Below, piece by piece: positions 1-64,000 of a stretch of DNA of 64,000 bases. Origin of the DNA: an uncultured Eubacteriales bacterium (GTDB taxonomy: Bacteria > Bacillota > Clostridia > Christensenellales > Aristaeellaceae); NCBI GenBank assembly GCA_902789795.1, contig CADAPM010000001.1:62001-126000 (forward strand), in the 5' to 3' direction. A program made the translations under genes and the position numbers. Each line of letters opens with the position of its first letter. Position 1 is the first letter of the stretch. Below the pieces are notes generated by a model. The model had not been told where the DNA came from and made no database searches. It was given only the letters and a program-made list of their open reading frames with translations.

Positions 1-2001
1 GGTCTTCTGGATGTCGCTCAGCTGCGCGGTCTGCGCCTTGTGCAGCAGCTTTTGCTGCTCGATGTAGTCCTGCTTGTCCTTGGCCTGGGCCGCGGCGCTG
101 GCTACCATCTCGTTGTATTGGCTCATGTACTGCTGGATCAGGTCGTAGTCTTCCTGGGTAAAGCCATCCCGGAAGCCCTTCATCAGCGCATCATGGATGC
201 CCTGGTTTACCTTTGCGGCCTCATTGAGCGTGTCCTCATACCCGGCGGTCATCAGCTTTTCAATGGTCTCCATCGTCTGGGCGTCCGTCGGTTCGCTGCC
301 GTCCAGCAGCATTTTCCAGTACGCCGTGCTCGCGTTCTTGCTGTCGGTCAGGCCCTTCTGCACGGCCATGTACATGCTCATGCCCAGCCCTTCCAGCTCC
401 GACTGCTGCTCCGGTGTCATGACATTGCCGGTGATCACGCTGGTCAGCAGGTTGCTGCTGAAGGTTTTGCTCGCTTCCTCATATTCGGTTTTGGCCGCGC
501 TCACGCTTGTCCTGAACTTATCGACCTCTGCATATGCGGCAGTAAATTCTTCCGCCATGCCGTTCACATTGTCCATGATGGCCTTGTTGTCCAGCTCGCC
601 CAGGCCAAACGCGTCCTCGAAGTGCTTTTCCTCCAATTCCTTGAACGCCTCTGCAGCGGCGACCACCGCCGCCAGCGTCATGGCGATGGCGCCCGTCGGT
701 GTCAAAAACTTGCTGATAAAGCTGAAGGCCATGCCGGTCAGGGTCAGTCCGCCGCTCAGTCCTGCCAGCGTCGTAAGTCCGGTCACGAGCGCGTCAAAAT
801 GCCCCTGATCCAGACCGTTAAAAGCGTCTACGATGCCGCCCAGTGCTTCTTGCGTTTCGCGCAGCTTAGGGCTCAGCGTTTCACCGGTGCGCCGCTTCAG
901 CTCCTCCCACTTGCTCGCGAGTATTTCGGTATCTCCGTACAGCGTATCCATCATCACGGCCTGCGCGTACAGCCCGTAGCCCTCCGCGTCGCCGCTGTTC
1001 AGCGCGTCAAACAGCTGGATAGCACCCGCCATGCCTTCCATGATGTTGGATGCGCCTACGACGCCGCGCATACCAAACAACGTTCTCAGGCTGTTGATGC
1101 GTTTTTCTTCGTTCCAGTTAGCGCCGGACATCGCCTGATCCAGCTCCTGGAAAATGGTCATGATGGGCTTCAGCTGTCCCTCTGCGGTATACGCCTTGAA
1201 GCCCAGATCCTCCAGCTCGTTGAGCACGCCCAGCAGCGCCTTGTCTTCCATGATGCCCTTGACATCTTCTTCGCTCGCGCCCAGCAGTTTGAGCGTCTTG
1301 CTCGCGATGCCGGACGGTGCGATGATGCGCATGATGGCGGTGCGCATCGCTGTCGCCGCTGCGCTGCCGGTTATGCCGAAGTTGTGCATCAGGGCAGTCA
1401 GGGCCAGCAGCTCCTCCTTGCTTTCCGTAAACCGGCCCACGGCGCCCAGGGCCATAAAGGTCTCGCCAAACTGTTCCACGCTGCCGGTGGAGCTGTTGGC
1501 CGCGTACACCCACTGGTCCACGAAGTCGCCGAGGTCCGTTTCCATGCTGTACCCCAGCGCCCTCACGCTCTTGATCGCCATGTCGATGCCTTCGGACAGG
1601 TCGATGCCGCCCGCCTGCGCCAGTGCCATCAGGTGCGGCATTGCCGCGATGATCTCGTTGGCGTTCATGCCCGCACGGCTTGCGAGCATGATAGCGTTGC
1701 TCACGTCGTTGGTGTGGAAGATATTATCCTTGGCCCATTCTTTCGCGTGCTGGTCCAGCTTTGCCATCTGCTCGTCCAGCTCTTTCGTGCCCTGGCCGTA
1801 CTTCGTGGACAGCGCGATCCGCGCCTGGTTCATGTTGAACTCGTAATCTTTATAGACTTCAACGCTGTCTTTCCCGAAATTGACGATCTTGCTGGTCAGG
1901 CCGTCCAGCATCGCGCCCATTTCCATCAGCGTGTTCCCGACCTCGCCAAACCCGCGCGAAGTGGCGTTCAGGATGATATTTCTTTGAATGTCTTTTGCCA
2001 T
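1..2001 (-). CDS. Phage tail tape measure protein (partial, C-terminus off the left edge)
   Basis: The minus strand is open from an ATG at 2001 to position 1 (667 codons, no stop), so the gene continues outside the window. The N-terminus begins MAKDIQRNIILNATSRGFG, followed by helical, alanine-rich sequence with repeated 'MxxA' and 'LxxLG' segments and a central hydrophobic stretch (TLAGLSGGLTLTGMAFSFI). This matches the TP901-type tape measure (PhageMin_Tail) layout. The protein sets tail length and occupies the tail tube lumen. It follows the chaperone and gpD-like genes, the usual place in contractile-tail operons. The start is supported by a GAGGGCG site. The long plus-strand frame opposite it is an antisense shadow. 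Confidence 0.9.
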   Translation of the reverse strand, partial: MAKDIQRNIILNATSRGFGEVGNTLMEMGAMLDGLTSKIVNFGKDSVEVYKDYEFNMNQARIALSTKYGQGTKELDEQMAKLDQHAKEWAKDNIFHTNDVSNAIMLASRAGMNANEIIAAMPHLMALAQAGGIDLSEGIDMAIKSVRALGYSMETDLGDFVDQWVYAANSSTGSVEQFGETFMALGAVGRFTESKEELLALTALMHNFGITGSAAATAMRTAIMRIIAPSGIASKTLKLLGASEEDVKGIMEDKALLGVLNELEDLGFKAYTAEGQLKPIMTIFQELDQAMSGANWNEEKRINSLRTLFGMRGVVGASNIMEGMAGAIQLFDALNSGDAEGYGLYAQAVMMDTLYGDTEILASKWEELKRRTGETLSPKLRETQEALGGIVDAFNGLDQGHFDALVTGLTTLAGLSGGLTLTGMAFSFISKFLTPTGAIAMTLAAVVAAAEAFKELEEKHFEDAFGLGELDNKAIMDNVNGMAEEFTAAYAEVDKFRTSVSAAKTEYEEASKTFSSNLLTSVITGNVMTPEQQSELEGLGMSMYMAVQKGLTDSKNASTAYWKMLLDGSEPTDAQTMETIEKLMTAGYEDTLNEAAKVNQGIHDALMKGFRDGFTQEDYDLIQQYMSQYNEMVASAAAQAKDKQDYIEQQKLLHKAQTAQLSDIQKT

Positions 2002-2017
2002 ATGACGCCCTCTTGCC

Positions 2018-2938
2018 TCAAATAACGCTCGTGATTGCCCTGTGCAGGGTCACCCGCGTAGTCTCGTCGATCAGGTCGTGCTCCGCTTCCTCCACCAGCC
2101 AGCTTCCGTCCGCGTCCGTGCCGCCGGTTACATCCACCCGCGCCATTGCGGTCATGGTCGGGTCGAACACCGTGTCCATGATCAGCGTTTCGGCCTTGCG
2201 GTTCATAGCCCGCAGCAGCCCCCGCGCCCAGCGTCCGGCCTGGGCGTTGTCCCGGGCGGCGGTGCTGCACACGGTTGCGCTCTCATGCGTGTCATTGACG
2301 CTCGTGTCCGTGGCGATGCCGTTTCCGCTGGGCGTGATGATGCTCAGCCTGCGCTTCTTCCGCCCCGTGCCGTTCAGGTATGTGACCCCGCGCTGGTCCG
2401 CGGTGATGCGCAGGGTCTTGATCGGGGCCTGCCCCTGCGCCCACAGCAGCCCGATAGCCGTATACCGCCCCTGCACGCACTTCAATTTCGCGCTCTCCAT
2501 CATGAGCAGCCGGTCCAGCGCGGCGGCGGCGCTCTCGTTCTCCTGCTCAAAGTAGGGGATCACGTACCCGCCTTCCACGCCGTACATGGCGTAGTCCATG
2601 CCCGTGTTCACGGCGGAGATGCGCAGGATGTCCGCCACCGTCTTGCCCGTAAAGCTGCGGTATTCCTTGCGCCGCGCGGCGCAGGGCAGCGACGTCGCCA
2701 GTATGCGGTATCGCCCGTCCTCCGGCACGATGGTATTCACATACATGGTCCCGCTGTCATACCCGCCGTGCGGCACGGCGATCCGGTCATCCTCTTTCGG
2801 TCCCCACTTGAACCACTTCCCGGCGTCCTCGAAAACGATCTCCAGGCTGTCGCTGCGCCCGCCCGCAACGTCGTGCACGTTGCATGAGCGCACGAGAACG
2901 GAAGCGGTAATATCTACACCTTCGTAATAGACTGTCAT
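2018..2938 (-). CDS. Late control gene D-like baseplate hub/tail protein
   Basis: A 306-aa protein beginning MTVYYEGVDITASVLVRSC with an 'LEIVFED' strand and a 'GYVIPYFEQENESAAAALDRLL' -type central region, features of the phage late control D (P2 gpD) family that forms the hub at the tail tip beneath the tube. The C-terminus has 'GSWLVEEAEHDLID', typical of the family's last barrel. It starts just after the end of the frameshifted chaperone (2945) and 17 bp before the tape measure gene, so it is part of the contractile-tail operon. The family call rests on motif recall; exact placement in the baseplate is inference. Confidence 0.78.
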   Translation of the reverse strand: MTVYYEGVDITASVLVRSCNVHDVAGGRSDSLEIVFEDAGKWFKWGPKEDDRIAVPHGGYDSGTMYVNTIVPEDGRYRILATSLPCAARRKEYRSFTGKTVADILRISAVNTGMDYAMYGVEGGYVIPYFEQENESAAAALDRLLMMESAKLKCVQGRYTAIGLLWAQGQAPIKTLRITADQRGVTYLNGTGRKKRRLSIITPSGNGIATDTSVNDTHESATVCSTAARDNAQAGRWARGLLRAMNRKAETLIMDTVFDPTMTAMARVDVTGGTDADGSWLVEEAEHDLIDETTRVTLHRAITSVI

Positions 2939-2944
2939 GGCGCG

Positions 2945-3558
2945 TTACCTTTTCTGCCGCTCCAGCACATTGCAGATCGCCACCGCGATCTGGTAAAACT
3001 GCTTAATCGGCATTTTCAAAAAATCTGTGATGGGCGTATGGGTCGCCATCGACGCAGACACTACCTTCTCGATATACGCATTCGCCCCGCCTGCGTCGAC
3101 GCGTTGAAAAAAAGCGTTGCCAGCTGCACCGCTTCCAGCGCGTCGGTCATGCCGATCTGCTCTAAGATGTCCTTCGCGTCCACGTCATCCGTCTGTTTGG
3201 CGGCGGCCTTCGCGAACAGCGAGAGCGCCTGCCGGTAGGTGATGTCGTACACGCGTCCGGCGTTCAGCCCGCCGTCCATCGCCTCGGTGTACTCAATGCC
3301 CGTCATGTCGGTAAAGTCATACACCAGTTCGTTCACGTCGTGGTCGCGGGAGCGGATGGGCTTTTCCAGTCTCAGCCGTCCCATTCCGGTCTTGATGATC
3401 TCGTTGGTGTCCAGGATCACCTTGCGCAGCTTCTCCAATTCCTCCTGCGCGCTGGTCAGCACCAGCCCCTTGCCCTCCGGCTTCTTCTCGCCCTCCGGCT
3501 GCTGTGCTTCTTCCTGCTTCAGTTCTTCCGCGGCGTTCGTGATGTTGGTATCTTCCAT
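2945..3558 (-). CDS. Tail assembly chaperone, -1 frameshift fusion product (gpGT/E'-like, 204 aa)
   Basis: Slipping by -1 on the T7 run at 3107-3113 (codons CTT TTT, then TTT CAA) replaces the short C-terminus with a 54-codon extension that reads QRVDAGGANAYIEKVVSAS, continues through ITDFLKMPIKQFYQIAVAI and ends in CNVLERQKR with TAA at 2947-2945, seven bases before the next gene's ATG. The extension has good coding character, has no credible start of its own, and fills otherwise empty DNA. Long/short chaperone pairs made this way are established for lambda G/GT and P2 E/E'. Frame arithmetic was checked: zero-frame codon starts at 3114, extension codon starts at 3109, stop codon at 2947. Confidence 0.85.
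3061..3558 (-). CDS. Tail assembly chaperone, zero-frame product (gpG/E-like)
   Basis: A 165-aa protein with an acidic, low-complexity N-terminus (about residues 8-32: EELKQEEAQQPEGEKK) and a helical body ending NASTQAGRMRISRR. Position between tail tube and tape measure, size and acidity fit the tail assembly chaperones (lambda gpG, P2 gpE) that coat the tape measure during tail assembly. ATG at 3558 follows a GGAGG site. Near the 3' end codons CTT TTT TTC contain seven consecutive T residues (3107-3113), where a -1 slip makes a longer fusion, annotated separately. The last 15 residues of this frame are unique to the short form. Confidence 0.85.
   Translation of the reverse strand: MEDTNITNAAEELKQEEAQQPEGEKKPEGKGLVLTSAQEELEKLRKVILDTNEIIKTGMGRLRLEKPIRSRDHDVNELVYDFTDMTGIEYTEAMDGGLNAGRVYDITYRQALSLFAKAAAKQTDDVDAKDILEQIGMTDALEAVQLATLFFNASTQAGRMRISRR
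3107..3113 (-). promoter_or_regulatory. Slippery heptamer T TTT TTT for programmed -1 frameshift
   Basis: Seven uninterrupted T residues on the coding strand, in register X XXY YYZ relative to the zero frame, lie 46-52 bases before the zero-frame stop. No other homopolymer of this length was noticed in the structural genes. Confidence 0.8.
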
Positions 3559-3577
3559 GTTTCCTCCAAGAATTACT

Positions 3578-3792
3578 CATAGGGTGGCTCGGAGGGCGAA
3601 GCCCTTCGATGAAAAATCCGCAGCAGCGACATGTGCGGTGCGAGGAGAATTCTTGCGGAGCAGAGCTTGCCCTGCGGGAGCAAAAATTCATACCTTGCGC
3701 CTTTGCCGCCCGGGAGTGCTGAAAGCACGAGAGGCAAAGGCGTAAATGTCGATGGGGCGGGAGTTATCCCGCCCCATCGAAAGCGTAGCGCC
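3578..3792. repeat. Structured intergenic block between tail tube and chaperone
   Basis: This gap of about 230 bp has no convincing gene. It holds a diverged copy of the dispersed element seen at 9,551 and 12,321 (GGTGGCTCGG, GGGCGAAGCCC stem, TCGATGA; 3,581-3,610), a nested hairpin with arms CGCCTTTGCC/GGCAAAGGCG (3,698-3,742), and a perfect 14-bp hairpin TCGATGGGGCGGGA with loop GTTA (3,749-3,780) just after the tube gene stop. The last has no T-tract, so it is more likely an RNA-stability or processing hairpin than a terminator. A 79-aa open frame across the block looks spurious. Confidence 0.55.
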
Positions 3793-4311
3793 TTACGCCA
3801 GCATCTGCTCAATCACGTTGGTATAGTCCTTGCCATTGAAGCGGATCAGGCCCGCAGCGGCGTCGGCAATGGTCATCACCTTGCCGTTGACCTCCTCCTC
3901 GTAGCGCACGACGCTGAATTTCTCGGTCGCGCCCAGCGGGCTGCCCAGCTCAATGTCGGTGGGCTCGGTGGACTTGTGGATCGCCACAAACCGGTACTTC
4001 ACGCTCTCGTGCTCGATCTCGGCCTTCGCCACGTTGTAGCGCTGGCGCACGGTGCGGATCTCCAGATTGTGCTTGCCGGGGTCGGCCAGGTAGTTGCAGT
4101 TCACGCCCTTGTTGTGCACGATGGACAGCTCCATCGCCTCCAGGTGCGTGCTGTCGGGCATGTCCACATCCATCGCCATGCCCGCCACCTTTTCAATGGC
4201 GGTCGTGGGGTGGCTGATGGTCGGAGGGCTGAACTTGGTCACGTCCTCGACCGTGCGCTTATTGTCGATCAGCCGGTGGCCTTCGACGTTGTTGTATACT
4301 TTCTGAGGCAT
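3793..4311 (-). CDS. Phage major tail tube protein
   Basis: A 172-aa protein (MPQKVYNNVEGHRLIDNKRT...) with the length, beta-rich composition and position of the tail tube family of contractile tails (P2 FII-like): directly after the sheath gene and before the tail chaperone. It polymerises into the inner tube through which DNA passes. The sequence has no signal peptide or membrane segment. A GGGAGGGC ribosome site precedes ATG 4311. Downstream lies the structured gap at 3,559-3,792. Confidence 0.85.
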   Translation of the reverse strand: MPQKVYNNVEGHRLIDNKRTVEDVTKFSPPTISHPTTAIEKVAGMAMDVDMPDSTHLEAMELSIVHNKGVNCNYLADPGKHNLEIRTVRQRYNVAKAEIEHESVKYRFVAIHKSTEPTDIELGSPLGATEKFSVVRYEEEVNGKVMTIADAAAGLIRFNGKDYTNVIEQMLA

Positions 4312-4329
4312 ACGCTTGCCCTCCCTTCC

Positions 4330-5808
4330 TTAGTTCACGAAGCTCTCGTAGTACGTCACGAAGCCCTGCTCCGTCCAGTTGACCACGGCAGTCAGGCTCT
4401 TCGCCAGCGGCGTGGTCGTCACCTGGAAGCTGAAGCTGAAGTCGCCGTTCATGATGTCGGCGCGGTCCATCAGCTCCGCGTTCAGCGATACCTCGCCGTA
4501 GGTCAGCGCACCGATCTTCATCAGCGCGTCAAGCCGCGCCTGCTCCTCGGCGGCAATGGTCCTCAGGTCGTTCGCGGTCATCGGCCTGTCCACGTCCGCC
4601 ATGCGCCGGTGCTGGAAGTCGTTCGAGACGTAGTACAGCATCATCCGGTTGGTCTCGCTCACGTTCACGGTGTCCCCGTTGTTCGGGTTGTAGTCCGCGC
4701 TGTGCGCGCCCCAGATGGCCCAGCGCCCGCCCACATACGCGGCGCTGGCGATGCCGTTCTTGTTCAGCGCGTTGTTGATCATCTCATCATCCGCGATCAC
4801 GGTGCCCGCGCCCAGGTGCAGGTTCTTGATGATGGAGCACTCGGTATTGCTGGAAGTGTGGTACGGGATGCCGTCATACTCCAGCAGCAGTTCCAGGAAG
4901 TTCGCGGCGGCGAGCACGCTCAGGTGGTAGTTCTTGCCGTCCGTGCCCTCGACCATGGGGAAGAACACGGTTTCGTTGCCGTTGTTGTACCCGTTGCCTT
5001 CCTTGAAGCTCGCGGCGGACGCCAGCGTCAGCGCCGTGTTGCCGTTCATGAGCGGCAGGTCGGCGAACATGTAGGCGTCCCAATGCCCGTTGACCTTCTG
5101 CGAAATCTGGTACATCGCCGTGTGCACCGCGGGGATGGAAGACCAGCCCGGAGCGCCCAGGTACGCGGGCACGCAGCCGGTCAGCTGGTACACGTCCTTG
5201 ATCGCGTACAGGCCGGTGTTCGTTCCGTAGCCATCGGTAGTGCCGATGACCGTAGTCGACGTCACGGCTTCCGGGGTCACGGCGTAGTATTCGATGGTCA
5301 GCGCGGTGCTGCCCAGCGCGCCGGAGGTCAGCTCGCGGATGATGATCTGCCTTTTCCTGCCGTCATAGGTCAGGCTGTAGTCGATGCCCTTCACCTTGGA
5401 CGTGTTGCCGCTCTTGACGGTAACAGAGCTCAGGATCGCCTCCTCCGCTTCGGAAACGATGACGACGCCGTTGCTCGGCGTAGCGGACAGGGTGGTCTTT
5501 TCAGACGCGCGGTGCGTTCCCGGATCGAGCACGTTGATGAGCACGAGCGCGCCGACGCCCTTGAGCTCGAAATGCACGTGCATCGCCTCGCACAGCGTGT
5601 ATTTGGCCCAGTCGTCAGAATAGCCGAAGTACTTACGCGCTTCTGCCATGTTATGCACAACGATGGGCTTGTTCACGGAACCGCTGAAGTTATCAAGGGA
5701 CTGCACAGGGGCGGTTCCGACATATACGATAACGGACTGGCTGTCGTCCGCTACGCGGGAGCCTGCGGTCTGGATCAGACCGTAAGCGCCATGCTTATAA
5801 TCAGCCAT
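4330..5808 (-). CDS. Phage contractile tail sheath protein
   Basis: A 492-aa protein with sheath features: N-terminal MADYKHGAYGLIQTAGSRVA followed by 'VIVYVGTAPV', a variable middle domain, and a conserved C-terminal half containing 'DRPMTANDLRTIAAEEQARLDAL' and 'GDFSFSFQVTTTPLAKSL', typical of the sheath subtilisin-like C-terminal fold. It forms the contractile outer tail and makes this phage myovirus-like. AAGGAG lies upstream of ATG 5808. The tube gene follows after 18 bp. A 1,043-codon plus-strand frame covering this gene and its neighbours is an antisense artefact of GC-rich codon use. Confidence 0.92.
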   Translation of the reverse strand: MADYKHGAYGLIQTAGSRVADDSQSVIVYVGTAPVQSLDNFSGSVNKPIVVHNMAEARKYFGYSDDWAKYTLCEAMHVHFELKGVGALVLINVLDPGTHRASEKTTLSATPSNGVVIVSEAEEAILSSVTVKSGNTSKVKGIDYSLTYDGRKRQIIIRELTSGALGSTALTIEYYAVTPEAVTSTTVIGTTDGYGTNTGLYAIKDVYQLTGCVPAYLGAPGWSSIPAVHTAMYQISQKVNGHWDAYMFADLPLMNGNTALTLASAASFKEGNGYNNGNETVFFPMVEGTDGKNYHLSVLAAANFLELLLEYDGIPYHTSSNTECSIIKNLHLGAGTVIADDEMINNALNKNGIASAAYVGGRWAIWGAHSADYNPNNGDTVNVSETNRMMLYYVSNDFQHRRMADVDRPMTANDLRTIAAEEQARLDALMKIGALTYGEVSLNAELMDRADIMNGDFSFSFQVTTTPLAKSLTAVVNWTEQGFVTYYESFVN

Positions 5809-5832
5809 GGTGTGATTTCTCCTTTCGGTTTC

Positions 5833-6492
5833 TTATTTCAGCAGATCCTCGATCTGCTTGTTAAATTCCTCGTTCGCGTGACAGGCAAAGGTCACGTTTA
5901 CGAATCCGTAGTAGATGGGGCGCTTGTCCACCACGTACTCCTGATCCGTATAGATGCTGTAGGTCATGGTGCTTTCTTCCACGAACATGTCCGTATACGG
6001 GATGAATTTCTGCCCCAGCAGCTTGCTCATGCAGTCATCCATCCAGTTCATCAGCGTGATGAAGCCTTGCTCCGTGCCCTCCATCATCAGCGTCATGTCC
6101 AGCCCGTTGCCGTTCTTACCCACGCTGTCCACGAATCCCGGAAGCCGGATGCCCGGTTCATACACCCCGAACAGGATGGACACGGACAAGTGCTGTCCCA
6201 TCTCCTGCGGGCGGTGGATGTTGTCATACCGGTCAAACCGGTGCTCCTCCACGTACTTCGCGTAAGCCTGGTTCGGCATGATCAGGATGCCGGGTACAAC
6301 GCTGGCAGGGTCGCCGCGCAGCTTCCCGGTCGAATCCAGGCGCATCGGCGCCCAGGCCAGGTAGCAGCGCGGCTCCTGCCGCACGATCTCGCCCACGTTC
6401 ATGTTCGGGGCGGGCGCTTTCATCTCTCGCCCCTCGCACAGCTCGTGCGTCACCCATTCCTTGAGCTTCATCAGGCGTTCAGAAAACCGCAT
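5833..6492 (-). CDS. Phage tail completion/terminator-like protein
   Basis: A protein of about 219 aa (MRFSERLMKLKEWVTHELCEG...YGFVNVTFACHANEEFNKQIEDLLK). I do not recognise a named family with certainty; position between the head-tail connector and the sheath and the beta-rich C-terminus fit a tail completion or terminator protein. ATG 6492 overlaps the TGA of the upstream gene (TGATG) with GGGAG eight bases before, so translation is coupled; a GTG one codon earlier (6495) is the alternative start. No catalytic motif seen. Confidence 0.65.
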   Translation of the reverse strand: MRFSERLMKLKEWVTHELCEGREMKAPAPNMNVGEIVRQEPRCYLAWAPMRLDSTGKLRGDPASVVPGILIMPNQAYAKYVEEHRFDRYDNIHRPQEMGQHLSVSILFGVYEPGIRLPGFVDSVGKNGNGLDMTLMMEGTEQGFITLMNWMDDCMSKLLGQKFIPYTDMFVEESTMTYSIYTDQEYVVDKRPIYYGFVNVTFACHANEEFNKQIEDLLK

Positions 6493-6836
6493 CACATCAT
6501 CTCCCGTGGGTCAAGCGCCGTCAGCAGGATGTCCAGCATACCGATGTTGTGCTTCACATCCAGCACCTTCATCGGCCTTTGGTCGAACACGATGTGCGTG
6601 TTCGGTTCAGGCTCCCGCCCTCCGGGAAAGCCCTCAATCGGGGTGTGGATCAGGATTTCGCGGATGTTGTTATCCCAGCTGATATCGTTGACGTTGTTGT
6701 TCTTTCTTTTCAGGGCCTCCTCATCGTCCGGCACGCACACGATGGCCGCACCGTTCCAGTAATGCGTCTCCCCGAAGTGGTTCTGGTTCATGAAAACGCG
6801 GTGGATGTCGTTCTGGACGCGATCTCTGAATGACAT
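6492..6836 (-). CDS. Head-tail connector/attachment-like protein
   Basis: A 114-aa protein (MSFRDRVQNDIHRVFMNQNHFGETHYWNGAAI...). The 'FGETHYWNG' region recalls lambda FII/Gifsy-2-type head-tail attachment proteins ('F...H.i.G...'), and its place between the capsid block and tail genes fits that role at the neck. It overlaps the next gene through ATGATGTGATG and begins four bases after the stop of the 52-aa gene upstream, so the cluster is translated as a coupled unit. Assignment is by context and weak motif memory. Confidence 0.6.
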   Translation of the reverse strand: MSFRDRVQNDIHRVFMNQNHFGETHYWNGAAIVCVPDDEEALKRKNNNVNDISWDNNIREILIHTPIEGFPGGREPEPNTHIVFDQRPMKVLDVKHNIGMLDILLTALDPREMM

Positions 6837-6839
6837 GGC

Positions 6840-6998
6840 TCAGCCCTTCTTCTTGGCGCGCGGTTCCGCGTCCTTCGGCTTCTCAGCCTCCGGCGCTTCC
6901 AGGGGCGCGAGGGTGGCCTTGCCCTGCTCGATCAGTCGGGCGGCGTACTCGTCGCGGATGTCGGCGGTCTCGCCCGTTGCTTTCAGCTTGACCTTCAT
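6840..6998 (-). CDS. Small phage neck-region protein (52 aa)
   Basis: A short gene reading MKVKLKATGETADIRDEYAA and ending EPRAKKKG. The ATG at 6998 overlaps the TGA of the upstream gene (ATGA), with GAGG four to seven bases before; its stop lies four bases before the next ATG. A lysine-rich tail follows a negatively charged middle. Similar short genes sit between capsid and connector genes in lambdoid head modules; the specific role is unknown. Supported by the tight overlaps and RBS rather than by homology. Confidence 0.6.
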   Translation of the reverse strand: MKVKLKATGETADIRDEYAARLIEQGKATLAPLEAPEAEKPKDAEPRAKKKG

Positions 6999-7285
6999 TT
7001 CCTCGTCCTCGCTTTCGTTCGTTTGGGGGTCGGCTTCGTCACCAGCGCGTCGGCGGCGTCGATCTCCATAGGCACGTCCGCTTCCTCCTCCGGCTGCTCC
7101 TCCGCTTCAGGCGCGGGCGGAGCAGGCGGCGCGGGCGGCTCCTCTTGGGGGAGCGCCACGGGCGTGACCATCAGCTTGATAGCGCCCTTATCCAGCAGGC
7201 GTCCGGCCTGCTCCTGGGTCAGCTTCTCGTCGATGATCTCCCCGGGCGTCCATTTGCCCACATGGGTAACGGCAACATAGCTCAT
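6995..7285 (-). CDS. Head-proximal small protein with Pro/Glu-rich linker
   Basis: A 96-aa protein (MSYVAVTHVGKWTPGEIIDE...) with a folded N-terminal segment of about 45 residues, a low-complexity Pro/Ala/Glu linker (EEPPAPPAPPAPEAEEQPEEE) and a basic C-terminus (KPTPKRTKARTRK). It lies directly downstream of the major capsid gene and overlaps the next gene by four bases. The N-terminal 'GEIIDEKLTQEQAGRLLDKGAI' pattern is shared in style with the following 52-aa protein ('RDEYAARLIEQGKA'), hinting that the two arose by duplication. Function unknown; head completion is inferred from position. Confidence 0.6.
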   Translation of the reverse strand: MSYVAVTHVGKWTPGEIIDEKLTQEQAGRLLDKGAIKLMVTPVALPQEEPPAPPAPPAPEAEEQPEEEADVPMEIDAADALVTKPTPKRTKARTRK

Positions 7286-7299
7286 GCGCCGCCTCCTGC

Positions 7300-8337
7300 T
7301 TACAGCACGTCCGCGACCACCCAGCCGTCCACGTTGCGCGGCACGACGGTCGGGCGGGAAGTGATGCGGTTCTTGATCGCGTTCGTCGCGATGGAGCCGT
7401 AGCGCAGCGGCACTTCTTTCTTGATGTAGGTCTTGTGCTGCGCCTCCGCGTCCTCTTTTTCGACCTGCGTGACAGGGCCATGGTACACTTCCAGCATCCC
7501 GCGATAGCCCGCGATCAGCGTGCCGGGAGGCAGCATATCCTTGCGCTGGCCGTCGTCGTCCAGGAACTTGCCCGACAGGCTGTAGATGTCCACGCCGTCA
7601 ATGTTCTTGCCTACGAAACGCACGCCCTTGTCCAGGTACTTCGCGTTGATCTTGCCCGCGTCCGCGTTGCGGATGTCCAGCAGTTTCAGGTATGCGTCGT
7701 CCGCGAGGATGGCGTTCGCCACGTCGGGGGAGACCACGATGATGTCCACGTTGCCGCCGCCCTCGTAGGCGATATCATAGATGGCTTTCATATCGTCGTT
7801 GATTGTCGCGCCCGCCTGGTTCCACGCGGTGATCGGCGTGAATTTGTTGGTGAAACCGTAGTCCGCGACCAGCGTCGGGTTGATGCTGCGGCCCTCGTTC
7901 GTGTACTCGAACAGGTTCAGCTTGCCGGTCAGAAGCACCTGACGCACCATGTGTTCGCGGCGGCGCTGGATCGCCTGGCGCATTTCGATCTGGTCTTTGG
8001 CCAGCATCTTGCGCTCGCGTTCTTCGGGCGTCATAGCGCCGAGGATCCTCTCGCCGAAAGCGCGGCCCAGCAGGTCGCTGTTCTCGATGATGCGCTCAGG
8101 CGCGATGGTCGCGAAGCCGATTTCGCGGGTCTGGTACCCGTCACGCGGCATCACGACGCCGCCAGCGCCGGGATGCACGACGGGAGCCATGCGCTCAGTG
8201 CCCTTGCGGTAGTCGTAGATCGCCTTGTCGTCCTCGACCGGCGCGTTTTCATGGGCAAAGGTGTCATACAGGAAAGTATAGATGCGCTCCTGCAGCTCGA
8301 TCGCCGCAAGCTGCGCCCTGGTGGAATAGATATCCAT
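7300..8337 (-). CDS. Major capsid protein E (lambda gpE family)
   Basis: A 345-aa protein (MDIYSTRAQLAAIELQER...) matching the phage capsid E family: 'GYQTREIGFATIAPERII', 'GAMTPEERERKMLAKDQIEMRQAIQRR' spine-helix region, and C-terminal 'KTYIKKEVPLRYGSIATNAIKNRITSRPTVV'. It forms the icosahedral shell with the HK97 fold. AAAGGAG precedes ATG 8337. It follows the decoration protein, in the same order as lambda D-E. Confidence 0.92.
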   Translation of the reverse strand: MDIYSTRAQLAAIELQERIYTFLYDTFAHENAPVEDDKAIYDYRKGTERMAPVVHPGAGGVVMPRDGYQTREIGFATIAPERIIENSDLLGRAFGERILGAMTPEERERKMLAKDQIEMRQAIQRRREHMVRQVLLTGKLNLFEYTNEGRSINPTLVADYGFTNKFTPITAWNQAGATINDDMKAIYDIAYEGGGNVDIIVVSPDVANAILADDAYLKLLDIRNADAGKINAKYLDKGVRFVGKNIDGVDIYSLSGKFLDDDGQRKDMLPPGTLIAGYRGMLEVYHGPVTQVEKEDAEAQHKTYIKKEVPLRYGSIATNAIKNRITSRPTVVPRNVDGWVVADVL

Positions 8338-8365
8338 ATGCCTTTATCTCCTTTCGTTGGCTTTT

Positions 8366-8992
8366 TTACTCGTTGGCCCAGACAGCGTACAGCGTGACGT
8401 CCTCGCTCATGGTGATGGTCGCGGCGGCGGCCTTGTCCGTGCCGGATCCATCGGCCTTGGTGTTCCACTTGCTGAAGGCCTTGCCGGAGGGAGCGGTGAA
8501 CTCGGTCACGGTGTTGGCAAGGACCGTATGGGTCGCGCCGGCAGCTTCCTGCACGACGTAATCCGCGCCCGTGCCGCCGTTGGCTTTGTAGGTGACGCTG
8601 AACGCGCTGGCGAAGCCGGCGGCGTCAGCGTCGGGATCGGTGACGATGTTCAGCTGGCGCAGCGCCAGTTTCTCGCCTGCGGTCAGGGCCGTTCCGGCGG
8701 AGTAGAAGATCGCGCCGTCGATGAAGCAGCCCGCGCGGAACGCGGTGGCGACATCGGCGACAGCGCCGGTATTCTCGGCCAGATCCTCCGCGAGGACAAC
8801 GACGTCATAGCTGGTGGACACGTTGGCCTGCGCGGCCTTTTCGTACAGGCCGGAGCTGTTGCGGTACAGCAGCTGACCGGCAGCAAGCGCGCCCTGACCG
8901 GGCTTCACGTTGACGCTGATCGGATCAGCGCCCTTGGGATCGGCCAGCAGATTCTTATAGGTCTTCGTGCCGATAACGGAATACAGTTCCAT
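8366..8992 (-). CDS. Head decoration protein with C-terminal InlB-type repeat domain
   Basis: A 208-aa protein. Residues 1 to about 122 are decoration-like (lambda gpD/HDPD type: KPGQGALAAGQLLYRN, 'FRAGCFIDGAIFYSAGTALT'). From about residue 130 the sequence changes to a Listeria-Bacteroides (InlB B-repeat, Flg_new) pattern: VTYKANGGTGAD, then TEFTAPSGKAFSKWNTKADGS, ending VTLYAVWANE. That domain is common on bacterial surface proteins. On a capsid protein it would be displayed at the particle surface. It lies between protease and capsid E, as in lambda C-D-E. Family calls are from motif recall; the adhesion role is inference. Confidence 0.82.
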   Translation of the reverse strand: MELYSVIGTKTYKNLLADPKGADPISVNVKPGQGALAAGQLLYRNSSGLYEKAAQANVSTSYDVVVLAEDLAENTGAVADVATAFRAGCFIDGAIFYSAGTALTAGEKLALRQLNIVTDPDADAAGFASAFSVTYKANGGTGADYVVQEAAGATHTVLANTVTEFTAPSGKAFSKWNTKADGSGTDKAAAATITMSEDVTLYAVWANE

Positions 8993-9011
8993 GTTTAGTC
9001 TCTCCTTTCAC

Positions 9012-10289
9012 TTAGTACATGCCGCCTTCGCTGTTCATCAGCTTGGCAGCCTCGTCGGCGATCATCTTGGCCGTCCGCTGGATCTCCTCATCCTCGCTGC
9101 CGCCGTCTTCGGCAGCTCCGGCCAGCACGTTCTTGGCGGGGGAAAGCTCCTCATTGCGCTGCGCAAGGAAGTCTTTGCCCTTCTGGCGCGTCTTCTGCAC
9201 GATCAGCTTGTGGAAGTCCATAGCGGTCATGCCGTTCGCCTTCGCCTGCGCGGCGTCGGCCTCGTAACCGGGCAGCGTCAGCTCGTCGATCTCCTGCTGG
9301 CGCTCGCGCTCAGCGATCATGGCTTCCTGCCGGATGGTTTCGACCAGCGCCGGGTTTTCCGCGAGAAGCTGGTCTTTCGTGAGTTCCTTGATGTCCATAT
9401 CCTTGACATCCTCCTCGTTGTTTATTACAGTCGTTTCCCCGGCAACTGGAGAAGCGTTGCTGCCCTTGTCATCAATAAAGGGCGAAGGCTGTATGGCCTC
9501 CGCCCAATTGGGTAAGTTGACGATCTCTGACGGCATGGTTAATCCACCGCCGGTAAGGTGGCCCGGCGCAGCCGGGTCGGATGAGGGCAAGGGCAGCACC
9601 CCGATCTCCTTGGGCACGCTCTTGTACATGCTCCGCATCGCATCCATGGCGCGCTGGCTCACGCACGCGGCGGCGGGCAGCGCTTTGCTGTTCTCCGCTT
9701 TCAGCAGCTCGTCGCAGAAGCCGTACTCCACGGCCTCCTCGGCGCTGAACCAGGTTTCCGCGTCGCACCACTTTTTGATCTGCTCGTCCGTCTGCCCGCT
9801 CTTCTGCGCGTAGAAGCCGCGGGTGGTCTTCTCAATGCTGCGCAGGTGCTCGGCGGCGTGCTCAAGGTCGCTGGCAAAGCCCATTGCGATCGTCCACGGA
9901 TTGTGGATCATGTACTCGCTGCCCTCGGCGATCTGCACATGCGCCCCCGGCAGCGTCGCGATATCCGTGGCCGCGCTGGCGCACAGCCCTTCGATGCGGA
10001 TGGTGATCTCGTCAAAGCCCGCGTTCGCCAGGATCGACCGCATGGCGATGGACTGGGTGCACACGCCGCCGGGACTGTTGATCCTCAGCAGCAGCTTATT
10101 GGCTCCGTCCTCCCGCGCCTTTTTGATGGCCTTGTCAAAGTCCGCCGCGCTCTTGTCGTTCGGGTATTCGGATTTGAGCCATTCCGGGTAGTCCTGCACG
10201 ATCTCGCCGTACAGCATCACCTCGGCGGTGTCGCTCTTGTCCGCGCTCATGCGTATGCTGTGCGCGATACGGAAGATGTCTCTATTCAT
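9012..10289 (-). CDS. ClpP-type prohead protease fused to scaffold-like C-terminus
   Basis: A 425-aa protein. The N-terminal ~210 residues are a S49/ClpP-like maturation protease: LLLRINSPGG, nucleophile Ser in EGLCASAATDIA, His in SEYMIHNPW. The C-terminal ~150 residues (from MDIKELTKDQLLAENPAL to EGGMY) are charged and helical, like an internal scaffold (lambda C/Nu3 arrangement). Between them is a Pro/Gly/Ser linker (LPSSDPAAPGHLTGGG) encoded by a dispersed repeat element (9,551-9,588). An internal ATG at the scaffold (about 9,398) could give a separate scaffold protein. It overlaps the portal gene by 8 bp. Confidence 0.88.
   Translation of the reverse strand: MNRDIFRIAHSIRMSADKSDTAEVMLYGEIVQDYPEWLKSEYPNDKSAADFDKAIKKAREDGANKLLLRINSPGGVCTQSIAMRSILANAGFDEITIRIEGLCASAATDIATLPGAHVQIAEGSEYMIHNPWTIAMGFASDLEHAAEHLRSIEKTTRGFYAQKSGQTDEQIKKWCDAETWFSAEEAVEYGFCDELLKAENSKALPAAACVSQRAMDAMRSMYKSVPKEIGVLPLPSSDPAAPGHLTGGGLTMPSEIVNLPNWAEAIQPSPFIDDKGSNASPVAGETTVINNEEDVKDMDIKELTKDQLLAENPALVETIRQEAMIAERERQQEIDELTLPGYEADAAQAKANGMTAMDFHKLIVQKTRQKGKDFLAQRNEELSPAKNVLAGAAEDGGSEDEEIQRTAKMIADEAAKLMNSEGGMY
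9551..9588 (+). repeat. Dispersed GGTGGC-stem-TCGGATGAGGG element, inside a coding gene
   Basis: On the plus strand: GGTAAGGTGG, a GCCCGGC/GCCGGGT-type stem, then CGGATGAGGGC. It is the second half of the two-hairpin element seen complete at 12,321-12,372 and 24,054-24,107. Here it is read through in frame and encodes the linker of the prohead protease. Confidence 0.65.
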
Positions 10290-11904
10290 CTGCGTCCTCC
10301 TCCTGGCCGCCCGCCGGCTCCGCTTCCTGCGTCTCCTCGGCTGCGGCGCTGATCTCCTTTTTGCGCTGGCGGATGATCTCGCGCCAGTCGCCGCCGTTGT
10401 ACTCGCTCGCCTCCTGCTCCTCGGTGGACAGGTGGTACTTGATGCGCATGGCAGCGGCGTCCACTTCCTTCTTCGGGTCCACGTGTCCCATGGTTACGCC
10501 CGTCCACATGCACCCGCACCACGCGCGCCGGATCGCCGGGTCGTCAAAGAACCCTGGCGCGTCCACGCGCCCCAGCGCCACCGCCTCGGCCAGCCATTGC
10601 TCGTACACCGGCTGGTTAAAGGTCTGGTTAAACCGCGTGCGGTACACGCGCACCGTCTTCCAGAAGTCCAGCAGTGCGCTCCGGGCAGCGGTATAGTTGC
10701 TGTCGTATTTCTTGATCAGCACTTCCTTCGGGATGTCCATGCTGCTGCCGATGATCGTCTCCAATGTGGTGACAAAGGCTTCAAACGCCGTATTCTGCCT
10801 GAGCGGGTTTACGGCCTCGACCTTCTTTCCCGGCGGCAGGTCGTAGATCGCACCGGGCTTCAGCTCCAGGTGCAGTTCATCGTCCGTGACCTTCTCGTCC
10901 TCGTCCACCGCGTCCTCAAGCCCCACGCTCGTCCCGTCCTCATCGTTGATGATGAAGGCGGTCAGCATACTGCTCACCACCTGCGCGGCCAGCTCGCTTG
11001 TCATGTACCGGTCAAACTGCTTCAGGTTCTCGATGTTCGCCGCCACAAACGGCACGCCGCGCCGCTGCTCGGGCCGCTCATAGGTCATGATGTGCAGGAT
11101 GTTCGGGTAGCCCGTGTCCTTCCCGTAGGCGTCAATGGGCGTGTAGATCAGGTCCCGGCTGTCGCTCTCCGCCAGCGGATGCCGGCTCGCGATGTAGTAC
11201 CGGATCACCGTGCCCTCTCTGTCCAGCTCCACGCCGTCCACGATGCGCCCGCCCCCGGCGGTCTCCTCGGCGATGCTCTCACCGCCAGAATCCGGGGTGG
11301 CGATCCTGTCCGCTTCCAGCAGCCGCAGGGTCGTCGTGTAGGGCGTGCGCTTGTTCGGCTTCGACCCGAACAGCGCGAACACGTCGCCGCTCACCAGCAT
11401 GCTTAGGAAGGCCAGCCATTGCAGGCCGTAAAAGTTCTGCTGCCGTTCGGCGTCGCACATGGTGTTCTCAGCCCATAGCTTGAACTCCCTGAGCGTGTTC
11501 CGCTCCCACTCGTCCACGGCCTCCTCGCTCATGTTCAGCAGGTCGCCGTCTATCTTCGGCTTCGGCACGTTGCCCCACCCGATCACATTGGTGGTCAGCG
11601 TGTTCGGCCCGCTGCGCGCCAGCCCGCCGCCTGCGTATAGGTCCCGCGCCCGCTTTCTCAGCAGAGCGCCGTGCAGGTCTACGTCGTCCTCCGCGCCGCC
11701 GCCGCCCACCAGCCAGCCCAGCATACTGTTGAGCGTGGTCGATGCGCCGTGCCGCCCGTAATAGCTCACGGCCTTCTTCGGCTCGCCCGCGCCGCGCTCG
11801 CGGTTCAGCCGGTCGTTGTACGCCCTGTTTCCCCGCTCCGGGCTGATCAAAAACAGCGCCCGTTCCCGAAAGTTCGGCCGCTCCTTCTTCGGCTTCTCGC
11901 TCAT
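10282..11904 (-). CDS. Phage portal protein (lambda gpB family)
   Basis: A 540-aa protein starting MSEKPKKERPNFRERAL. The lambda-type portal pattern is clear: 'YYGRHGASTTLNSMLGWLVG', 'RARDLYAGGGLARSGPNTLTTNVIGWG' and 'RSALLDFWKTVRVYRTRFNQTFNQPVYEQWLAEAV'. It forms the dodecameric DNA gateway at one vertex. ATG 11904 has GGAGGGATGGT upstream; an earlier in-frame ATG at 11928 has no good site. The C-terminus is acidic (EAEPAGGQEEDADE) and its gene overlaps the protease gene by 8 bp. Confidence 0.92.
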   Translation of the reverse strand: MSEKPKKERPNFRERALFLISPERGNRAYNDRLNRERGAGEPKKAVSYYGRHGASTTLNSMLGWLVGGGGAEDDVDLHGALLRKRARDLYAGGGLARSGPNTLTTNVIGWGNVPKPKIDGDLLNMSEEAVDEWERNTLREFKLWAENTMCDAERQQNFYGLQWLAFLSMLVSGDVFALFGSKPNKRTPYTTTLRLLEADRIATPDSGGESIAEETAGGGRIVDGVELDREGTVIRYYIASRHPLAESDSRDLIYTPIDAYGKDTGYPNILHIMTYERPEQRRGVPFVAANIENLKQFDRYMTSELAAQVVSSMLTAFIINDEDGTSVGLEDAVDEDEKVTDDELHLELKPGAIYDLPPGKKVEAVNPLRQNTAFEAFVTTLETIIGSSMDIPKEVLIKKYDSNYTAARSALLDFWKTVRVYRTRFNQTFNQPVYEQWLAEAVALGRVDAPGFFDDPAIRRAWCGCMWTGVTMGHVDPKKEVDAAAMRIKYHLSTEEQEASEYNGGDWREIIRQRKKEISAAAEETQEAEPAGGQEEDADE

Positions 11905-11928
11905 ACCATCCCTCCAATTAACACACAT

Positions 11929-12037
11929 CCAAAAGGCGGGTCGGATGAGGCTGGAATCAAAAAAACCGCGCCACGCGCGGTTTTCTCCTGAACTCCTAAC
12001 TCCTCACTCCTAACTCCTAACTTGCGGCGAAGCCGCA
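11929..12037. repeat. Composite intergenic element: GGATGAGG remnant, hairpin, heptamer array, palindrome
   Basis: From left to right on the plus strand: GGCGGGTCGGATGAGG (11,935-11,950); an A-rich stretch; a 10-bp stem AAAACCGCGC, loop CAC (11,962-11,984) that on the minus strand ends in a T-run and looks like a Rho-independent terminator; a 7-bp-period array of TAACTCC/TCACTCC units (11,990-12,022); and a TTGCGGC-GAA-GCCGC palindrome that begins right after the gpW stop codon. The same order recurs at 12,321-12,437. Confidence 0.7.
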
Positions 12038-12286
12038 TTAGTCGCGCGGCACGACCACCTGCACGCGGGCGCTCCGCGCGCTGCCGTTCAGCTTCGCCAC
12101 CAGGCCGCTGAAATACTTGACCATCTTGTACACATACGGCAGATCCAGCGCCTCATACTCCCGTGTCCCGATGCGGTAGCGCTTCGCCTGCCCGTTGGCG
12201 ATTTCCCGGGCGCAGTCCTTCCACAGGCTCAATTGCTCCCGCGCCTCGGCCAGCGTAAACCCATCCACGATGTTGGGGATCGCCAT
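12038..12286 (-). CDS. Head-tail joining protein gpW
   Basis: An 82-aa protein (MAIPNIVDGFTLAEAREQLS...) with the gpW pattern: an 'EAREQLSLWKDCAREIANGQAKRYRIGTREYEALDLPYV' helix-turn-helix core and lambda-like gene order terminase-W-portal. gpW seals the portal after packaging and creates the tail-binding site. ATG 12286 follows AGAGGAGTGAGAG. The gene is isolated on both sides by homologous repeat blocks, unlike the tightly packed genes around it. Confidence 0.85.
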   Translation of the reverse strand: MAIPNIVDGFTLAEAREQLSLWKDCAREIANGQAKRYRIGTREYEALDLPYVYKMVKYFSGLVAKLNGSARSARVQVVVPRD

Positions 12287-12437
12287 TCTCTCACTCCTCT
12301 CAAAAAAGCCGTTCCAAAAGCCTTCCCCCATCTATGGGGGAAGGTGGCCGCCGTCAGGCGGTCGGATGAGGGTAAAATAAAAAGGAACCGCGTCAGCGAT
12401 TCCCTCCTGTACTCCTCACTCGCGGCGCAGCCGCTTT
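12287..12437. repeat. Composite intergenic element upstream of gpW (full copy)
   Basis: Plus strand: hairpin CCTTCCCCCA-TCTA-TGGGGGAAGG (12,321-12,344); hairpin CCGCC-GTCA-GGCGG; CGGATGAGGG (12,363-12,372); A-rich tract; hairpin GGAACCGC/GCGATTCC (12,384-12,403); short heptamer-type stretch CTCCTGTACTCCTCACT; palindrome GCGGC-GCA-GCCGC (12,422-12,434) ending three bases from the terminase stop codon. It is the better preserved sister of the block at 11,929-12,037. Confidence 0.7.
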
Positions 12438-14309
12438 TCAAACCGTGATTCCGTTGCTCACAACATGCTTGTGCTTCTTCTTCGCCGCCTCCGCTTTCGT
12501 GACCGGCTGGCTCTCGTACGTTCCGTTCAGCGTCGCTTCCACGCGGTTAAAGTTCCAGCGGAAATACCGGTACGCGGCCCGGGCATAGTTTCTGCAGTCC
12601 AGCGGCTCATTGCGCTCGTACACCTTTTCCCAGGCCGTCACCGCCTGCCCGCCGCGCCGGTGAATGACCATCCTCTCGGAGATCAGCCCCTTGAAAAACT
12701 CCATGTCATACCCGCAGCGGTAGTCGTTCGGGAAGTGCATGTACCTTGGCCCGACCTCTGTCACGCCCGACGCGGACATGATGCTTTCCTTGCCCCCGTC
12801 TACGCCGATGATCAGGCGCGGGCTGCTGTACTTCCCGTTGTCTTTCTTCATCATGCGCACGTACTCTTTGCCTTCGCCGCCTTCGCCCTTGATGGGGAAT
12901 ATCCTGCGCCCGTTGCGGTAGCGGATAGCGCACTGCCGGTACACGTCCTGTGTAAAGTGGCCGCCGCTGTCCACAAACGTCGCGCCGATCCTGAGCGCCA
13001 TCCCGTTCTCCAGCCGCCATTCCCGGTCCAGCAGCGCGTCGATCTCGTCCCATACGCCCTTGCTGTCCGCGCGCCCGGGAATGATCCCGCGGCTGATGCC
13101 CCAGCTCTGCTCCTCGCGGTCCCAGCCCACCACCTCATACTCCAGGCGGTTGTCCTGGGTGTCCACGCCCATGGTCAGCACCAGCACGCCCTTAGGCACG
13201 TCCGCGTCGTAGCTCTCGCGCCGCGCGTACAGCTTTTCCGGCACGCCGCTGCGGTCGCGCACCTCCCACGTCTCGCCTAAGATCGTGTTCACGAACACTT
13301 TCAAAAGCTCCGGGTCGTTCTGCGCCTTGAGAAAACTGCGGCAGATGTCCTTCCAGTCAGACCACGGGCTCATGAACGCGTTCAGCCGGAAGGACCGCAC
13401 GCCCGCTTCTAACGCCTGCGGGTTTTTACTCACCCACTTGGCGGGGCTGCGCTTCACGTCGTACTCGCCGGTTTCCCGCTGGCAGGTGGGGCAGACCCAC
13501 CGCACGTTCCTGACGTGGTAGTTCTTCTCGCCGTTCTCGTCCTTGTACTCCTCTTTGTCGAAATGGATCTGCTCAAAGCGGATGTAGTGGTACTGCTGGC
13601 AGTGCGGGCATTGAGTATGCCACTCCTCCTGAGTGCCTGTCATATATGCACGCTCAATCTTGCTCGCCCCCTTGACGGTCGGTGTGCTGGTTTTTACGAT
13701 CTTCCGGTTATGCCGAAAGGTCTCAGTACGCCGCTCGGCCAGCTCCAGCGGGTCGCCCTCTGTCCCGGCGCTCGCTGGGAAGCGGTCGATCTCGTCCATG
13801 AACACGTACCGGACGGGCCTGCCCGCCAGCTCTGTCGGGCTGTTCGCGCCGGTAAAGGCCACGCTCCCGCCCGGAAACGTCTTCATGGTGATCGTGTTCC
13901 CGGCGTCCCGGCTTTTCGCGTCATACACCTTCCGCTGCAGCGCGGCGCACGCCCGGATCATGGGCGCCACGCGGCGCTTGGAAAAGTCCTCCGCGAATGC
14001 GTCCGTGGGCTGGATAAACAGCATCGGGCCGGGATCCACGTCAATGCCCCGGCCCATCATGTTGAGCTCTAATTCCGTCTTGCCAACCTGAGCGCTCGCC
14101 ATGATCACGATCTGCCAGACCCCGGGCTGCGTAAAGCTGTCCATGATCTCGCGCTGGTACGGCGCGCGGTCTGTTCGCCACCTTCCCGGCTCGCTGGAGC
14201 TTTCGGAAACCAGGATGCGGTTCTGGTCTGCCCAGTCAGACACGCTCTGCAAGATCGGCGGGCGCAGCATTTCAAGCGTATAACGCGCAAGGTCGTTCAG
14301 ACTTCCCAC
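12438..14309 (-). CDS. Terminase large subunit (lambda GpA family)
   Basis: A 623-aa packaging motor. Walker A is ASAQVGKT (71-78); Walker B is VFMDEID (169-175); 'GGSVAFTGANSPTELAGRPVRYV' between them is typical of GpA. Two CPHC/CPTC pairs (about 225-295) form a zinc-ribbon insert. The nuclease half contains LTMGVDTQDNRLEYEVVGW and FVDSGGHFT, matching the RNase H-like acidic positions. It cleaves concatemers and drives DNA into the prohead with ATP. Starts three bases after the small subunit stop. The C-terminus ends NGITV directly before a repeat palindrome. Confidence 0.95.
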   Translation of the reverse strand: MGSLNDLARYTLEMLRPPILQSVSDWADQNRILVSESSSEPGRWRTDRAPYQREIMDSFTQPGVWQIVIMASAQVGKTELELNMMGRGIDVDPGPMLFIQPTDAFAEDFSKRRVAPMIRACAALQRKVYDAKSRDAGNTITMKTFPGGSVAFTGANSPTELAGRPVRYVFMDEIDRFPASAGTEGDPLELAERRTETFRHNRKIVKTSTPTVKGASKIERAYMTGTQEEWHTQCPHCQQYHYIRFEQIHFDKEEYKDENGEKNYHVRNVRWVCPTCQRETGEYDVKRSPAKWVSKNPQALEAGVRSFRLNAFMSPWSDWKDICRSFLKAQNDPELLKVFVNTILGETWEVRDRSGVPEKLYARRESYDADVPKGVLVLTMGVDTQDNRLEYEVVGWDREEQSWGISRGIIPGRADSKGVWDEIDALLDREWRLENGMALRIGATFVDSGGHFTQDVYRQCAIRYRNGRRIFPIKGEGGEGKEYVRMMKKDNGKYSSPRLIIGVDGGKESIMSASGVTEVGPRYMHFPNDYRCGYDMEFFKGLISERMVIHRRGGQAVTAWEKVYERNEPLDCRNYARAAYRYFRWNFNRVEATLNGTYESQPVTKAEAAKKKHKHVVSNGITV

Positions 14310-14312
14310 ACG

Positions 14313-14843
14313 TTACGCCTCCTCGTCCTCCGCGCCTGCCTCGGCGTCCTCGCCTGCGTACTCGGGCAGCGGCGTTTCCGCCAGTCCGTTCAGCACGCGG
14401 CGTATTTCCGCATCAATGATGCTGTTGATGATCTCCACGCTCTGCAATCCCTGTACCATCGGCGCAATGGTGCTGGGCAGGTGGATCATCGCCTGCATGA
14501 TCGTGTTCGCAATGTTGCCCCACAGCTTTTTGACGTCCTGCACATCCACCAGCTGCCCGCGCATCTGGTCGACCTCAAGCTGCGTCTTCTGCATCTTGAC
14601 TTCCTCATGCCGCGCCTTGACCACATCAAAGTCCTCCGGCGCGTCGCTGTTCGCAGCCAGGTTATAGTCCACCCAGCGCTGCACAAACAGCGCCAGGTCG
14701 TACTTCCCATCCTCGCGCTCTACGAACAGCTTCTTCTCTGCGGGCAGGTTCCGGTCGATGTCGTACAGCCTGCGGTAGGTGTACCCGGCGATGTTCGCCA
14801 GCTCCTTCTTAGTCAGTCCGTCCGTAGTCCCATCACCTGCCAT
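14313..14843 (-). CDS. Terminase small subunit (Nu1-like)
   Basis: A 176-aa protein. Residues about 9-50 (LTKKELANIAGYTYRRLYDI) form a winged helix that would bind cos/pac DNA, followed by 'FDVVKARHEEVKMQKTQLEVDQMRGQLV', a helical region typical of Nu1-like subunits, and an acidic tail (EYAGEDAEAGAEDEEA). It pairs with the GpA-type large subunit directly downstream and overlaps the upstream gene by 11 bp. The head module begins here or one gene earlier. Confidence 0.85.
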   Translation of the reverse strand: MAGDGTTDGLTKKELANIAGYTYRRLYDIDRNLPAEKKLFVEREDGKYDLALFVQRWVDYNLAANSDAPEDFDVVKARHEEVKMQKTQLEVDQMRGQLVDVQDVKKLWGNIANTIMQAMIHLPSTIAPMVQGLQSVEIINSIIDAEIRRVLNGLAETPLPEYAGEDAEAGAEDEEA

Positions 14844-15456
14844 TGACGATCAGGGCCGTTACGCGCTGCTCAATGCGCTTGTGCAGGAAGCTGTCGATGT
14901 CCCTTTCCACGTCCTCGCGGCTGCGGTTCATGGGCATCTGCGGAATGGCGATGCCCTTCACCGACACGATGGGGAATCTCGCTTTTCCCTCCCTCGCAAA
15001 AGTCACCTTCCCCAGCTTGGACGGGATGTTTCTGAACGGCGGCATCCCGCCGTCGTCCATTTTCGCGGGCAGCTTGCTCTCCACGCCCTTCACGATCCGC
15101 GCCGTCACGCGGTATTTCTTGCGCGTGCTCTCCCAGCCCCGGGCCGATCCCTTCGCCGCGTAGTACCCGCCGATGGATTTCCTCGGCCCCCGGAGGGGGA
15201 TCACGCACCCGACGTTGCTGTTGCTCATTTGCATCTGCGGCTTCTGTACCGTGCTCGTGATGTCGCCCATCTTCGCCACATGGTACTTCTTCGGCAGGTC
15301 TTTGCGCAGGATCGTGCCGATATGCCGCCCGGTTTCCCTGAACACGCCGTACATCGCCTGGTTAAACTGCCTCGGCGTCATGTGCGTCTTCAGGAAGTTG
15401 ATCTCTCTCCTGGCTTCGCTGTCGTCGATCGTCAGTTCCATGATGCGCTGAGCCAT
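14833..15456 (-). CDS. Minor tail protein Z-like (GPZ/HK97 gp10-like) protein
   Basis: A 207-aa protein (MAQRIMELTIDDSEARREINFL...) with basic, tail-completion character and 'MPMNRSREDVERDIDSFLHKRIEQRV' near the C-terminus, recalling the prophage minor tail protein Z family. It is the first gene after the candidate late promoter and lies upstream of the terminase rather than in the tail module, which is unusual for a tail protein. AAGGAGG precedes ATG 15456. Family confidence is moderate. Confidence 0.6.
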   Translation of the reverse strand: MAQRIMELTIDDSEARREINFLKTHMTPRQFNQAMYGVFRETGRHIGTILRKDLPKKYHVAKMGDITSTVQKPQMQMSNSNVGCVIPLRGPRKSIGGYYAAKGSARGWESTRKKYRVTARIVKGVESKLPAKMDDGGMPPFRNIPSKLGKVTFAREGKARFPIVSVKGIAIPQMPMNRSREDVERDIDSFLHKRIEQRVTALIVNGR

Positions 15457-15485
15457 GCGCTATAGACCTCCTTTCGCCGGAAATG

Positions 15486-15512
15486 AAAAAACCGGCGATT
15501 TCTCGCCGGTTC
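15486..15512 (-). terminator. Rho-independent terminator-like hairpin in the late leader
   Basis: Stem ACCGGCGA/TCGCCGGT with a 4-base loop followed on the minus strand by a run of T. It lies between the candidate late promoter and the first late gene, so it may be an attenuator or antitermination target. Confidence 0.7.
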
Positions 15513-15552
15513 CACAAAGGATGTTTTTCTCTCCACGTCTGCTGACGCTATC

Positions 15553-15621
15553 ATAATATCATGTCAATACCCCAAAAACAAGTGAAAAAAGGGAAATCTG
15601 ACGACCGCGAAAGGGAAATCT
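15553..15621 (-). promoter_or_regulatory. Candidate phage late promoter with tandem activator-like repeats
   Basis: Minus strand: -35-like TTGTTT (15,576-15,581), 17-bp spacer, -10 TATTAT (15,553-15,558). Upstream are two direct repeats AGATTTCCCTTT at 15,588-15,599 and 15,610-15,621, start-to-start 22 bp, the nearer one adjoining the weak -35. This is the layout of an activated promoter, and the ArpU-like regulator gene is the next gene upstream. The distal repeat also forms half of a terminator hairpin with TTTCCCTTT. Confidence 0.5.
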
Positions 15622-15635
15622 TTTTCCCTTTTTTC
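15610..15635 (-). terminator. Terminator after the late regulator gene
   Basis: AAAGGGAAA/TTTCCCTTT stem flanked by A- and T-tracts, 2 bp after the stop codon at 15,637; it could work in either direction. Confidence 0.6.
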
Positions 15636-15636
15636 A

Positions 15637-16119
15637 TTACGTTTTGTACTGAAAACGCTCACGCCACTTGACATGCGCCATGTCCTGCGCTTGTTCTATG
15701 CTCTCCCGCGCCCGCTCAAAGGCGTATTCCGTCATGTCCAGTTCCCGCATGACCTTTGATTTGGTAATATTGTCCACATAAAACATCTGCACAAAGGTCC
15801 GCATCGTCCGGCTCTCGATCCCGTTCAGGATCCGCTCTGCGGTCTTCAGCTCATGCACATACCGCTGCAGCGCTTCCCCGTAGTCGTGGTTCATCTCGTC
15901 CAGCTCGGCAATGGCCGCGTCCAGTCCGCTGGGCAGCCCGCCGCCTCCCGGCATCCCCTTGAGTCGCTTCGTCACGCTGTACAGCCGTTCGTTCTGCCAC
16001 TCGCTCCGGTTTTCCAGGCTCACGATCTCCTGCATCGTGTAGTAGATCTGTGTCAGCAGCGGGATGTCCCGGTTCGTGACATAGCGCTCCGCCTCCCGGA
16101 TCGTCTCGTTCTCGTGCAT
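15637..16119 (-). CDS. ArpU/RinA-like phage late transcription regulator
   Basis: A 160-aa helical protein. The C-terminal third (about 108-150) reads 'IESRTMRTFVQMFYVDNITKSKVMRELDMTEYAFERARESIEQ', a sigma-region-4-like helix-turn-helix as in the ArpU/DUF1492 regulators that switch on late genes in Gram-positive phages. Being the last early gene and adjacent to the candidate late promoter supports this. The N-terminal part is coiled-coil-like (EIVSLENRSEWQNERLYSVTKRL). Upstream are two small HTH genes. Confidence 0.72.
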   Translation of the reverse strand: MHENETIREAERYVTNRDIPLLTQIYYTMQEIVSLENRSEWQNERLYSVTKRLKGMPGGGGLPSGLDAAIAELDEMNHDYGEALQRYVHELKTAERILNGIESRTMRTFVQMFYVDNITKSKVMRELDMTEYAFERARESIEQAQDMAHVKWRERFQYKT

Positions 16120-16157
16120 TGCTCCCCTCCAAAACCGCGAACGTTTTCGCTTTTCGA

Positions 16158-16367
16158 TTACACCTTTTCCTGAAACAGCGGGATCAGCTCAATGTGCAGC
16201 GCTTCCAGCACCGCGTTCAGCGCGGTCAGGTTCGGTGTCGTTCTCCCCTCCACCCAATTCCGGTACGTCTTCTGGGCCAGCCCAGCGCGGCAGCATAGCT
16301 CGTTCACGGTGATCCCCTGGTGCTCGCGCACATCGTCTAAGTCAGTCATGAGGCCGTTAATGTTCAT
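16158..16367 (-). CDS. Small HTH (Xre-type) transcription regulator
   Basis: 69 aa: MNINGLMTDLDDVREHQGIT, then a classic HTH_3 core (VNELCCRAGLAQKTYRNWVEG, TTPNLTALNAVLEAL). It is mostly DNA-binding domain with no effector domain. It overlaps the upstream HTH gene by 11 bp and is clearly similar to it (TSPTLDSLKTVLGAMGLEL versus TTPNLTALNAVLEALHIEL), so the pair came from duplication. Probably regulates early or late phage genes; target unknown. Confidence 0.8.
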   Translation of the reverse strand: MNINGLMTDLDDVREHQGITVNELCCRAGLAQKTYRNWVEGRTTPNLTALNAVLEALHIELIPLFQEKV

Positions 16368-16635
16368 GCGGTTGCCGTTGTCCTTTCGTTTTCTTTACGC
16401 TCAGCTCCAGCCCCATCGCGCCCAGCACCGTCTTCAGGCTGTCCAGCGTCGGGGACGTCTTCCCCTCCATCCAATGGTAGTAGGATGAGGTCGTGATGTG
16501 CGCCTTCTCGCACAGCTCCGGCACACTCATGCAGATGCCGCGCCGGTACCTGTCGATGATCTTTAGTATCGGCTCTTCCGGCTCAAACACGATCCACATC
16601 CGCTTCCTTTTCTTTGCCCCTTCCGTTGTCCGCAT
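16357..16635 (-). CDS. HTH (Xre-type) regulator, paralogue of the next gene
   Basis: 92 aa. A basic N-terminal extension (about 1-22) precedes an Xre HTH: 'ILKIIDRYRRGICMSVPELCEKAHITTSSYYHWMEGKTSPTLDSLKTVL'. The two tandem HTH proteins might bind as alternatives at the same operator. It lies 20 bp after the preceding early gene. Start chosen at ATG 16635; ATG at about 16,599 would leave the HTH intact. Confidence 0.78.
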   Translation of the reverse strand: MRTTEGAKKRKRMWIVFEPEEPILKIIDRYRRGICMSVPELCEKAHITTSSYYHWMEGKTSPTLDSLKTVLGAMGLELSVKKTKGQRQPHEH

Positions 16636-16655
16636 CGTCCTTCTCCCGTTCCCGT

Positions 16656-16979
16656 TCAGCCCAGTTTGTCTTTCAGGCCCTCAATGATGTCCCTGTATTT
16701 GTCCTTCTGGGCAAACCGTTCATGCCTGCCAATGTTTATTTTCCCGTTCTCCATATCGTTGTTGATAAAGATGGTAATGCCGTATAACAGCGCGCTATAG
16801 CGGAAGCGAGAGCCCTCCGCATCCATTTCTTTCTTGATGGCTTCAAATGTCTCAGCGTTCATTTCAGCAGCGTCAGCGTGAAGCCCCGCTTCCGCCATGT
16901 CACGCCCGATCATTTCGCATAACTGATAGAGACCCGCTTTGCCGTTTATCAATTTGCCCCGCTTCCTCTCCGCCATCAT
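16656..16979 (-). CDS. Phage early protein of unknown function (107 aa)
   Basis: MMAERKRGKLINGKAGLYQL and onward; start ATGATG at 16,979 overlaps the TGA of the upstream gene, so the upstream-extended 149-aa frame is not favoured. The sequence has 'AETFEAIKKEMDAEGSRFRYSALLYGITIFINNDMENG', a pattern with an AIKxEM helix and a short beta region, reminiscent of small phage proteins that resemble capsid-associated or regulatory domains, but I do not recognise a family. Confidence 0.65.
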   Translation of the reverse strand: MMAERKRGKLINGKAGLYQLCEMIGRDMAEAGLHADAAEMNAETFEAIKKEMDAEGSRFRYSALLYGITIFINNDMENGKINIGRHERFAQKDKYRDIIEGLKDKLG

Positions 16980-17278
16980 TTCATGATCGCAAGAAATTTG
17001 TACTCTCGACTGCCTTCCGAATCGGCGTGCAATACCAGCGTTTTCCCATTGATCTTTTTTATCAGATCCAAAGCCGCCGCTTGTACGCCTTCGCCTCTCC
17101 CGCAAGCGCTTGTCAGTGTTACGCCTTCTTTTATATCGCAGTAACGTATCATGACACAGACAAAGCCATCTTTGTCTTTGAATACCACCAAATCTTCATC
17201 GCCGAAAACGTTCATAAGCTCGTCGATATAAGAGAAACCAAACAGCATATTTTGCTCTGCCTCCTTATAGGTCAGCAT
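16976..17278 (-). CDS. Phage early protein of unknown function (100 aa)
   Basis: MLTYKEAEQNMLFGFSYIDE and onward, with start ATG 17278 preceded by GGAG at 6 bp. No motif recognised; composition is mixed alpha/beta with 'DLVVFKDKDGFVCVMIRYCDI'. It overlaps both neighbours by 3-14 bp (coupled translation). The 40-residue upstream in-frame extension lies inside the preceding gene and lacks a ribosome site. Confidence 0.6.
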   Translation of the reverse strand: MLTYKEAEQNMLFGFSYIDELMNVFGDEDLVVFKDKDGFVCVMIRYCDIKEGVTLTSACGRGEGVQAAALDLIKKINGKTLVLHADSEGSREYKFLAIMK

Positions 17279-17480
17279 GTTCTTCTCCATCCTGGCGTTC
17301 GTCTTCGGCAGCCTGTTCCTTCTCCGCGCATTCGTCACACAGGACGTAAGCCAATGGATCATCGCCTCTTTTAACGGAATGGATAACACAGATCCCACTA
17401 CGAATCGGCAAATACTTGGACTTTAACACCCCACCCAGCCGTTTTCTGCATTGATAGCAGATGATATCATACATCGCCAT
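17265..17480 (-). CDS. Small zinc-ribbon-like phage protein (71 aa)
   Basis: MAMYDIICYQCRKRLGGVLK and onward to an acidic tail. Two Cys pairs, CYQC (about 8-11) and CDEC (about 49-52), are spaced as in a treble-clef or zinc ribbon. Start ATG 17480 lies in the 3' end of the DUF551 gene (14-bp overlap) with a GGGAGG-type site. Function unknown; likely nucleic-acid or protein binding. Confidence 0.65.
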   Translation of the reverse strand: MAMYDIICYQCRKRLGGVLKSKYLPIRSGICVIHSVKRGDDPLAYVLCDECAEKEQAAEDERQDGEEHADL

Positions 17481-17874
17481 TCTTTTTCTTCCCTCCCTCA
17501 GGCGGTTCAGGCATCGGCATCCAATAGGTGATAACAGGCTCCAGCGCTGGGGAAATCTTCGTATTCCATTTGCCATCACGAAGCCGCCCTTCCGTTGCAC
17601 GACCAGTTCCATCTGGAAAAACAACATAGACGATCACGTCATTAGATTCTTTAGCCCACATATATTTGTTAAAATGCGGATGATTTGCAAATAAAGAATC
17701 GTGTTCGCTGGGCAGTCTGTCCTTGACGCTGATCCAGCCGCCGATGGTCGGGGCGCTGTCGATTTGATCTATTATCGTTCTCTCGGAAGGAAGCAACAAA
17801 CTTTTCATCATGCTTTTAATGCCCAATGCCTTCCTGATAGATTCCATCAATTTGTCCGCATCAATCGGCCTCAT
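17467..17874 (-). CDS. DUF551-containing phage protein
   Basis: 135 aa. It starts MRPIDADKLMESIRKALG, then has the DUF551 signature: WISVKDRLPS (about 47-56), 'DVIVYVVFPDG', and 'VITYWMPMPEPPE' at the end. DUF551 proteins are common in Firmicute phage early regions; their biochemical role is not known. A second, shorter DUF551 protein is at 21,880-22,125. Confidence 0.82.
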   Translation of the reverse strand: MRPIDADKLMESIRKALGIKSMMKSLLLPSERTIIDQIDSAPTIGGWISVKDRLPSEHDSLFANHPHFNKYMWAKESNDVIVYVVFPDGTGRATEGRLRDGKWNTKISPALEPVITYWMPMPEPPEGGKKKNGDV

Positions 17875-17880
17875 CCTGCA

Positions 17881-18102
17881 TCACCATCCTTTTTTGATTC
17901 CGTAGTGCCGCTTGATGATTCGCCATTTGATCTTATCAATCAGCGTTATGAGCTTGCATAGCGCCCGTATTCTTGGTTCACACTCCTCGCAACAATCCTG
18001 TGCCTCGCAGAAACCATAGACAAAAGAATGGTACTGTGAGTGATCGTTTGTCCACCGAAAGTGTTCTACTTCCTCTTTGGTAGGCCATTTCGTTTTACCC
18101 AT
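17881..18102 (-). CDS. Phage early protein of unknown function (73 aa, Cys-rich)
   Basis: MGKTKWPTKEEVEHFRWTND and onward. A short motif 'FCEAQDCCEECEPRIRALC' with five cysteines suggests a metal site; the C-terminus is basic (KWRIIKRHYGIKKGW). It overlaps the upstream gene by 8 bp. Not recognised as a named family. Confidence 0.6.
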   Translation of the reverse strand: MGKTKWPTKEEVEHFRWTNDHSQYHSFVYGFCEAQDCCEECEPRIRALCKLITLIDKIKWRIIKRHYGIKKGW

Positions 18103-18526
18103 GCCACTTCACCGCCTCACGCTGTTCATTGTTTGGAAAGGCATCCCAACAACGCCAGAGCCAACGATAGCTATACCTATATGGCACAAACTCTTTTCCG
18201 TAATCTTCATATCTCCTTGAAATGTTATCGCATAAATAACTTGTGGCAAAGACTTTTGATTTTTCACGCGGATGGGATTTTTCTTCAATCCAAACAAAAC
18301 CGCCTTCTTTCGTTAATGTTTCAATAGCCTCTTCCAGAGTCAACACCCTCGGTTTCGGATCTTGCTCTTTCAGCAGTTCAAGCGCGTCCTGTGCAAGCTG
18401 GCTTGTACACTCATCTATGCCAAGGTTGGGATCAATCAGGATGTGATGATATGGACAACCTTCATCGCAGAAACATCTATTATGGCAATGTTCAAGCCCT
18501 TCGATAACTTTCTTTCTGTCACTCAT
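18095..18526 (-). CDS. Phage early protein, member of a local paralogous family (143 aa)
   Basis: N-terminus RKKVIEGLEHC, a Cys-rich segment (CFCDEGCPYH), then ALELLKEQDPKPR, and a C-terminus ending 'RCWDAFPNNEQREAVKWHG'. The N-terminal half resembles the 18,523 gene (ERVIKGLTCC...GCPWYFP...CTSRLA) and the C-terminal tail resembles the 18,832 gene (RYWTQRPTKEQSKAVKWDE). It looks like the full-length form of a family whose other two members are partial or shuffled. Function unknown. Four-base overlap (ATGA) with the upstream gene. Confidence 0.68.
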   Translation of the reverse strand: MSDRKKVIEGLEHCHNRCFCDEGCPYHHILIDPNLGIDECTSQLAQDALELLKEQDPKPRVLTLEEAIETLTKEGGFVWIEEKSHPREKSKVFATSYLCDNISRRYEDYGKEFVPYRYSYRWLWRCWDAFPNNEQREAVKWHG

Positions 18527-18813
18527 CCCAGATCACCTTTCAGCGCGCGTTCGACCATCCTGCCCAGCGTCACATTATCCATGTGTTGAGCCGTCTGCCG
18601 CTGCATCTGCTTCAGGAAAGTATTCTCCTGGGTCTTCTCCGCGATTTCACGCTTGTAAAACTGAATCAGCCCATTTGCCGCTCTTGCCAGCCTGGACGTG
18701 CAATCTTCCGGGTTCTCCGGGAAATACCACGGGCATCCATCCTCTCCATAATGGCAATGCTCCTTCGTCACGCAGCACGTTAGTCCTTTGATGACCCGTT
18801 CTTCCATCGTCAT
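18523..18813 (-). CDS. Phage early protein, paralogous family member (96 aa)
   Basis: MTMEERVIKGLTCCVTKEHC and onward. It shares with its neighbour the ERVIKGL...C...GCPW...C(T)S(R/Q)LA...A..L pattern, probably a small zinc-binding domain, but then has a different helical C-terminus (YKREIAEKTQENTFLKQMQ). The start context GGAGCCAACGCC-ATG matches that of the 22,754 gene start. Function unknown. Confidence 0.66.
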   Translation of the reverse strand: MTMEERVIKGLTCCVTKEHCHYGEDGCPWYFPENPEDCTSRLARAANGLIQFYKREIAEKTQENTFLKQMQRQTAQHMDNVTLGRMVERALKGDLG

Positions 18814-18831
18814 GGCGTTGGCTCCTCCTTT

Positions 18832-19161
18832 TCATTCATCCCACTTCACCGCCTTCGACTGCTCTTTCGTTGGCCGCTGTGTCCAATATCTTGCGTCTTT
18901 GTCGCGCAGATTGTATATCGTTATGATTTTCCACGCGTCAATCGTTTTTACCCCAAGTAACGGATTGTATTCGCACCATGCAGGAATATTGCCCCAGTTA
19001 TCCGCATTCTCGAAATCGTGTGTGTTTATCAGCCGCGGTTCCTGCTCTTTCAGCAGTTCCAGTACGTCATGCAGTAGCTCTGCCACGCCGCCGTAGCCTC
19101 GGCTGTCAACAAACGGGATTGCCTCTTCAACCGCCTTGATGACGTGTTCTCTGTGGTCCAT
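18832..19161 (-). CDS. Phage early protein, paralogous family member (109 aa)
   Basis: MDHREHVIKAVEEAIPFVDS and onward. It keeps the VIKAVEE...LLHDVLELLKEQEPR motif and the RPTKEQSKAVKWDE tail shared with the 18,095 gene, but lacks the cysteines. Start: ATG 19161 has AGGAG nine bases upstream; an in-frame ATG at 19179 is possible. Function unknown. Confidence 0.64.
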   Translation of the reverse strand: MDHREHVIKAVEEAIPFVDSRGYGGVAELLHDVLELLKEQEPRLINTHDFENADNWGNIPAWCEYNPLLGVKTIDAWKIITIYNLRDKDARYWTQRPTKEQSKAVKWDE

Positions 19162-19165
19162 TCCT

Positions 19166-20035
19166 TTACTCTCCTGCATATCTCACTCCCGCGTCGTCGC
19201 GCTTTTCTCGGATCATCATGCGCAGCCTCTCGTTCGCGTCCTCCGGCGAGATCAGCCCAAACAGCTGCTTTCCTGCGGCGGCGTCGCGGTACATCAGGTA
19301 CTCGTCCACGTCGCTTTCCGTGTGCAGGTGGTAGCTCTGCCAGTCGCTCATCAGCTTCAGCACATAATCGTAGGGGCTTTCCGCGTTCTTCTTCGCGCTC
19401 ATGCGGATGGCCTTGGTCAGGACCCCCGGCGCAAAGCCGCAGTTGATCACCGCCGCCGTCGCCAGCTGATCAGCGATATAGTCCGTCAGCGTCTTCCCAT
19501 AGCAAAGCTTCCACGCGTTCTTCGCCTCCTCGCGCGCGCGGGTGATGTTGTCTTCGTCATCGTCTTCTTCTTGGTCTATATGTTTATTGTTAGTATAGTT
19601 TATTATATTGTTCGGTATGTTACCCCCTATGTTACCCCTGATGTTACCCCCTATGTTACCCCCTATGTTATCCGGAAATATCGTATTACATCCGTTATTA
19701 CAATCGGTTTCTGAGGGCACATACTCGGGGAAAAAGTATATCATCCGGTAGGCTGGGCTTTTCTGGTTCTTCTTTCCCGGCTCGTAGTCGATCAGCCCGC
19801 GCTGTTTCAGCCCGTTCCGCGCGGCCGCCATGGTGTCATATCGCATTGCGCAATAGCTGAGCAGTAGGTCATTGTTGATGCGGATGAACTCATCGGGCCA
19901 TACGTTGCCCTGGGCGCGCTGGTTCATAATGTGCATCAGCGCGTACCACAGCAGGCGCTCGTTGGCAGGGATATGTTCATCAGACGCATACTGAATAAAC
20001 CTCGTATGCTCCCTGACGTAATTGACGATAGGCAC
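19166..20035 (-). CDS. Phage replication initiation protein (DnaD-like)
   Basis: 289 aa. The N-terminal ~100 residues form a winged helix (ERLLWYALMHIMNQRAQGNVWPDEFIRINNDLLLSYCAMRYDTMAAARNGLKQRGLI pattern, here split by me), followed by a low-complexity linker containing repeated NIGG units and an acidic DQEEDDDEDN stretch, then a DnaD C-terminal-type domain (WKLCYGKTLTDYIADQLA, YVLKLMSDW). Such proteins load the helicase at the phage origin. Start is GTG 20035. The repeated NIGG residues are encoded by 12-bp iterons that may be the origin itself. Confidence 0.8.
   Translation of the reverse strand: MPIVNYVREHTRFIQYASDEHIPANERLLWYALMHIMNQRAQGNVWPDEFIRINNDLLLSYCAMRYDTMAAARNGLKQRGLIDYEPGKKNQKSPAYRMIYFFPEYVPSETDCNNGCNTIFPDNIGGNIGGNIRGNIGGNIPNNIINYTNNKHIDQEEDDDEDNITRAREEAKNAWKLCYGKTLTDYIADQLATAAVINCGFAPGVLTKAIRMSAKKNAESPYDYVLKLMSDWQSYHLHTESDVDEYLMYRDAAAGKQLFGLISPEDANERLRMMIREKRDDAGVRYAGE
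19574..19675. other. Candidate phage replication origin: five 12-bp iterons plus AT-rich stretch
   Basis: Plus strand: five contiguous copies of TATGTTACCCCC (19,616-19,675; copies 1 and 4 identical, copy 2 ends T, copy 3 starts G, copy 5 ends TCCGG). They adjoin an AT-rich segment of about 38 bp (19,574-19,612). Placement inside the initiator gene is as in lambda O. The repeats keep the reading frame, encoding four-residue NIGG units. Confidence 0.55.
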
Positions 20036-20365
20036 TGTTTTTCACTTCCGTTCTGTTGTTGGTGTTGGCTGGCCCGCCCGCCTTTTTCACCTGGCGCTCC
20101 TTTTTGTGCTTTGTCGCGGTTTCACACATATTAGGCGGCACATCCTTATATGCGTCTTCCGGAATAGCTGGGTCGCAGTATGATCCGGGGGAGAGGAGGT
20201 TTTACACTTCCTTTCGTTTGTAGTACGCCGCTGAATGGGCTGCGGCGCCGATCTTTTGATGCAGGCTTCTGCGTCGATGCTCTGAGTTGACGACGCCAAA
20301 TCACGGCGCAGAATACAAATATTCAATTTTGGAGCGCCATGTGAAAAAAGCGGACGGGTCCTGTC
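20036..20365. other. Gap of about 330 bp with no convincing gene
   Basis: Only short minus-strand frames are present: a possible 49-codon frame beginning MCETATKHKKERQ that overlaps the start of the replication gene, and a 79-codon frame with poor composition. A small hairpin (GGGCTGCGGCGCC region near 20,236) is visible. The replication gene's own ribosome site (GGAAGTG) is weak. Confidence 0.4.
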
Positions 20366-20488
20366 TCAGTTAAATAGTCTGTAGCACGCGCTTACGCGGT
20401 TCACCATCCTGGCCGGAAACCGCCTGCGTACCATCCACGTGCGCAGCGCGTCAAGCCCCCTCGCCGCTATGCTGGCTTTCCGTCTCAC
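20366..20488 (-). CDS. Possible small basic phage protein (40 aa)
   Basis: GTG 20488 with AAAGGAGG nine bases upstream; reads MRRKASIAARGLDALRTWMV and ends YRLFN. It overlaps the 3' end of the ORF6C gene by 38 bp in another frame. Very basic, single amphipathic helix. Supported by the strong ribosome site only. Confidence 0.4.
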   Translation of the reverse strand: MRRKASIAARGLDALRTWMVRRRFPARMVNRVSACYRLFN

Positions 20489-20981
20489 GCGCCCTCGCCT
20501 CCTTTACGATGTCGCGCACCGTCAGCGCGTTGCTCCACATCCCCACCTGGTCGAGCGCCACGCTGTACTCATGCTTGGGGATCTCCGCCAGCGCGGCGAT
20601 GCCGTACCTTGCCAGCACGGCGCGCCGGATCGCGTTGCCCAGCTTGTTCACGGCCTTCTTATCGTCCGCGCACTCGTACTTTTCCAGCAGCGCCCTCGCC
20701 CGCTCGCGGATGGCGTCGTTGATGTACCCGACCTGCTTTCTGCTCACCGGCGTATATAGCCGGATCTGCTTCTCCAAGGCTTCCAGCCGGTCGTTCTGCA
20801 CCGCCTGGGCGGATGATAGCTGCTCCAGCGCGGCGGTGTTGTTCTCCAGCAGCTTGCTCATGGTCGTGATGACCGGCCTCATGATCTCGGTAATGTACAC
20901 GCCCAGCAGCTTCGGAGTGATGGCTCCCTGCTCAGGCAGCATTAACTCCTCACTCCTGCTTCCTAACTCCTCACTCATCAT
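20451..20981 (-). CDS. ORF6C-domain phage protein
   Basis: 176 aa. The C-terminal ~90 residues match the ORF6C domain found at the end of phage antirepressor-type proteins: SRKQVGYINDAIRERARALL, then 'AVNKLGNAIRRAVLARYGIAALAEIPKHEYSVAL'. No BRO/Ant N-terminal domain is present; residues about 5-16 (EELGSRSEEL) are encoded by a heptamer array of the dispersed type. ATGATGAG overlaps the upstream gene's TGA. If the array is an insertion, the original start may be MLPEQG a few codons on. Confidence 0.78.
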   Translation of the reverse strand: MMSEELGSRSEELMLPEQGAITPKLLGVYITEIMRPVITTMSKLLENNTAALEQLSSAQAVQNDRLEALEKQIRLYTPVSRKQVGYINDAIRERARALLEKYECADDKKAVNKLGNAIRRAVLARYGIAALAEIPKHEYSVALDQVGMWSNALTVRDIVKEARARETESQHSGEGA

Positions 20982-21883
20982 ACGACTCTCCCGTCTGCCA
21001 TCGTGGCCTCTATCGCCCTCCGGCTGTCGTTGGCCCAGGCCTCCACGGTTTCCAATAGCTCGCTGTACTGCATCTTCTCCTTGAAGTCCATGGCGGCAAA
21101 GGTCAGGCGCATATGCGGCATCCGCGCGCACGCGCCGATAAACTGCCTCACGGCCCCGGCGAAGGCGTCCACCGTCAGCTGGTCCGTGGGCACGCGCTCG
21201 GCGTCTCCACGGGCGATCTCGCTCTTGGCGTCCAACAGATCCCGCTGCGCTTTGTCCAGGTCCTCCTGCATGTCCTTGATCAGGCCGCTCTGCTCGTCAT
21301 ACTCCCGGCTCAGCGCGGCATAGTCCGCCCGCAGCTTTCGCGCCTCGTCCAGCGTGTCGCGCTGCTGCTCGGCGATCCGGGTCAGCTCCTCCCGCTGCTG
21401 CGCGATCTGCAGGTCTTTTTCCTTCATGCTGTGGAAAACCGCCTCCGGGATCTCCGGTTCCCGGCTCTCCAGCTCTTTGATTTTCTGCTGCCACTTCTCG
21501 CGCTCCTGGCGCACGGCGGCATCGACTTCCCGGGCGGACATGCCCGCCACGTCGTTCTCCTGCACGAAGCGCTCCTCCTCGCCCTCCGGCAGCGCCAGCA
21601 TGCGTATCAGCTTGCTTTTCCCCAGCGCGGCAAAGCGGCTGCTTTCGCCGTACCGGGCGTATGCCTGCATGAATTGCTGTGCGTAGCGCTCGCTCATGCC
21701 GCTGTTCTCCTGTACCCAGGCGCTCCATTGCCCGTGCGCGACCAGCGGCTTCGCCTCGGTGAATACGTGCCCCAGCTGCAGCATGTTCATGGCGATGTTC
21801 TCAGACAGCATTTGTGCCTGCACCGCCAGCGTGTCAAGCACGCTCACGCTCCCATGGTTGGCGTTGGCTATCTCGTCGTTCAT
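20978..21883 (-). CDS. DUF3102-type phage protein
   Basis: 301 aa (start MNDEIANANHGSVSVLDTLA, ATG 21883). Residues about 25-120 carry the DUF3102 pattern: LQLGHVFTEAKPLVAHGQWSA, SERYAQQFMQAYARYG, 'ALGKSKLIRMLALPEGEEERFV'. A long central coiled coil follows (about 125-230, many QQ/RE/LR heptads), then a small alpha/beta end domain. DUF3102 resembles ParB-like helix-turn-helix proteins and is frequent in Firmicute phage and ICE early regions. It is translated in an overlapping chain with the DUF551 gene and the ORF6C gene. Confidence 0.78.
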   Translation of the reverse strand: MNDEIANANHGSVSVLDTLAVQAQMLSENIAMNMLQLGHVFTEAKPLVAHGQWSAWVQENSGMSERYAQQFMQAYARYGESSRFAALGKSKLIRMLALPEGEEERFVQENDVAGMSAREVDAAVRQEREKWQQKIKELESREPEIPEAVFHSMKEKDLQIAQQREELTRIAEQQRDTLDEARKLRADYAALSREYDEQSGLIKDMQEDLDKAQRDLLDAKSEIARGDAERVPTDQLTVDAFAGAVRQFIGACARMPHMRLTFAAMDFKEKMQYSELLETVEAWANDSRRAIEATMADGRVV

Positions 21884-22125
21884 TTCGTTTCCTCCTGCAT
21901 GTAGTGGATAAAAGGCAGCTCCGCCTTTTTCCTCAGTTCCTCGTGGTTCTTGGGCGGCCCGGGCGGCGGCTGCCAGTGCGTCAGGAAGCGGTTGTGCTCC
22001 ACCTGGTGGTAGCCGGTCACGATCACGCCGTTGTACACGTGCCAGAAGACCACGCACCCTGTCGGGTCGCTGTCCTCCTTGGTCGGCTTCCGCTCCTGGA
22101 TGCTGATCCAATCATCCCCGCTCAT
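21880..22125 (-). CDS. DUF551 protein (81 aa)
   Basis: MSGDDWISIQERKPTKEDSD and onward: WISI-ERKP, 'GCVVFWHVYNGVIVTGYHQVEHNRFLTHWQPPPGPP', the compact DUF551 form with the terminal HWxPxPxPP motif. Overlaps both neighbours (14 bp and 4 bp). It is the second DUF551 protein of the prophage and only distantly like the one at 17,467. Confidence 0.8.
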   Translation of the reverse strand: MSGDDWISIQERKPTKEDSDPTGCVVFWHVYNGVIVTGYHQVEHNRFLTHWQPPPGPPKNHEELRKKAELPFIHYMQEETK

Positions 22126-22375
22126 GGCCGCTTACCTCCACCTGGATCCCGCGCTCGGCCAGCTTTTCCGCCCACCGCGCCTGCGTGAGCACGCTGCAGT
22201 GCCGCATCGCGTCCTCCCACGTCGGGTATCGTCCGTACTTTTTCCTAAACTTGTGCTGATAGGTCAGGCTGTCCCGGTTGTGCGGGTCCCGTGGATCGTG
22301 CGTGTCCCCGCAGTACGGGCAGCCCCCTGGCGTTGGCGGCAGGATGACGATTCTTCCATCCTGCATACCGGGCAA
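22112..22375 (-). CDS. Phage early protein with zinc-knuckle-like motif (87 aa)
   Basis: MPGMQDGRIVILPPTPGGCP and onward. Contains CPYCGDTHDPRDPH (a CxxC...H...H cluster, about 19-32) and a basic helical C-terminal half. Unknown family; possibly a small nucleic-acid-binding protein. Start ATG 22375 or 22366. Confidence 0.6.
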   Translation of the reverse strand: MPGMQDGRIVILPPTPGGCPYCGDTHDPRDPHNRDSLTYQHKFRKKYGRYPTWEDAMRHCSVLTQARWAEKLAERGIQVEVSGHERG

Positions 22376-22402
22376 TTGTTATCGCCTCCCTTGCAGTAGG
22401 TA

Positions 22403-22430
22403 AATGCCGGTCTTTCCCGGCTGCCAGCTT
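22403..22430. repeat. TCTTTC-loop hairpin, copy 1
   Basis: TGCCGG-TCTTTC-CCGGCTGCCA on the plus strand. One of three closely similar hairpins within 600 bp (others near 22,783 and 23,003); the stem varies between GCCGG/CCGGC and GCCCG/CGGGC while the loop is kept. Confidence 0.6.
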
Positions 22431-22439
22431 TGGCCAGGC

Positions 22440-22754
22440 TCAGGAGAGCGAACCCATCTGTTTGAAAATGTGTTCGGTTTTCTCTTTGAACCTCTCATGC
22501 GTTTCGTATTCATATGCGTCGTGCAGTCCCTTCGCGATCATCGACGCCGCATATAAATTGATGTTACCGGCGATTGCGACACCTAAGTCCATGTGGCTGA
22601 TATGGTGCATCGTGACACGATAATCGTTGCCGCCCATGTCATAGATGATACAGAATCCCTTGCAGGCTTCGCCCACCTTCATCTTATCTGTGACAGGGCT
22701 GACTTCTTCTCCGATCACCTCTACGCCGATACGGTAAGTCATGGGGTCTTGCAT
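22440..22754 (-). CDS. Phage early protein of unknown function (104 aa)
   Basis: MQDPMTYRIGVEVIGEEVSP and onward. ATG 22754 with GAGGAGG upstream and the GGCCAACGCT start context also seen at 18,813. The upstream in-frame extension overlaps a tRNA-like sequence and is not credible. The protein has a compact alpha/beta region and a helical C-terminus. Its leader carries a TCTTTC-loop hairpin (22,783-22,800). Not recognised. Confidence 0.62.
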   Translation of the reverse strand: MQDPMTYRIGVEVIGEEVSPVTDKMKVGEACKGFCIIYDMGGNDYRVTMHHISHMDLGVAIAGNINLYAASMIAKGLHDAYEYETHERFKEKTEHIFKQMGSLS

Positions 22755-22780
22755 AGCGTTGGCCTCCTCATAATATTTGT

Positions 22781-22802
22781 TTGCCCGTCTTTCCGGGCTG
22801 CC
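22781..22802. repeat. TCTTTC-loop hairpin, copy 2 (compensated stem)
   Basis: TGCCCG-TCTTTC-CGGGCTGCCA, in the 5' leader of the 22,440 gene. Against copies 1 and 3 the stem has changed on both sides and still pairs. Confidence 0.6.
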
Positions 22803-22855
22803 ATCCTGTTTTGAATCGTTTGCGGGGTTGTGAAAACAGGCAAATGTGGTTCCCC

Positions 22856-22935
22856 TGGCGGGGCGAGGGAATTGAACCCTCATTAGGTGACGGGCTTCCC
22901 ACGCGTGAGGTTACCGTCCCATTATCGGCCATCAG
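22856..22935 (-). tRNA. Degenerate tRNA-like sequence
   Basis: On the minus strand the 3' end is GAGGG-TTCAATT-CCCTC, a canonical T-arm, followed by GCCCCGCCA with encoded CCA. The anticodon and D regions cannot be folded convincingly and no matching 5' acceptor strand was found, so it is likely a decayed phage tRNA or a tRNA 3'-end mimic. Plus-strand frames over it have the nonsense composition typical of tRNA translations. Confidence 0.35.
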
Positions 22936-22998
22936 TTTCACATCTTCGCGCCAGCTTGTACTTCACCAGCTACTCCGTTACTCCTGATCCTACCCCCA

Positions 22999-23026
22999 TA
23001 TTGTGCCGGTCTTTCCCGGCTGCCAC
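22999..23026. repeat. TCTTTC-loop hairpin, copy 3
   Basis: GTGCCGG-TCTTTC-CCGGCTGCCAC. A weaker fourth relative, TGCCCGCCGTTTCC...GGCAGCCACACG, lies at 27,342-27,370 before the integrase gene. The rest of the 519-bp gap (22,755-23,273) holds only this hairpin, copy 2 and the two tRNA-like sequences; I see no gene in it. Confidence 0.55.
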
Positions 23027-23164
23027 ACGGTTATTGTTCAGGCCTGCTTGAATATCATTCCGTGAAAACTTCCACTATGGCCCGTGGCCTTTGGGCAAGG
23101 AGCTATCCGGGTTTCCCCTCAGAACTCCGCGGGTTCATGCCACACCCGCGTCCCGGTGTTCCAT

Positions 23165-23246
23165 TGGTGCAGACGCCCGGATTTGAACCGGGAGCGGCAT
23201 CTTCCAGCCGTTTGCCATTGGCTGTTTTTCAGCCAATCACGCCTGC
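23165..23246 (-). tRNA. tRNA-like gene with oversized D-arm, anticodon unresolved
   Basis: 82 nt on the minus strand. The acceptor arms GCAGGCG and CGTCTGC pair over 7 bp (one G-U), then A73 and an encoded CCA. The T-arm CCCGG-TTCAAAT-CCGGG is perfect. Where a D-arm is expected there is an 8-bp hairpin ATTGGCTG-AAAAA-CAGCCAAT without the usual GG. The anticodon arm is CGGC/GCCG with an 8-base loop (TGGAAGAT). Either a pseudo-tRNA or an unusual phage tRNA-like element. Confidence 0.5.
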
Positions 23247-23273
23247 ATAATTATGTGCTTACTTCGACATTGT

Positions 23274-23459
23274 TCAGTTCAAGTCATAAGGCACCAGCGT
23301 CTCTTGATAGCCGGTTATCTCTGCTCGTTCACATTCAAATTCTCGCAGCAAGATGCCTTTTAACTGTTCAATTCGTTGAGTTACTGGCATCTCACTAATG
23401 CGCTGTGCATCATCAATATCAATTTGAAGATGACAATAGAAAGTTATAATTTCCTTCAT
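23274..23459 (-). CDS. Small phage protein, paralogue of the 23,656 gene (61 aa)
   Basis: MKEIITFYCHLQIDIDDAQR and onward. Aligns throughout with the 56-aa protein at 23,656-23,826 (shared M-K-x-I-I/V-x-F, L-x-IDIDD, RIEQLKG(I/L)L, E-C-E/DC-E, Y-x-E-L). Start ATG with AAGGAG upstream. Family not recognised; the pair brackets a small membrane protein gene. Confidence 0.65.
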   Translation of the reverse strand: MKEIITFYCHLQIDIDDAQRISEMPVTQRIEQLKGILLREFECERAEITGYQETLVPYDLN

Positions 23460-23474
23460 GCTTAAACTCCTTAT

Positions 23475-23633
23475 TTATTGCATCTTAGCATGCTCAATGA
23501 TTTTTTGCAGAATGCCGTTAAAATCATCTGTCATTTTGAGGATGGATTTTATTGCCTTAGTGTTCTGCCATGTTCCCCACGCAGACCAAGCCGCGATTAT
23601 AAATGTAACGATAGATATGATGTGCCAGAACAT
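23475..23633 (-). CDS. Small single-pass membrane protein (52 aa)
   Basis: MFWHIISIVTFIIAAWSAWG and onward: one N-terminal membrane segment (about residues 3-22), then a soluble helix ending IIEHAKMQ. ATG 23633 has GGAGG eight bases upstream. Such bitopic phage peptides are often lysogenic-conversion or holin-like proteins; with no lysis partner here its role is open. Confidence 0.6.
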   Translation of the reverse strand: MFWHIISIVTFIIAAWSAWGTWQNTKAIKSILKMTDDFNGILQKIIEHAKMQ

Positions 23634-23655
23634 TAGCCGTCCCTCCGTTATTGTG

Positions 23656-23826
23656 CTATTTAAGTTCCATGTGATACTCGCTTATTTCAACTTGCTCGCA
23701 ATCGCATTCTTCCATTAACAAGCATTTCAGCTGTTTAACTTGTTCATCTTCCGAAACTATCTTTTCTCGCAGTTTGTCATCAATATCAATTTCAAGACAT
23801 GCGTTAAATTTTACAATTGCTTTCAT
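23656..23826 (-). CDS. Small phage protein, paralogue of the 23,274 gene (56 aa)
   Basis: MKAIVKFNACLEIDIDDKLR and onward, ending EYHMELK. ATG 23826 with TAGGAG nine bases upstream. It has two more cysteines than its paralogue (CLLMEECDCEQ). Its end and the end of the next gene upstream share the sequence ACTTAAATAG, suggesting a duplicated gene-end/RBS module. Function unknown. Confidence 0.62.
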   Translation of the reverse strand: MKAIVKFNACLEIDIDDKLREKIVSEDEQVKQLKCLLMEECDCEQVEISEYHMELK

Positions 23827-23838
23827 GCTATAAAACTC

Positions 23839-24012
23839 CTATTTAAGTTCTTTCATCGGACAACTGGCCGGACGCTTTTTATAATCGCCTTTGGAAAATT
23901 GATAGTGATTCAAACAGCAATACCGTTTTTCGATCTCATTTGGAGTATACTCCCCATGATTCATCGGACATTCAAGACAACTTTTCGGCAACTCCATGTC
24001 AATCACGATCAT
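23839..24012 (-). CDS. Small Cys-rich phage protein (57 aa)
   Basis: MIVIDMELPKSCLECPMNHG and onward, ending SCPMKELK. Five cysteines (SCLECP, YCC, SCP) look like a zinc-binding microdomain. TAGGAGG lies before ATG 24012. The LPKSC..C......YCC......R...CP pattern occurs in small phage proteins of Firmicutes, as far as I recall, without assigned function. Confidence 0.62.
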   Translation of the reverse strand: MIVIDMELPKSCLECPMNHGEYTPNEIEKRYCCLNHYQFSKGDYKKRPASCPMKELK

Positions 24013-24049
24013 TTTCTAAACCTCCTATTTAAGTCATCACGTCTCCTAA

Positions 24050-24107
24050 GCCTTCCCCCGTCGCAGAGGGGGGAAGGTGTCAGGCGCAGCCTGACGGATG
24101 AGGGCGT
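24050..24107 (+). repeat. Dispersed two-hairpin element (full copy)
   Basis: Plus strand: CCTTCCCCC-GTCGCAGA-GGGGGGAAGG, then TGTCAGGC-GCA-GCCTGACGGATGAGGG. Same architecture as 12,321-12,372: a C-tract hairpin, a second hairpin, and a CGGATGAGGG end. Confidence 0.65.
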
Positions 24108-24130
24108 TCAAGGTTTCCACCCGATGATGG

Positions 24131-24433
24131 CTATGATCTCCTCCATTGCCTGTGATCCCTCTCACAGGCCTTCGCCTCGGACTTGTAGTCATACTTCCTC
24201 CCGCATACCCTGCATCTGAACCGCTTAGGCTCCGGTTTGAGCGCCTGGCCCAGCGCCGCGAACGCGGCTTCTAAGCTATCATACTGGTAAAACGTCTTCG
24301 CAAACTGCAAAAACGCTTCTGATACCACTTCGATGGACGATCCAGCGAAGCGTAAACCGTCATACTCCGCGCTTTGCTTGAGGTAGTCAAGCTCCTCCTG
24401 TGTGCAGTAAATCGTGTTTCCGCTTGTGATCAT
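24131..24433 (-). CDS. Phage protein with C-terminal zinc-finger-like motif (100 aa)
   Basis: Starts MITSGNTIYCTQEELDYLKQ. The C-terminal part reads FRCRVCGRKYDYKSEAKACERDH, with CxxC, a later C and H placed like a one-finger or rubredoxin-like site. The ATG overlaps the stop of the DUF1064 gene. Possibly a partner or regulator of the neighbouring nuclease-like protein; not recognised. Confidence 0.62.
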   Translation of the reverse strand: MITSGNTIYCTQEELDYLKQSAEYDGLRFAGSSIEVVSEAFLQFAKTFYQYDSLEAAFAALGQALKPEPKRFRCRVCGRKYDYKSEAKACERDHRQWRRS

Positions 24434-24435
24434 GC

Positions 24436-24873
24436 TCACACTTCCAAAATCTCAATTCCCCAGCACGCCTTCATCTGCTTTTTCTTGTTGATGTACACGC
24501 GGTTCTTCCTCGTCGCCTCGCTTTTTGCGTCGATCACCGCCTCGATGCTCATGTCCGGCCTGATCGTCACGAAGTCCGCGAAATACCGGATGCCTCCCGG
24601 CAGGTCGAACGGCACTTGCCTGATCACACAGCGCAGCTCCCCGGCCTTCACGCGCAGCATCAGCTCCTCGTACACGCGTGCCTCGTGCCGGCTGTCAAAC
24701 TTCAAGCCGTCCACTTCCACGCGCCTGTTTCCGTACTTCTGCCGCTTCGGCTTTTCCGCCCCCGGCCATGCCTCGGCCTCGTCCGCATAGCTCGCCCTCG
24801 CGCTCGCCCCCTGCAGCGGCCCGCGCCGCCCCATCAGCGCCTTGTACTCCTCCTCGGTCATCCTCAGTCCCAT
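24436..24873 (-). CDS. DUF1064 phage endonuclease-like protein
   Basis: 145 aa. DUF1064 signature: KYGNRRVEVDGLKFDSRHEA, EARVYEELMLRVKAGEL, VIRQVPFDLPGGIRYFADFV, 'AVIDAKSEATRKNRVYINKKKQMKA'. The D-(x)-E-x-K-like placement (FADF...DAKS) is that of a restriction-endonuclease-like/Hjc fold, so it may be a Holliday-junction or nick nuclease for phage recombination. ATG 24873 uses AGGAG supplied by a heptamer repeat array just upstream (24,879-24,910). Confidence 0.82.
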   Translation of the reverse strand: MGLRMTEEEYKALMGRRGPLQGASARASYADEAEAWPGAEKPKRQKYGNRRVEVDGLKFDSRHEARVYEELMLRVKAGELRCVIRQVPFDLPGGIRYFADFVTIRPDMSIEAVIDAKSEATRKNRVYINKKKQMKACWGIEILEV

Positions 24874-24878
24874 AATCA

Positions 24879-24912
24879 ACTCCTACTTCCTAACTCCTAA
24901 CTCCTCACTTGA
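24879..24912. repeat. Heptamer array (AACTCCT/ACTTCCT units)
   Basis: Plus strand: AACTCCTACTTCC, TAACTCC, TAACTCC, TCAC. On the minus strand it reads AGGAG-rich, supplies the stop TAG of the 24,897 gene and the ribosome site of the 24,436 gene. Confidence 0.7.
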
Positions 24913-25163
24913 GGAGCGACAGCTCCGAACAGTCCTCGCTTCTCGTCCGTCCTGGTATAGTGCTCATACCCCGGATAACCGCAGAAATGCAGCAGCCACG
25001 CCTTGCTGATCTTTAGCCGGTTCCCGCTGAAGAAATACTCCGCGTTCAGCGTCCCCTGCTTCGCGGCGACGTTCAGCGCATACCGGTCACAGCCCAGTAT
25101 CTCAGCCATCTCCTTCGATCCGACTGTCTCCTTCGGCCATGCCGCCAGCTCATCCAGCGTCAC
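24897..25163 (-). CDS. Excisionase-like HTH protein (88 aa)
   Basis: GTG 25163 after AGGAGG; reads MTLDELAAWPKETVGSKEMA, then EILGCDRYALNVAAKQGTLN and GNRLKISKAWLLHFCGYPG. This is a MerR/Xis-type winged helix (HTH_17). It may act as an excisionase or an early regulator. Its start region (RBS plus GTG-ACG-CTG-GAT-GAG) is nearly identical to that of the 25,385 gene. Its stop codon is provided by a heptamer array. Confidence 0.68.
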   Translation of the reverse strand: MTLDELAAWPKETVGSKEMAEILGCDRYALNVAAKQGTLNAEYFFSGNRLKISKAWLLHFCGYPGYEHYTRTDEKRGLFGAVAPQVRS

Positions 25164-25236
25164 GCTCCGCACCTCCTCTTGATAGATGACTTTTCCTTCC
25201 CCTCGTGGTATCATGTGCCAGAAAGGGGGTGATGAA

Positions 25237-25440
25237 TTGTCTCAGCACAAATACATTGTTGATTTCCGCACAATTCCAGAGGAAGCCCGTGAGAAGTACC
25301 GTTCTCTGCTTTCTGATGTGTCGGAAGTGGGTCTTTTGCCGGTGAAAATCCCTTATCTCTACTGCTGCTTCTTTGATGAATCTCTCAATCCTGAAGCTCA
25401 GTATCAGCTCCCGGAGGGTCTTCTTCGCCGCGTTCCATGA
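25237..25440 (+). CDS. Possible small plus-strand protein (67 aa)
   Basis: TTG 25237 (or ATG 25213) with AAAGGGGGT upstream; reads MSQHKYIVDFRTIPEEAREK and onward with natural composition (YLYCCFFDESLNPEAQYQLPEG). It runs against the early operon and overlaps the 3' end of the 25,385 gene by 56 bp. Not recognised; the start codon is uncertain. Confidence 0.4.
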   Translation: MSQHKYIVDFRTIPEEAREKYRSLLSDVSEVGLLPVKIPYLYCCFFDESLNPEAQYQLPEGLLRRVP

Positions 25441-25708
25441 AGCTCGTAATGCTCATCTTGTCTTGCTGTGGGTCGTATTCCAGTACGACCCGCGCTTTTT
25501 TGTTCCACTTTGTACCGTTTACAAAACTCCGTGCGATTTCCCGCAGCACGATAAACACATTCGCGCTGGGGGAAACCTGGTTCGTGATGACCAGCGCCGT
25601 GTCCTCGCCCCGGTACTCGTTTTCTGTGTCCAGCTCCTTGATCCGGTCCAGGTACAATTCCACGTCCCGCCCCGGGTCAATGGGGATGCTCCGCTCATCC
25701 AGCGTCAC
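25385..25708 (-). CDS. Phage early protein, tandem paralogue A (107 aa)
   Basis: GTG 25708 after AGGAGG: MTLDERSIPIDPGRDVELYL and onward. The middle (SANVFIVLREIARSFVNGTKWN, KKARVVLEYDPQQDKMSITS, FMER) matches paralogue B at 25,695-26,021 (DIFVALTVLAQAIHEGTRWN, KKARIVLEYDPDKEKMSVVT, FMES). Mixed alpha/beta fold, no catalytic motif seen. The two genes are adjacent and overlap by 14 bp, a recent tandem duplication. Confidence 0.68.
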   Translation of the reverse strand: MTLDERSIPIDPGRDVELYLDRIKELDTENEYRGEDTALVITNQVSPSANVFIVLREIARSFVNGTKWNKKARVVLEYDPQQDKMSITSFMERGEEDPPGADTELQD

Positions 25709-26021
25709 GCTCCGCACCTCCTTCAAGAGCTTGACTTAGTGCGTCAGATTCCATAAACGTGACCACACTCATCTTCTCCTTGTCAGGGTCGTATTCCAGT
25801 ACGATCCTGGCCTTTTTGTTCCACCTGGTTCCCTCGTGAATAGCCTGAGCAAGTACCGTCAATGCGACAAATATGTCGGAAGGCATGTGCACGCCGTCCG
25901 TCGCTGTCAGTTCATGCCCGCTCGGCTGGTGGCAACTTTGGTAGCGGTGAAGATCTTTGATAGCCTTAGCCGGGTCGATCTTTACGTCCTCAAGCGTCAT
26001 TCTCCGCTCATCCAGCGTCAT
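25695..26021 (-). CDS. Phage early protein, tandem paralogue B (108 aa)
   Basis: ATG 26021: MTLDERRMTLEDVKIDPAKA and onward. Note the duplicated MTLDE/MTLED at the N-terminus: the second may be the original start. It shares the WNKKAR(I/V)VLEYDP block with paralogue A. First gene after the Cro-like gene, overlapped by 4 bp, so it belongs to the immediate early transcript. The 174-aa upstream-extended frame runs through the Cro-like gene and is rejected. Confidence 0.66.
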   Translation of the reverse strand: MTLDERRMTLEDVKIDPAKAIKDLHRYQSCHQPSGHELTATDGVHMPSDIFVALTVLAQAIHEGTRWNKKARIVLEYDPDKEKMSVVTFMESDALSQALEGGAERDAG

Positions 26022-26227
26022 GTTCTGAGCCCCCCTTCTCCCTTTACATAGAAACGTGTCCATGGGAAATGAAGTTGCTCGCCCAGCTTCATTGCGATGT
26101 CTGGGGTGGGTCTTCGATCTCCATTCTCGTAATATGAGAGCGATTGTTCTGACACACCAACTAATTCCGACAACTGGCGCAACGTCAGTCCAGCATTGAT
26201 CCTGGCCTCTCTCAGCCACGCTCTCAT
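26018..26227 (-). CDS. Cro-like HTH repressor
   Basis: 69 aa: MRAWLREARINAGLTLRQLS, ELVGVSEQSLSYYENGDRRP, then a short tail. A single Xre HTH domain without an oligomerisation domain, transcribed away from the CI-like gene from the shared control region at 26,228-26,358. GGAGGT precedes ATG 26227. It begins the early operon, as Cro does in lambdoid phages. Confidence 0.85.
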   Translation of the reverse strand: MRAWLREARINAGLTLRQLSELVGVSEQSLSYYENGDRRPTPDIAMKLGEQLHFPWTRFYVKGEGGLRT

Positions 26228-26358
26228 TTACCCACCTCCAACTAACTGTTGACGATAATATACAACAGAAAGTTATAGTTTGTCAACAGTTTGTTGAAAA
26301 TTTTACGTTGCCCATTTCAACATTTAGTTGTATCATATAAATGAAGGGCGGTGATGCC
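26228..26358. promoter_or_regulatory. Lysis-lysogeny switch: divergent promoters and four CAAC-N5-GTTG operators
   Basis: Operator-like repeats: 26,239-26,251, 26,263-26,275 (last base A), 26,284-26,296 and 26,318-26,330, all CAAC-N5-GTTG. Leftward promoter: TTGACA (26,283-26,288 on the minus strand), 18-bp spacer, TATATT. Rightward promoter: TTGCCC, 17-bp spacer, TATCAT (26,331-26,336). One operator fills the spacer of the rightward promoter and another overlaps the leftward -35, so occupancy would control both. Confidence 0.75.
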
Positions 26359-26691
26359 ATGAACACGTTCAAGAGAATCCGGGAACTGCGAGGTCTGACG
26401 CAGAAGGAAGTTGCGATCTGCCTGAAGGTTTCCGTGCAGTCTGTCTCCTATTGGGAGACCGGCGAACGTATGCCCTCCTATGAAAAGCTGCTGCAAATGG
26501 CAGAACTGTACCACGTTACTACGGATGAACTGCTCGGACGATCTGAACCGTCAGAAAATAAAAAAACGCCCACCGGCAATGCCGATGGGCTGGATGAAGC
26601 GCTGGTCAACCTCCTGACTGATCTCCCTGATCGGGATGTGCAGCGCGTTCGTGATTTTGTCGCAGGCTTAAAAGCAGCTCATAAAGACTGA
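26359..26691 (+). CDS. CI-like HTH repressor (lysogeny)
   Basis: 110 aa: MNTFKRIRELRGLTQKEVAI, then SVQSVSYWETGERMPSYEKL and LLQMAELYHVTTDELLGRSE. Xre HTH at residues about 4-60; the C-terminal ~40 residues (ALVNLLTDLPDRDVQRVRDF) are a short helical tail, not a LexA/CI peptidase domain, so SOS self-cleavage is not expected. ATG 26359 has GGGCGG upstream. Control comes from the operator array before it. Confidence 0.85.
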   Translation: MNTFKRIRELRGLTQKEVAICLKVSVQSVSYWETGERMPSYEKLLQMAELYHVTTDELLGRSEPSENKKTPTGNADGLDEALVNLLTDLPDRDVQRVRDFVAGLKAAHKD

Positions 26692-26746
26692 GCTTTTCTT
26701 CATCAGTCAATTCATTGATCAGCTCCATAGCTTCCTCTTTTGTCAT
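26606..26746 (-). CDS. Small acidic protein convergent with the repressor gene (46 aa)
   Basis: ATG 26746 with GAGG nine bases before: MTKEEAMELINELTDEEKLS and onward. A two-helix EF-like acidic/leucine pattern of a type often found near phage repressors. Its 3' half is antisense to the repressor 3' end (86 bp overlap). Expression would depend on a minus-strand promoter within 26,750-26,840; none is obvious. Confidence 0.42.
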   Translation of the reverse strand: MTKEEAMELINELTDEEKLSLYELLLSLRQNHERAAHPDQGDQSGG

Positions 26747-26838
26747 ATCAAACATCCTCATGTTATACTGCAAAAGCGCTTTTGTGTGCCGCCATTGTAG
26801 CACAAAACTTGTCGAATGAACAGAAAGGAATAACCACC

Positions 26839-27066
26839 ATGATCATTGAACGCGCTCAACTGGTCAGGAAGATGCTCCTTGATCACCTGCTGGAACATGG
26901 GTATGAGTTTGTGGATCGCTCTGGCGAAGGCGGCGGTCTTTACTTTTTCGATGAAGCCCTGGCGGAGGAGCTGAAGTCCAAGGGCTACCGCGTCAGGTTC
27001 GCGCAGGAAGGCTCCCGCAGCACGGGCAACCGCCCCGCCTGGTATATCGTGATCCGGGATTGCTGA
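26839..27066 (+). CDS. Small phage protein of unknown function (75 aa)
   Basis: MIIERAQLVRKMLLDHLLEH, then GYEFVDRSGEGGGLYFFDEA and a beta-rich end (RPAWYIVIRDC). AGAAAGGA precedes ATG 26839; the longer frame starting at 26740 lacks a ribosome site. It sits in the lysogeny-side transcript between repressor and integrase. Not recognised. Confidence 0.6.
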   Translation: MIIERAQLVRKMLLDHLLEHGYEFVDRSGEGGGLYFFDEALAEELKSKGYRVRFAQEGSRSTGNRPAWYIVIRDC

Positions 27067-27106
27067 TTGTTTCACCGTGGCTGCGGGTCCATAAGGAGGC
27101 GAGGCT

Positions 27107-27334
27107 ATGAGCATAGCGGGATGGTTCATCGTGATCTGCCTGGTGTTCGCGGTCCTGGGGCTGGTGATCTTCTTTTATACCATGTCCCACCCGCAAAAGC
27201 GTCGGCGCACCACCACCGCCCTGACCTATAACTTAGATACCCACAAATACGGCCTCATCTTCGGCCTGCCCGTGCAGGATGACGACGAGGATCCGGACGA
27301 GGATCTGGACGATATGGACGAGCTGGAAGAATAA
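27107..27334 (+). CDS. Small membrane protein with acidic tail (75 aa)
   Basis: MSIAGWFIVICLVFAVLGLV gives one membrane segment (about 3-24), followed by a basic stop-transfer (HPQKRRRTTT) and an acidic C-terminus (DDDEDPDEDLDDMDELEE) predicted to be cytoplasmic. AAGGAGG precedes the ATG. Expressed from the prophage lysogeny side, so it could be a superinfection-exclusion type protein; that is inference. Confidence 0.6.
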   Translation: MSIAGWFIVICLVFAVLGLVIFFYTMSHPQKRRRTTTALTYNLDTHKYGLIFGLPVQDDDEDPDEDLDDMDELEE

Positions 27335-27444
27335 AAAAACTGCCCGCCGTTTCCGGGGGCAGCCACACGAGCCAGCCAACGCCAATTGTCTTGCTACGCA
27401 CCTATAATATACCACGAAAGCCCCGTTTTGTAAAGGAGTTTTTT

Positions 27445-28557
27445 ATGCTTTGCCCCCGCTGCTCCCGCGATATTCCCGATGACGCCCAGCTCTGCTGCTA
27501 CTGTGGGCGCACCATCGTAAAGAAGCCGCCTGCCCGCGCCCATCAGCGCCCGAACGGAGCGGGCTACGCTTATAAGCGCGGGAAGACCTGGACAGCCGTC
27601 TACACCCCCGCTTGGCGCGTGGATGAACAGGGGATAAAGCACCGCGTCCGGCAGACGAAGGGCGGATTCCGCACAAAAAACGAAGCGCTGGAATATTGCT
27701 ACGTTCTTAAAAACGCGGGTGTCCAGCGTCAGGCTCCCAGCCTGGATCATTATTGGGAGCTTTACCGCTTGAGCGAGCTGGCGAAGCTGTCCCAAAGCAA
27801 GCAGGTCGCTTATAATATTGCCTGGAATAAGCTTGAGGGGATCAAGTACCGCCGTGTCGATACACTCACCGTCGGCGATCTGCGCTCCGTTGTCAGCCAG
27901 AAGGCCCCCACCTATTATCCCGCCCGCGATATGAAGACCGTCCTGCACCACCTTTTCTACCTGGCCGGTGCGGATCGCTGGGTGGATAAATCTCTCCCGG
28001 ATTTTATTATCCTCCCCGAGCTTCACGAAAAGGAGCGCACGCCTTTCACCGAAGAAGAACAGCAGGCGTTGTGGCGTATCTACGACGCGGGCGACCGCCG
28101 CGCCGCGATCCCGCTGATCATGATCTACACCGGCATGATGCCCGGTGAGATCCAGGACCTTAAAACATCCATGATTGATATTGACGCCCAGCGCATCATC
28201 GGCGCCGGCAAGAAAACCAAAGTCCGCAAAGCCGCGCCCATCTATCTTCCTGACACCATTATCCCCGTCCTCGTGGATGAGATGCAGCATGCCACCAGCA
28301 AGTCAGGCTATGTCTGGCCCCGCGGCACGGATCGGTTCTACGAAAATTATTACGCCGCCCTTGACGCCGCCGGCTGCCGCCGCCTGGAGCCTTACTGCTG
28401 CCGCCACACCACCGCGACCGCCCTTGCCATCACGGAAAACATAGCCCCCCAGACCATTCGCAAAGTCATGCGCTGGTCAACCACCCGTATGCTCGACCGC
28501 TACACCCACCCCGACGATGCCGATGCCCTCAGCGCCGTCAACAAGCTCCAACGCTGA
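27445..28557 (+). CDS. Tyrosine recombinase (integrase) with N-terminal zinc ribbon
   Basis: 370 aa from ATG 27445 (AAAGGAG). Residues 1-27 have CPRC and CCYC pairs (zinc ribbon), an unusual addition. The catalytic domain shows IYTGMMPGEIQDLK where the first catalytic Arg of TGLRxxE is normally found (here Met), then 'PYCCRHTTATALAI' (R-H-T), 'RKVMRWSTTRMLDRYTHPD' with the nucleophile Tyr. It integrates the phage at the tRNA 3' end 90 bp downstream. The Met variant is known to me from related Firmicute integrases; other Arg residues may substitute. Confidence 0.9.
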   Translation: MLCPRCSRDIPDDAQLCCYCGRTIVKKPPARAHQRPNGAGYAYKRGKTWTAVYTPAWRVDEQGIKHRVRQTKGGFRTKNEALEYCYVLKNAGVQRQAPSLDHYWELYRLSELAKLSQSKQVAYNIAWNKLEGIKYRRVDTLTVGDLRSVVSQKAPTYYPARDMKTVLHHLFYLAGADRWVDKSLPDFIILPELHEKERTPFTEEEQQALWRIYDAGDRRAAIPLIMIYTGMMPGEIQDLKTSMIDIDAQRIIGAGKKTKVRKAAPIYLPDTIIPVLVDEMQHATSKSGYVWPRGTDRFYENYYAALDAAGCRRLEPYCCRHTTATALAITENIAPQTIRKVMRWSTTRMLDRYTHPDDADALSAVNKLQR

Positions 28558-28640
28558 GCACTACCTATGCACAACACCATCGCGAAAATCCTTTAATTCT
28601 CGCACATTATGTTACCTCTGCTAAGGGAGTAGGCCTGTTA

Positions 28641-28676
28641 AAGGGCGCCCGGGTTCAAATCCCGGCTTCTCCGCCA
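28641..28676 (+). other. Prophage attR: tRNA 3' fragment (probable tRNA-Ser)
   Basis: CCGGG-TTCAAAT-CCCGG T-arm (28,649-28,665), CTTCTCC acceptor strand, G73, CCA (to 28,676). No 5' GGAGAAG partner or anticodon arm lies upstream, so this is only the 3' part of a tRNA; acceptor and G73 suggest Ser. The integrase lies directly to the left and host DNA with the tRNA terminator to the right. The intact tRNA should be at attL, outside the window. Confidence 0.8.
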
Positions 28677-28682
28677 GAAGAT

Positions 28683-28711
28683 CCGCTGACTGATGTCAGC
28701 GGGTTTTTCTA
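28683..28711 (+). terminator. Terminator of the disrupted tRNA transcription unit
   Basis: CCGCTGAC-TGAT-GTCAGCGG followed by GTTTTTCT. Confidence 0.85.
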
Positions 28712-28823
28712 TTGTATCGACTGGAAAATGAGGGAAATGGCGATGTCATGATCTACCCATGAGGGGCGCTCATGAGAGCTGTGAGCGTCCGTGATAGGTG
28801 CTTAACTAAAATTTATTCAAATC

Positions 28824-28863
28824 GTAACAGGATTGTTACAAAAACTTAAATCTCTGTTACAAT
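28824..28863 (+). promoter_or_regulatory. Promoter with GTAACA-N4-TGTTAC operator before the SH3 genes
   Basis: A perfect palindrome GTAACAGGATTGTTAC (28,824-28,839) overlaps a -35-like TTGTTA or TTACAA; an extended -10 TGTTACAAT ends at 28,863. TGTTAC recurs 21 bp downstream. The TNACA-N4-TGTNA form resembles BceR-type response-regulator sites; that link is inference. The rest of 28,712-28,952 holds no gene. Confidence 0.45.
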
Positions 28864-28952
28864 GCACGCGTTGTCTTTTGTGGGCTGATATGATAGAATA
28901 TCAGTAGTTGAAATGTATTCATCTATGAGTGATTATTGTGGAGGTGAGACCG

Positions 28953-29447
28953 ATGATGAAGCGTTTTAGCCGGGTGATCGCGCTGCTGCTGATCGCCATG
29001 ACCCTGACCACGATGTTTACTGTGACCGCGTCTGCGGATACCAAGATGCGCGTGACTGCCAGCTGGCTGCGTCTGCGCAGCGGCCCCGGTATGGAATATG
29101 AGATCATCAGCAAATACAGGAACGGCTCGATCGTGACCGTGCTGACCACCAAGACCAGCAGGAACTGGTACTATGTCAGGACCAGCAAGGGCCAAACCGG
29201 CTGGATGTACAAGGGTTATCTGACCGGAAAGATCGACACGGTGCCGGCTTCCAAGGAGGCGTCAGGCAACGCTGTGGCGAGCCGCAATGTGAACCTGCGC
29301 ACCGGCCCCGGCAAAAAGTATGACGTGATCTCACTCCTGCCTGCGGGCGAGAAGATGAAGGTCGTGGGGAAGACGGGCAGCTGGTACAAGGTGACCGTCG
29401 GCAAGCAGACCGGTTATGTGATGAAGAAGCTGGTCAGTGTCAAGTAA
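28953..29447 (+). CDS. Secreted protein with two bacterial SH3 domains
   Basis: 164 aa. Signal peptide (MMKRFSRVIALLLIAMTLTT...TASA, cleavage about residue 28). Two SH3b domains: about 33-90 (TASWLRLRSGPGMEYEIISK, 'GQTGWMYKGYL') and about 105-163 (SRNVNLRTGPGKKYDVISLL, 'GKQTGYVMKKLV'). Such domains bind cell-wall peptides; no catalytic domain is attached. GGAGGTGAG precedes ATG 28953. With the next gene it probably forms a two-gene operon of cell-envelope proteins. Confidence 0.85.
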   Translation: MMKRFSRVIALLLIAMTLTTMFTVTASADTKMRVTASWLRLRSGPGMEYEIISKYRNGSIVTVLTTKTSRNWYYVRTSKGQTGWMYKGYLTGKIDTVPASKEASGNAVASRNVNLRTGPGKKYDVISLLPAGEKMKVVGKTGSWYKVTVGKQTGYVMKKLVSVK

Positions 29448-29488
29448 CCCCCGACTCGTGATCAGCTCAAAAAGAGGAGGTTTGTACT

Positions 29489-30394
29489 ATGATGAACGTT
29501 CGGATCAGTGCACTGCTCCTGTGCGTATGCCTGCTGCTCAGCTGCGCGGCTGTCGCGGAAGAGAACGTGGTCGCGCCGGAGGTAGTGGCCGGGAAGATCA
29601 TGGGCTATGTGGTCAACGCGGAAGGCGCGGATGTCTATGAGGACATCTTCAGCCAGGGCGCGACGATGGAGCCTGTGGAGACCATTGCTTACGGTACGGA
29701 AGTGGAGATCCAGACGCTGGGTCTGGGCTACTGCCGCCTCAAGCGGGAAAGCAAAGATCATCTGTATGTGCGGACCATCGACCTGTCCTTCAGCAATGAG
29801 CCCTATGGCAGCCAGCTGGCCATCGTATTCCTGAAAAATTCCAAGTATCTGCCGCTGCACAAGAATGCCAACACCAAGTCCAGGCGCATCGTCAGCATCC
29901 CGGACGGGAGCTATGTGGTGGTGCTTGAAAAGGGAGAGACCTTCTCCCGCGTGCTGTATGAAAAACATGACGGCTATGTGCAGAACTCCTACCTTTCCTT
30001 CCGCGAGGCGTGGAAGGATCAGTTAGGCCGCGCGCTGCTGCGCGACCCCAAGAAGCCTCAGCGCCACACCACCGTGAACCTGCGCTCGGCCAATGCCGGG
30101 ACCGGCAAGAAGGTGGCCGTGGTGCCCACCTGGGATAAGACCCGCAAGGCGATCACGGTGCTGACCCTGCTGCAGATCAAGGGCGACTGGGCCGAGATCG
30201 AGACCGAAAAGGGCCTGCACGGCTATCTGAAGGCGGAATGGGTCGAAGCCCTGGAGCCCGCGGAAGTGGTGGAAGAAGATATCGAGCTGACCGAAGGCGA
30301 AGCCATGGACGACGCGGAGGCGGTGGAGGACACTGACGAGCCGGAAGCTGAAGAGGCGGAAGACTACGCGCCGGAATGGGAAGAAGGAAACTAA
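29489..30394 (+). CDS. Secreted SH3-like domain protein with acidic C-terminus
   Basis: 301 aa. Signal peptide with a Cys near its end (LLLCVCLLLSCAAVAEE), perhaps a lipoprotein but not a clean lipobox. Three SH3-like segments: about 35-95, about 105-165 ('LPLHKNANTKSRRIVSIPDGSYVVVLEKG') and about 185-255 (TTVNLRSANAGTGKKVAVVP). The last 40 residues are highly acidic (EEDIELTEGEAMDDAEAVED). Follows the previous SH3 gene by 41 bp with GAGGAGG, and ends at a strong terminator. Confidence 0.8.
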   Translation: MMNVRISALLLCVCLLLSCAAVAEENVVAPEVVAGKIMGYVVNAEGADVYEDIFSQGATMEPVETIAYGTEVEIQTLGLGYCRLKRESKDHLYVRTIDLSFSNEPYGSQLAIVFLKNSKYLPLHKNANTKSRRIVSIPDGSYVVVLEKGETFSRVLYEKHDGYVQNSYLSFREAWKDQLGRALLRDPKKPQRHTTVNLRSANAGTGKKVAVVPTWDKTRKAITVLTLLQIKGDWAEIETEKGLHGYLKAEWVEALEPAEVVEEDIELTEGEAMDDAEAVEDTDEPEAEEAEDYAPEWEEGN

Positions 30395-30408
30395 AACAGG
30401 ATCAACAG

Positions 30409-30442
30409 GAGAGCTGGCCAAAGCGCGGCCGGCTCTCTTTTT
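30409..30442 (+). terminator. Rho-independent terminator after the SH3 genes
   Basis: GAGAGCTGGCC/GGCCGGCTCTC stem with TTTTTT. Confidence 0.9.
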
Positions 30443-30457
30443 TATGCCGTCGTTTCC

Positions 30458-30486
30458 TTTACATCCGAAGGATTATTTGCTAAAAT
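30458..30486 (+). promoter_or_regulatory. Promoter of the Y-family polymerase operon
   Basis: TTTACA, 17-bp spacer, TAAAAT. No CGAAC-N4-GTTCG LexA box was seen nearby. Confidence 0.55.
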
Positions 30487-30524
30487 CATAGAGACATAAG
30501 ATATTCAAACGAAAGGAGACCACC

Positions 30525-31997
30525 ATGAGCGCGCCAGTGCAGCCGGTGTTCGCGGCCATCGACCTGAAAAGCTTTTATGCCTCGGTGGAGTGCGTCGAGC
30601 GCGGCCTGGATCCGCTCAAGGCGAAGCTGGTGGTGGCGGATGAATCCCGCACGGACAAGACCATCTGTCTGGCGGTGTCGCCGGCACTGAAGGCCTACGG
30701 GATCCCGGGGCGCTGCCGGCTGTTCGAGGTCAAGGAAAAGGCGCGGCAGGTGAAGCGCGAGACCGGCCAGGAGCTGGAATACCTGGTGGCCCCTCCCCGC
30801 ATGCGGCTGTACATGGAATACAGCGCGAGGATCTATGAGAAGGTCTATCTGCGCTTCGTATCGCCCGAGGATATCCACGTCTATTCCATCGACGAGGTCA
30901 TGATCGACCTGACCCGCTACCTGCAATTGTACGGCGTGACCGCCCACGAGCTGGTGCGCCGCATGATCGGAGCCGTCCTGCGGGAGACGGGCATCACCGC
31001 CACGGCGGGCATCGGCACGAACCTCTATCTGGCCAAGGTGGCCATGGACATCGTGGCCAAGCATGTGCAGGCGGACGCGGATGGCGTGCGCATCGCGGAG
31101 CTCGACGAGAGGAGCTACCGCGAACGGCTCTGGACCCATCAGCCCATCACCAGCTTCTGGCGCGTGGGCCGGGGCATCGCGGAGCGGCTCAGGAAGCATG
31201 GCTGTGTGACCATGGGCGACGTGGCGCGCCTGAGCATCCGGGGAGAGGACATCCTGTACAAGGAGTTCGGCGTGGATGCGGAGCTGCTGATCGACCACGC
31301 CTGGGGCGTCGAGCCCTGTACCATGGCGGATATTAAGGCCTACCGCCCGTCGGTGAACTCCCTGTCCGCGGGCCAGGTGCTGTCGGAGCCCTATCCCATC
31401 GACAAGGCGCGCCTGGTGGTCAGTGAAATGGCGGAAGCCCTTGCGCTGGAGCTGTTTGAAAAGCGGCTCAAGACCAGCAGCGTGACCTTGTCCGTGGGCT
31501 ATGACCGGGAGGCGGTGGACCGGAAAAGCTGGTCCGGGCCCGTGGAGGAAGACCGCTACGGCCGCACGGTGCCGAAAATGGCCCATGGCTCGCAGCAGAT
31601 CACGGACGTGGGCGGCGCTCCGATCTTTACCCACTCCGTCAGCAAGGTCATCGAGGCGGTGCTGAAGGTCTACGACCGGATCGTGGAGCCGGAACTGACG
31701 GTGCGGCGCATGTACGTGGTGCTGAACAATACCGTCTTTGAGGAGGCGCGGGAGGCCAACCAGCCCCGGCAGCTGGACCTCTTCACCGATCAGAGCGTGC
31801 TGGAGCAGGAGCAAAAGGCGCTGGGCAAGGAACAGCGCATGCAGGAGGCGCTGCTCAGCATCAAGAAGAAATACGGCAAGAACGCCATCCTGCGGGGCGT
31901 CAGCTATCAGGAGGGCGCCACCGCCCGGGAGCGCAACCGGCAGATCGGCGGCCACGCCGCCAATGCGGGAATGGAGGATGAGCATGGGGCCTTATGA
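30525..31997 (+). CDS. Y-family DNA polymerase (UmuC/UvrX-like)
   Basis: 490 aa. Starts with the Y-family palm (FAAIDLKSFYASVECVERGL; metal-binding Asp in AAIDLKSFYASVE). Catalytic YSIDEVMIDL at about 118-127, then thumb HhH (ITSFWRVGRGIAERLRKHGC) and little-finger domain. The long insertions place it with the UvrX/YqjW UmuC-like group rather than DinB. It performs error-prone translesion synthesis. The YolD-like gene downstream overlaps by 14 bp, the standard pairing. No LexA box found, so damage control is uncertain. Confidence 0.9.
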   Translation: MSAPVQPVFAAIDLKSFYASVECVERGLDPLKAKLVVADESRTDKTICLAVSPALKAYGIPGRCRLFEVKEKARQVKRETGQELEYLVAPPRMRLYMEYSARIYEKVYLRFVSPEDIHVYSIDEVMIDLTRYLQLYGVTAHELVRRMIGAVLRETGITATAGIGTNLYLAKVAMDIVAKHVQADADGVRIAELDERSYRERLWTHQPITSFWRVGRGIAERLRKHGCVTMGDVARLSIRGEDILYKEFGVDAELLIDHAWGVEPCTMADIKAYRPSVNSLSAGQVLSEPYPIDKARLVVSEMAEALALELFEKRLKTSSVTLSVGYDREAVDRKSWSGPVEEDRYGRTVPKMAHGSQQITDVGGAPIFTHSVSKVIEAVLKVYDRIVEPELTVRRMYVVLNNTVFEEAREANQPRQLDLFTDQSVLEQEQKALGKEQRMQEALLSIKKKYGKNAILRGVSYQEGATARERNRQIGGHAANAGMEDEHGAL

Positions 31998-32409
31998 CGA
32001 TATCCTGGGCCTGGAACGGCCGGTGTCCCGCAGGCATGTGCCCATGCCGCGGGCGGACAGGGCCAAGCAGTTTATGCCCTTTGCGGCGCTCCGGGGCTTC
32101 GATGACGAGATCGACGACCGCGGCACCCTGCGCGACCGGCGGAAAACGCTGAGCGAGGACGAGCGGGAGGCGATGGACGTCTGCGTCCGGGAATTGACCA
32201 AGCAGGTGGAGAGGGGAGAAAGGCCCGCGGTCGCCCTGACGGTCTTTACGCCCGACCTGTCCCGCCCGGATGCCGGGAATGAGTGGGGCAGCTACGCAAT
32301 GATCACCGGCTCCGCGGACCGCATCCGCAGCGTGGAGCGGGAGATCCGGGTGGACGGGCAGTGGTACAGCCTGGACCGGATCGACGGCATCGTGCTGCTG
32401 CCCCAGTGA
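31984..32409 (+). CDS. YolD-like protein
   Basis: 141 aa from ATG 31984: MGPYDDILGLERPVSRRHVP, then RADRAKQFMPFAALRGFDDE and a C-terminal 'SAMI...DRIRSVEREIRVDGQWYSLDRIDGIVLL' Sm-like domain, typical of YolD. YolD proteins are found beside Y-family polymerases and are thought to regulate them, like UmuD. GGAGG lies six bases before the ATG, inside the polymerase gene. Confidence 0.85.
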   Translation: MGPYDDILGLERPVSRRHVPMPRADRAKQFMPFAALRGFDDEIDDRGTLRDRRKTLSEDEREAMDVCVRELTKQVERGERPAVALTVFTPDLSRPDAGNEWGSYAMITGSADRIRSVEREIRVDGQWYSLDRIDGIVLLPQ

Positions 32410-32474
32410 CAACTTCCGGCGTCACCGATGACCATGTTAAACAGCGCTCAGGCGCAATCAAGGGAGGTAACTGT

Positions 32475-34970
32475 ATGACTCTGAAGAGGCTGGCCATGGC
32501 TCTGCTGGCGCTGGTTTTGCTGGCGGGCTGCGTATCTGTTTCTCGTGCGGAGGGAGATCTGAAGCCTTACCAGCTGATCGAGCAGGAAGCGTTCCTCAGC
32601 AGCTTTCAGGAGTATGATCCCGAGGCAGTCTATAGCTGGGCGCCCTGGGAAGGCGAGAGCTGGCTGCTGAACGACATTTTCCTGACTGCCGGCCTCAGGG
32701 AGGACCAAAGCATCGCCTATGTCAGCTGCGACGGAGACATAGAGGACAAGCAGAGCCTTGAGGCGCTGAAAAGTACGCTGCGCATGCTGTATGAGGGCGA
32801 TCAGACCCCGGAGATCGAGCGCATAATCGACGCGGGAGAAGAGGCGGAGCTCTCGACAGATATCGGTCCGCTCTATCTGGAGGCGGGCAGCTTTACCCTG
32901 AATTACCAATCGGACTTCCTCCCGTCCATGAAAGCGGACGAGTTTGAGCAGTTCCTGCGGGATTCTGGCTTGCTGGAGGGAGAGCTGTTTTATTCCCGTT
33001 CCGCGAGACTGGGAAATAAGGACTACCGCGCCGATGTCGAGGTGGATTTTGCCGGCCGCCTCAAGGATCTGAAGCTGTGGTATTACGGCGCGGACGCCGA
33101 AAGCGGCAAGGCGTTTTTCTCGGCGATGTGCCCTGAGCTGATCGCCGGGCAGGAGCTGGAGGATACCCTTGGGATGATCAGCGAGAAGTATGATGCGCTG
33201 GAGATCAGAAAACGGGTCATACTCGATCCTGACGGCCTCGTGATCACGCTGTACAGGGCGAAGAACTACTATCGTCTGAGCTTTGACGTTGAAACGATCC
33301 CCTGGAACGCGGCTGCTTTTGCGGATCAGATGACTCCGACGGCGGCTGCCGCGGCGGCCAGCCAGGGACCCGATCCTGAAGTGTATAGCGGCATCGACAC
33401 CGAGGCACAGATCCCGGAAACAGTCATTTTTGAGGGAAATGGCGTCAAGGTGACGGCCCTGAGACTGGTGTACGGGAAATCTGGAGGCGGTGCGGACTGC
33501 ATTGGCCTGAAATTGCTGGTGGAAAAGGACGAAGGCGTGAGTCTGGACCGCATCGCGTTCCCCGTATCCACGGTGAACCGCTGGAAAGGGGACTTCAGTT
33601 TCTTCGACCAAAAGATGTATTACCCCAAGGGCACGAAGGCGGAGAAGGCTGAAACGACTGCCTGGTGGAAACTGGATGATCTGAAGACGCTGATTCCCGG
33701 ATTCGACGGCATCAGCAGCTTCAAAGTCGGCGTGAACCTGATCCCGCCCGACGGCGCGGGGGAGACCATCCGCGGGGAGGCGGCGGAACTTTCCACCGGA
33801 CGGCCGGAAAGCCCGCTCCCGGGCGTGACTCTGTACAGTGACGACAAGCTGACCTTCAACCTGACGGGCATCGAGGAAAGCACCGACCGTAGGTTCGTGC
33901 TGGGCGTCGCCTGCGACAACCGGAGCAGCAAGGCCTCGCTGGGCATCCACCATAACGGCGCTTATCTGAACGATTTCCGCTTCTACGGCTGTGATATGCA
34001 GCTCGACGTTCCCGAAGGCCTGCGCGCCGTGGGCACGATGACCCTGGAACGCCAAGCGCTGGCGGATTTAGGCATTACCGATCTGAACCAGGTGGAGAGC
34101 CTGAAGATCCGGCTGACGGACTATAATGTGTCGCCCGCCGCGATCGGTGAGGTTCTGATCACCCGGGCTGACCTGGGCCTGGAAGCCCCGGCAGACGATG
34201 CTCCCGGTCAGGAGACCGTGCTGTATGAGAATGCGGGCGTCCGGATGGTGCTGGCCGGGCTCAGCCCCGATGGGGGCAGCCTGGACCTGATCATGCAAAA
34301 CGAAAGCGCAGACGCGGCGGTCCTGCAGGTCCGGTTAGTTTCGGCCAATGGCTGGCAGCTGAACCGGGGCGGTTGGGAGTTCTCCGCGAAAGCGGGCAAG
34401 AAAGACCGTCAGCTCGTGCCGGTGGCGTTCTTCATCCCGGACTTTAAGGAGCTGGCCGACGTCAAACTCCAGGTCTTCCCCTGCAGGTTTGACGAGAATT
34501 ACGGTATTTATATGGCGATCTATGAACAGGCGCAGGAGGCTTCGGTCACGTTCGGCCAGGCTGCCACGCACGAGGATCAGGGAACGGAATTGTATAACGG
34601 CCAGGGCGTCCGCCTGATGCTGACGGACATCAGAACGAGTATGGAGGGATACCTGGAAGCCAGGATGGTGCTGATCAATGAAACCGACACCTGCGTCCGC
34701 TTCAGCGATGCCCATGATCCGCTGAAGGGTACGTCCATGGCCCGGTGCAGCATCAACGGGATAGAAAAGGAGTTCTACACCCTGTTCTCCGACAGGACCC
34801 AGGTGGATGCGGGCCTCAGGGCGGAGGTCACGTTCCGGATCCCGCTGGAGGCCCTGGCCGGCATGGGATTGAAGGCAGAGGACGTCCAGACCATTGACTT
34901 TGAATGGTCGCTCTTCCCGGATGCGGATAAGATCGATTACCAGCAGTACAATATCCGGATCGCACGGTAA
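32475..34970 (+). CDS. Large lipoprotein with four related beta-rich repeats
   Basis: 831 aa from ATG 32475 (GGGAGG). Signal with lipobox LLAGC (Cys about residue 18). The first 300 residues have no recognised domain. Four modules of about 130 residues start near 314 (VIFEGNGVKVTALRLVYG), 449 (VTLYSDDKLTFNLTGIEE), 579 (TVLYENAGVRMVLAGLSP) and 702 (TELYNGQGVRLMLTDIRT); each opens with a Tyr/Phe-x-x-(N/D)-x-G/K-(V/L) strand followed by 'L...N.(S/T)....V'. This looks like a stack of Ig-like or DUF4352-like folds on the cell surface. No enzyme motif. Function unknown. Confidence 0.75.
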   Translation: MTLKRLAMALLALVLLAGCVSVSRAEGDLKPYQLIEQEAFLSSFQEYDPEAVYSWAPWEGESWLLNDIFLTAGLREDQSIAYVSCDGDIEDKQSLEALKSTLRMLYEGDQTPEIERIIDAGEEAELSTDIGPLYLEAGSFTLNYQSDFLPSMKADEFEQFLRDSGLLEGELFYSRSARLGNKDYRADVEVDFAGRLKDLKLWYYGADAESGKAFFSAMCPELIAGQELEDTLGMISEKYDALEIRKRVILDPDGLVITLYRAKNYYRLSFDVETIPWNAAAFADQMTPTAAAAAASQGPDPEVYSGIDTEAQIPETVIFEGNGVKVTALRLVYGKSGGGADCIGLKLLVEKDEGVSLDRIAFPVSTVNRWKGDFSFFDQKMYYPKGTKAEKAETTAWWKLDDLKTLIPGFDGISSFKVGVNLIPPDGAGETIRGEAAELSTGRPESPLPGVTLYSDDKLTFNLTGIEESTDRRFVLGVACDNRSSKASLGIHHNGAYLNDFRFYGCDMQLDVPEGLRAVGTMTLERQALADLGITDLNQVESLKIRLTDYNVSPAAIGEVLITRADLGLEAPADDAPGQETVLYENAGVRMVLAGLSPDGGSLDLIMQNESADAAVLQVRLVSANGWQLNRGGWEFSAKAGKKDRQLVPVAFFIPDFKELADVKLQVFPCRFDENYGIYMAIYEQAQEASVTFGQAATHEDQGTELYNGQGVRLMLTDIRTSMEGYLEARMVLINETDTCVRFSDAHDPLKGTSMARCSINGIEKEFYTLFSDRTQVDAGLRAEVTFRIPLEALAGMGLKAEDVQTIDFEWSLFPDADKIDYQQYNIRIAR

Positions 34971-34978
34971 AACAAGAA

Positions 34979-35010
34979 TGGGGGATACGGTGCAAAAACT
35001 GTATCCCCCA
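34979..35010 (+). terminator. Hairpin after the lipoprotein gene
   Basis: ATGGGGGATAC/GTATCCCCCAT stem, no T-run; probably a weak terminator or 3' stabiliser. Confidence 0.5.
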
Positions 35011-35038
35011 TTGACACTTCCTGAATCCATGCTATAAT
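35011..35038 (+). promoter_or_regulatory. Strong promoter of the thiT operon
   Basis: TTGACA (35,011-35,016), 16-bp spacer, TATAAT (35,033-35,038). The transcript would start about 5-10 bases before the TPP aptamer. Confidence 0.85.
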
Positions 35039-35046
35039 ACACCTGT

Positions 35047-35129
35047 CCGCTGGGGGCGTCGCGACTGAAAAGTGCGGCTGAGATTGCACCCTTGGAACCT
35101 GTGTAGGTCATCCTACCGTAGGGAAGCGG
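35047..35129 (+). promoter_or_regulatory. TPP (THI-box) riboswitch aptamer
   Basis: P1 CCGCT/AGCGG. The conserved core is present: GGCTGAGATTGCACCC, TTGGAACCTG, and CCGTAGGGAAGC. The GUAGG-UCAUC-CUAC P4/P5 arm is intact. Followed by a terminator, so it represses thiT transcription when thiamine pyrophosphate is bound. Confidence 0.95.
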
Positions 35130-35152
35130 CGTGATCGGAAAGATCACCGTTT

Positions 35153-35180
35153 CCCACGTGCTGACACACGTGGGTTTTTT
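35153..35180 (+). terminator. Riboswitch-controlled terminator
   Basis: CCCACGTG-CTGACA-CACGTGGG followed by TTTTTT. Confidence 0.9.
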
Positions 35181-35229
35181 ATTCGGACGAGAAACCATCA
35201 TTTCATTCTGATGAGGAGGTATCTGACCG

Positions 35230-35814
35230 ATGAACAAGAACCTGTCCCGTATGCTGGCGGAAAGCGCCGTCTTTATCGCTATCGGCACCGTCCTGAGCTT
35301 CCTGAAGATCGACCTGCCCTTCGGCGGCGGCGTCACCATTGTGAGCATGCTGCCCCTGGTGTTCATCAGCCACCGCTGGGGCTGGAAATGGGGCCTCCTG
35401 ACGGCCTTCGCCTACAGCCTGATCCAGCTGATCTTCGGCCTGGACAACGTGGGCTACGCTTCGTCCTTCCTGGCGGCGGTGGGCATCATCCTGCTGGACT
35501 ATGTGATTGCCTACACGGTGATCGGCCTGTCGGGCATCTTTGAAAAGCCCTTCGGCAAGACCCGCAAAGCGGTGGCGGTGGGCATCGCCGTGACCTTCTT
35601 CCTGCGCTTCCTGTGCCACCTGGTGACCGGCGCCTGGATCTGGGGCGTGTGGATGCCTGAGACCTTCATGAACATGACCATGACCAATCCCTGGATCTAT
35701 TCCTTCCTGTACAACGGCTGGTATATGCTGGCTGAGCTGGTGCTGACGGAGATCGTTGCCATGCTGATCTATCAGCCCCTGCGCAAGTATATCCACGGGG
35801 ATTACATGCGCTGA
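35230..35814 (+). CDS. thiT: Thiamine ECF transporter substrate-binding protein ThiT
   Basis: 194 aa, about six membrane helices. ThiT hallmarks: LAESAVFIAIGTVLSFLKID, a 'PFGGGVTIVSMLPLVFISHRWGWKWGLLTAF' segment, and the thiamine-binding loop HLVTGAWIWGVW. It is the S-component that binds thiamine and uses the shared EcfAAT module, which is encoded elsewhere. GAGGAGG precedes ATG 35230. Controlled by the TPP riboswitch. Confidence 0.95.
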   Translation: MNKNLSRMLAESAVFIAIGTVLSFLKIDLPFGGGVTIVSMLPLVFISHRWGWKWGLLTAFAYSLIQLIFGLDNVGYASSFLAAVGIILLDYVIAYTVIGLSGIFEKPFGKTRKAVAVGIAVTFFLRFLCHLVTGAWIWGVWMPETFMNMTMTNPWIYSFLYNGWYMLAELVLTEIVAMLIYQPLRKYIHGDYMR

Positions 35815-36677
35815 TGGACGCGGAACGCATTATTGACTTCCACACCCATACCTTCCCGGACGCCATTGCAGAGCGGGCGATCAGCCGGCTGAGCGCTGCC
35901 TCGCACACGAAGGCGTTCACCGATGGCACGGAAGCTGCCCTGAGCGCATCCATGGCCCGGGCGGGCATCGCCCTGTCCGTGATCCAGCCCGTGGCGACCA
36001 GCCCTGCCCAGGTCATCAAGATCAACGACGGCGCGCTGCGCATCAACGAACGCACGGGGGAAACGGGGCTCCTCTCCTTCGGCTCGATGCATCCCGATTT
36101 TGAGGACGTCCGCCGGGAACTGGTTCGCCTGAAGGAGGGCGGGATCCGCGGCATCAAGCTTCACCCGGTCTACCAGGGCGTGGACTTCGACGATCCGCGG
36201 TGCCTGCGCATCCTGGAAAACTGCGCCGAGCTGGGCCTGTGTGTGCTGATCCACGCGGGGCTGGATGTGGGCTTCCCGGGCGTGGTGCACGGGTCGCCGC
36301 GGATGATATTGCATGCCCTCCGGGAAGTGGGGCCGTTTACGCTGATCCTGGCCCACATGGGCGGTTGGCGCTGCTGGGACGAGGTGCTGGAGCTGCTCCC
36401 GCAGTCCGGCGCGTACATCGACACCTCCTTCTCCCTGGGCCGTATGACCCCGAACGGGGACGGGCACTATCAGACGGAGGACGAGCTGCGCCTGATGGAT
36501 GAGGAGAGCTTCGTGCGGCTGATCCGCGCCTTCGGCGCGGAGCGGGTGCTGTTCGGCTCAGACAGCCCCTGGGCGGATCAGGGGGAAGCGCTGGAGGCCT
36601 TCCGCCGCCTGCCCCTGACAGAAAACGAAAAAGCACAGATCCTCTGCTGGAACGCGGAGAAGCTGCTGAACATCTGA
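35814..36677 (+). CDS. Amidohydrolase-2 family protein coupled to thiT
   Basis: 287 aa TIM-barrel metal-dependent hydrolase: IIDFHTHTFP (H-x-H, residues about 9-11), GIKLHPVYQG, VLIHAGLDVG, LILAHMGGW, VLFGSDSPWAD. All expected metal and acid residues of the amidohydrolase-2 family are visible. Its ATG overlaps the thiT stop (TGATGG), so it is translated with thiT under the TPP riboswitch. A role in thiamine or thiamine-precursor metabolism is suggested by this coupling but not proven by sequence. Confidence 0.85.
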   Translation: MDAERIIDFHTHTFPDAIAERAISRLSAASHTKAFTDGTEAALSASMARAGIALSVIQPVATSPAQVIKINDGALRINERTGETGLLSFGSMHPDFEDVRRELVRLKEGGIRGIKLHPVYQGVDFDDPRCLRILENCAELGLCVLIHAGLDVGFPGVVHGSPRMILHALREVGPFTLILAHMGGWRCWDEVLELLPQSGAYIDTSFSLGRMTPNGDGHYQTEDELRLMDEESFVRLIRAFGAERVLFGSDSPWADQGEALEAFRRLPLTENEKAQILCWNAEKLLNI

Positions 36678-36685
36678 ATGCATGG

Positions 36686-36718
36686 AAGCGCCGGGTTAAT
36701 GATGGCCCGGCGCTTTTT
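36686..36718 (+). terminator. Terminator of the thiT operon
   Basis: AAGCGCCGGG/CCCGGCGCTT with TTTTT. Confidence 0.9.
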
Positions 36719-36732
36719 GCTGCTGAAATTTC

Positions 36733-36761
36733 TTGCTTTTTCCGGCTGTGTAGGGTACAAT
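36733..36761 (+). promoter_or_regulatory. Promoter of the AAA+ ATPase gene
   Basis: TTGCTT, 17-bp spacer, TACAAT. Confidence 0.6.
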
Positions 36762-36808
36762 GTCAGCGGAAAACAGCGTTCAACACAACAGGGAAGAAGG
36801 ATGGGAAT

Positions 36809-38077
36809 ATGGCCAAGAAAGACCGCAGGGATGAGATCATAGAATTGCAGAACCAGCTGATCCGCTCCAGGACGCAGAAGAATCTTTTCCGGGTGGACGA
36901 TGACCTCTGGGGCGTGCGTGAGCCGGTGCTGACGTTGGATCCCTCCGAAAAGACGCCGGAGGAGAAGGCCCCTTCAACGCCCGATCCCGCGCCGGCGGCG
37001 CCTGCTGGGAACGAGCACGCGAGCCTCAGCTGGGATCCGCCCAAGTTCCCGCTGCCGCGCTTCGAACAGTCCACGGACGAGCTGATGCGCCTGATCCGGG
37101 AGAGCGCGGAGTCCCTGACCCAGATGACGGAAGAACTGAACAACAAGCAGCAGAAGGGCACCGGCGCGCTGCCGGACATCCCGCTCAAGGACGAGCCTGT
37201 GCTCAACAGCCAGGTCGAAAAGAAGGCGGAGAAAGCTGCGGCCGAAGAACCCGTCGAGGAGCCGCCGGAAAAGATCGAGGACCTGAAGGCGGAGCTCCAC
37301 GGCTATATCGGCCTGGACCTCATCAAGCAGGAGGTCGACAGCCTGATCAATTATGTCACCATCATGCAGCGCCGCAAGGACGCGGGCCTGCCCACGCCGG
37401 ATATGAGCCTGCACATGGTGTTCTCCGGCAATCCCGGCACGGGCAAGACCATGATCGCGCGGCTGATGTCCCGCATCTACAAGAGCCTGGGCATCCTCTC
37501 CAAGGGCCACCTGGTGGAGACGGATCGCAGCGGCCTGGTGGCGGGTTATGTGGGCCAGACAGCCATCAAGACCAAGGAGGTCATCGACAAGGCGAAGGGC
37601 GGCGTGCTCTTCATTGACGAGGCCTATGCCCTGACCAACCGCGGCGGGCAGGATTTCGGCCAGGAGGCAGTGGACACCCTGCTCAAAAATATGGAAGACA
37701 TGCGCGACGACCTGATCGTGATCGTGGCGGGCTATACCGAGCTGATGGAGCAGTTCGTGAACTCCAACCCCGGCCTCAAGTCCCGCTTCAACCGCTTCAT
37801 GGAGTTCCCGGACTACACCGTGGACGAGCTTATGGGTATTTTCGATATGCGCTGTGAAAAGAGCGGTTACCGCCTGAAGGACGACGAGGCCCGCGAGGCA
37901 CTGCGCGCGCGCCTGGTCAAGGCCAGCGAGGACCTGAGCGCCTTCGGCAACGCCCGCGGCGTGCGCAACCTCTTCGAGCGCGCCCTCTCCAAACAGGCCG
38001 ACCGCTTGGCGGGATATGAGGAGATCACGAAGGAAGACCTGGAAAGCCTGACGGCGGAAGATATCAAGGAAGCGTGA
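36809..38077 (+). CDS. SpoVK/CbbX-like AAA+ ATPase
   Basis: 422 aa. Residues 1 to about 165 are a hydrophilic, Pro/Glu-rich region (with EKKAEKAAAEEPVEEPPEK). The AAA+ core follows: ELHGYIGLDLIKQEV, Walker A FSGNPGTGKT (about 206), VETDRSGLVAGYVGQTAIKT pore-loop region, Walker B GVLFIDEAYAL (about 265), sensor 'LIVIVAGY', Arg-finger 'NPGLKSRFNRF', and sensor 2 'GNARGVRNLFE'. This is the CbbX/SpoVK clade, whose members remodel proteins. The long N-terminal region probably recruits the target, which is unknown. Confidence 0.88.
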   Translation: MAKKDRRDEIIELQNQLIRSRTQKNLFRVDDDLWGVREPVLTLDPSEKTPEEKAPSTPDPAPAAPAGNEHASLSWDPPKFPLPRFEQSTDELMRLIRESAESLTQMTEELNNKQQKGTGALPDIPLKDEPVLNSQVEKKAEKAAAEEPVEEPPEKIEDLKAELHGYIGLDLIKQEVDSLINYVTIMQRRKDAGLPTPDMSLHMVFSGNPGTGKTMIARLMSRIYKSLGILSKGHLVETDRSGLVAGYVGQTAIKTKEVIDKAKGGVLFIDEAYALTNRGGQDFGQEAVDTLLKNMEDMRDDLIVIVAGYTELMEQFVNSNPGLKSRFNRFMEFPDYTVDELMGIFDMRCEKSGYRLKDDEAREALRARLVKASEDLSAFGNARGVRNLFERALSKQADRLAGYEEITKEDLESLTAEDIKEA

Positions 38078-38106
38078 TCATTCTGCCCACCGAATCGGAA
38101 CGAACC

Positions 38107-38264
38107 GTAGGGGCGGATCACCTGATCCGCCCGCGATGCAGAAAAAAACGAAGCGTGACATACCAAACGGCGGAAGACACCCAATCAAAACACACATTTC
38201 CGCCATAACCATTGAATCGACCCGGCAAGCATAACCGCGGGCGGATCAGGTGATCCGCCCCTAC
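38107..38264. repeat. REPIN: two 29-bp REP sequences in perfect inverted orientation
   Basis: The 29-bp sequence starting GTAGGGGCGGATCACC (38,107-38,135) recurs as its exact reverse complement at 38,236-38,264, 100 bp apart. Each copy itself contains a 10-bp palindrome GGGCGGATCA/TGATCCGCCC. The whole block can fold as a long hairpin. It ends 13 bp before the RAYT gene and also supplies its ribosome-site surroundings. Confidence 0.85.
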
Positions 38265-38277
38265 GAGGAATCCCGAC

Positions 38278-38742
38278 GTGACTGAAAGGCAAAAGTATCC
38301 AAAGCGGAAATCTCCGCGTCTGCAGGGGTTTGATTACTCGACAGCGCAATCGTATCATGTGGTGCTCGTAACACAGGACCGTGCGAAGGTTTTCGGCAGG
38401 GTCGTCGATTCGCGGATGCTTCTCAGCAAGGAGGGCAGGGCAGCGGCAGATCTGATCCTTGAGATTCCCAGGCATTATACCCGCGTTTCGGTGGACGAAT
38501 CTGTCGTTATGCCTGACCATGTGCATATATTGATCAGCATTTATGCCGATCCGGAAGAACCAGGTAATGCAAAACTGATGGATATTGTGCGGGCATACAA
38601 GTCTGCAGTCAGCCGACAGTGCGGCAGACCGATCTGGCAAAGGAGCTTTTATGATCATATCATCCGCAATGAGCAGGATTATCAGGAGACCATTTATTAT
38701 ATACAGGGAAATCCGGCAGAATGGACACTGACCCATGAATGA
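38278..38742 (+). CDS. REP-associated tyrosine transposase (RAYT, Y1 HUH)
   Basis: 154 aa from GTG 38278 (GAGGAA). HUH motif VVMPDHVHILI (about 76-86), catalytic Tyr in QRSFYDHIIRNEQDY (about 122), and 'YIQGNPAEW' near the C-terminus, all features of the Y1_Tnp/RAYT family. It begins GFDYSTAQSYHVVLVTQDR, the usual first strand. Flanked upstream by a REP doublet, the arrangement of domesticated RAYTs that mobilise REPINs. Complete and apparently functional. Confidence 0.92.
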   Translation: MTERQKYPKRKSPRLQGFDYSTAQSYHVVLVTQDRAKVFGRVVDSRMLLSKEGRAAADLILEIPRHYTRVSVDESVVMPDHVHILISIYADPEEPGNAKLMDIVRAYKSAVSRQCGRPIWQRSFYDHIIRNEQDYQETIYYIQGNPAEWTLTHE

Positions 38743-38851
38743 TGCTGGCCCTCAAATGTGTATCGGCCTTAAACTACTGTGAAAACCTAGCGGAAGGTCT
38801 GTGTGGAACGGATCGCATCACTATCGGATTGATGTAACAAGGAGGTACCCC

Positions 38852-40270
38852 ATGCGCAAAACGAAGATCGTATGCACTATCGGACCGGCGTGCCGGGATA
38901 TGGGCACGCTCAGGCAAATGGTGGAGGCGGGCATGAACGTGGCCCGGCTCAACTTCTCCCACGGGGATCATGAGTACCACGCGGGCACTATCGCGCTGCT
39001 CAAGCAGCTGCGGCAGGAGATGGGTGTGCCCCTGGCCATCATGCTGGACACCAAGGGTCCGGAGGTGCGCCTGCGCGACTTTGAGAATGGCTCAGTCGTG
39101 CTTAAGGACAAGCAGGTCTTTACGCTGACCACCCGCGAGGTAATGGGCACCGCGGAATGCGTGCAGCAGACCTTCGCCGGTCTGCCCGCGGCGGTGAAGC
39201 CGGGCAACACCATCCTGATCGACGACGGCAAGATCGTGCTGAAGGTGGAATCCACCGATGAGACGGACGTGGTCTGCCGCGTCATCCACGGCGGAAAGGT
39301 CTCCAACCACAAGGGCGTCAACGTGCCCAATGTGCACCTGGATATGCCGGTGCTGGGGGAGAAGGACAAGCAGGACCTGCTGTTCGGCATCGAGCAGGAC
39401 GTGGACCTGGTGGCGGCTTCCTTCGTGCGTTCGAAGAAGGACGTGATCGAGATCCGCAAGTTCCTGAACTACAACGGCGCCCACTCCACCAAGATCATCT
39501 CCAAGATCGAGAACCACGAAGGCATCGACAACTTTGACGAGATCCTGGAGGAGTCCGACGGCATCATGGTCGCCCGCGGCGACATGGGCGTGGAGATCGA
39601 GTACGCCCGGCTGCCGGGCATCCAGAAGCGCATCATCCGCGAGTGCTATCGCGCGGGCAAGATGGTCATCACGGCCACCCAGATGCTCGACTCCATGATG
39701 CAGAATCCCTCGCCCACCCGCGCCGAGATCTCCGACGTGGCGAACGCCGTGTTCGACGGCACCTCCGCGGTCATGCTCTCGGGCGAGACGGCGGCGGGCA
39801 ACTTCCCCGTCCAGTCCGTGAAGGCCATGGCCAGCATCTCCGAGCAGGCGGAGCAGGATCTGGCCCTCATTCGCCCGGACCAGATGGAGGTCTTTGAGCA
39901 CCTGCCGGACATCACCAACGCCGTCTGCGAGGCGGCCTGCACCGCCGCCAAGGATCTGAACGCCAGGGCCATCATCACCGTGTCGAAATCCGGCCAGACG
40001 GCGCGCAATATCTCCAAGTTCCGCCCGGCGCAGCCCATCGTCTGCGCGACGCCGGAGGTCAAGAGCTTCCACCAGCTGTCCCTGTCCTGGGGCGTGTACC
40101 CGGTGGTGGCGCGGATGCAGCAGAACTACGATACGCTGATGCTGCACGCGGTGGACTGCGCCAAGCAGATCGATATGGTGGAGAAGGGCGACGTGGCCGT
40201 CATCGTGGCGGGCGTGCCGCTGGGCTTCACCGGCAATACCAACCTAATCAAGATCGAAGTGATCGACTGA
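38852..40270 (+). CDS. pyk: Pyruvate kinase
   Basis: 472 aa from ATG 38852 (AAGGAGG). MRKTKIVCTIGPACRDMGTL, substrate/metal motifs LDTKGPEVR, 'IISKIENHEGIDNFDEIL', MVARGDMGVE, and the signature MVITATQMLDSMMQNPSPTRAE. Converts PEP and ADP to pyruvate and ATP, the last glycolytic step. It lacks the extra C-terminal PEP-utiliser domain seen in many Bacilli. Followed 10 bp later by tldD. Confidence 0.97.
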   Translation: MRKTKIVCTIGPACRDMGTLRQMVEAGMNVARLNFSHGDHEYHAGTIALLKQLRQEMGVPLAIMLDTKGPEVRLRDFENGSVVLKDKQVFTLTTREVMGTAECVQQTFAGLPAAVKPGNTILIDDGKIVLKVESTDETDVVCRVIHGGKVSNHKGVNVPNVHLDMPVLGEKDKQDLLFGIEQDVDLVAASFVRSKKDVIEIRKFLNYNGAHSTKIISKIENHEGIDNFDEILEESDGIMVARGDMGVEIEYARLPGIQKRIIRECYRAGKMVITATQMLDSMMQNPSPTRAEISDVANAVFDGTSAVMLSGETAAGNFPVQSVKAMASISEQAEQDLALIRPDQMEVFEHLPDITNAVCEAACTAAKDLNARAIITVSKSGQTARNISKFRPAQPIVCATPEVKSFHQLSLSWGVYPVVARMQQNYDTLMLHAVDCAKQIDMVEKGDVAVIVAGVPLGFTGNTNLIKIEVID

Positions 40271-40280
40271 GGAGGTCCCG

Positions 40281-41666
40281 ATGCTGAAAGATGTATTGAA
40301 TGCCGGTTCCTTCAGCTTTGAACCGGCGGCCCATACCGAGGTGCGCGGGCAGTTGAACCGCAGCCGGCGCGTGACGCTGCTGTCGGGCAATATCATCGGC
40401 AACGCGCGCTCGGATGTCTCCGGCGTGTCCGCCCGCGTGTGGAAGAACGGCGTGTGCGGCTTTTCCTCCATGGCGGAGTATGATGAGGAAGCCGCCAAAC
40501 AGGTGCTGAAGGCGGCGTCAGAGAATGCCGTCTTCATGGACAGCCGCGTGAACTATCCCCGGCAGACCCTGCCGGCGCTCAGCCGGGCGGCCCTGCCGCT
40601 GGAGCGCGATATCAGCGATCCCGCCCAGAAGGCCTACATCGAGTACGCCAAGGCGCTGGACGCCTATGTGGCTGCCCATTGCCCGAAGCTCATCAGCCGC
40701 CGCATCGTCGCGACGGAGGACTCCATGGAGAAGGTGCTCGTGACCTCGGACGGCATGAGCGCCCATACTATCCTGCCGCGCTCCTACTGCTACGTCATCA
40801 TGACGGCGGAAACGCCGTCGGGCGCGCCGGTGGAGCTGTTCAAGGCCTTCGGCGGTGAGGGCACCTTTGATGTGAACTTTACCGATCCCACCCAGTATGC
40901 GTCCCAGATCGACGCCCTGTATGAGCGCCTGATGCAGAAGAGCGAAGGCGTCTACGCCGAGGCGGGCAAAAAGACGGTGATCCTGGACGGGTTCATGACC
41001 GGCATGCTCAGCCATGAGGCGGTGGGGCATACGGTGGAAGCGGACCTGGTGCTGGGCGGCAGCGTGGCTGGGCATATGCTGGGCAAGCCCGTGGCCAGCG
41101 AGCTGGTGACCCTGACGGACTTCGCCCACACGGCTTTCGGCCAGCGCTGCCCGCTGCCGGTGTTCGTGGATGATGAGGGCACTCCCGCAAAGGATGTGCC
41201 GCTGATCGAAAACGGCATCCTGACCGGCTATATGAACAACCGGGAGACGGCGGAGCGCTTCCATATGGCTCCGGGCGGCAACGCGCGGGCCTGGCTGTTC
41301 TCGGACGAGCCGCTGATCCGCATGCGCAATACCGCCGTGCATCCGGGCAAGGACAAGCTGGAGGATATGATCGCCTCCGTGGACGACGGCTATTACCTGA
41401 TCGATTCGAGCAACGGCCAGGCGGACACGACCGGCGAGTTCATGTTCGGCGTGACCATGGGCTATGAGATCAAAAAGGGCAAGCTGGGAAAAGCGCTGCT
41501 GGATACCACCATCTCCGGTGTCGCCTTCGACATGCTCAAGACCGTGGACATGGTCAGCGACACGGTGGTGTGGGCCAGCTCCGGCTTCTGCGGCAAGAAA
41601 CAGCCGATGCCGGTGGGCATGGGCGGACCCGCGCTGCGCTGCCAGGTCATGATTGGAGGTCGCTGA
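40281..41666 (+). CDS. tldD: Metalloprotease subunit TldD
   Basis: 461 aa. Zinc site SHEAVGHTVEADLV (HExxxH at about 244-249) and the TldD C-terminal barrel with 'GGNARAWLFSDEPLIRMRNTAVHPG' and 'YYLIDSSNGQADTTGEFMFGV'. TldD and TldE form a heterodimeric peptidase that degrades unfolded peptides through a narrow tunnel. GAGGAGG precedes the ATG. Paired with tldE two bases downstream. Confidence 0.95.
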   Translation: MLKDVLNAGSFSFEPAAHTEVRGQLNRSRRVTLLSGNIIGNARSDVSGVSARVWKNGVCGFSSMAEYDEEAAKQVLKAASENAVFMDSRVNYPRQTLPALSRAALPLERDISDPAQKAYIEYAKALDAYVAAHCPKLISRRIVATEDSMEKVLVTSDGMSAHTILPRSYCYVIMTAETPSGAPVELFKAFGGEGTFDVNFTDPTQYASQIDALYERLMQKSEGVYAEAGKKTVILDGFMTGMLSHEAVGHTVEADLVLGGSVAGHMLGKPVASELVTLTDFAHTAFGQRCPLPVFVDDEGTPAKDVPLIENGILTGYMNNRETAERFHMAPGGNARAWLFSDEPLIRMRNTAVHPGKDKLEDMIASVDDGYYLIDSSNGQADTTGEFMFGVTMGYEIKKGKLGKALLDTTISGVAFDMLKTVDMVSDTVVWASSGFCGKKQPMPVGMGGPALRCQVMIGGR

Positions 41667-41667
41667 G

Positions 41668-42969
41668 ATGAATGGATTGAAAGAGATCGCGCGCCGGATC
41701 ATCAGCCTGGCGCAGGCCCAAGGCGCGGATTGCGCGCAGTGCACCGTGCGCGAGAGCACGAAAGAGGAGTTCAATATGGATGGCGGGCGCTTCTCCCTGA
41801 TGCGTACGCTGTTTGACCGGGACGTATCCATCACGGTGCTGAAGGGACAGCGCAAGGGCGCAGTGCACATCAACCGCTTTGATGACGAGGCTGTCCAGGA
41901 AGCGGTGGGCCAGTGCATCGCCGCCAGCGAGAGCGCCGCGCCGGACCCGAACTGGGAGTTCGATGCCGAGCCCAAGGAGCGCTCGTGGGTGGACGGCGCG
42001 CCGGACTGCGACCGCGAAGCCCTGTTCGAACGCACCCGGGAGCTGGCGAAGGATGTCGCGGAGCGTCACCCGAAGATCATGATCGAGCAGATGATCAACT
42101 CCCACGACCGCGCGCATACCGTATACCTGAACAGCAGCGGCGTCAGCTATGAGCGCCTGTCCGGCGCCTACGGCTTTGACCTGATGTATTCCGCCCACGA
42201 AGGAGAGAAGGGTTCCTCCTTTTTCGGCAGCGGCGTGATCCTCAAGACCCTGGACCGCCCGGTCATCGACTGCGGCGCCATCGAGCGCGAGCTCAAGGCG
42301 GTGGAGCAGCAGATCGAGACCAAGCCCATGGAAGGCAAGTTCGTTGGCACGGCCGTTCTGGCGCCTTCCGCCCTGGCGGAGGTGGTGATCGGCACCATTC
42401 TGGATAACTTCGTGTCCGATACCAGCCTCATCGACGGCACCAGCATCTGGAAGGACAAACTGGGGGAGAAGGTGTCCGATGAACGCCTGACCGTGTCCTT
42501 CAAGCCCCGCTCCGAAGCGGTGGTCGTTGGCCAGCGCTTCACCTCCGAAGGCTACGAGGCCCGGGACTTCGACCTGATCAAAGATGGAAAGCTCGAGAGC
42601 TTCCGCCTGTCCCAGTACGGCGCGAACAAGATGGGCGGCGTCCGTGCCGGCAATGACAGCTGGAACGTGGTGATCCCGGGCGGGGAGAAGTCCCTGGATG
42701 AGATCATCCGGGGCATCGACCGCGGTGTCTTCGTGATGCGCTTCTCCGGCGGCGAGCCCGCGTCCAGCGGTGAGTTCTCCGGCGTGGCCAAGAACAGCTT
42801 CCTGATCGAGAACGGCAGGATCACCGGCGCTCTGAGCGAGACCATGATCAGCGGCTGCGTGCCGGACATGCTGAACCAGATCCGGGACATCAGCCGCGAC
42901 GTCCTGGAGGACGGCAGCATGAGCGTGCCCTATATCGCCTTCGACGGGATCACGATATCGGGTAAATGA
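41668..42969 (+). CDS. pmbA: Metalloprotease partner subunit TldE/PmbA
   Basis: 433 aa from ATG 41668 (TTGGAGGTCGCTGAG). The TldE form: no HExxxH, but PmbA-type 'FTSEGYEARDFDLIKDGKLESFRLSQYGANKMGG', 'GIDRGVFVMRFSGGEPASSGEFSGVAKNSFLIENG' and C-terminal 'VPYIAFDGITISGK'. It closes the active site of TldD. Gene order pyk-tldD-tldE with tiny gaps suggests one operon. The stop codon is followed directly by a heptamer-type repeat block. Confidence 0.92.
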   Translation: MNGLKEIARRIISLAQAQGADCAQCTVRESTKEEFNMDGGRFSLMRTLFDRDVSITVLKGQRKGAVHINRFDDEAVQEAVGQCIAASESAAPDPNWEFDAEPKERSWVDGAPDCDREALFERTRELAKDVAERHPKIMIEQMINSHDRAHTVYLNSSGVSYERLSGAYGFDLMYSAHEGEKGSSFFGSGVILKTLDRPVIDCGAIERELKAVEQQIETKPMEGKFVGTAVLAPSALAEVVIGTILDNFVSDTSLIDGTSIWKDKLGEKVSDERLTVSFKPRSEAVVVGQRFTSEGYEARDFDLIKDGKLESFRLSQYGANKMGGVRAGNDSWNVVIPGGEKSLDEIIRGIDRGVFVMRFSGGEPASSGEFSGVAKNSFLIENGRITGALSETMISGCVPDMLNQIRDISRDVLEDGSMSVPYIAFDGITISGK

Positions 42970-42972
42970 AAT

Positions 42973-43053
42973 TGTGAATTATGAATTAGGAATTATGAAT
43001 TGATGGTTCTGAAGTAACCCTAATTTCGCATTCTGAATTCCGAATTCCGCATT
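42973..43053. repeat. Heptamer-type inverted repeat block (GAATTA/GAATTC units)
   Basis: Left arm GAATTATGAATTAGGAATTATGAATT (given here in part: GAATTATGAATTAGG), right arm TTCTGAATTCCGAATTCC; 7-8 bp period, arms can pair. Begins 4 bp after the tldE stop. Confidence 0.6.
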
Positions 43054-43083
43054 AAAAAAGCTCGCGGTCACGCGAGCTTTTTT
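43054..43083. terminator. Bidirectional terminator
   Basis: AAAAAAGCTCGCG-GTCA-CGCGAGCTTTTTT. It overlaps the last codons of the minus-strand gene that follows, whose stop is in the loop. Confidence 0.9.
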
Positions 43084-43877
43084 AATAGCTTTGGCAGGTC
43101 TGAAAGGGCGGGCAGTGGGTCGGCGGCCATGGCACTTTCCGGCATGGGCTGGGCCAGGGTCCAGTTTCCGGAATAGAACTGCGTCGGCAGGAAGACGAAG
43201 ACCTGCTCCTTTTCCGTCCAGAGGATGGCGCTCTTTTCCGGTGAGCCGAAAGCGGCGAGGGCGTCCAAAGTGTATTCGGAAACCTCGGTGCCGGTTTTGG
43301 CCAGCAGCAGGTATTTCCTCTCGCCGGTGCTGACGTGCTCCATGCCCTGCCACCGGCTCAGCGGCATGCCGCCGTAGGGCTGGCCGTAGATGGCCATCAG
43401 GCCGGGAGTGGAGCAAGCGCTGCCGATCTCCAGCAGGGTGCCGGTCAGGAACTGGCGCCGTTTCGGGTCCGGGCCGAAGCCCACCGTGGTCTCGGAAATG
43501 GTCGTGGGGCGCTCCTGCCACTGTCCGCGCCAGGCGTGCAGCATCAGCGGGCGGGTGACGTTTTCCGCGTCGGAGGGCAGCAGGGGGAAGAGGGGCAGGC
43601 TGGAGCCCAGCGCCTTGGCGTCCGCCGGGGCCATGTCTCTGAGCCCCAGTCCGTGCCGCAGCCGCAGCTCCGTGCACAGGGCGGTATAGCGTTTGCCGCC
43701 CAGCGAGCGCGCTGTCATCCAGCCGATGATGCCGAGAACGGCGATGATGACGCCCGGCGGCTGATGACCGGTAAAGATCAGTACAGCGCCGCCCAGCTCG
43801 GCCGCCAGCGCGAGAACCATACCGGCCACCCAGGCGCGGCGGGTTTTTTCAGCTCGGAGATGATCGTCATGCAGCAT
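43068..43877 (-). CDS. Membrane-anchored protein of unknown function (269 aa)
   Basis: Two membrane helices close to the N-terminus (about 18-37 WVAGMVLALAAELGGAVLIF and 41-56 GVIIAVLGIIGWMTA) followed by a soluble domain of about 210 residues with no recognised motif. ATG 43877 follows GAGGTG. The C-terminus (PKLLKKLA) and stop are encoded by the terminator stem. Starts 65 bp downstream of glyS in the same direction but behind its terminator. Confidence 0.7.
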   Translation of the reverse strand: MLHDDHLRAEKTRRAWVAGMVLALAAELGGAVLIFTGHQPPGVIIAVLGIIGWMTARSLGGKRYTALCTELRLRHGLGLRDMAPADAKALGSSLPLFPLLPSDAENVTRPLMLHAWRGQWQERPTTISETTVGFGPDPKRRQFLTGTLLEIGSACSTPGLMAIYGQPYGGMPLSRWQGMEHVSTGERKYLLLAKTGTEVSEYTLDALAAFGSPEKSAILWTEKEQVFVFLPTQFYSGNWTLAQPMPESAMAADPLPALSDLPKLLKKLA

Positions 43878-43891
43878 TTTTTCACCTCATG

Positions 43892-43933
43892 AAAAAACGC
43901 CCGCGCGGACAGCCGCAGCTGCGCCGGCGGGCG
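43892..43933 (-). terminator. Terminator of glyS
   Basis: GC-rich stem with CGCCCGC...GCGGGCG ends and TTTTTT on the minus strand, 9 bp after the glyS stop. Confidence 0.88.
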
Positions 43934-43941
43934 TGGGTTGA

Positions 43942-45333
43942 TCAGAACGCGAGCTTGCCCTCGATGTAGGACTTCAGCGCGGAAACGGGAATGCGGATCT
44001 GCTCCATGCTGTCGCGGTCGCGGACCGTGACGGTATCGTTTTCTTCCGTCTCAAAGTCCACGGTGATGCAGAAGGGCGTGCCGATCTCGTCCTCGCGGCG
44101 GTAGCGCTTGCCGATGGAGCCGGAATCGTCGTAGTCCACCATGAAGTACTTGCTGAGCTCGGCATGGATCTCCTGGGCCTTGCCGCCCAGCTTGTTCTTC
44201 TGCAGGGGCAGCACGGCGGCCTTGAAGGGCGCCAGCGCCGGATGCAGGTGCAGCACCACGCGGCTGTCGTTCTCGCCCAGGTCCTGCTCCTCATAGGCGT
44301 TGCACAGGAAGGCCAGGGCCATGCGGTCCGCGCCCAGGGAGGGCTCGATCACGTAGGGCAGGAAGCGCTCGCCGGTGGTGGGGTCGATGTATTCCATGTT
44401 CTGGCCGCTGACTTCCTGGTGCCGGCCCAGGTCGTAGTCCGTGCGGTCGGCCACGCCCCAGAGCTCGCCCCAGCCGAAGGGGAACAGGAATTCGAAGTCC
44501 GTGGTGGCCTTGCTGTAGAAGGCCAGCTCTTCCTTGCTGTGATCGCGCAGGCGCAGGGCGTCTTCTTTGATGCCCAGGGCCAGCAGCCAATCCCGGCAGA
44601 AGCCGCGCCAGTACTGGAACCATTCCAGGTCCTCGCCGGGCTTGCAGAAGAACTCCAGTTCCATCTGCTCGAACTCGCGGGTGCGGAAGGTGAAGTTGCC
44701 GGGGGTGATCTCATTGCGGAAGGACTTGCCCACCTGGCAGACGCCCATGGGCAGCTTGCGGCGCGTGGAGCGCACGATGGACTTGAAGTTTACGAAAATG
44801 CCCTGGGCGGTCTCGGGGCGCAGGTAGATCTCGCTGGCGGTGTCCTCGGTCACGCCCGCGTGGGTCTTGAACATCAGGTTGAACTTGCGGATGCCGGTGA
44901 AATCCTTCTTGCCGCAGGTGGGGCAGACGATGTCGTGCTCGGCGATGAAGGTCTCATACTGCTCGTTGGTCCAGCCGTCGGCCTGGATCTCCTGGCCCTG
45001 GGTCTTGCCCCAGTCCTCGATCAGCTTGTCGGCGCGGAAGCGGGCCTTGCAGGCCTTGCAGTCCATCAGCGGGTCGTTGAAGGTGCCCACGTGGCCGGAC
45101 GCCACCCACACCTGGCTGTTCATCAGGATCGCGCTGTCCAGGCCGACGTTGTACTTGGACTCCTGCACGAACTTCTGCCACCAGGCACGTTTCACATTGT
45201 TCTTGAACTCCACGCCCAGGGGGCCGTAGTCCCAGCTGTTGGCGAGGCCGCCGTAGATCTCGCTCCCCGCAAAAATAAAGCCGCGGTTTTTGCACAGCGC
45301 GACCAGTTTATCCATGGTAAGCTCTTTGCCCAT
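43942..45333 (-). CDS. glyS: Glycyl-tRNA synthetase (single-chain, dimeric type)
   Basis: 463 aa. Class II motifs: '[29 protein letters not shown]', motif 2 '[28 protein letters not shown]', motif 3 '[17 protein letters not shown]'. The zinc-ribbon insert uses CKAC (about 93) and CPTC (about 137). C-terminal anticodon-binding domain '[15 protein letters not shown]'. Charges tRNA-Gly. This is the eukaryote/archaeal-like alpha2 enzyme, not the two-subunit glyQ/glyS form. Transcribed from a consensus promoter and ends at a terminator, so monocistronic. Confidence 0.97.
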
Positions 45334-45371
45334 CGTAAAAAACTCCCTTCCATATAATAGGATACCCGCAT

Positions 45372-45400
45372 ATGATAGGCAGAAAACGGCGTTTTGTCAA
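45372..45400 (-). promoter_or_regulatory. Promoter of glyS
   Basis: Minus strand TTGACA (45,395-45,400), 17-bp spacer, TATCAT (45,372-45,377). No T-box element is visible between it and the start codon. Confidence 0.85.
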
Positions 45401-45522
45401 GAAAAAAAGCGAGTAACGGCGACCGGATCCTTTGCTTGCAGGAGATTCGGGAAAACGGTCGAATACTTGGAGTTGTGTTTCGGCATGGGCCGACGACAAA
45501 TTAGGATTTAGGGAGCGCAGCT

Positions 45523-46035
45523 ATGATCGAACTGAGCAAGGAAAGGGTCGGACAGATCCTGCATGAAGAAACTTTAAAAACAGAGGATGTGAAAACGATC
45601 CTCCGCAGCGTCTATACCCGGTATATGCATCTGTATGAGAAATACTTCGCCGACATCGACGCGCTGAATGACGATGTGGTTGCCGGGCTGAGGAGCTATA
45701 ACGAAGAGACTCAGAGCCTGATCAAGTATTATTACATGGATATGCCGATGGACGTCTGCAGGGGGATCGGGGAATTCGAGAAGACCTACGGTGACAACCT
45801 GCTCGGGCTCGACTGGCACAAATACCTGCTCGGCACCTATAAGGATTTCAAGGATAAATACAAGGGTAAGAAAAAGGACGAGGCGCAGATGAAGGCGGAG
45901 TTCGCCAAGGAGACGCTGAGCGACTTCTACGAAGCTATGGACTATATCTTCAGGGACGGCTTCGGCACGGGCAGCCAGACCGTCGACCAGGTGGTGAGCG
46001 GGATCCAGGGCCTGCTGTTCGGGAAGAGCAAGTAA
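45523..46035 (+). CDS. Protein of unknown function (170 aa)
   Basis: MIELSKERVGQILHEETLKT and onward; soluble, helix-rich, with a Lys/Asp-rich middle (YKDFKDKYKGKKKDEAQMK) and C-terminal 'FGTGSQTVDQVVSGIQGLLFG'. No signal peptide or known motif. It stands alone between glyS (divergent) and a convergent gene. GGGAGCG precedes the ATG. Coding character is clear, function is not. Confidence 0.7.
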   Translation: MIELSKERVGQILHEETLKTEDVKTILRSVYTRYMHLYEKYFADIDALNDDVVAGLRSYNEETQSLIKYYYMDMPMDVCRGIGEFEKTYGDNLLGLDWHKYLLGTYKDFKDKYKGKKKDEAQMKAEFAKETLSDFYEAMDYIFRDGFGTGSQTVDQVVSGIQGLLFGKSK

Positions 46036-46094
46036 TTCAGATTTGTCACAGCCTCAGTGAAATACTGCCGCGTGTTTTCGCGGCTATCACAAAA

Positions 46095-46121
46095 GCCTGC
46101 CGGGCGGATCGCCCGGCAGGC
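46095..46121. terminator. Terminator between convergent genes
   Basis: GCCTGCCGGGC-GGATC-GCCCGGCAGGC; followed by TTTTG on the minus strand. Confidence 0.8.
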
Positions 46122-46149
46122 TGCGTTATTGGTTCAGGTCAAACCGTTA

Positions 46150-47952
46150 TTATTTGCCGATGTAGATCAGGTCGGTGGCAACGGCCATCCAGGTGAAGAA
46201 CATGGCGTTGAAGATGGCCGGGATGTAGAAGTTCTTGGTCTTCCGGTACAGCACGCTGGCCAGGATGCCCACGGGGATCATCATGATCGCGGCGTCCACC
46301 AGGGAGCCGTTGGCGCGGGACATACCCAGGCTGGTGATCGGCGTGGTGTGGAAGAACGCGATCTTGCCGTAGGCATAGCAGAGGAAGAACATGGGCGGCA
46401 GCGCGTTCGCCAGCCAGAAGCACACGGTGGAGAGGCCGGGCTTGTCCTTCATATAGACGCTGGTGGTGTGCATATAGTTGGCCAGCAGGAAGGGCAGCAG
46501 GTACAGCGGGAAGTAGATCAGGAACTTCTCCATCCTGAGGCGGGTCAGGCTGTTGATCTGCACCTTCCAGAACCTCGGGCTGATGGCAAACAGCTGCTCA
46601 CCGAAGGTGACCACGAAGTAGACCGTCAGCAGAGCGACGAAGCTCAAGAGCAGGCCCTTGCCCAGCATCACGCCCATGCGGGTGCCCGGCAGAGTGATCT
46701 GCTCCTTCAGGGCCTTCTTGTCGGTCTTCAGGATGAGGAAGTTGAAGATCGCCCACAGCACGATGCCGAACAGCTGCAGGCAGCACAGCCAGAACACCAG
46801 ACCGTTGACGTTCTGGATGTTGGTGCCATGGATCTGGTTGGCGGACACCCACTTGTTCAGGATGCCCTGGCCGGTGGGCACAGCCCAGGCGGCGGTGGCG
46901 GCGCCGAAGATGGCGGGGATGATGAGGCCGGCCCAGAGCACCCAGCTCTTCGGATTGCCCTCGAGCACGGTGCGCGGCTTGGCCACCAGGTCCCTCTTGA
47001 AGTAATCCAGGTCGAGCAGCACCATGACCAGGCAGATCATGAACGCGATGATCGCGACGAAGGCGATGGCGGTGCCGGCTTCCTTCCACAGATACAGGAT
47101 CGGGTGGTCGTTGCTCAGCTTGAAGGTGGTGGTGTAGAAGTCGCAGGCGGCCTTCACGAAGGAGTAGCTTGACAGGCCGATGGTGTGGCCGGTCCAGCCC
47201 TCATAGTAGATGCGGCCGGTGCCGTTCTGCGGATCGCCGTACCATTTCCAGAACTCGAACTGGTCCAGGCCCAGGACGCCGGCGTACTGCGGGTTCTTGT
47301 ACATGTCGCGGCGGTCTCCGCGGTACAGGTTGTCCCACTGGCCTTCGAACAAGGCGCTGTTGATCTGGTAATCACTGGAGAGCAGGCCGCCGGCGCCCAC
47401 GTACATGACGCCCTTCACGCCGTCACGGATGACCTGCTTGGGGGTGACGTTGCCGTTGGCGTCGGTCACGGTCTCGCCGTTCGGATCCGGCACGTACAGG
47501 GCCGCATTCACACGGGAAGCGCCCATGGACCAGCCGATGTAGCCGATATTGTTCGTGTCGATGAAGTCCAGGCCGTAGACGTAGTCGGTCACGTCGATGG
47601 AGCCCAGGCCTTCGTTGTCCAGTTCTACGTCAGAGCGGCCGATGGTGTAGGGCTCGATGCCGATGGCCACGATGCCCCTGCGGGCCAGCTCCATGCCCGC
47701 GTCAGACATGTACTCCACGCTGGCGTTGCCGCCGGGGATCAGCATGACGGCAGGCGCCGGGTTGTTCCGGGTCGCGGTGACCGGCTTGTAGACCTCCAGG
47801 CTGATGGCGACGCCCCTGTCCGTCATCACGGACAGACGGCGCATCTGGGTCTTGCCGCCGTTGGTGGCGACCAGAGACGCCATCAGCAGTCCTGCGAAGA
47901 AGACGACCAGCGAGATCCACAGGATGGTTTTCACGGCTGACTTTTTCTTCAT
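46150..47952 (-). CDS. Alpha/beta-hydrolase fused to a polytopic membrane domain
   Basis: 600 aa from ATG 47952 (AGGAG). N-terminal anchor (about 9-29), then an extracytoplasmic alpha/beta-hydrolase domain of about 250 residues: 'APAVMLIPGGNAS' oxyanion strand and nucleophile elbow YIGWSMGASR (Ser in GWSMG). From about residue 300 there are some nine membrane helices, ending in 'IPVGILASVLYRKTKNFYIPAIFNAMFFTW', which resembles the last motif of CPBP (CAAX-protease-like) proteins but lacks an EExxR motif and has Asn where His is expected. Substrate unknown; perhaps a lipid or peptide esterase at the membrane. Confidence 0.7.
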   Translation of the reverse strand: MKKKSAVKTILWISLVVFFAGLLMASLVATNGGKTQMRRLSVMTDRGVAISLEVYKPVTATRNNPAPAVMLIPGGNASVEYMSDAGMELARRGIVAIGIEPYTIGRSDVELDNEGLGSIDVTDYVYGLDFIDTNNIGYIGWSMGASRVNAALYVPDPNGETVTDANGNVTPKQVIRDGVKGVMYVGAGGLLSSDYQINSALFEGQWDNLYRGDRRDMYKNPQYAGVLGLDQFEFWKWYGDPQNGTGRIYYEGWTGHTIGLSSYSFVKAACDFYTTTFKLSNDHPILYLWKEAGTAIAFVAIIAFMICLVMVLLDLDYFKRDLVAKPRTVLEGNPKSWVLWAGLIIPAIFGAATAAWAVPTGQGILNKWVSANQIHGTNIQNVNGLVFWLCCLQLFGIVLWAIFNFLILKTDKKALKEQITLPGTRMGVMLGKGLLLSFVALLTVYFVVTFGEQLFAISPRFWKVQINSLTRLRMEKFLIYFPLYLLPFLLANYMHTTSVYMKDKPGLSTVCFWLANALPPMFFLCYAYGKIAFFHTTPITSLGMSRANGSLVDAAIMMIPVGILASVLYRKTKNFYIPAIFNAMFFTWMAVATDLIYIGK

Positions 47953-48006
47953 GTTCACACGCTCCTTTATTCTTTTTGCAGGGAAACGCCTGCGCTGTTG
48001 GGACAT

Positions 48007-48035
48007 ATTATACCAGATGCTCCATGAAATGGCAA
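48007..48035 (-). promoter_or_regulatory. Promoter of the hydrolase/membrane gene
   Basis: Minus strand TTGCCA (48,030-48,035), 17-bp spacer, TATAAT (48,007-48,012). Confidence 0.8.
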
Positions 48036-48203
48036 TGCTCATGTGTTGCTGCGTATCTCACCATTTGTTGCGCTGGAGCGCATTGCGCCTCTGTAATGGA
48101 TGCGCGGCGCAGGGCCGCATCGGTCCGCCTAACGGCAAAAATGGATAATCTCCTGCTGAAAATTGCAAAAAACAGAATAAATTCATAAAAATAGCAGGAG
48201 AAA

Positions 48204-48266
48204 ATGAATTTTCAGAGAATATGTTTTGCATTATTCCCTTTTGAGGAGGCTTTCCCATGCCCTTGA
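48204..48266 (+). CDS. Possible 20-codon leader peptide overlapping the aminotransferase start
   Basis: ATG 48204 with AGGAG seven bases upstream: MNFQRICFALFPFEEAFPCP, stop TGA at 48,264-48,266, nine bases inside the next gene. Translation across the start region could couple to or control the aminotransferase. No run of regulatory codons is evident. Confidence 0.35.
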   Translation: MNFQRICFALFPFEEAFPCP

Positions 48267-49480
48267 CCCTTTCCAGGACCTGCCAGGCCATTGCTCCCTC
48301 CGCCACGCTGAAGATGAACGCGCTGGTGGGCGAGATGCGCGACCGCGGAGAAGACGTCATCTCCCTTTCCGTCGGCGAGCCGGACTTCATCACGCCGGAA
48401 CACATCCGCGAGGCCGGCAAGCGCGCCATCGACGAAGGCAAGACCCGCTATACCGCCGCCAGCGGCCTGCCGGGCCTGCGCTCCGCCATCGCCAAGTACC
48501 TGCTGGAGGAAAAGGGCCTGCGCTATACCCGTGAGGAGATCATCGTGGGCAACGGCGCCAAGCAGGTCATCCTGGGCGCGCTCCAGGCCATCCTGAACCC
48601 GGGGGACGAGGTGCTTTTGCCCGCTCCCTGCTGGGTCAGCTATCCGGAAATGGTGCAGATGGCCGGGGGAAAGGCCGTGTGGATCCATACCACGAAAGAG
48701 CAGGGCTTTATCCCCACCGCCGAGCAGATCGAGAAAGCCATCACCCCGCGCACGAAGGCGCTGATGCTCAACTCGCCCAGCAACCCCACCGGCGCGGTGT
48801 GGAACCGCGCGCAGCTGACCGCCCTGGCCAAGCTGGCGGTCAAGTACCAGTTCTACATCATCAGCGACGAGATCTATGAAAAGCTGGTCTACGACGGGGC
48901 GGAGCACATCTCCGTGGCCACCCTGGGCAAGCAGGTCTTCAACCAGACCATCGTGGTCAGCGGCTTTTCCAAGGCCTATGCCATGACCGGTTGGCGCTTG
49001 GGCTACGCCGCGGGGCCGCGGCCCGTGATCTCGGCCATGGCGGCTTACCAGAGCCACGCCACCGGCAACGCCAACACCATCGCCCAGTATGCGGGCCTGG
49101 CGGCTCTCAAGGGCGACCAGCAGTGCGTCTATGATATGGCCGCCGCCTTCAGCCGCCGCAGGATGCTGATGCTCTCCTGCTTAAAGCTGATCCCGCACGT
49201 GAGCACCTTCATCCCTAAGGGCGCTTTCTATGTGCTCCTGGACGTGCGCGAGACCTTCGGCATGTCCCTGGACCAGAAGGTGATCCGCGACGGGAACGAC
49301 TTTGCCGAGCTGCTGCTCAAGAACGCGCGCGTGTCCGTGGTGCCCGGCGACGCCTTCGGCGCTCCCGGCTATGTACGCCTGTCCTATGCCGTGTCGGATG
49401 AGCGCATCCTGGAGGCTGTGCGCCGTATCGGCAACTTTACCGACCGCCTGCAGAAGACCCGCATCCAGAAGCTGGCCTGA
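48257..49480 (+). CDS. Class I pyridoxal-phosphate aminotransferase (aspartate aminotransferase-like)
   Basis: 407 aa. Subgroup I-beta pattern: 'VISLSVGEPDFITPEHI', 'YTAASGLPGLRSAIAKYL', 'LNSPSNPTGAVW', PLP lysine in VVSGFSKAYAMTGWRLGY, and C-terminal Arg in YVRLSYAVS. Transfers amino groups between aspartate (or aromatic amino acids) and 2-oxoglutarate. GAGGAGG precedes ATG 48257. Substrate range cannot be set from sequence alone. Confidence 0.93.
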   Translation: MPLTLSRTCQAIAPSATLKMNALVGEMRDRGEDVISLSVGEPDFITPEHIREAGKRAIDEGKTRYTAASGLPGLRSAIAKYLLEEKGLRYTREEIIVGNGAKQVILGALQAILNPGDEVLLPAPCWVSYPEMVQMAGGKAVWIHTTKEQGFIPTAEQIEKAITPRTKALMLNSPSNPTGAVWNRAQLTALAKLAVKYQFYIISDEIYEKLVYDGAEHISVATLGKQVFNQTIVVSGFSKAYAMTGWRLGYAAGPRPVISAMAAYQSHATGNANTIAQYAGLAALKGDQQCVYDMAAAFSRRRMLMLSCLKLIPHVSTFIPKGAFYVLLDVRETFGMSLDQKVIRDGNDFAELLLKNARVSVVPGDAFGAPGYVRLSYAVSDERILEAVRRIGNFTDRLQKTRIQKLA

Positions 49481-49524
49481 AAATTGTATACAATGTTTTT
49501 ATGCTGATTTTTTGCCGCTTCAGC

Positions 49525-49553
49525 TTGCAAAAGCAGGGGCGGCATGGTATCAT
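49525..49553 (+). promoter_or_regulatory. Promoter of the oligopeptide-type importer operon
   Basis: TTGCAA, 17-bp spacer, TATCAT; a second TATAAT lies 9 bp further on. Confidence 0.6.
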
Positions 49554-49605
49554 TTTAGGTATAATATCAAATCGTTTCGCTGAGCGGAACAGAACGGAGG
49601 AAAAA

Positions 49606-51453
49606 ATGAACCGGACAATGAATAAGCTGATCGCCCTCATGCTGGGTATCATGATGCTCTGTGCCGCGGTGCCTGCCATGGCGGAGCCGGGCGTATACAC
49701 AGCGCTGTATTCCAGTGAGGTGACGACGCTGAACTACCTGATCGCGTCCAACGCGTGGGACCAGACCGTCGGCGCTAACGTGATCGACACCCTGGTCGAG
49801 TACAACAACCTGGGCGAGATCGTGCCCTCCCTGGCCGAAAAGTGGGAGACCAGCGAGGACGGCCTGACCTGGACCTTCACCCTGCGCGAAGGCCTCAAGT
49901 GGGTCGACAATATGGGCAACGAAGTGGCCGACCTGACCGCCGCCGACTTCGCCACCGCCATCAAGTATGTGCTGACCCCCGAAAACGAGTCGAGCATCGA
50001 AGGCGTCCTCGAGACTGCCGAGATCAAGAACGCCGCGGCCTACTACAAGGGAGAGGTCACCGACTTCGCGGAAGTCGGCGTCAAGGCGGTCGACGCCCGG
50101 ACCCTGGTCTTCGAGCTGGAAAACCCGAAGCCCTATTTCCTCTCCATGCTGACCTACGGCTGCTTCATGCCGGCCTATGGCCCGCAGCTCGAAGAGATGG
50201 GCAAGGACTTTGCCACCGACAACACCAAGATGTACTACTGCGGCGCGTACCGCCTCGAGGTGTACGAGCCCCAGCAGGAGCATGTGTACATGAAGAACGC
50301 GTCCAACTGGGATGCCGAGCACATCTACATCGAAAAGATCGACCGTATCTACAATGCTGAAGCCGGCACCATCGCGCCCAACATGGCGCTGCGCGGCGAG
50401 GTCGACGCGGCGGACATCACCAGCGATATCCTGGACGACTGGCGCCAGAACTATCCGCAGTGGGTCACCAAGGGCCGCAGCGACCTGCAGTACAGCTACT
50501 TCTTCTGCTTCAACTTCAACCCGACCTTCGATGCCGAGTATGAGCCTGAAAACTGGAAGAAGGCTGTGGACAATGCCAACTTCCGCCACTCCATCATGAG
50601 CGCGCTGGACCGCACCTACACCCTGCGCGTGGATGAGCCGGACGATCCAGAGACCCTGGTGCTGAACACCATCACGCCCGTGGGCTTCGCCTCCGACGCC
50701 AACGGCGACTACACCAAGAACGCCGCCTTCGCCGGCATCGAGGAGAACTACTTCAACGCCGAAAAGGCCCTGGACTACAAGGCCAAGGCTGTGGAAGAGC
50801 TGACCGCCGCGGGCGCGACCTTCCCGGTCAAGGTGCTCTATCCCTACAACGGCAACTCCACCAACTGGGGCAATGAGAGCGTCCTGCTCGAGCAGCAGCT
50901 CGAGGGCGTGCTCGGCACCGACTACATCGACGTCATCGTCTACCAGGGCCAGAGCCAGAGCTACCTGACCGACTTCCGCCGCAGCGGCAACTACGCCTTC
51001 CAGCGCTGCAACTGGGGCGCGGACTACGCTGACCCGGAGACCTGGGTGGATCCCTTCTGGTACAAGATGAACGACGACGGCACCTATGCCAGCGCCTACA
51101 AGTACGGCTTCCCGGAGAATGCGCTGAACGGCGGCTATCCCGAGACCAAGGCGGTCATGGAAGCATACTATGCCAAGGCTGCCGAGGCGAAGGCCGAAGT
51201 GACCGACATCGAAAAGCGCTACAGCCTGTTTGCCGAAGCCGAAGCGATGCTGATCAACAACGCCATCGCGATCCCGTACCGCGGCGAGCTGGCGGACTAC
51301 CAGGTGACCAAGATCGACGTGTACGAGGGCGAATACGCTGCCTTCGGTATCTGCAACTACCGCTTCAAGTATCAGCACGTCCAGGACGAGTTCGTGACGG
51401 CTGAGCAGAACGAGGCCAGCAAGGCCGCGTGGCTGGAGCAGATGCAGAAATAA
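49606..51453 (+). CDS. Peptide/solute-binding protein of an Opp-type ABC importer
   Basis: 615 aa from ATG 49606 (GGAGG). Signal peptide ending AVPAMA-EP; no lipobox Cys at the cleavage site, which is unusual for a Gram-positive binding protein since it should be lipid-anchored. Family 5 SBP features: 'VYTALYSSEVTTLNYLIASN', 'LAEKWETSEDGLTWTFTLREGLKWVDNMGN', 'DFATAIKYVL', 'QRCNWGADYADPETWVDPFW'. Binds oligopeptides or similar solutes outside the cell and delivers them to the permeases encoded next. Confidence 0.92.
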   Translation: MNRTMNKLIALMLGIMMLCAAVPAMAEPGVYTALYSSEVTTLNYLIASNAWDQTVGANVIDTLVEYNNLGEIVPSLAEKWETSEDGLTWTFTLREGLKWVDNMGNEVADLTAADFATAIKYVLTPENESSIEGVLETAEIKNAAAYYKGEVTDFAEVGVKAVDARTLVFELENPKPYFLSMLTYGCFMPAYGPQLEEMGKDFATDNTKMYYCGAYRLEVYEPQQEHVYMKNASNWDAEHIYIEKIDRIYNAEAGTIAPNMALRGEVDAADITSDILDDWRQNYPQWVTKGRSDLQYSYFFCFNFNPTFDAEYEPENWKKAVDNANFRHSIMSALDRTYTLRVDEPDDPETLVLNTITPVGFASDANGDYTKNAAFAGIEENYFNAEKALDYKAKAVEELTAAGATFPVKVLYPYNGNSTNWGNESVLLEQQLEGVLGTDYIDVIVYQGQSQSYLTDFRRSGNYAFQRCNWGADYADPETWVDPFWYKMNDDGTYASAYKYGFPENALNGGYPETKAVMEAYYAKAAEAKAEVTDIEKRYSLFAEAEAMLINNAIAIPYRGELADYQVTKIDVYEGEYAAFGICNYRFKYQHVQDEFVTAEQNEASKAAWLEQMQK

Positions 51454-51476
51454 CCTGCGATAACTGCTTTCTTTTA

Positions 51477-51515
51477 CGAAAGTGCAGAGGGAGAATGCCT
51501 CCCTCTGCACTTTCG
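51477..51515 (+). terminator. Perfect 17-bp hairpin between binding protein and permease genes
   Basis: CGAAAGTGCAGAGGGAG, loop AATGC, perfect complement. No T-run, so it probably protects the upstream mRNA and lowers expression of the downstream genes, a common way to make binding protein in excess. Confidence 0.8.
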
Positions 51516-51547
51516 GCATCCATACTTTGTAACGGGGAGACGGAAAA

Positions 51548-52492
51548 GTGCTTCAATATCTGGGAAAACGCGTTCTGCGCTCCATCCTGACGCTGTTCAT
51601 CATCCTGTGCGTCGTCTTTATTCTGGTCAGGCAGATGCCCATTGAGGGCTATTTCCCGAACTACCAGAAAATGACGGAGGAGCAGCTGAAAAACGGTATC
51701 CACCAGATGGGACTGGATCAGCCCATGATCGTGCAGTTGTACGGGTTTTTCAAAAACCTGATCCTGCACGGCGATTTGGGCACCTCGCGCATCTACCGCA
51801 ACAATGTGCCCGTTGCGGAGATCCTGGCGCCCAAGATCCCGATCTCGGTCCGGCTCGGCGCGCTGTCGATCCTGTTTTCGATGCTGGTGGGGCTGCCGAT
51901 GGGCACGCTGATGGCCAAGTACAAGGGGCGGTTCTTTGACCACCTGGGTACCGGCTTCATCGTGCTGATCCAGGCGGTGCCGGCGGCGGTGTATTACCTG
52001 GTCATCCAGCTGTACGGCACGGAGCTGCTGCACATTCCGATGCTGTTCAAGGTCAATAATCCGGTCAGCTGGGTGCTGCCGGTGTTCTCCATGTCCCTGG
52101 GCAATATCGCCTATTACGCCATGTGGCTGAGAAGGTACATGGTGGACGAGAGCAATAAGGACTATGTGACCCTGGCCCGCATCAAGGGCGCGGGGGAGAA
52201 CCGCATCATGTTCCGCCACGTCTTCCGCAACGCCTTTGTGCCCATGGCCCAGTACCTGCCCACTTCCTTCCTGAATACGGTCATCGGCTCCATCTATATC
52301 GAGAGCCTCTATTCCATTCCCGGCATGGGCGGCCTGCTGGTGGACGTGATCAAGAAGCAGGATAACGCCATGATCCAGGCCATCGTGCTGCTGTTCGCCA
52401 CGGTGGGCATCATCGGCCTGCTGTTGGGCGACCTGATGATGGTGCTCCTGGATCCGCGCATCTCCTTCACCAAGAAGGGAGGCGACCGCTGA
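51548..52492 (+). CDS. ABC importer permease (OppB-like)
   Basis: 314 aa, six membrane helices. Starts LQYLGKRVLRSILTLFIILC. EAA loop 'DYVTLARIKGAGENRIMFRHVFRNAFVPM' and 'TVIGSIYIESLYSIPGMGGLLVDVI' identify the DppB/OppB type. One of two transmembrane subunits. GGGGAGA lies before the start. Its stop overlaps the ATG of the OppC-like gene. Confidence 0.94.
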   Translation: MLQYLGKRVLRSILTLFIILCVVFILVRQMPIEGYFPNYQKMTEEQLKNGIHQMGLDQPMIVQLYGFFKNLILHGDLGTSRIYRNNVPVAEILAPKIPISVRLGALSILFSMLVGLPMGTLMAKYKGRFFDHLGTGFIVLIQAVPAAVYYLVIQLYGTELLHIPMLFKVNNPVSWVLPVFSMSLGNIAYYAMWLRRYMVDESNKDYVTLARIKGAGENRIMFRHVFRNAFVPMAQYLPTSFLNTVIGSIYIESLYSIPGMGGLLVDVIKKQDNAMIQAIVLLFATVGIIGLLLGDLMMVLLDPRISFTKKGGDR

Positions 52493-53481
52493 TGTCCCTC
52501 CTCAAGCACCCGAAATTGGAAACGCTCGAGCAGCACTGCACCGAAGCGCTCAAGGAAGACCAGCTGTTCACCTTTGCCCCCTTCAGCCAGCGCGAGGCGG
52601 AGGAGACGGGCGTCAGCAACTACAGCTACTGGCGCTCCACCTTCAGCGCGTTCAGGCGCAACAAGGTGGCCATGTTTCTGCTGATCCTGATGCTGTGCCT
52701 GCTTTTATTCACCTTTATCCAGCCGCTGCTGCCCGGCCAGTTCGACCCGAACCTGGTCTCCAATGACGCGCGCGGCCTGCCGCTGCGCAACAAGCAGCCC
52801 GACAGCGTGCACTGGATGGGCACCAACTCCATCGGCCAGGACCTGTGGGCCCGCATCTGGGCGGCCACGCGCAATTCGCTGTTCATCGGCATCAGCGTCG
52901 CTCTGATCGAGGCCTTTGTGGGCATCCTGGTGGGCGTGCTGTGGGGCTATGTGCGGCAATTGGATTTCATCCTGACGGAGATCTATAACGTCCTGGATAA
53001 TATCCCCACCACCATTGTGCTGATCCTGGTGGCCTTCATCCTGAAGCCGGGCATGGGCACCATCATCCTGGCCATGTCGGTGACGGGTTGGATCGGCATG
53101 GCGCGCTTTGTGCGTAATCAGGTGCTGGTGATCCGCGACCGCGACTATAACGTGGCCTCCCGCTGCCTGGGCACGAGCACCTGGCGCATCATCGGCCGCA
53201 ACCTGCTGCCCTACCTGGTCAGCGTGATCATGCTGCGCATGGCGCTTTCCATCCCCGGGGCCATCGGTTCCGAGGTGTTCATCACCTACATCGGCCTGGG
53301 CCTGCCGCCCCAGATCTGCTCCCTGGGCAACCTGATCAACGAGGGCCGCAAGCTGATGATGAGCCCCAGCCTGCGCTACCAGCTCATCTACCCGACGATC
53401 ATCCTGTCCGTGGTCACGGTCTCGTTTTATATGGTCGGCAACGCCTTTTCCGACGCGGCGGACCCCAAGAATCATCTGTAA
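52492..53481 (+). CDS. ABC importer permease (OppC-like)
   Basis: 329 aa. Cytoplasmic N-terminal ~55 residues, then six membrane helices with 'HWMGTNSIGQDLWARIWAATRNSLFIGISVALIEAFVGILVG' and the EAA-type loop 'RDYNVASRCLGTSTWRIIGRNLLPYLVSV'. Forms the heteromeric channel with the previous protein. ATG overlaps the previous stop. Lacks any fused ATPase. Confidence 0.94.
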   Translation: MSLLKHPKLETLEQHCTEALKEDQLFTFAPFSQREAEETGVSNYSYWRSTFSAFRRNKVAMFLLILMLCLLLFTFIQPLLPGQFDPNLVSNDARGLPLRNKQPDSVHWMGTNSIGQDLWARIWAATRNSLFIGISVALIEAFVGILVGVLWGYVRQLDFILTEIYNVLDNIPTTIVLILVAFILKPGMGTIILAMSVTGWIGMARFVRNQVLVIRDRDYNVASRCLGTSTWRIIGRNLLPYLVSVIMLRMALSIPGAIGSEVFITYIGLGLPPQICSLGNLINEGRKLMMSPSLRYQLIYPTIILSVVTVSFYMVGNAFSDAADPKNHL

Positions 53482-53498
53482 AGGAGGGAAAGCGCTGA

Positions 53499-54599
53499 AT
53501 GAATAGAACGATCCTGTCCGTACGCGGCCTGCATGTGTGCTTTTTCCTCCGCGGACGCACGCTGCACGCGCTGCGCGGCATCGATCTGGATGTATACGAG
53601 GGCGAATCCCTGGCCATCGTCGGGGAATCCGGTTCCGGCAAGAGCGTGCTCAACAAGAATTTCATCGGCCTCCTGGATCAGAACGGCCGCATCACCGAGG
53701 GCAGCATCCGCTATTACGGTATGTATGACAAAATGAAGCACAATCCCGCCGGCGGCACGGATGAAGAGGGCCGCCCCTACTGCGATCTTGCCAAGATCGC
53801 ACGCCGGGAGGACTGGCTGCGCATCCGCGGCAGCGAGATCTGCATGATCCCCCAGGATCCCATGACCAGCCTGAACCCGCTCAAGACCATCGGCTGGCAG
53901 ATATCCGAAGCGCTGATGCTGCACCACGGCATGAAGGGCCAGATGGCGAAGGACGAGACCCTGCACATTCTCGAAGAGGTGCGCATCGACCATCCGGAAA
54001 AGCGCTATCACCAGTACCCCCACGAGCTGTCCGGCGGCATGCGCCAGCGCATCGTGATCGCCATCGCCATCGCGTGCCAGCCCAAGATTTTGATCTGCGA
54101 CGAGCCCACCACCGCGCTGGATGTGACCATCCAGGCCCAGGTGCTGGAGCTGCTCAAGGAGCTCAAGTCCAAGTACAACCTGACCATCATCTTCATCACC
54201 CACGACCTGGGCGTGGTGGCGAGCATCGCGGACCGCGTGGCGGTCATGTACGCCGGCGATATCGTGGAGATCGGCATGGCGGAGGAGATCTTCTACGAGC
54301 CCCGCCACCCCTATACCTGGGCGCTTCTGTCCTCCCTGCCGCAGTTGGGGCAGCGCGGGGAAGAGCTGTACGCCATCAAGGGCACACCGCCCAACCTGTT
54401 TACCGAGATCCAGGGCGATGCTTTCGCCGCGCGCAACCCGCACGCCTTGAAGATCGACCACCTGGAGCAGCCGCCCTACTTTGATGTTTCGCCGACCCAC
54501 CGCGCCCGGACGTGGCTGCTGGATGAGCGCGCCCCGAAGGTAGAGCCGCCGCCGGCGCTCAAAAAACTGCGTACGCTGGGAGGTGCGGTCCATGACTGA
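53499..54599 (+). CDS. ABC importer ATPase (OppD-like)
   Basis: 366 aa. Walker A GESGSGKS (about 46), Q-loop '[13 protein letters not shown]', signature ELSGGMRQR, Walker B '[14 protein letters not shown]', H-loop '[10 protein letters not shown]', and the C-terminal oligopeptide-transporter region '[19 protein letters not shown]', normally with a Cys-rich iron-sulphur motif; here the cysteines are absent. Longer than the usual form by an insert about residues 75-105. Pairs with the OppF-like ATPase overlapping its 3' end. Confidence 0.94.
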
Positions 54600-55515
54600 T
54601 CATATCCTGGAAGTACGCGACCTGCACGTGACCTTCGGGCACGGCGCCAAACGCTTTGAAGCGGTGCGCGGCGTATCCTTTGACGTGAGAAGGGGAGAGA
54701 CCTTCGGCATCGTCGGCGAGTCCGGCTCGGGCAAGACCACCATCGGGCGCACGGTGATCCGTGTGAACCCGGCCACCTCCGGCTCCATCCGCTACGAGGG
54801 CGAGGAGATCACGGGCCGCATCAGCAAGGAGCTGGACCGGAAGATCATCAACAAGATCCAGATGATCTTCCAGGACCCCATGGCCTCCCTCAACGAGCGC
54901 GCCAAGATCAGCTATATCGTCAGCGAGGGCCTGCAGGGCCGCGGCATCCCCAAGCAGGAGATCGAGCAGCGCGTGACAGCCGCCCTGAACGAGGTGGGCC
55001 TGCTGCCGGAGTTTGCCAGCCGCTTCCCGCACGAGTTTTCGGGCGGCCAGCGCCAGCGCATCGGCATCGCCCGCGCGCTGGTGATGCAGCCGGAATTTAT
55101 CATCGCGGACGAGCCCATCTCCGCGCTGGATGTCTCCATCCGCGCCCAGGTGCTCAACCTGCTGTCCGAGCTGCAAAAAAAGCGTGGGCTGACCTATCTG
55201 TTCATCTCCCACGACCTTTCCGTCATGCGCTTCATCTGCGACCGCATCGCGGTGATCCACCTGGGGCGCATCGTGGAGCTGTGCGAGACGGAGGAGCTGT
55301 TCAGGCACCCGCTGCACCCCTACACGCGCGCCCTGCTGAGCGCCGTGCCGGTGCCCTCGCCCGACTACGCGCGGACCGCGAAGCCCCTCAGCTATGATCC
55401 TTCCATCCACGATTATTCGACCGACAAGCCCGCCTGGACCGAGATCGTCCCGGGGCACTTTGTGCTGGGGAATAATAAGGAATTGGATGGGTACAGGAAA
55501 CAGATGGAAAAGTGA
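54592..55515 (+). CDS. ABC importer ATPase (OppF-like)
   Basis: 307 aa from ATG 54592 (GGAGGTGCGG). Walker A GESGSGKTT, 'MIFQDPMASLNERAKI', signature EFSGGQRQR, Walker B 'FIIADEPISALDVS', 'LFISHDLSVMRFICDRI', and 'LHPYTRALLSAVPVPSPD'. Completes a five-gene importer: binding protein, two permeases, two ATPases. The stop is followed after 12 bp by a heptamer repeat block. Confidence 0.94.
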   Translation: MTDHILEVRDLHVTFGHGAKRFEAVRGVSFDVRRGETFGIVGESGSGKTTIGRTVIRVNPATSGSIRYEGEEITGRISKELDRKIINKIQMIFQDPMASLNERAKISYIVSEGLQGRGIPKQEIEQRVTAALNEVGLLPEFASRFPHEFSGGQRQRIGIARALVMQPEFIIADEPISALDVSIRAQVLNLLSELQKKRGLTYLFISHDLSVMRFICDRIAVIHLGRIVELCETEELFRHPLHPYTRALLSAVPVPSPDYARTAKPLSYDPSIHDYSTDKPAWTEIVPGHFVLGNNKELDGYRKQMEK

Positions 55516-55526
55516 TAGAAGAAAGA

Positions 55527-55642
55527 AAAAGTAGGAAGTAGGAAGGAGAAAGTAGGAAGTAATTCTACTTACTGAAGCGGCGCTGCTGAAGCCGCTTCAA
55601 AACACTGATTACTTCCTACTTCCTAACTCCTACTTCCTACTT
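55527..55642. repeat. Heptamer-array inverted element (GTAGGAA/TACTTCC units)
   Basis: Left arm GTAGGAAGTAGGAAGGAG and GTAGGAAGTAAT; core hairpin TGAAGCGGC/GCCGCTTCA; right arm ATTACTTCCTACTTCC, TAACTCC, TACTTCC, TACTTTT. The arms are complementary, so the whole can form one long stem-loop. Sits between the importer operon and alr. Confidence 0.75.
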
Positions 55643-55665
55643 TTGCAGAATAACAGGAGTAATGA

Positions 55666-56763
55666 ATGATCGACGCAAAGTTGTGTTCCCGCGCCTGGCT
55701 TGAGGTGGATCTCGAGGCGCTCAGGGCAAATTATCGGGAGGCGAAAAGCCTGCTGCGTCCCGGCGCGGAGATGATCTGCGTGCTCAAGGCGGATGCCTAC
55801 GGCTACGGCGCGAAGCAGGTCGGGCGGACCCTATATGAGGAAGGGGTGCGCTTTTTTGCAGTGGCGACGGTGCCGGAGGCGGAGGAGCTGCTCGGGGCGC
55901 TGCCGGAGGACGTCCGGGTGCTGTGCCTGGGCGAGCCGGCGGACTGCGAGCTGGAGACCTGCGTCCGCCTGGGCATCCGGGTGACGGTGGGCAGCGCGGA
56001 AAAGCTGGTAGCGCTCAGCCGCATTGGCCAGGCCCTCAGCCGTCCGGCCTATGTGCACCTGAAGCTGGATACGGGCCTGCACCGGCTCGGCTTCACCGAT
56101 GTCAGCGAGCTCCTGCCTGCCCTTAAGCAGGAGGGAATCATCTACGAGGGGCTGTACAGCCACCTGGCGCTGCGCAGCCGGGAGCAGTCCATCGCGCAGC
56201 ACGAGCTTTTCGAACAGCTGAAGGGACAATTGGAAGCGGCGGGCTGGCATTTCCCGATGGTGCACCTGCTGGACTCCATCGGCCTGGTGCGCTACCGGGA
56301 TTGGCAGTACGACGCGGTGCGCGTCGGCGCGTTCCTGTACGGCAACGTGCCGCCCGCCTACGAGCACTTTGAGCGCCGACAGGCCGTGGGCCGCTTCTGC
56401 GCCCGGGTGACCCGGGTCGCCCTGGTCCCGGCGGGGGAGGGCATTGGATATGACGAAGCGCCGCTCCCGCGGGATACGCGGGTGGCGACGCTTTCGGTGG
56501 GCTATGTGGATGGCTATGCCCGCTCCCTGTCCGGTGTGGGCGAGGTCGAGATCCATGGTAAGCGGGCCAAGGTGCTGGGCCTCATCTGCATGGACCAGAT
56601 GATGGTGGACGTGACGGACATCCCGGACGCCGCCGCCGGCGACACCGCCGTCCTCCTGGGTGACGGCATCACCCTCAACGAGCTGGCCGCCTGGGGACAC
56701 CTGAATCGGAATGGGATCACGGCGTGCATTGGGAAGAGGATACCAAGGATCTACATGAGTTAG
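55666..56763 (+). CDS. alr: Alanine racemase
   Basis: 365 aa. PLP-binding Lys in VLKADAYGYG (K41), substrate region 'YVHLKLDTGLHRLGF', second-base Tyr in SVGYVDGYAR (about 279), 'GLICMDQMMVDVT'. Interconverts L- and D-alanine for peptidoglycan. ATG 55666 follows ACAGGAGTA. The last codons ATG-AGT-TAG merge with the first heptamer of the next repeat block, so the stop codon is part of the repeat. Confidence 0.95.
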   Translation: MIDAKLCSRAWLEVDLEALRANYREAKSLLRPGAEMICVLKADAYGYGAKQVGRTLYEEGVRFFAVATVPEAEELLGALPEDVRVLCLGEPADCELETCVRLGIRVTVGSAEKLVALSRIGQALSRPAYVHLKLDTGLHRLGFTDVSELLPALKQEGIIYEGLYSHLALRSREQSIAQHELFEQLKGQLEAAGWHFPMVHLLDSIGLVRYRDWQYDAVRVGAFLYGNVPPAYEHFERRQAVGRFCARVTRVALVPAGEGIGYDEAPLPRDTRVATLSVGYVDGYARSLSGVGEVEIHGKRAKVLGLICMDQMMVDVTDIPDAAAGDTAVLLGDGITLNELAAWGHLNRNGITACIGKRIPRIYMS

Positions 56764-56928
56764 GAGTGAGGAATGAGGAGTGAGGAGTTGCGGTAGAAAC
56801 TGCGCGAGGCGCAGTTTCATTGATCATCGCGCGAAGCGCCGCAACGATCGAAGAATACTCCGCAGCGGAGCGGACGAGTTTCTTCCACAATTCCTAATTC
56901 CTAACTCCTAACTCCTAATTCCTAATTG
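56757..56928. repeat. Heptamer-array inverted element (TTAGGAG/AACTCCT units)
   Basis: Left arm GTTAGGAGTGAGGAATGAGG (56,757 on), right arm AATTCC-TAATTCC-TAACTCC-TAACTCC (56,888-56,924). Core contains hairpins GAAACTGCGC-GAG-GCGCAGTTTC and CTCCGC-AGC-GGAG-type. Arms are complementary. It starts inside the alr stop codon. Confidence 0.75.
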
Positions 56929-56951
56929 AGCCGGGCATTGCCCGGCTCAAA
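56929..56951. terminator. Hairpin at the end of the HD-domain gene
   Basis: GAGCCGGGC-ATT-GCCCGGCTC; overlaps the last codons and stop of the minus-strand gene. Confidence 0.7.
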
Positions 56952-57540
56952 TTGTTTCCCCCTGCGAGATCTCGTCCAGCGTCATGCCGAAGCCGGGGAC
57001 GCATTCGCGCATGAAGTCGCGCACCTCGGGCAGGTCGATGCGGTCGATGGAGGAACGGATGGTATAGGCGGCGTTCTCGAACTCGGAGTTGCCGGCCTTT
57101 TTTTCTTCGATGCACTTGATGTAGGCGCTGATCTTGTCGGCGGCCTTGACCAGCTTCCATTCCAGCGAGCTCTCGTCATGGCAGATGAGGGGCTGATAAT
57201 CCGGCTGCAGGTCGTCGGGCAGCATGGACAGCAGGCGCTGGTTGGCGATGCTCTCCAGCCTCCGGTATTCCTGCTTGAGCTGGGGGTTATTGTGCTTGAC
57301 CGGGGTGGGCATATCGCCGGTGATGACCTCGCTGGCGTCATGGTAGAGCGCCAGCGCCATCACCTGGCCGGGATCGTATTGTCCAGCATAGCGCTTGTTG
57401 GCGAGCACCGCCAGGGCATGGGCGATCATGGCTGTCTGCGCCGCATGCTCGGTGTCGTTTTCCGGCATGGTGTTGCGCATCAGGCCCCATCGGTTGATAT
57501 ATTTCATACGGTTGATGTAGGCGAAAAAGTGGTACAGCAT
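56947..57540 (-). CDS. YfbR-like HD-domain 5'-nucleotidase
   Basis: 197 aa. HD-domain metal ligands: His in NDTEHAAQTAMIAHALA, HD in LALYHDASEVITGDMPTPVK, and a later Asp in LVKAADKISAYIKC. The 'HHDxxExxxGDxPTPVK' pattern is the YfbR (dNMP 5'-nucleotidase) signature. Removes phosphate from deoxynucleoside monophosphates. Monocistronic, convergent with alr. Confidence 0.9.
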   Translation of the reverse strand: MLYHFFAYINRMKYINRWGLMRNTMPENDTEHAAQTAMIAHALAVLANKRYAGQYDPGQVMALALYHDASEVITGDMPTPVKHNNPQLKQEYRRLESIANQRLLSMLPDDLQPDYQPLICHDESSLEWKLVKAADKISAYIKCIEEKKAGNSEFENAAYTIRSSIDRIDLPEVRDFMRECVPGFGMTLDEISQGETI

Positions 57541-57642
57541 GTTCTCGTCCTCGCGTGATGGATTCGCCGCTCTCGGCGGCGGGTTTTTATTGTAGCGGAT
57601 GCGGCGGGTTTTTTCAAGAAGATTTTCTTTCTGTTTTTTTGC

Positions 57643-57672
57643 AAAAGCAACGGCTCCTGCGGTTGCTTTTTT
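57643..57672 (+). terminator. Terminator-like hairpin in front of proA
   Basis: AAAAGCAAC/GTTGCTTTT with TTTTTT. About 60 bp before the proA start; may be an attenuator or the end of an unseen short RNA. A second GC hairpin (GCCGCTCTCGGCGGC then TTTTT) is at 57,568-57,594. Confidence 0.65.
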
Positions 57673-57730
57673 GTTTATTTTGATTTATCTTAAACAAGGT
57701 AAGATCGAACGCCGAAAGGGGAACGAGCAC

Positions 57731-59050
57731 ATGGAAGGACGCACACAGGCGATGGAAAGGACAGTCGCGCAGACTGCCAGGATGGCGCGGGAAGCGTCGA
57801 GGGAGCTGTCCGCAGCCACTATCGAGCAGCGCAACAGGGCGCTGGACGCCATGGCGGCGGCGCTCAATAAGAATCGGGCGTACCTGGTCGCGGAGAACCA
57901 GCTGGATCTGGAGGCCGCCCGGGCGGATCAGCTGGACGCGCCGCTCATGAGCCGCCTGGAGCTCAACGATAAAAAGATCAGCCAGCTGATCGACGGGCTG
58001 CAGGCCCTCATCCGGCTGCCGGACCCGCTCAACCGGACACTTATGGCCCGGGAGCTGACGCCGGGGCTCGACCTGTACCGGGTCTCCTGCCCCATTGGCG
58101 TGCTGGGCATCGTGTTCGAGAGCCGCCCGGATGCCCTGGTGCAGATCGCGTCCCTGGCGCTCAAGAGCGGCAACGCGGTGCTGCTGAAGGGCGGGCGCGA
58201 AGCGGCGAAGACCAACGCCGCGCTGTTCAAAGTCCTCGACCGGGCGGTGCGGGAAACGGGCATCCCCGAGGGCTGGGCGGGCCTTCTCCAAACCCGGGAG
58301 GATGTGAACGCCATGCTCTCCCTGGAACAGGATATCGACCTGCTGATCCCACGCGGCAGCAACGCTTTCGTGCGCTATATCATGGAGCACACCCACATCC
58401 TGGTCATGGGCCACGCTGATGGCCTGTGCCATACCTATGTGGACGCAGGCGCGGACCTGGACATGGCGGTGAGCGTGACTGTGGACGCCAAGACCCAGGC
58501 CTATGCCGTGTGCAACGCGACCGAGACCCTGCTGGTGCACCGGGACATCGCAGAAAAATTCCTGCCCGCGGCGGCGGAAGCGCTGCAGGCCAAGGGCGTG
58601 CGCCTGCTGGGGGATGAAGCGGCGCAGCGGATCATCGGCTGCGAGCCGGCTTCAGACGAGGACTGGGCGACGGAATACCTGGCTCCGGTGCTCTCCATCA
58701 AGGTGGTGTCCGGCGTGGAGGAGGCGTCCGCGCATATCAACCGCTACGGCTCCCATCATACGGACGCGATCATCACCAATGATGAGCTGGCGAAGCAGTA
58801 TTTCATCAGCCATGTGGATTCCGCGGGCGTGTATGTGAACTGCTCCACCCGCTTTGCGGACGGCTACCGCTACGGCTTCGGCGCGGAGGTGGGCATCTCC
58901 ACAAGCCGCCTGCATGCCCGGGGCCCCGTGGGCCTGGAGGGCCTGTGCACCTACAAATATATCCTGCTGGGCTCGGGCCAGACGGTGGCCGGGACCCTGG
59001 ACGGAACCTATCCCTTCACCCATCGGGACCTGGACTGCGGTAAAGCATGA
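57731..59050 (+). CDS. proA: Glutamate-5-semialdehyde dehydrogenase
   Basis: 439 aa from ATG 57731 (AGGGG). ALDH-superfamily enzyme with ProA motifs: 'CPIGVLGIVFESRPDALVQIASLALKSGNAVLLKGGREA', 'LIPRGSNAFVRYIMEHTHI', and catalytic Cys in AVCNATETLLVH. Reduces gamma-glutamyl phosphate in proline synthesis. proB is not adjacent in this window. The stop overlaps the ATG of an ABC exporter gene (ATGA). Confidence 0.95.
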   Translation: MEGRTQAMERTVAQTARMAREASRELSAATIEQRNRALDAMAAALNKNRAYLVAENQLDLEAARADQLDAPLMSRLELNDKKISQLIDGLQALIRLPDPLNRTLMARELTPGLDLYRVSCPIGVLGIVFESRPDALVQIASLALKSGNAVLLKGGREAAKTNAALFKVLDRAVRETGIPEGWAGLLQTREDVNAMLSLEQDIDLLIPRGSNAFVRYIMEHTHILVMGHADGLCHTYVDAGADLDMAVSVTVDAKTQAYAVCNATETLLVHRDIAEKFLPAAAEALQAKGVRLLGDEAAQRIIGCEPASDEDWATEYLAPVLSIKVVSGVEEASAHINRYGSHHTDAIITNDELAKQYFISHVDSAGVYVNCSTRFADGYRYGFGAEVGISTSRLHARGPVGLEGLCTYKYILLGSGQTVAGTLDGTYPFTHRDLDCGKA

Positions 59051-60813
59051 AATTTCTGTGGCGATACCTGAAAAACTATAAATACCGGATGAGCGGGGTC
59101 ATGCTGATCAAAATGTCGGCGACCTCGCTGGAGCTGCTGATTCCCTACGTGATGGAGCACCTGATCGACCATGTGGTGCCGACGCGGGAGGTGGTGTCGG
59201 CGCTTTTGTGGGGCGTCATCATGATCTGCCTGGCGATCGCCACGCGCTTTTTGAATGTGACGGCCAACCGCCTGAGCGTGAAGACGGCCAAGGAAGCGAC
59301 CTTCGAGGTGCGCAGGGACCTGTTCCACGCGGCTTTGCACCTGTCCGGCGGGCAGATGGACGCGCTGGGCCTGCCCTCGCTCATTTCGCGCATGACCTCG
59401 GACAGCTATAACGTGCAGTCCTTCACGCAGTCGGTGCAGACCATCGGCATCCGCGCGCCCATCATGCTGCTGGGCGGCATCACCATCACCCTGACCATGG
59501 ATGTGGGCCTTGCCTCCATTTTGTGCGTCATGGCGCCCATCCTGATCGTGGTGGTGGTCCTGATCTCCCGCAGCGGTATCCCGCTGTATGACCGGGTGCA
59601 GCGCGGGATGGACGATATCGTGCGCGTCATGCGCGAGAACATCACCGGCATCCGCGTGGTGAAGGCGCTCTCCCGCGAGGACCACGAGACCGAGCGCTTC
59701 CGCCGCACGAATGACGAGACCATGCGCCGCGACATTAAGGCGGGCATGATCATGTCCCTGCCCGGCCCCATCGTCACCCTGTTTCTGAACGTGGGCCTGA
59801 CCTTAGTGGTGCTCATCGGCGCGCGGCGCGTCAACGACGGCCTCACCGAGCCGGGCGTGATCCTGGCCTTCCTGACCTATTTCAATATGATCCTGATGGG
59901 CGTCATGGGCCTGAACCGCATTTTCATGATGATGTCCAAGGCCAACGCCTCCGCCTACCGTATCCAGGAGGCTGTGGACCAGGAGGAGGCCCTGCGCCGC
60001 CTGCCAAATGCCGAGGCGCCCGATACCAGGCGGCCCGGCTTCATCGTGTTTGACCATGTGAGCTTCAGCTATGATCCGGACGCCGGAGACGATCACGACC
60101 AGGACAGCCGCTTTGCCGGCGCGTCCCGCCAGCAGTGCCTGAGCGATATCGACTTTGAGATCCCCAAGGGCGGCTCCCTGGGCATCATCGGCGCTACCGG
60201 CTCGGGCAAGACCAGCATTATCAACCTGTTGATGCGCTTTTACGAGCCCCAGTCCGGGCACGTGTATGTGGACGGGCACGACGTGCGGACCTATGAGCTG
60301 GCGGCCCTCCGCCGGCGCTTCGGCGTGGTGCTGCAGAACGACCGCATTTTTGCGGATACCATTCGGGAGAACGTGACCTTTGGCCGCGACGTGGACGAGC
60401 CGGCGCTCCGCGCCGCCGCGGCGGACGCCATGGCCGCGGAATTTGTGGAGGCCTATGAGGACCAGTACGACCACAGGGCGGTCATTCACGGCGCGAACTT
60501 CTCCGGCGGGCAGAAGCAGCGGCTGCTGATCGCCCGTGCCCTGGCCGCGCACCCGGAGATCCTGGTGCTGGACGACAGCTCCTCGGCCCTGGACTATCGC
60601 ACGGATTCCGCCCTGCGCAAGGCCATCCGGGAGCACTATGCGGATACGACCATGATCGTCATCGCCCAGCGCGTGTCCTCCCTGCGCAGCCTGGATAAGA
60701 TCATCGTGCTGGACGAGGGCCGGATGATCGGCTGCGGCACCCATGAGGAGCTGCTGGCCTCCTGCCCGGCCTACCGGACGATCCACGAGACGCAGATGGG
60801 GGAGGCGGACTGA
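59047..60813 (+). CDS. Heterodimeric ABC exporter subunit with degenerate catalytic site
   Basis: 588 aa: six-helix exporter domain (about 1-310) then ATPase. Walker A GATGSGKTS (about 380), signature NFSGGQKQR, Walker B ILVLDDSSSALD with Asp where the catalytic Glu should be, H-loop changed to VIAQRVSSL (Gln for His). These changes mark the degenerate half of BmrC/TM287-type exporters. The extra acidic/hydrophilic insertion before the P-loop (GDDHDQDSR) is unusual. Overlaps proA by 4 bp, implying co-translation although the functions differ. Confidence 0.92.
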   Translation: MKFLWRYLKNYKYRMSGVMLIKMSATSLELLIPYVMEHLIDHVVPTREVVSALLWGVIMICLAIATRFLNVTANRLSVKTAKEATFEVRRDLFHAALHLSGGQMDALGLPSLISRMTSDSYNVQSFTQSVQTIGIRAPIMLLGGITITLTMDVGLASILCVMAPILIVVVVLISRSGIPLYDRVQRGMDDIVRVMRENITGIRVVKALSREDHETERFRRTNDETMRRDIKAGMIMSLPGPIVTLFLNVGLTLVVLIGARRVNDGLTEPGVILAFLTYFNMILMGVMGLNRIFMMMSKANASAYRIQEAVDQEEALRRLPNAEAPDTRRPGFIVFDHVSFSYDPDAGDDHDQDSRFAGASRQQCLSDIDFEIPKGGSLGIIGATGSGKTSIINLLMRFYEPQSGHVYVDGHDVRTYELAALRRRFGVVLQNDRIFADTIRENVTFGRDVDEPALRAAAADAMAAEFVEAYEDQYDHRAVIHGANFSGGQKQRLLIARALAAHPEILVLDDSSSALDYRTDSALRKAIREHYADTTMIVIAQRVSSLRSLDKIIVLDEGRMIGCGTHEELLASCPAYRTIHETQMGEAD

Positions 60814-60814
60814 T

Positions 60815-62584
60815 ATGACGAGACGCGACTCCATCATGCACAAGCCCCACGACGCGCGCAGCGCCCTGCGCAGGCTCGTGTCCTTCCTGGGTCCCTTCCG
60901 CTGGCTGATCGCGCTGGTGGCGGTGCTGTGCGTCACCTCCAACCTGCTGAGCCTGTGGGGCCCGAACCTGGCGGGCCAGGCCATCAACGCGGCGGCCGCC
61001 GGCAAAGGCATGGTCGATTTTGACCTCGTGACCTATTACGCGGTGCGGATGCTGTTCTGCTACGTATCCTCCTCGCTCCTGACCATCGGCATCCATGTGC
61101 TGATGACCAACGTATCCAAGCGCGTGGCGCGGCAGCTGCGCGGCGCGGTGTTCAACAAGCTGATGCGCCTGCCGGTGGGCTTCTTCGACCGGAACCAGGC
61201 CGGCGATATCATCAGCCGTGTGAGCTATGACGTGGATGTCATCGCCACCTGCATGGCCACCGACGTGACCAGCATTCTGACCAGCACCGTCACGGTCATC
61301 GGCTCCGTGGTCATGATGGTCTCTATCTCCCTGCCGCTGTCGGCGGTGGTGCTGTTCAGCGTGCCGACGGCGGTTCTGTACACCTCGCGCATGCGCAAGA
61401 TCACCCAGCCGCGCTTCGTGAAGCGGTCCAAGAACTACGGCATCATGAACGGCTTCGTGGAGGAGATGCTCTCCGGCCAGAAGACCATCCAGGCCTACGC
61501 CTATGAGGACGAGGCGGAGCGCCGCTTCGACCGCATCAATACCGACGCGGCAGAGGCGTATTACGATGCGGACCGCTACGGCGTGACCATCGGCCCCACC
61601 ATGGGCGCGATCAACAATATCACATTGTCGCTCATTGCCCTGCTGGGGTCCGTCCTGTACATGCACGGCTGGATCGGGCTGGGCAATATCTCCTCCTTCG
61701 TGCTGTACTCCCGCAAGTTCTCCGGCCCCATCAATGAGATCGCCAACATCATCAACGAGCTGTTCTCGGCCCTTGCGGCATCGGAGCGCGTGTTCGCCCT
61801 GCTGGACGCGCCGGAGGAACTGCAGGACCGGGAGAATGCGGAAAGCCTCACCGACGTGCGCGGCGACGTGCGCATGGACCACGTGGCCTTCGGCTATGAC
61901 GAAAACCGCACCATCATCCATGACCTGAGCCTGCATGCGGAGGCCGGAAAGCTGGTGGCCATTGTCGGCCCCACGGGCGCGGGCAAGACCACCATCATCA
62001 ACCTGCTGATGCGCTTTTACGACGTGGACCGGGGCGAGGTGCTGATTGACGAAAGGGATATCCGCGACTGCACCCGGAAGAGCGTGCGCGGGGCCTACGC
62101 CATGGTGCTGCAGGACACCTGGGTGTTCCGGGGCACGATCTTCGATAACATCGCCTACGGCCGGCCCGACGCCACCATGGACGAGGTGGTGGCCGCGGCA
62201 AAAGCTGCCCACATCCATCCCTTCATCATGCGCCTGCCCGAGGGCTACCAGACGGTCATCAGCGAGGACGGCGGCAATATCTCCAAAGGCCAGAAGCAGC
62301 TGTTGACCATCGCCCGGGCCATGCTCTACGACGCGCGGATGCTGATCCTGGACGAGGCCACCTCCAGCGTGGATACGTCCACCGAGCGCGAGATCCAGGC
62401 CGCTATGCGCGAGCTGATGCGGGACAAGACCTGCTTCGTGATCGCCCACCGCCTGTCCACCATCCAGCACGCGGACCTGATCCTGGTGCTGGACCAGGGC
62501 GACGTGGTGGAGCAGGGTACCCACGAGACCCTGATGAAGGAGAAGGGCTTCTACTGGAAGCTGTATCGCTCACAGTTCGAATAA
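60815..62584 (+). CDS. Heterodimeric ABC exporter subunit with canonical Walker B
   Basis: 589 aa from ATG 60815 (GGAGGCGG). Exporter domain with 'LMRLPVGFFDRNQAGDIISRVSYDVD', Walker A GPTGAGKTT (about 385), Walker B MLILDEATSSVD with catalytic Glu, H-loop VIAHRLSTI. Its own signature is degenerate (ISKGQKQ instead of LSGGQ). With the preceding subunit it makes one consensus and one degenerate nucleotide site. Likely drug or lipid/peptide export; substrate unknown. Ends at a strong terminator. Confidence 0.93.
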   Translation: MTRRDSIMHKPHDARSALRRLVSFLGPFRWLIALVAVLCVTSNLLSLWGPNLAGQAINAAAAGKGMVDFDLVTYYAVRMLFCYVSSSLLTIGIHVLMTNVSKRVARQLRGAVFNKLMRLPVGFFDRNQAGDIISRVSYDVDVIATCMATDVTSILTSTVTVIGSVVMMVSISLPLSAVVLFSVPTAVLYTSRMRKITQPRFVKRSKNYGIMNGFVEEMLSGQKTIQAYAYEDEAERRFDRINTDAAEAYYDADRYGVTIGPTMGAINNITLSLIALLGSVLYMHGWIGLGNISSFVLYSRKFSGPINEIANIINELFSALAASERVFALLDAPEELQDRENAESLTDVRGDVRMDHVAFGYDENRTIIHDLSLHAEAGKLVAIVGPTGAGKTTIINLLMRFYDVDRGEVLIDERDIRDCTRKSVRGAYAMVLQDTWVFRGTIFDNIAYGRPDATMDEVVAAAKAAHIHPFIMRLPEGYQTVISEDGGNISKGQKQLLTIARAMLYDARMLILDEATSSVDTSTEREIQAAMRELMRDKTCFVIAHRLSTIQHADLILVLDQGDVVEQGTHETLMKEKGFYWKLYRSQFE

Positions 62585-62598
62585 CCATAACTAATACT

Positions 62599-62629
62599 AA
62601 AACACCCAGCTCAGTGAGCTGGGTGTTTT
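62599..62629 (+). terminator. Terminator of the proA-exporter operon
   Basis: AAAACACCCAGCTCA/TGAGCTGGGTGTTTT, 15-bp stem. Confidence 0.92.
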
Positions 62630-62682
62630 AACACTCCAATTTTGAAATGATAAAACAGTAAAGCGGCTTTCTCGGAAGGGGG

Positions 62683-62729
62683 TCTGGGGGGAACCGCTCT
62701 TTGGACGCCAAAGAGCGGTTCCCCCCAGA
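62683..62729. repeat. Perfect 22-bp hairpin with 3-base loop
   Basis: Arms start TCTGGGGGGAACCGCTC and end GAGCGGTTCCCCCCAGA around ACG. No T-run. It lies between convergent transcription units and may be a REP-like or 3'-end processing element. Confidence 0.75.
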
Positions 62730-62745
62730 TAAATTATAAGTATTC

Positions 62746-63738
62746 TCAGTTTTCCTCATCCGTCAGGATGATCCCCAGGCCGATTGGCAGGCCCTTTTCC
62801 TCGGGGATCAGCACCACGGTGGCGGAGGCGTCCGCCTCGTTGGTCAGCACGCGCTGGACGGTGCAGGTGAAGTGGGTCTCGTGGGGGTCATCGTTGCGCG
62901 TGTAATACCAAGTGTCGCCCTTCTTGAACCTCGCGGCGTCATCAGCGCTCACCTCCGCTCTCAGGCTCACCGAGGTGGCGATGGTGGCGGCGGATTGGTC
63001 CTTCACAACCTCGCTGCCTGCGCTCGTGCGCAGGGCGGTCACGATGCCGCTCTGGGGGACGATGAGCTCCGTGTCCTCACTGGAGGCGGTGGAAAAGAGC
63101 CACTGCCCGCGCTCGACACGGTCGCCCACCCCAACGCGCAGGGAGAGCAGCACGCCCGTGCCAGAGACAGGGATCGTGTCATGGCTGGTGACGGTGCCCT
63201 TGCCGATAAGACTGCGGGTGCTGTAGGCAGGATCACGGTACAGGAACACCGCCTCGCCCACATACAGTTCACCGCCGGTCACCTCCGCGCTGAAGTTCGC
63301 GCCGTTGATGGCGGTCACGCGGGCGATGGCTTTGTGGGTGCCGTCCACGCTGCAGCGCACGTAGATCTGCTCGCCGCTGTGGATCAGCGCGTTTTCCGGC
63401 GTCTTGGCGTAGTCCTGGGACGTGCAGGTCAGGGTGTAGAGGGTGACGGGCGCGATCTCCAGCACGGTATCGGCGATGGTGTCGCCCGTCTCCAGGTGCA
63501 CGGCGGCGACTGTGCCGTCCGCAGGCGCGAATACCTTCGTCTCCCGGATGGCCCCGATCACGTCGCCGGCCTGCACCTGCTGCCCGACCTCCGCGTTCAG
63601 ATGGGTCAGGGTGCCGCTGGAGGGGATCTCGACCTCCACGGTGTCCTCAGCGGTCACGGTGCCCGCCCAGGTGTCCGCCAAGGCCGGGGTCACCGCCAGC
63701 ACAGCGGCCAGCAGCAGAAGGAAGAATCTTGTTTTCAT
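62746..63738 (-). CDS. Secreted HlyD/biotinyl-lipoyl-like protein
   Basis: 330 aa. Signal peptide MKTRFFLLLLAAVLAVTPALA. A barrel-sandwich hybrid domain is split: 'VEVEIPSSGTLTHLNAEVGQQVQAGDVIGAI' with 'KVFAPADGTVAAVHLETGDTIA' (about 33-95), and a second set near 185-255 (SGTGVLLSLRVGVGDRVERG, VPQSGIVTALRTSAGSEVV). This is the fold of membrane-fusion proteins, here without coiled-coil hairpin or membrane anchor. Possibly the adaptor of an export system encoded to the right. Starts 13 bp after the next gene's stop. Confidence 0.75.
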   Translation of the reverse strand: MKTRFFLLLLAAVLAVTPALADTWAGTVTAEDTVEVEIPSSGTLTHLNAEVGQQVQAGDVIGAIRETKVFAPADGTVAAVHLETGDTIADTVLEIAPVTLYTLTCTSQDYAKTPENALIHSGEQIYVRCSVDGTHKAIARVTAINGANFSAEVTGGELYVGEAVFLYRDPAYSTRSLIGKGTVTSHDTIPVSGTGVLLSLRVGVGDRVERGQWLFSTASSEDTELIVPQSGIVTALRTSAGSEVVKDQSAATIATSVSLRAEVSADDAARFKKGDTWYYTRNDDPHETHFTCTVQRVLTNEADASATVVLIPEEKGLPIGLGIILTDEEN

Positions 63739-63750
63739 GGCTGCCTCACT

Positions 63751-64000
63751 TTAGTTGATCGCGGTCAGGATGCCGTCCTGGACGGCGTACATCCTTTCCT
63801 CGACGTTCACAAACAGTCCGTTTTCATCCAGGCTGAATACGAAGTCCGAGGCGACAAAGCCGCCGGCGCGCTCGCGCCCGTAGGCGGTGCCGGTCAGGGC
63901 CAGATCCGTGGGAATCACCACCTCGTCCTCAGCCACGCTGAAGGAGAGGGCGCTCACGCCGGACTTAAAGAGGGTCTGCAGGGCATACTGGGTAAAGTAC
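63751..64000 (-). CDS. Protein of unknown function (partial, N-terminus off the right edge)
   Basis: The minus-strand frame is open from the window edge (codon phase starting 63,999) to the stop at 63,751, about 83 residues: ...QYALQTLFKSGVSALSFSVA, ending MYAVQDGILTAIN. It could start upstream of the window; the internal GTG at 63957 is an unlikely start. Probably the gene before the HlyD-like protein in an operon; composition suggests another secreted or adaptor component, for which there is no direct evidence. Confidence 0.65.
   Translation of the reverse strand, partial: YFTQYALQTLFKSGVSALSFSVAEDEVVIPTDLALTGTAYGRERAGGFVASDFVFSLDENGLFVNVEERMYAVQDGILTAIN

Follow-up and report, generated by a model that had tools for sequence, protein, structure and literature searches.

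Tandem heptamer arrays at gene ends of an Aristaeellaceae genome as probable arms of S23p/IVS-type dispersed elements

Tandem arrays of 7-base units that lie at gene ends in a 64,000-nucleotide stretch (the window) of the draft genome of an uncultured Eubacteriales bacterium (Aristaeellaceae; GCA_902789795.1, a MAG 88% complete) are probably the arms of S23p/IVS-type dispersed mobile elements which, with their non-autonomous derivatives, are tolerated between genes as RNA hairpins. In its full form such an element comprises an inverted tandem-heptamer array, a gene for the four-helix-bundle protein S23p (PF05635) and a complementary array. Two full copies occur in this draft genome, neither of them in the window, which holds only ORF-less copies and prophage half-copies (Table 1); the ORF-less copies number tens in the genome and have a short hairpin core in place of the gene. 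The linkage of S23p to the arrays gives a protein without known function and heptamer arrays that had been noted separately one frame.

Heptamer arrays in the window and the draft genome

The arrays that the initial annotation had described in the window were all present. Perfect three-unit arrays of the pattern ARKDRDG formed six clusters in the window compared with none in 50 dinucleotide shuffles, and a lag-7 scan (≥17/21) recovered seven arrays in the window, excluding that at 20,948, and none in 1 Mb of Markov sequence; the array at 12,404 consists of two units only and lies under the threshold of the two-arm scan. The genome-wide search proposed in the annotation gave 45+32 matches for one pattern compared with 0+0 for its reversed form, and 45+49 compared with 5+7 using a second pattern, whilst a looser pattern gave 108+101 compared with 100+88, a control that is uninformative because, as inspection showed, its reversed form hits AGTAGGA arrays in a shifted phase. 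The stretches fetched around matches of these three patterns (for the looser one, the first 100 places listed) contained at least 79 array groups, a lower bound since three listed places with units AAGTGTG/AAGAGTG (C4:189839, C4:241101 and C11:15832) stayed outside them. An assembly artefact, which would have undone the annotation's reading, is unlikely because a second MAG (G060) also has an element of this kind at seven of nine scored sites.

Table 1. Heptamer-array elements of the window, with predicted RNA folds.
Element	Position	Strand	Composition and context	Fold
Prophage half-element after gpW-like gene	11964..12022	-	heptamer arm 11988-12022 and terminator-like hairpin CCGCGCCACGCGCGG	weak, z -1.3
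Prophage short half-element after terminase	12384..12434	-	hairpin, two heptamer units, GCGGCGCAGCCGC hairpin	z -2.2
Prophage single arm	20948..20982	-	overlaps stop codon of ORF 20978-22111(-)	
Prophage single arm	24875..24909	-	overlaps stop of ORF 24897-25214(-); directly upstream of resolvase-like ORF 24436-24879(-)	
Chromosomal element after TldE/PmbA-like gene	42970..43053	+	arms 42970-43004 and 43022-43053, the second degenerate; terminator-like hairpin downstream	no better than shuffles, z -1.0
Complete family I element, gap between oppF-like gene and alr	55522..55642	.	42-bp arm, 44-bp hairpin core, 35-bp complementary arm; another element at the equivalent site in G060	-64.6 kcal/mol, z -11.0
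Complete family II element at alr end	56758..56927	.	array forms TAG stop; multi-hairpin core; terminator-like hairpin downstream	-87 kcal/mol, z -6.8

Placement at stop codons, as first described, was borne out in the window and extends to the genome. Arrays lie 0 bp (TldE-like), 6 bp (oppF-like), 15 bp (gpW-like) and 16 bp (terminase) from the stop, and for alr and ORF 20978-22111 the stop codon lies inside the array. Across the 79 groups the median distance to the nearest called gene stop was 8 bp, with the stop inside the element in 23, within 10 bp in 44 and within 40 bp in 61; for 2000 intergenic points chosen at random, the share within 10 bp was 7.35%. When the purine arm is written '+' and the pyrimidine arm '-', 56/79 groups read '+' then '-' (53 '+-', two '++-' and one '+-+-') and none of the 79 read '-+'; the arrays form long inverted repeats. 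A crude regex divided the 53 '+-' elements, roughly, into 26 of family I, 13 of family II and 14 of neither. Of the 23 groups with one arm, 19 have a called gene end within 60 bp, and in 18 of these the purine strand agrees with the strand of the nearest such end; one of the remaining four (window position 24,875) overlaps the stop of an ORF absent from the gene caller's set. The suggested orientation of arrays with the gene, a purine arm on the coding strand, follows mostly from the inverted-repeat shape of the elements.

Phage arrays of the window are single-armed, as had been noted, and two chromosomal elements are two-armed, but the second arm of the third, at 42,970, is degenerate; the alr end of L072 likewise bears a single arm. 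A stem formed from complementary ends is predicted for the two complete window elements, in which the purine arm would pair with its partner, and is indicated at S23p loci by arm complementarity, but it is not predicted for the half-elements or the 42,970 element. Rfam searches at gathering thresholds over six sources matched only a TPP riboswitch (window) and a T-box (L054).

S23p genes between heptamer arms

In order to score S23p/IVP (PF05635) loci, a joint test was used that combined lag-7 arrays on both sides (≥16/21) with arm complementarity (≥20/25). It was passed by 5/15 loci of the family, 17/30 of the phylum, 17/25 from plasmids and phages and 6/8 viral contigs (two of the six near-identical), and failed by 10/15, 13/30 and 8/25 loci of the first three sets; no control passed (0/53 Alr loci, 0/260 random windows, 0/85 genes of three S23p plasmids), with complementarity alone passed by 1/53 Alr loci and 1/85 same-plasmid genes. 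Both the S23p idea and the thresholds were fixed after inspection of the family and plasmid loci, the phylum and viral sets being new to the test. The family set comprised 15 of 16 over-cut-off loci, omitting L273 (broken, at a contig end and without arms); the phylum set the best matches of 30 genomes, drawn from the 57 that gave a match when 299 were searched; the plasmid/phage set all records but two near-identical ones from Planktothrix (25 of 27); the viral set eight of nine contigs, without the truncated L367; and the Alr control 53 of 80 loci.

Flanking of S23p by inverted heptamer arms recurs in several bacterial phyla, and whilst the heptamer varies freely among these elements the period is 7: of the other periods from 4 to 12, none passed on both sides except period 11, at 2/30 phylum loci. 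Plasmid locus L291 has complementary ends but no heptamers, and the two phage records of the plasmid/phage set have none. Within the family, S23p exceeded the cut-off in 5/7 array-bearing compared with 7/53 other genomes (Fisher p 0.0024, exploratory, n=60), the two array genomes lacking a match (G008 and G044) being incomplete MAGs. Complementarity of at least 20/25 was seen at 6/7 S23p loci of array genomes compared with 0/8 elsewhere in the family, where the lag-7 arrays of L261, L263 and L265 are one-sided.

ORF-less family II copies of this genome share with its S23p copy L270 the junction CCTGAACT and the arms TTATCACTTATC, and a 33-base piece was identical in L070; the same family II-like junction occurs in the half-element after the gpW-like gene. 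In G006, from which 20 pieces were preselected for likeness to the arm of S23p copy L260, that arm ends in AGGAGGTGAT immediately before the ORF. A tblastn search for S23p relics in ORF-less cores, over the fetched stretches of this genome and 550 kb of G060, returned only the two intact copies of this genome, and family I cores gave no clear tblastn match to an S23p gene. Arm length and sequence vary among copies, and nested arrays and elements were seen by eye.

Occupied sites, related systems and a possible mechanism

The comparison of occupied and empty sites called for in the initial annotation found both among relatives. Seven of nine scored sites are occupied in both this genome and G060 and two are empty in G060; at three of the seven, both arms differ strongly between the species yet still pair. 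The terminase site is empty in 20 of 23 listed phage relatives, and the lag-7 scan detected no array at 31 viral loci whose terminase is related; the cas1/cas2 site is empty in Nostoc UHCC 0870. Junctions are inexact because the comparisons cross species, and in a search for exact empty sites of the viral contigs four flank patterns matched the source contig only. Possible junction microhomology was seen by eye: CAATTCG (Nostoc methyltransferase site), GAAGTA (cas1/cas2) and TTTACT (G060 site #39). The earlier idea of mobile elements targeting gene ends gains support from copy number, occupied and empty sites, nesting (by eye) and stop-codon bias.

Like STRR heptamer arrays, those described here are tandem 7-base units, intergenic and multicopy; such heptamers were reportedly described from cyanobacteria by Mazel in 1990. 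The nearest parallel in architecture is the 23S rRNA IVS, which in Coxiella burnetii is described as excised by RNase III and as combining an S23p ORF and tandem heptamers with complementary ends (PMC4990558). The likeness lies in the complementary ends, which form a long stem, in the transcribed insert, in the tandem heptamers (in the IVS, at one end) and, for the full copies, in the S23p-family ORF; unlike the IVS, the present elements are intergenic, occur in tens of copies, have arrays as both arms and are mostly ORF-less. Window copies sit between protein genes and are therefore not classed as 23S IVS. In Geobacter metallireducens the class 3 repeats, as outlined in PMC2700814, have five tandem heptanucleotides per site in eight pairs drawn strand-switching, so resembling our elements in being tandem, paired and multicopy; classes 1 (octanucleotides) and 2 are other repeats with stated variable spacing, and that description, in the parts available, makes no S23p link. 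Beggiatoaceae TAACTGA repeats are likewise tandem intergenic heptamers, found also in Cyanobacteria and Bacteroidetes, lying in the BOGUAY genome mostly just upstream of start codons and with one indirect repeat among 169 direct sets (PMC4679880, available text); they differ from our elements in having one fixed heptamer. In several phyla heptamer arrays have been noted, separately, as G-quadruplex sequences (PMC4692102) or as regulator sites (PMC4679880, PMC2700814).

S23p is not known to have catalytic activity; structures solved among its relatives are 2rld and 2gsc. One source, in the text available, gives it no known function (PMC4990558), and PF05635 is said to resemble Avd of diversity-generating retroelements, with homology of 4DWL/2GSC suggested (PMC10053308, in part). 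A diversity-generating retroelement is not indicated here, the draft genome having no reverse transcriptase match, and an Avd-like scheme with the enzyme in trans was rejected: PF00078 had no match in this genome (88% complete) or in G006, G012, G044, G054 and G060, whilst G008, G016 and G051 had matches.

We suggest that S23p may work in trans, on the DNA of the armed structure or on its RNA, so that the element spreads and inserts by preference at gene ends and within older copies. Once transcribed, the arms would pair into a long stem that RNase III could excise, by parallel with the 23S rRNA IVS, and insertion between operon ORFs would be tolerated because the stem can be cut out; arrays would later change in length and sequence with both arms remaining complementary. 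More tentatively, S23p may drive pan-bacterial mobile elements that lack any known transposase, recombinase or reverse transcriptase and whose ends are inverted period-7 arrays of free sequence. If so, one S23p class would unite the scattered heptamer arrays known from Cyanobacteria, Beggiatoaceae, Geobacter and gut Clostridia, the 23S rRNA IVS being members that landed in rRNA; if S23p makes, binds or moves armed elements, this would amount to transposition-like movement for which no enzyme is known, and would supply RNA processing sites within operons.

Competing explanations

A regulatory role might instead keep the arrays near gene ends: a global regulator that binds DNA or RNA, perhaps S23p itself, would recognise them, which is how the paired Geobacter metallireducens repeats, with their similar layout, were interpreted (PMC2700814, in part). 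A reading as CsrA sponges, given the AGGA motifs, was considered as well. Continued occupation of 7/9 scored sites despite arm change fits the regulator idea, but a heptamer that changes freely between sites and phyla is ill-suited to one sequence-specific regulator, arrays are patchy inside one genus (148 matches in G006, none in G054), and nesting and empty sites resemble insertion; we consider it unlikely. Rather less credible is that slippage-born arrays came first and the S23p gene settled into them as a passenger. The near-identical viral contigs L362 and L363 do differ by one heptamer copy, and arrays are nested by eye, but the three S23p plasmids (105 kb) hold a single lag-7 cluster, with one-sided arrays at 3/85 and inverted arrays at 0/85 other genes, slippage does not yield two complementary arms, and strongly diverged arms still pair at the three occupied sites described above.

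It is very improbable that a DDE or Y1 (IS200/RAYT) transposase mobilises the arrays as conventional MITE or REP-type elements. REP/REPIN and MITEs are described in the sources available as short, palindromic, multicopy and intergenic (PMC3733652, PMC3116915, PMC10969869), a likeness seen here in element size, inverted repeats and copy number, and the window has one weak Y1_Tnp ORF (38278-38742). However, RAYT/IS200 mobilisation was rejected, since Y1_Tnp occurs in 2/7 array genomes compared with 17/53 others (p=1); no target duplication was seen (at least 7 bp common to 2/53 flank pairs compared with 1.8% of mismatched pairs), and the ends are heptamer arrays variable in length and sequence. 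An S23p copy shares its ends with ORF-less elements, but S23p is not a known transposase.

The preferred reading, arms of S23p/IVS-type elements, also displaces the proposal that the arrays are Shine-Dalgarno series holding or recycling ribosomes after termination, which as a general meaning we regard as hardly tenable. The purine strand is AGGAG-like in this genome, but S23p loci elsewhere are built from heptamers without Shine-Dalgarno likeness (AATTCGC, GAAGTCG, ACCAGTG, ATTAGTG), and the arms of complete copies pair together in predicted folds. Use as a ribosome site does, judging from the sequence, occur locally, where the L260 arm has its Shine-Dalgarno-like end before the S23p ORF.

Heptamer arrays and their architecture

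The seven-base arrays reported by the initial annotation are present in the 64-kb window (59.6% GC), where three consecutive ARKDRDG units form six clusters, compared with none in 50 dinucleotide shuffles. A three-unit AGGA-type pattern was matched 164 times in the whole genome (G000, a draft of 2.59 Mb in 64 contigs; reversed-pattern control, 7) and occurred in 7/60 family genomes, with 148 matches in G006 and none in G054 of the same genus. Three of 15 genomes of Alr relatives carried it, with 148 (G063, which appears to be G006), 12 (G060) and nine (G067) matches; judged by Alr, the nearest relative with a name is RGIG2628, a goat-omasum Clostridia MAG (84% identity, L072).

Scanning 42 stretches with a profile (396 kb in total, comprising the window and the surroundings of array matches, leaving out three places whose units are of a different type) yielded 79 array groups. 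With purine arms written '+' and pyrimidine arms '-', arm order was '+-' in 53 groups (median length 129 bp), '+' in 12, '-' in 10, '++-' in two, and '+-+-' and '--' in one each, whilst none of the 79 was '-+'; the commonest layout runs from purine arm through a core to pyrimidine arm. Two core types were seen repeatedly by eye: family I has AAGTAGG arms, ends AAGTAAT/ATTACTT and a hairpin core of ~45 bp between them, and family II has AGTGAGG arms, ends GAGTTCAG or GAGTTGYG and several hairpins. The prophage copies, described earlier as one-armed, proved to be half-elements, and the two that were folded gave z of -1.3 and -2.2, no clear gain over shuffles.

Features of the window (folds are RNA predictions)
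Feature	Position	Strand	Observation
Prophage half-element	11,964-12,022		Family II-like junction: arm directly next to CCTGAACT and a terminator-like hairpin
Second dispersed palindromic repeat (CCTTCCCCCATNNATGGGGGAAGG ... GGATGAGGG)	12319-12377		Adjoins terminase half-element; in another part of the genome (L070 13908-14280) it lies inside a heptamer-armed element
Twelve-base tandem repeat TATGTTACCCCC	19616-19670		4.6 copies
TPP riboswitch	35042-35141		Above Rfam gathering score
Small Y1_Tnp ORF	38278-38742	+	PF01797, 32.9 bits; between AAA ATPase gene and pyruvate kinase; possibly RAYT-like
Element	42,970		Fold z -1.0, not clearly better than shuffles
Family I element	55,522-55,642		Fold -64.6 kcal/mol, z -11.0, 0/200 shuffles
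Family II element	56,758-56,927		Fold -87 kcal/mol, z -6.8, 0/200 shuffles

S23p genes within heptamer-armed elements

The Coxiella 23S rRNA IVS is described as containing an S23p ORF and as carrying tandem heptamers in its stem, which RNase III cuts (PMC4990558). PF05635 exceeded the cut-off in 5/7 array genomes and 7/53 others (Fisher p 0.0024), and the S23p genes of array genomes sit within heptamer-armed elements; Y1_Tnp was not associated with arrays (2/7 versus 17/53). A joint test, requiring seven-base periodicity (lag-7) of at least 16/21 on both sides of a gene and complementarity of at least 20/25 within 350 bp, was passed by 5/15 family, 17/30 phylum and 17/25 plasmid or phage S23p loci (6/15, 24/30 and 23/25 by complementarity alone) and by 6/8 viral contigs with S23p (complementarity 8/8; L362 and L363 are near-identical). 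The controls gave 0/53 for Alr genes (1/53 by complementarity alone), 0/260 for stretches taken at fixed offsets and 0/85 for genes on three of the S23p plasmids (complementarity alone, 1; one-sided lag-7 array, 3). Within the family, complementarity was found at 6/7 S23p genes of array genomes versus 0/8 of other genomes, three of these eight loci having a one-sided array.

Heptamers on both sides together with complementarity occur in named hosts such as Cyanobacteriota, Treponema (Spirochaetota) and Chlorohelix (Chloroflexota), and the two sides scored 21 and 15 of 21 in Bernardetia (Bacteroidota) and 15 and 16 of 21 in Monoglobus (Bacillota). Length is the sole evident common feature of these heptamers; inverted arrays of period 11 replace them at two phylum loci (L323 in G089, L326 in G169), plasmid locus L291 has complementary ends and no heptamers, and the S23p loci of the two phage records have no arms. 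Among the top literature matches, judged by title and abstract opening, none linked S23p with paired heptamer arrays.

The S23p copy of G000 (L270) starts GTTGTGG..hairpin and finishes hairpin..CCACCTGAACT-TATCACTTATC. Its CTTATCACTTATC arm type recurs at eight array sites in the fetched G000 stretches, adjoining ACCTGAACT, ACCGCAACT or ACCACAACT, and L070 and L270 share an identical piece of 33 bases; family II is, on these sequence grounds, tied to an S23p element. For family I, what suggests a link to S23p is likeness of the arms only. The arm of the G006 S23p copy (L260) contains AGGTAGGAGGTAGGAAGTAGGA, a string recurring among other G006 arrays, the 20 pieces compared having been chosen for resembling L260.

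Position relative to genes and turnover

That arrays lie near stop codons was borne out: 44/79 groups are within 10 bp of a stop, compared with 7.35% of random intergenic points, and single arms are on the gene's strand in 18/19 testable cases. With genes called by an ad hoc caller, 54 groups lay between co-directional genes, 22 between convergent and two between divergent ones, with one at an edge, compared with 79, 7 and 28 element-free gaps of at least 60 bp respectively, so that divergent sites are depleted (Fisher p 1.2e-5) and convergent sites enriched (p 5.2e-5). The 54 tandem cases lie a median 8 bp from the upstream stop versus 77 bp from the downstream start, the stop being closer in 48 (Wilcoxon p 9e-6), and in 23/79 groups the stop is within the element itself. 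Seven being 1 modulo 3, a pure array of any one of the six most frequent units closes all three purine-strand frames within three units, and stop codons are thus readily supplied.

Empty sites, proposed earlier as a check, were sought in the relative G060, of which 550 kb contained both flanks of 11/79 groups; #6 and #78 (the alr end, where L072 has a single arm) were not scorable. Of the nine scored sites, seven hold an element of like architecture and two are empty. Where a site is occupied, the two G060 arms pair at 14-20 of 21 and match the G000 element at best at 12 to 21 of 21; at #7, #21 and #77 this match is at most 13 of 21 whilst the G060 arms still pair, which indicates that both arms were altered together or replaced. 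By eye, an AAGTAGG-type element lies within an AGTGCGG-type one at one G060 site, a G000 composite combines arms of three types arranged concentrically, and nesting is also seen in several G006 copies. Lag-7 arrays are absent from all 31 viral loci that encode a related terminase, and 20/23 of those inspected by eye have the next start codon within ~30 bp behind the terminase stop, so the insertion behind the phage terminase looks recent.

Proposed spread and target sites

The Xanthomonas S23p is described as a homopentamer of four-helix bundles (PMC4990558) and PF05635 as resembling Avd, the accessory protein of DGRs (PMC10053308), which together suggest that S23p may bind nucleic acid; the S23p proteins here match PDB sequences 2rld and 2gsc. 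Leaving the copying chemistry aside, most likely the element would spread with S23p acting in trans, and insertions would be tolerated through processing of the RNA stem. A reverse transcriptase-dependent route is not supported in G000, the draft having no PF00078 match.

In Nostoc TCL26-01 an armed S23p gene lies between cas1 and cas2, whilst in Nostoc UHCC 0870 the site is empty and the gap is two bases. Nostoc ATCC 53789 has an S23p element inside a DNA methyltransferase gene; in Nostoc C052 this gene is unbroken and longer, with 328 bp that have no match. By eye, the outermost unit resembles the target at these two Nostoc sites and G060 site #39.

In the Nostoc plasmid loci L287, L289 and L290, compared with L373, an armed S23p element splits a gene for a DNA cytosine methyltransferase, the flanking fragments being annotated as ORFs. 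Defence genes neighbour the S23p genes L276, L280, L284 and L293-L297: hsdS/hsdR, cas1/cas2, helicase/N-6 methylase, DUF1156/Swt1-HEPN and, from the annotation of near-identical records, a DISARM-like helicase. The viral contigs L362 and L363 differ in heptamer copy number in the right arm of the S23p element.
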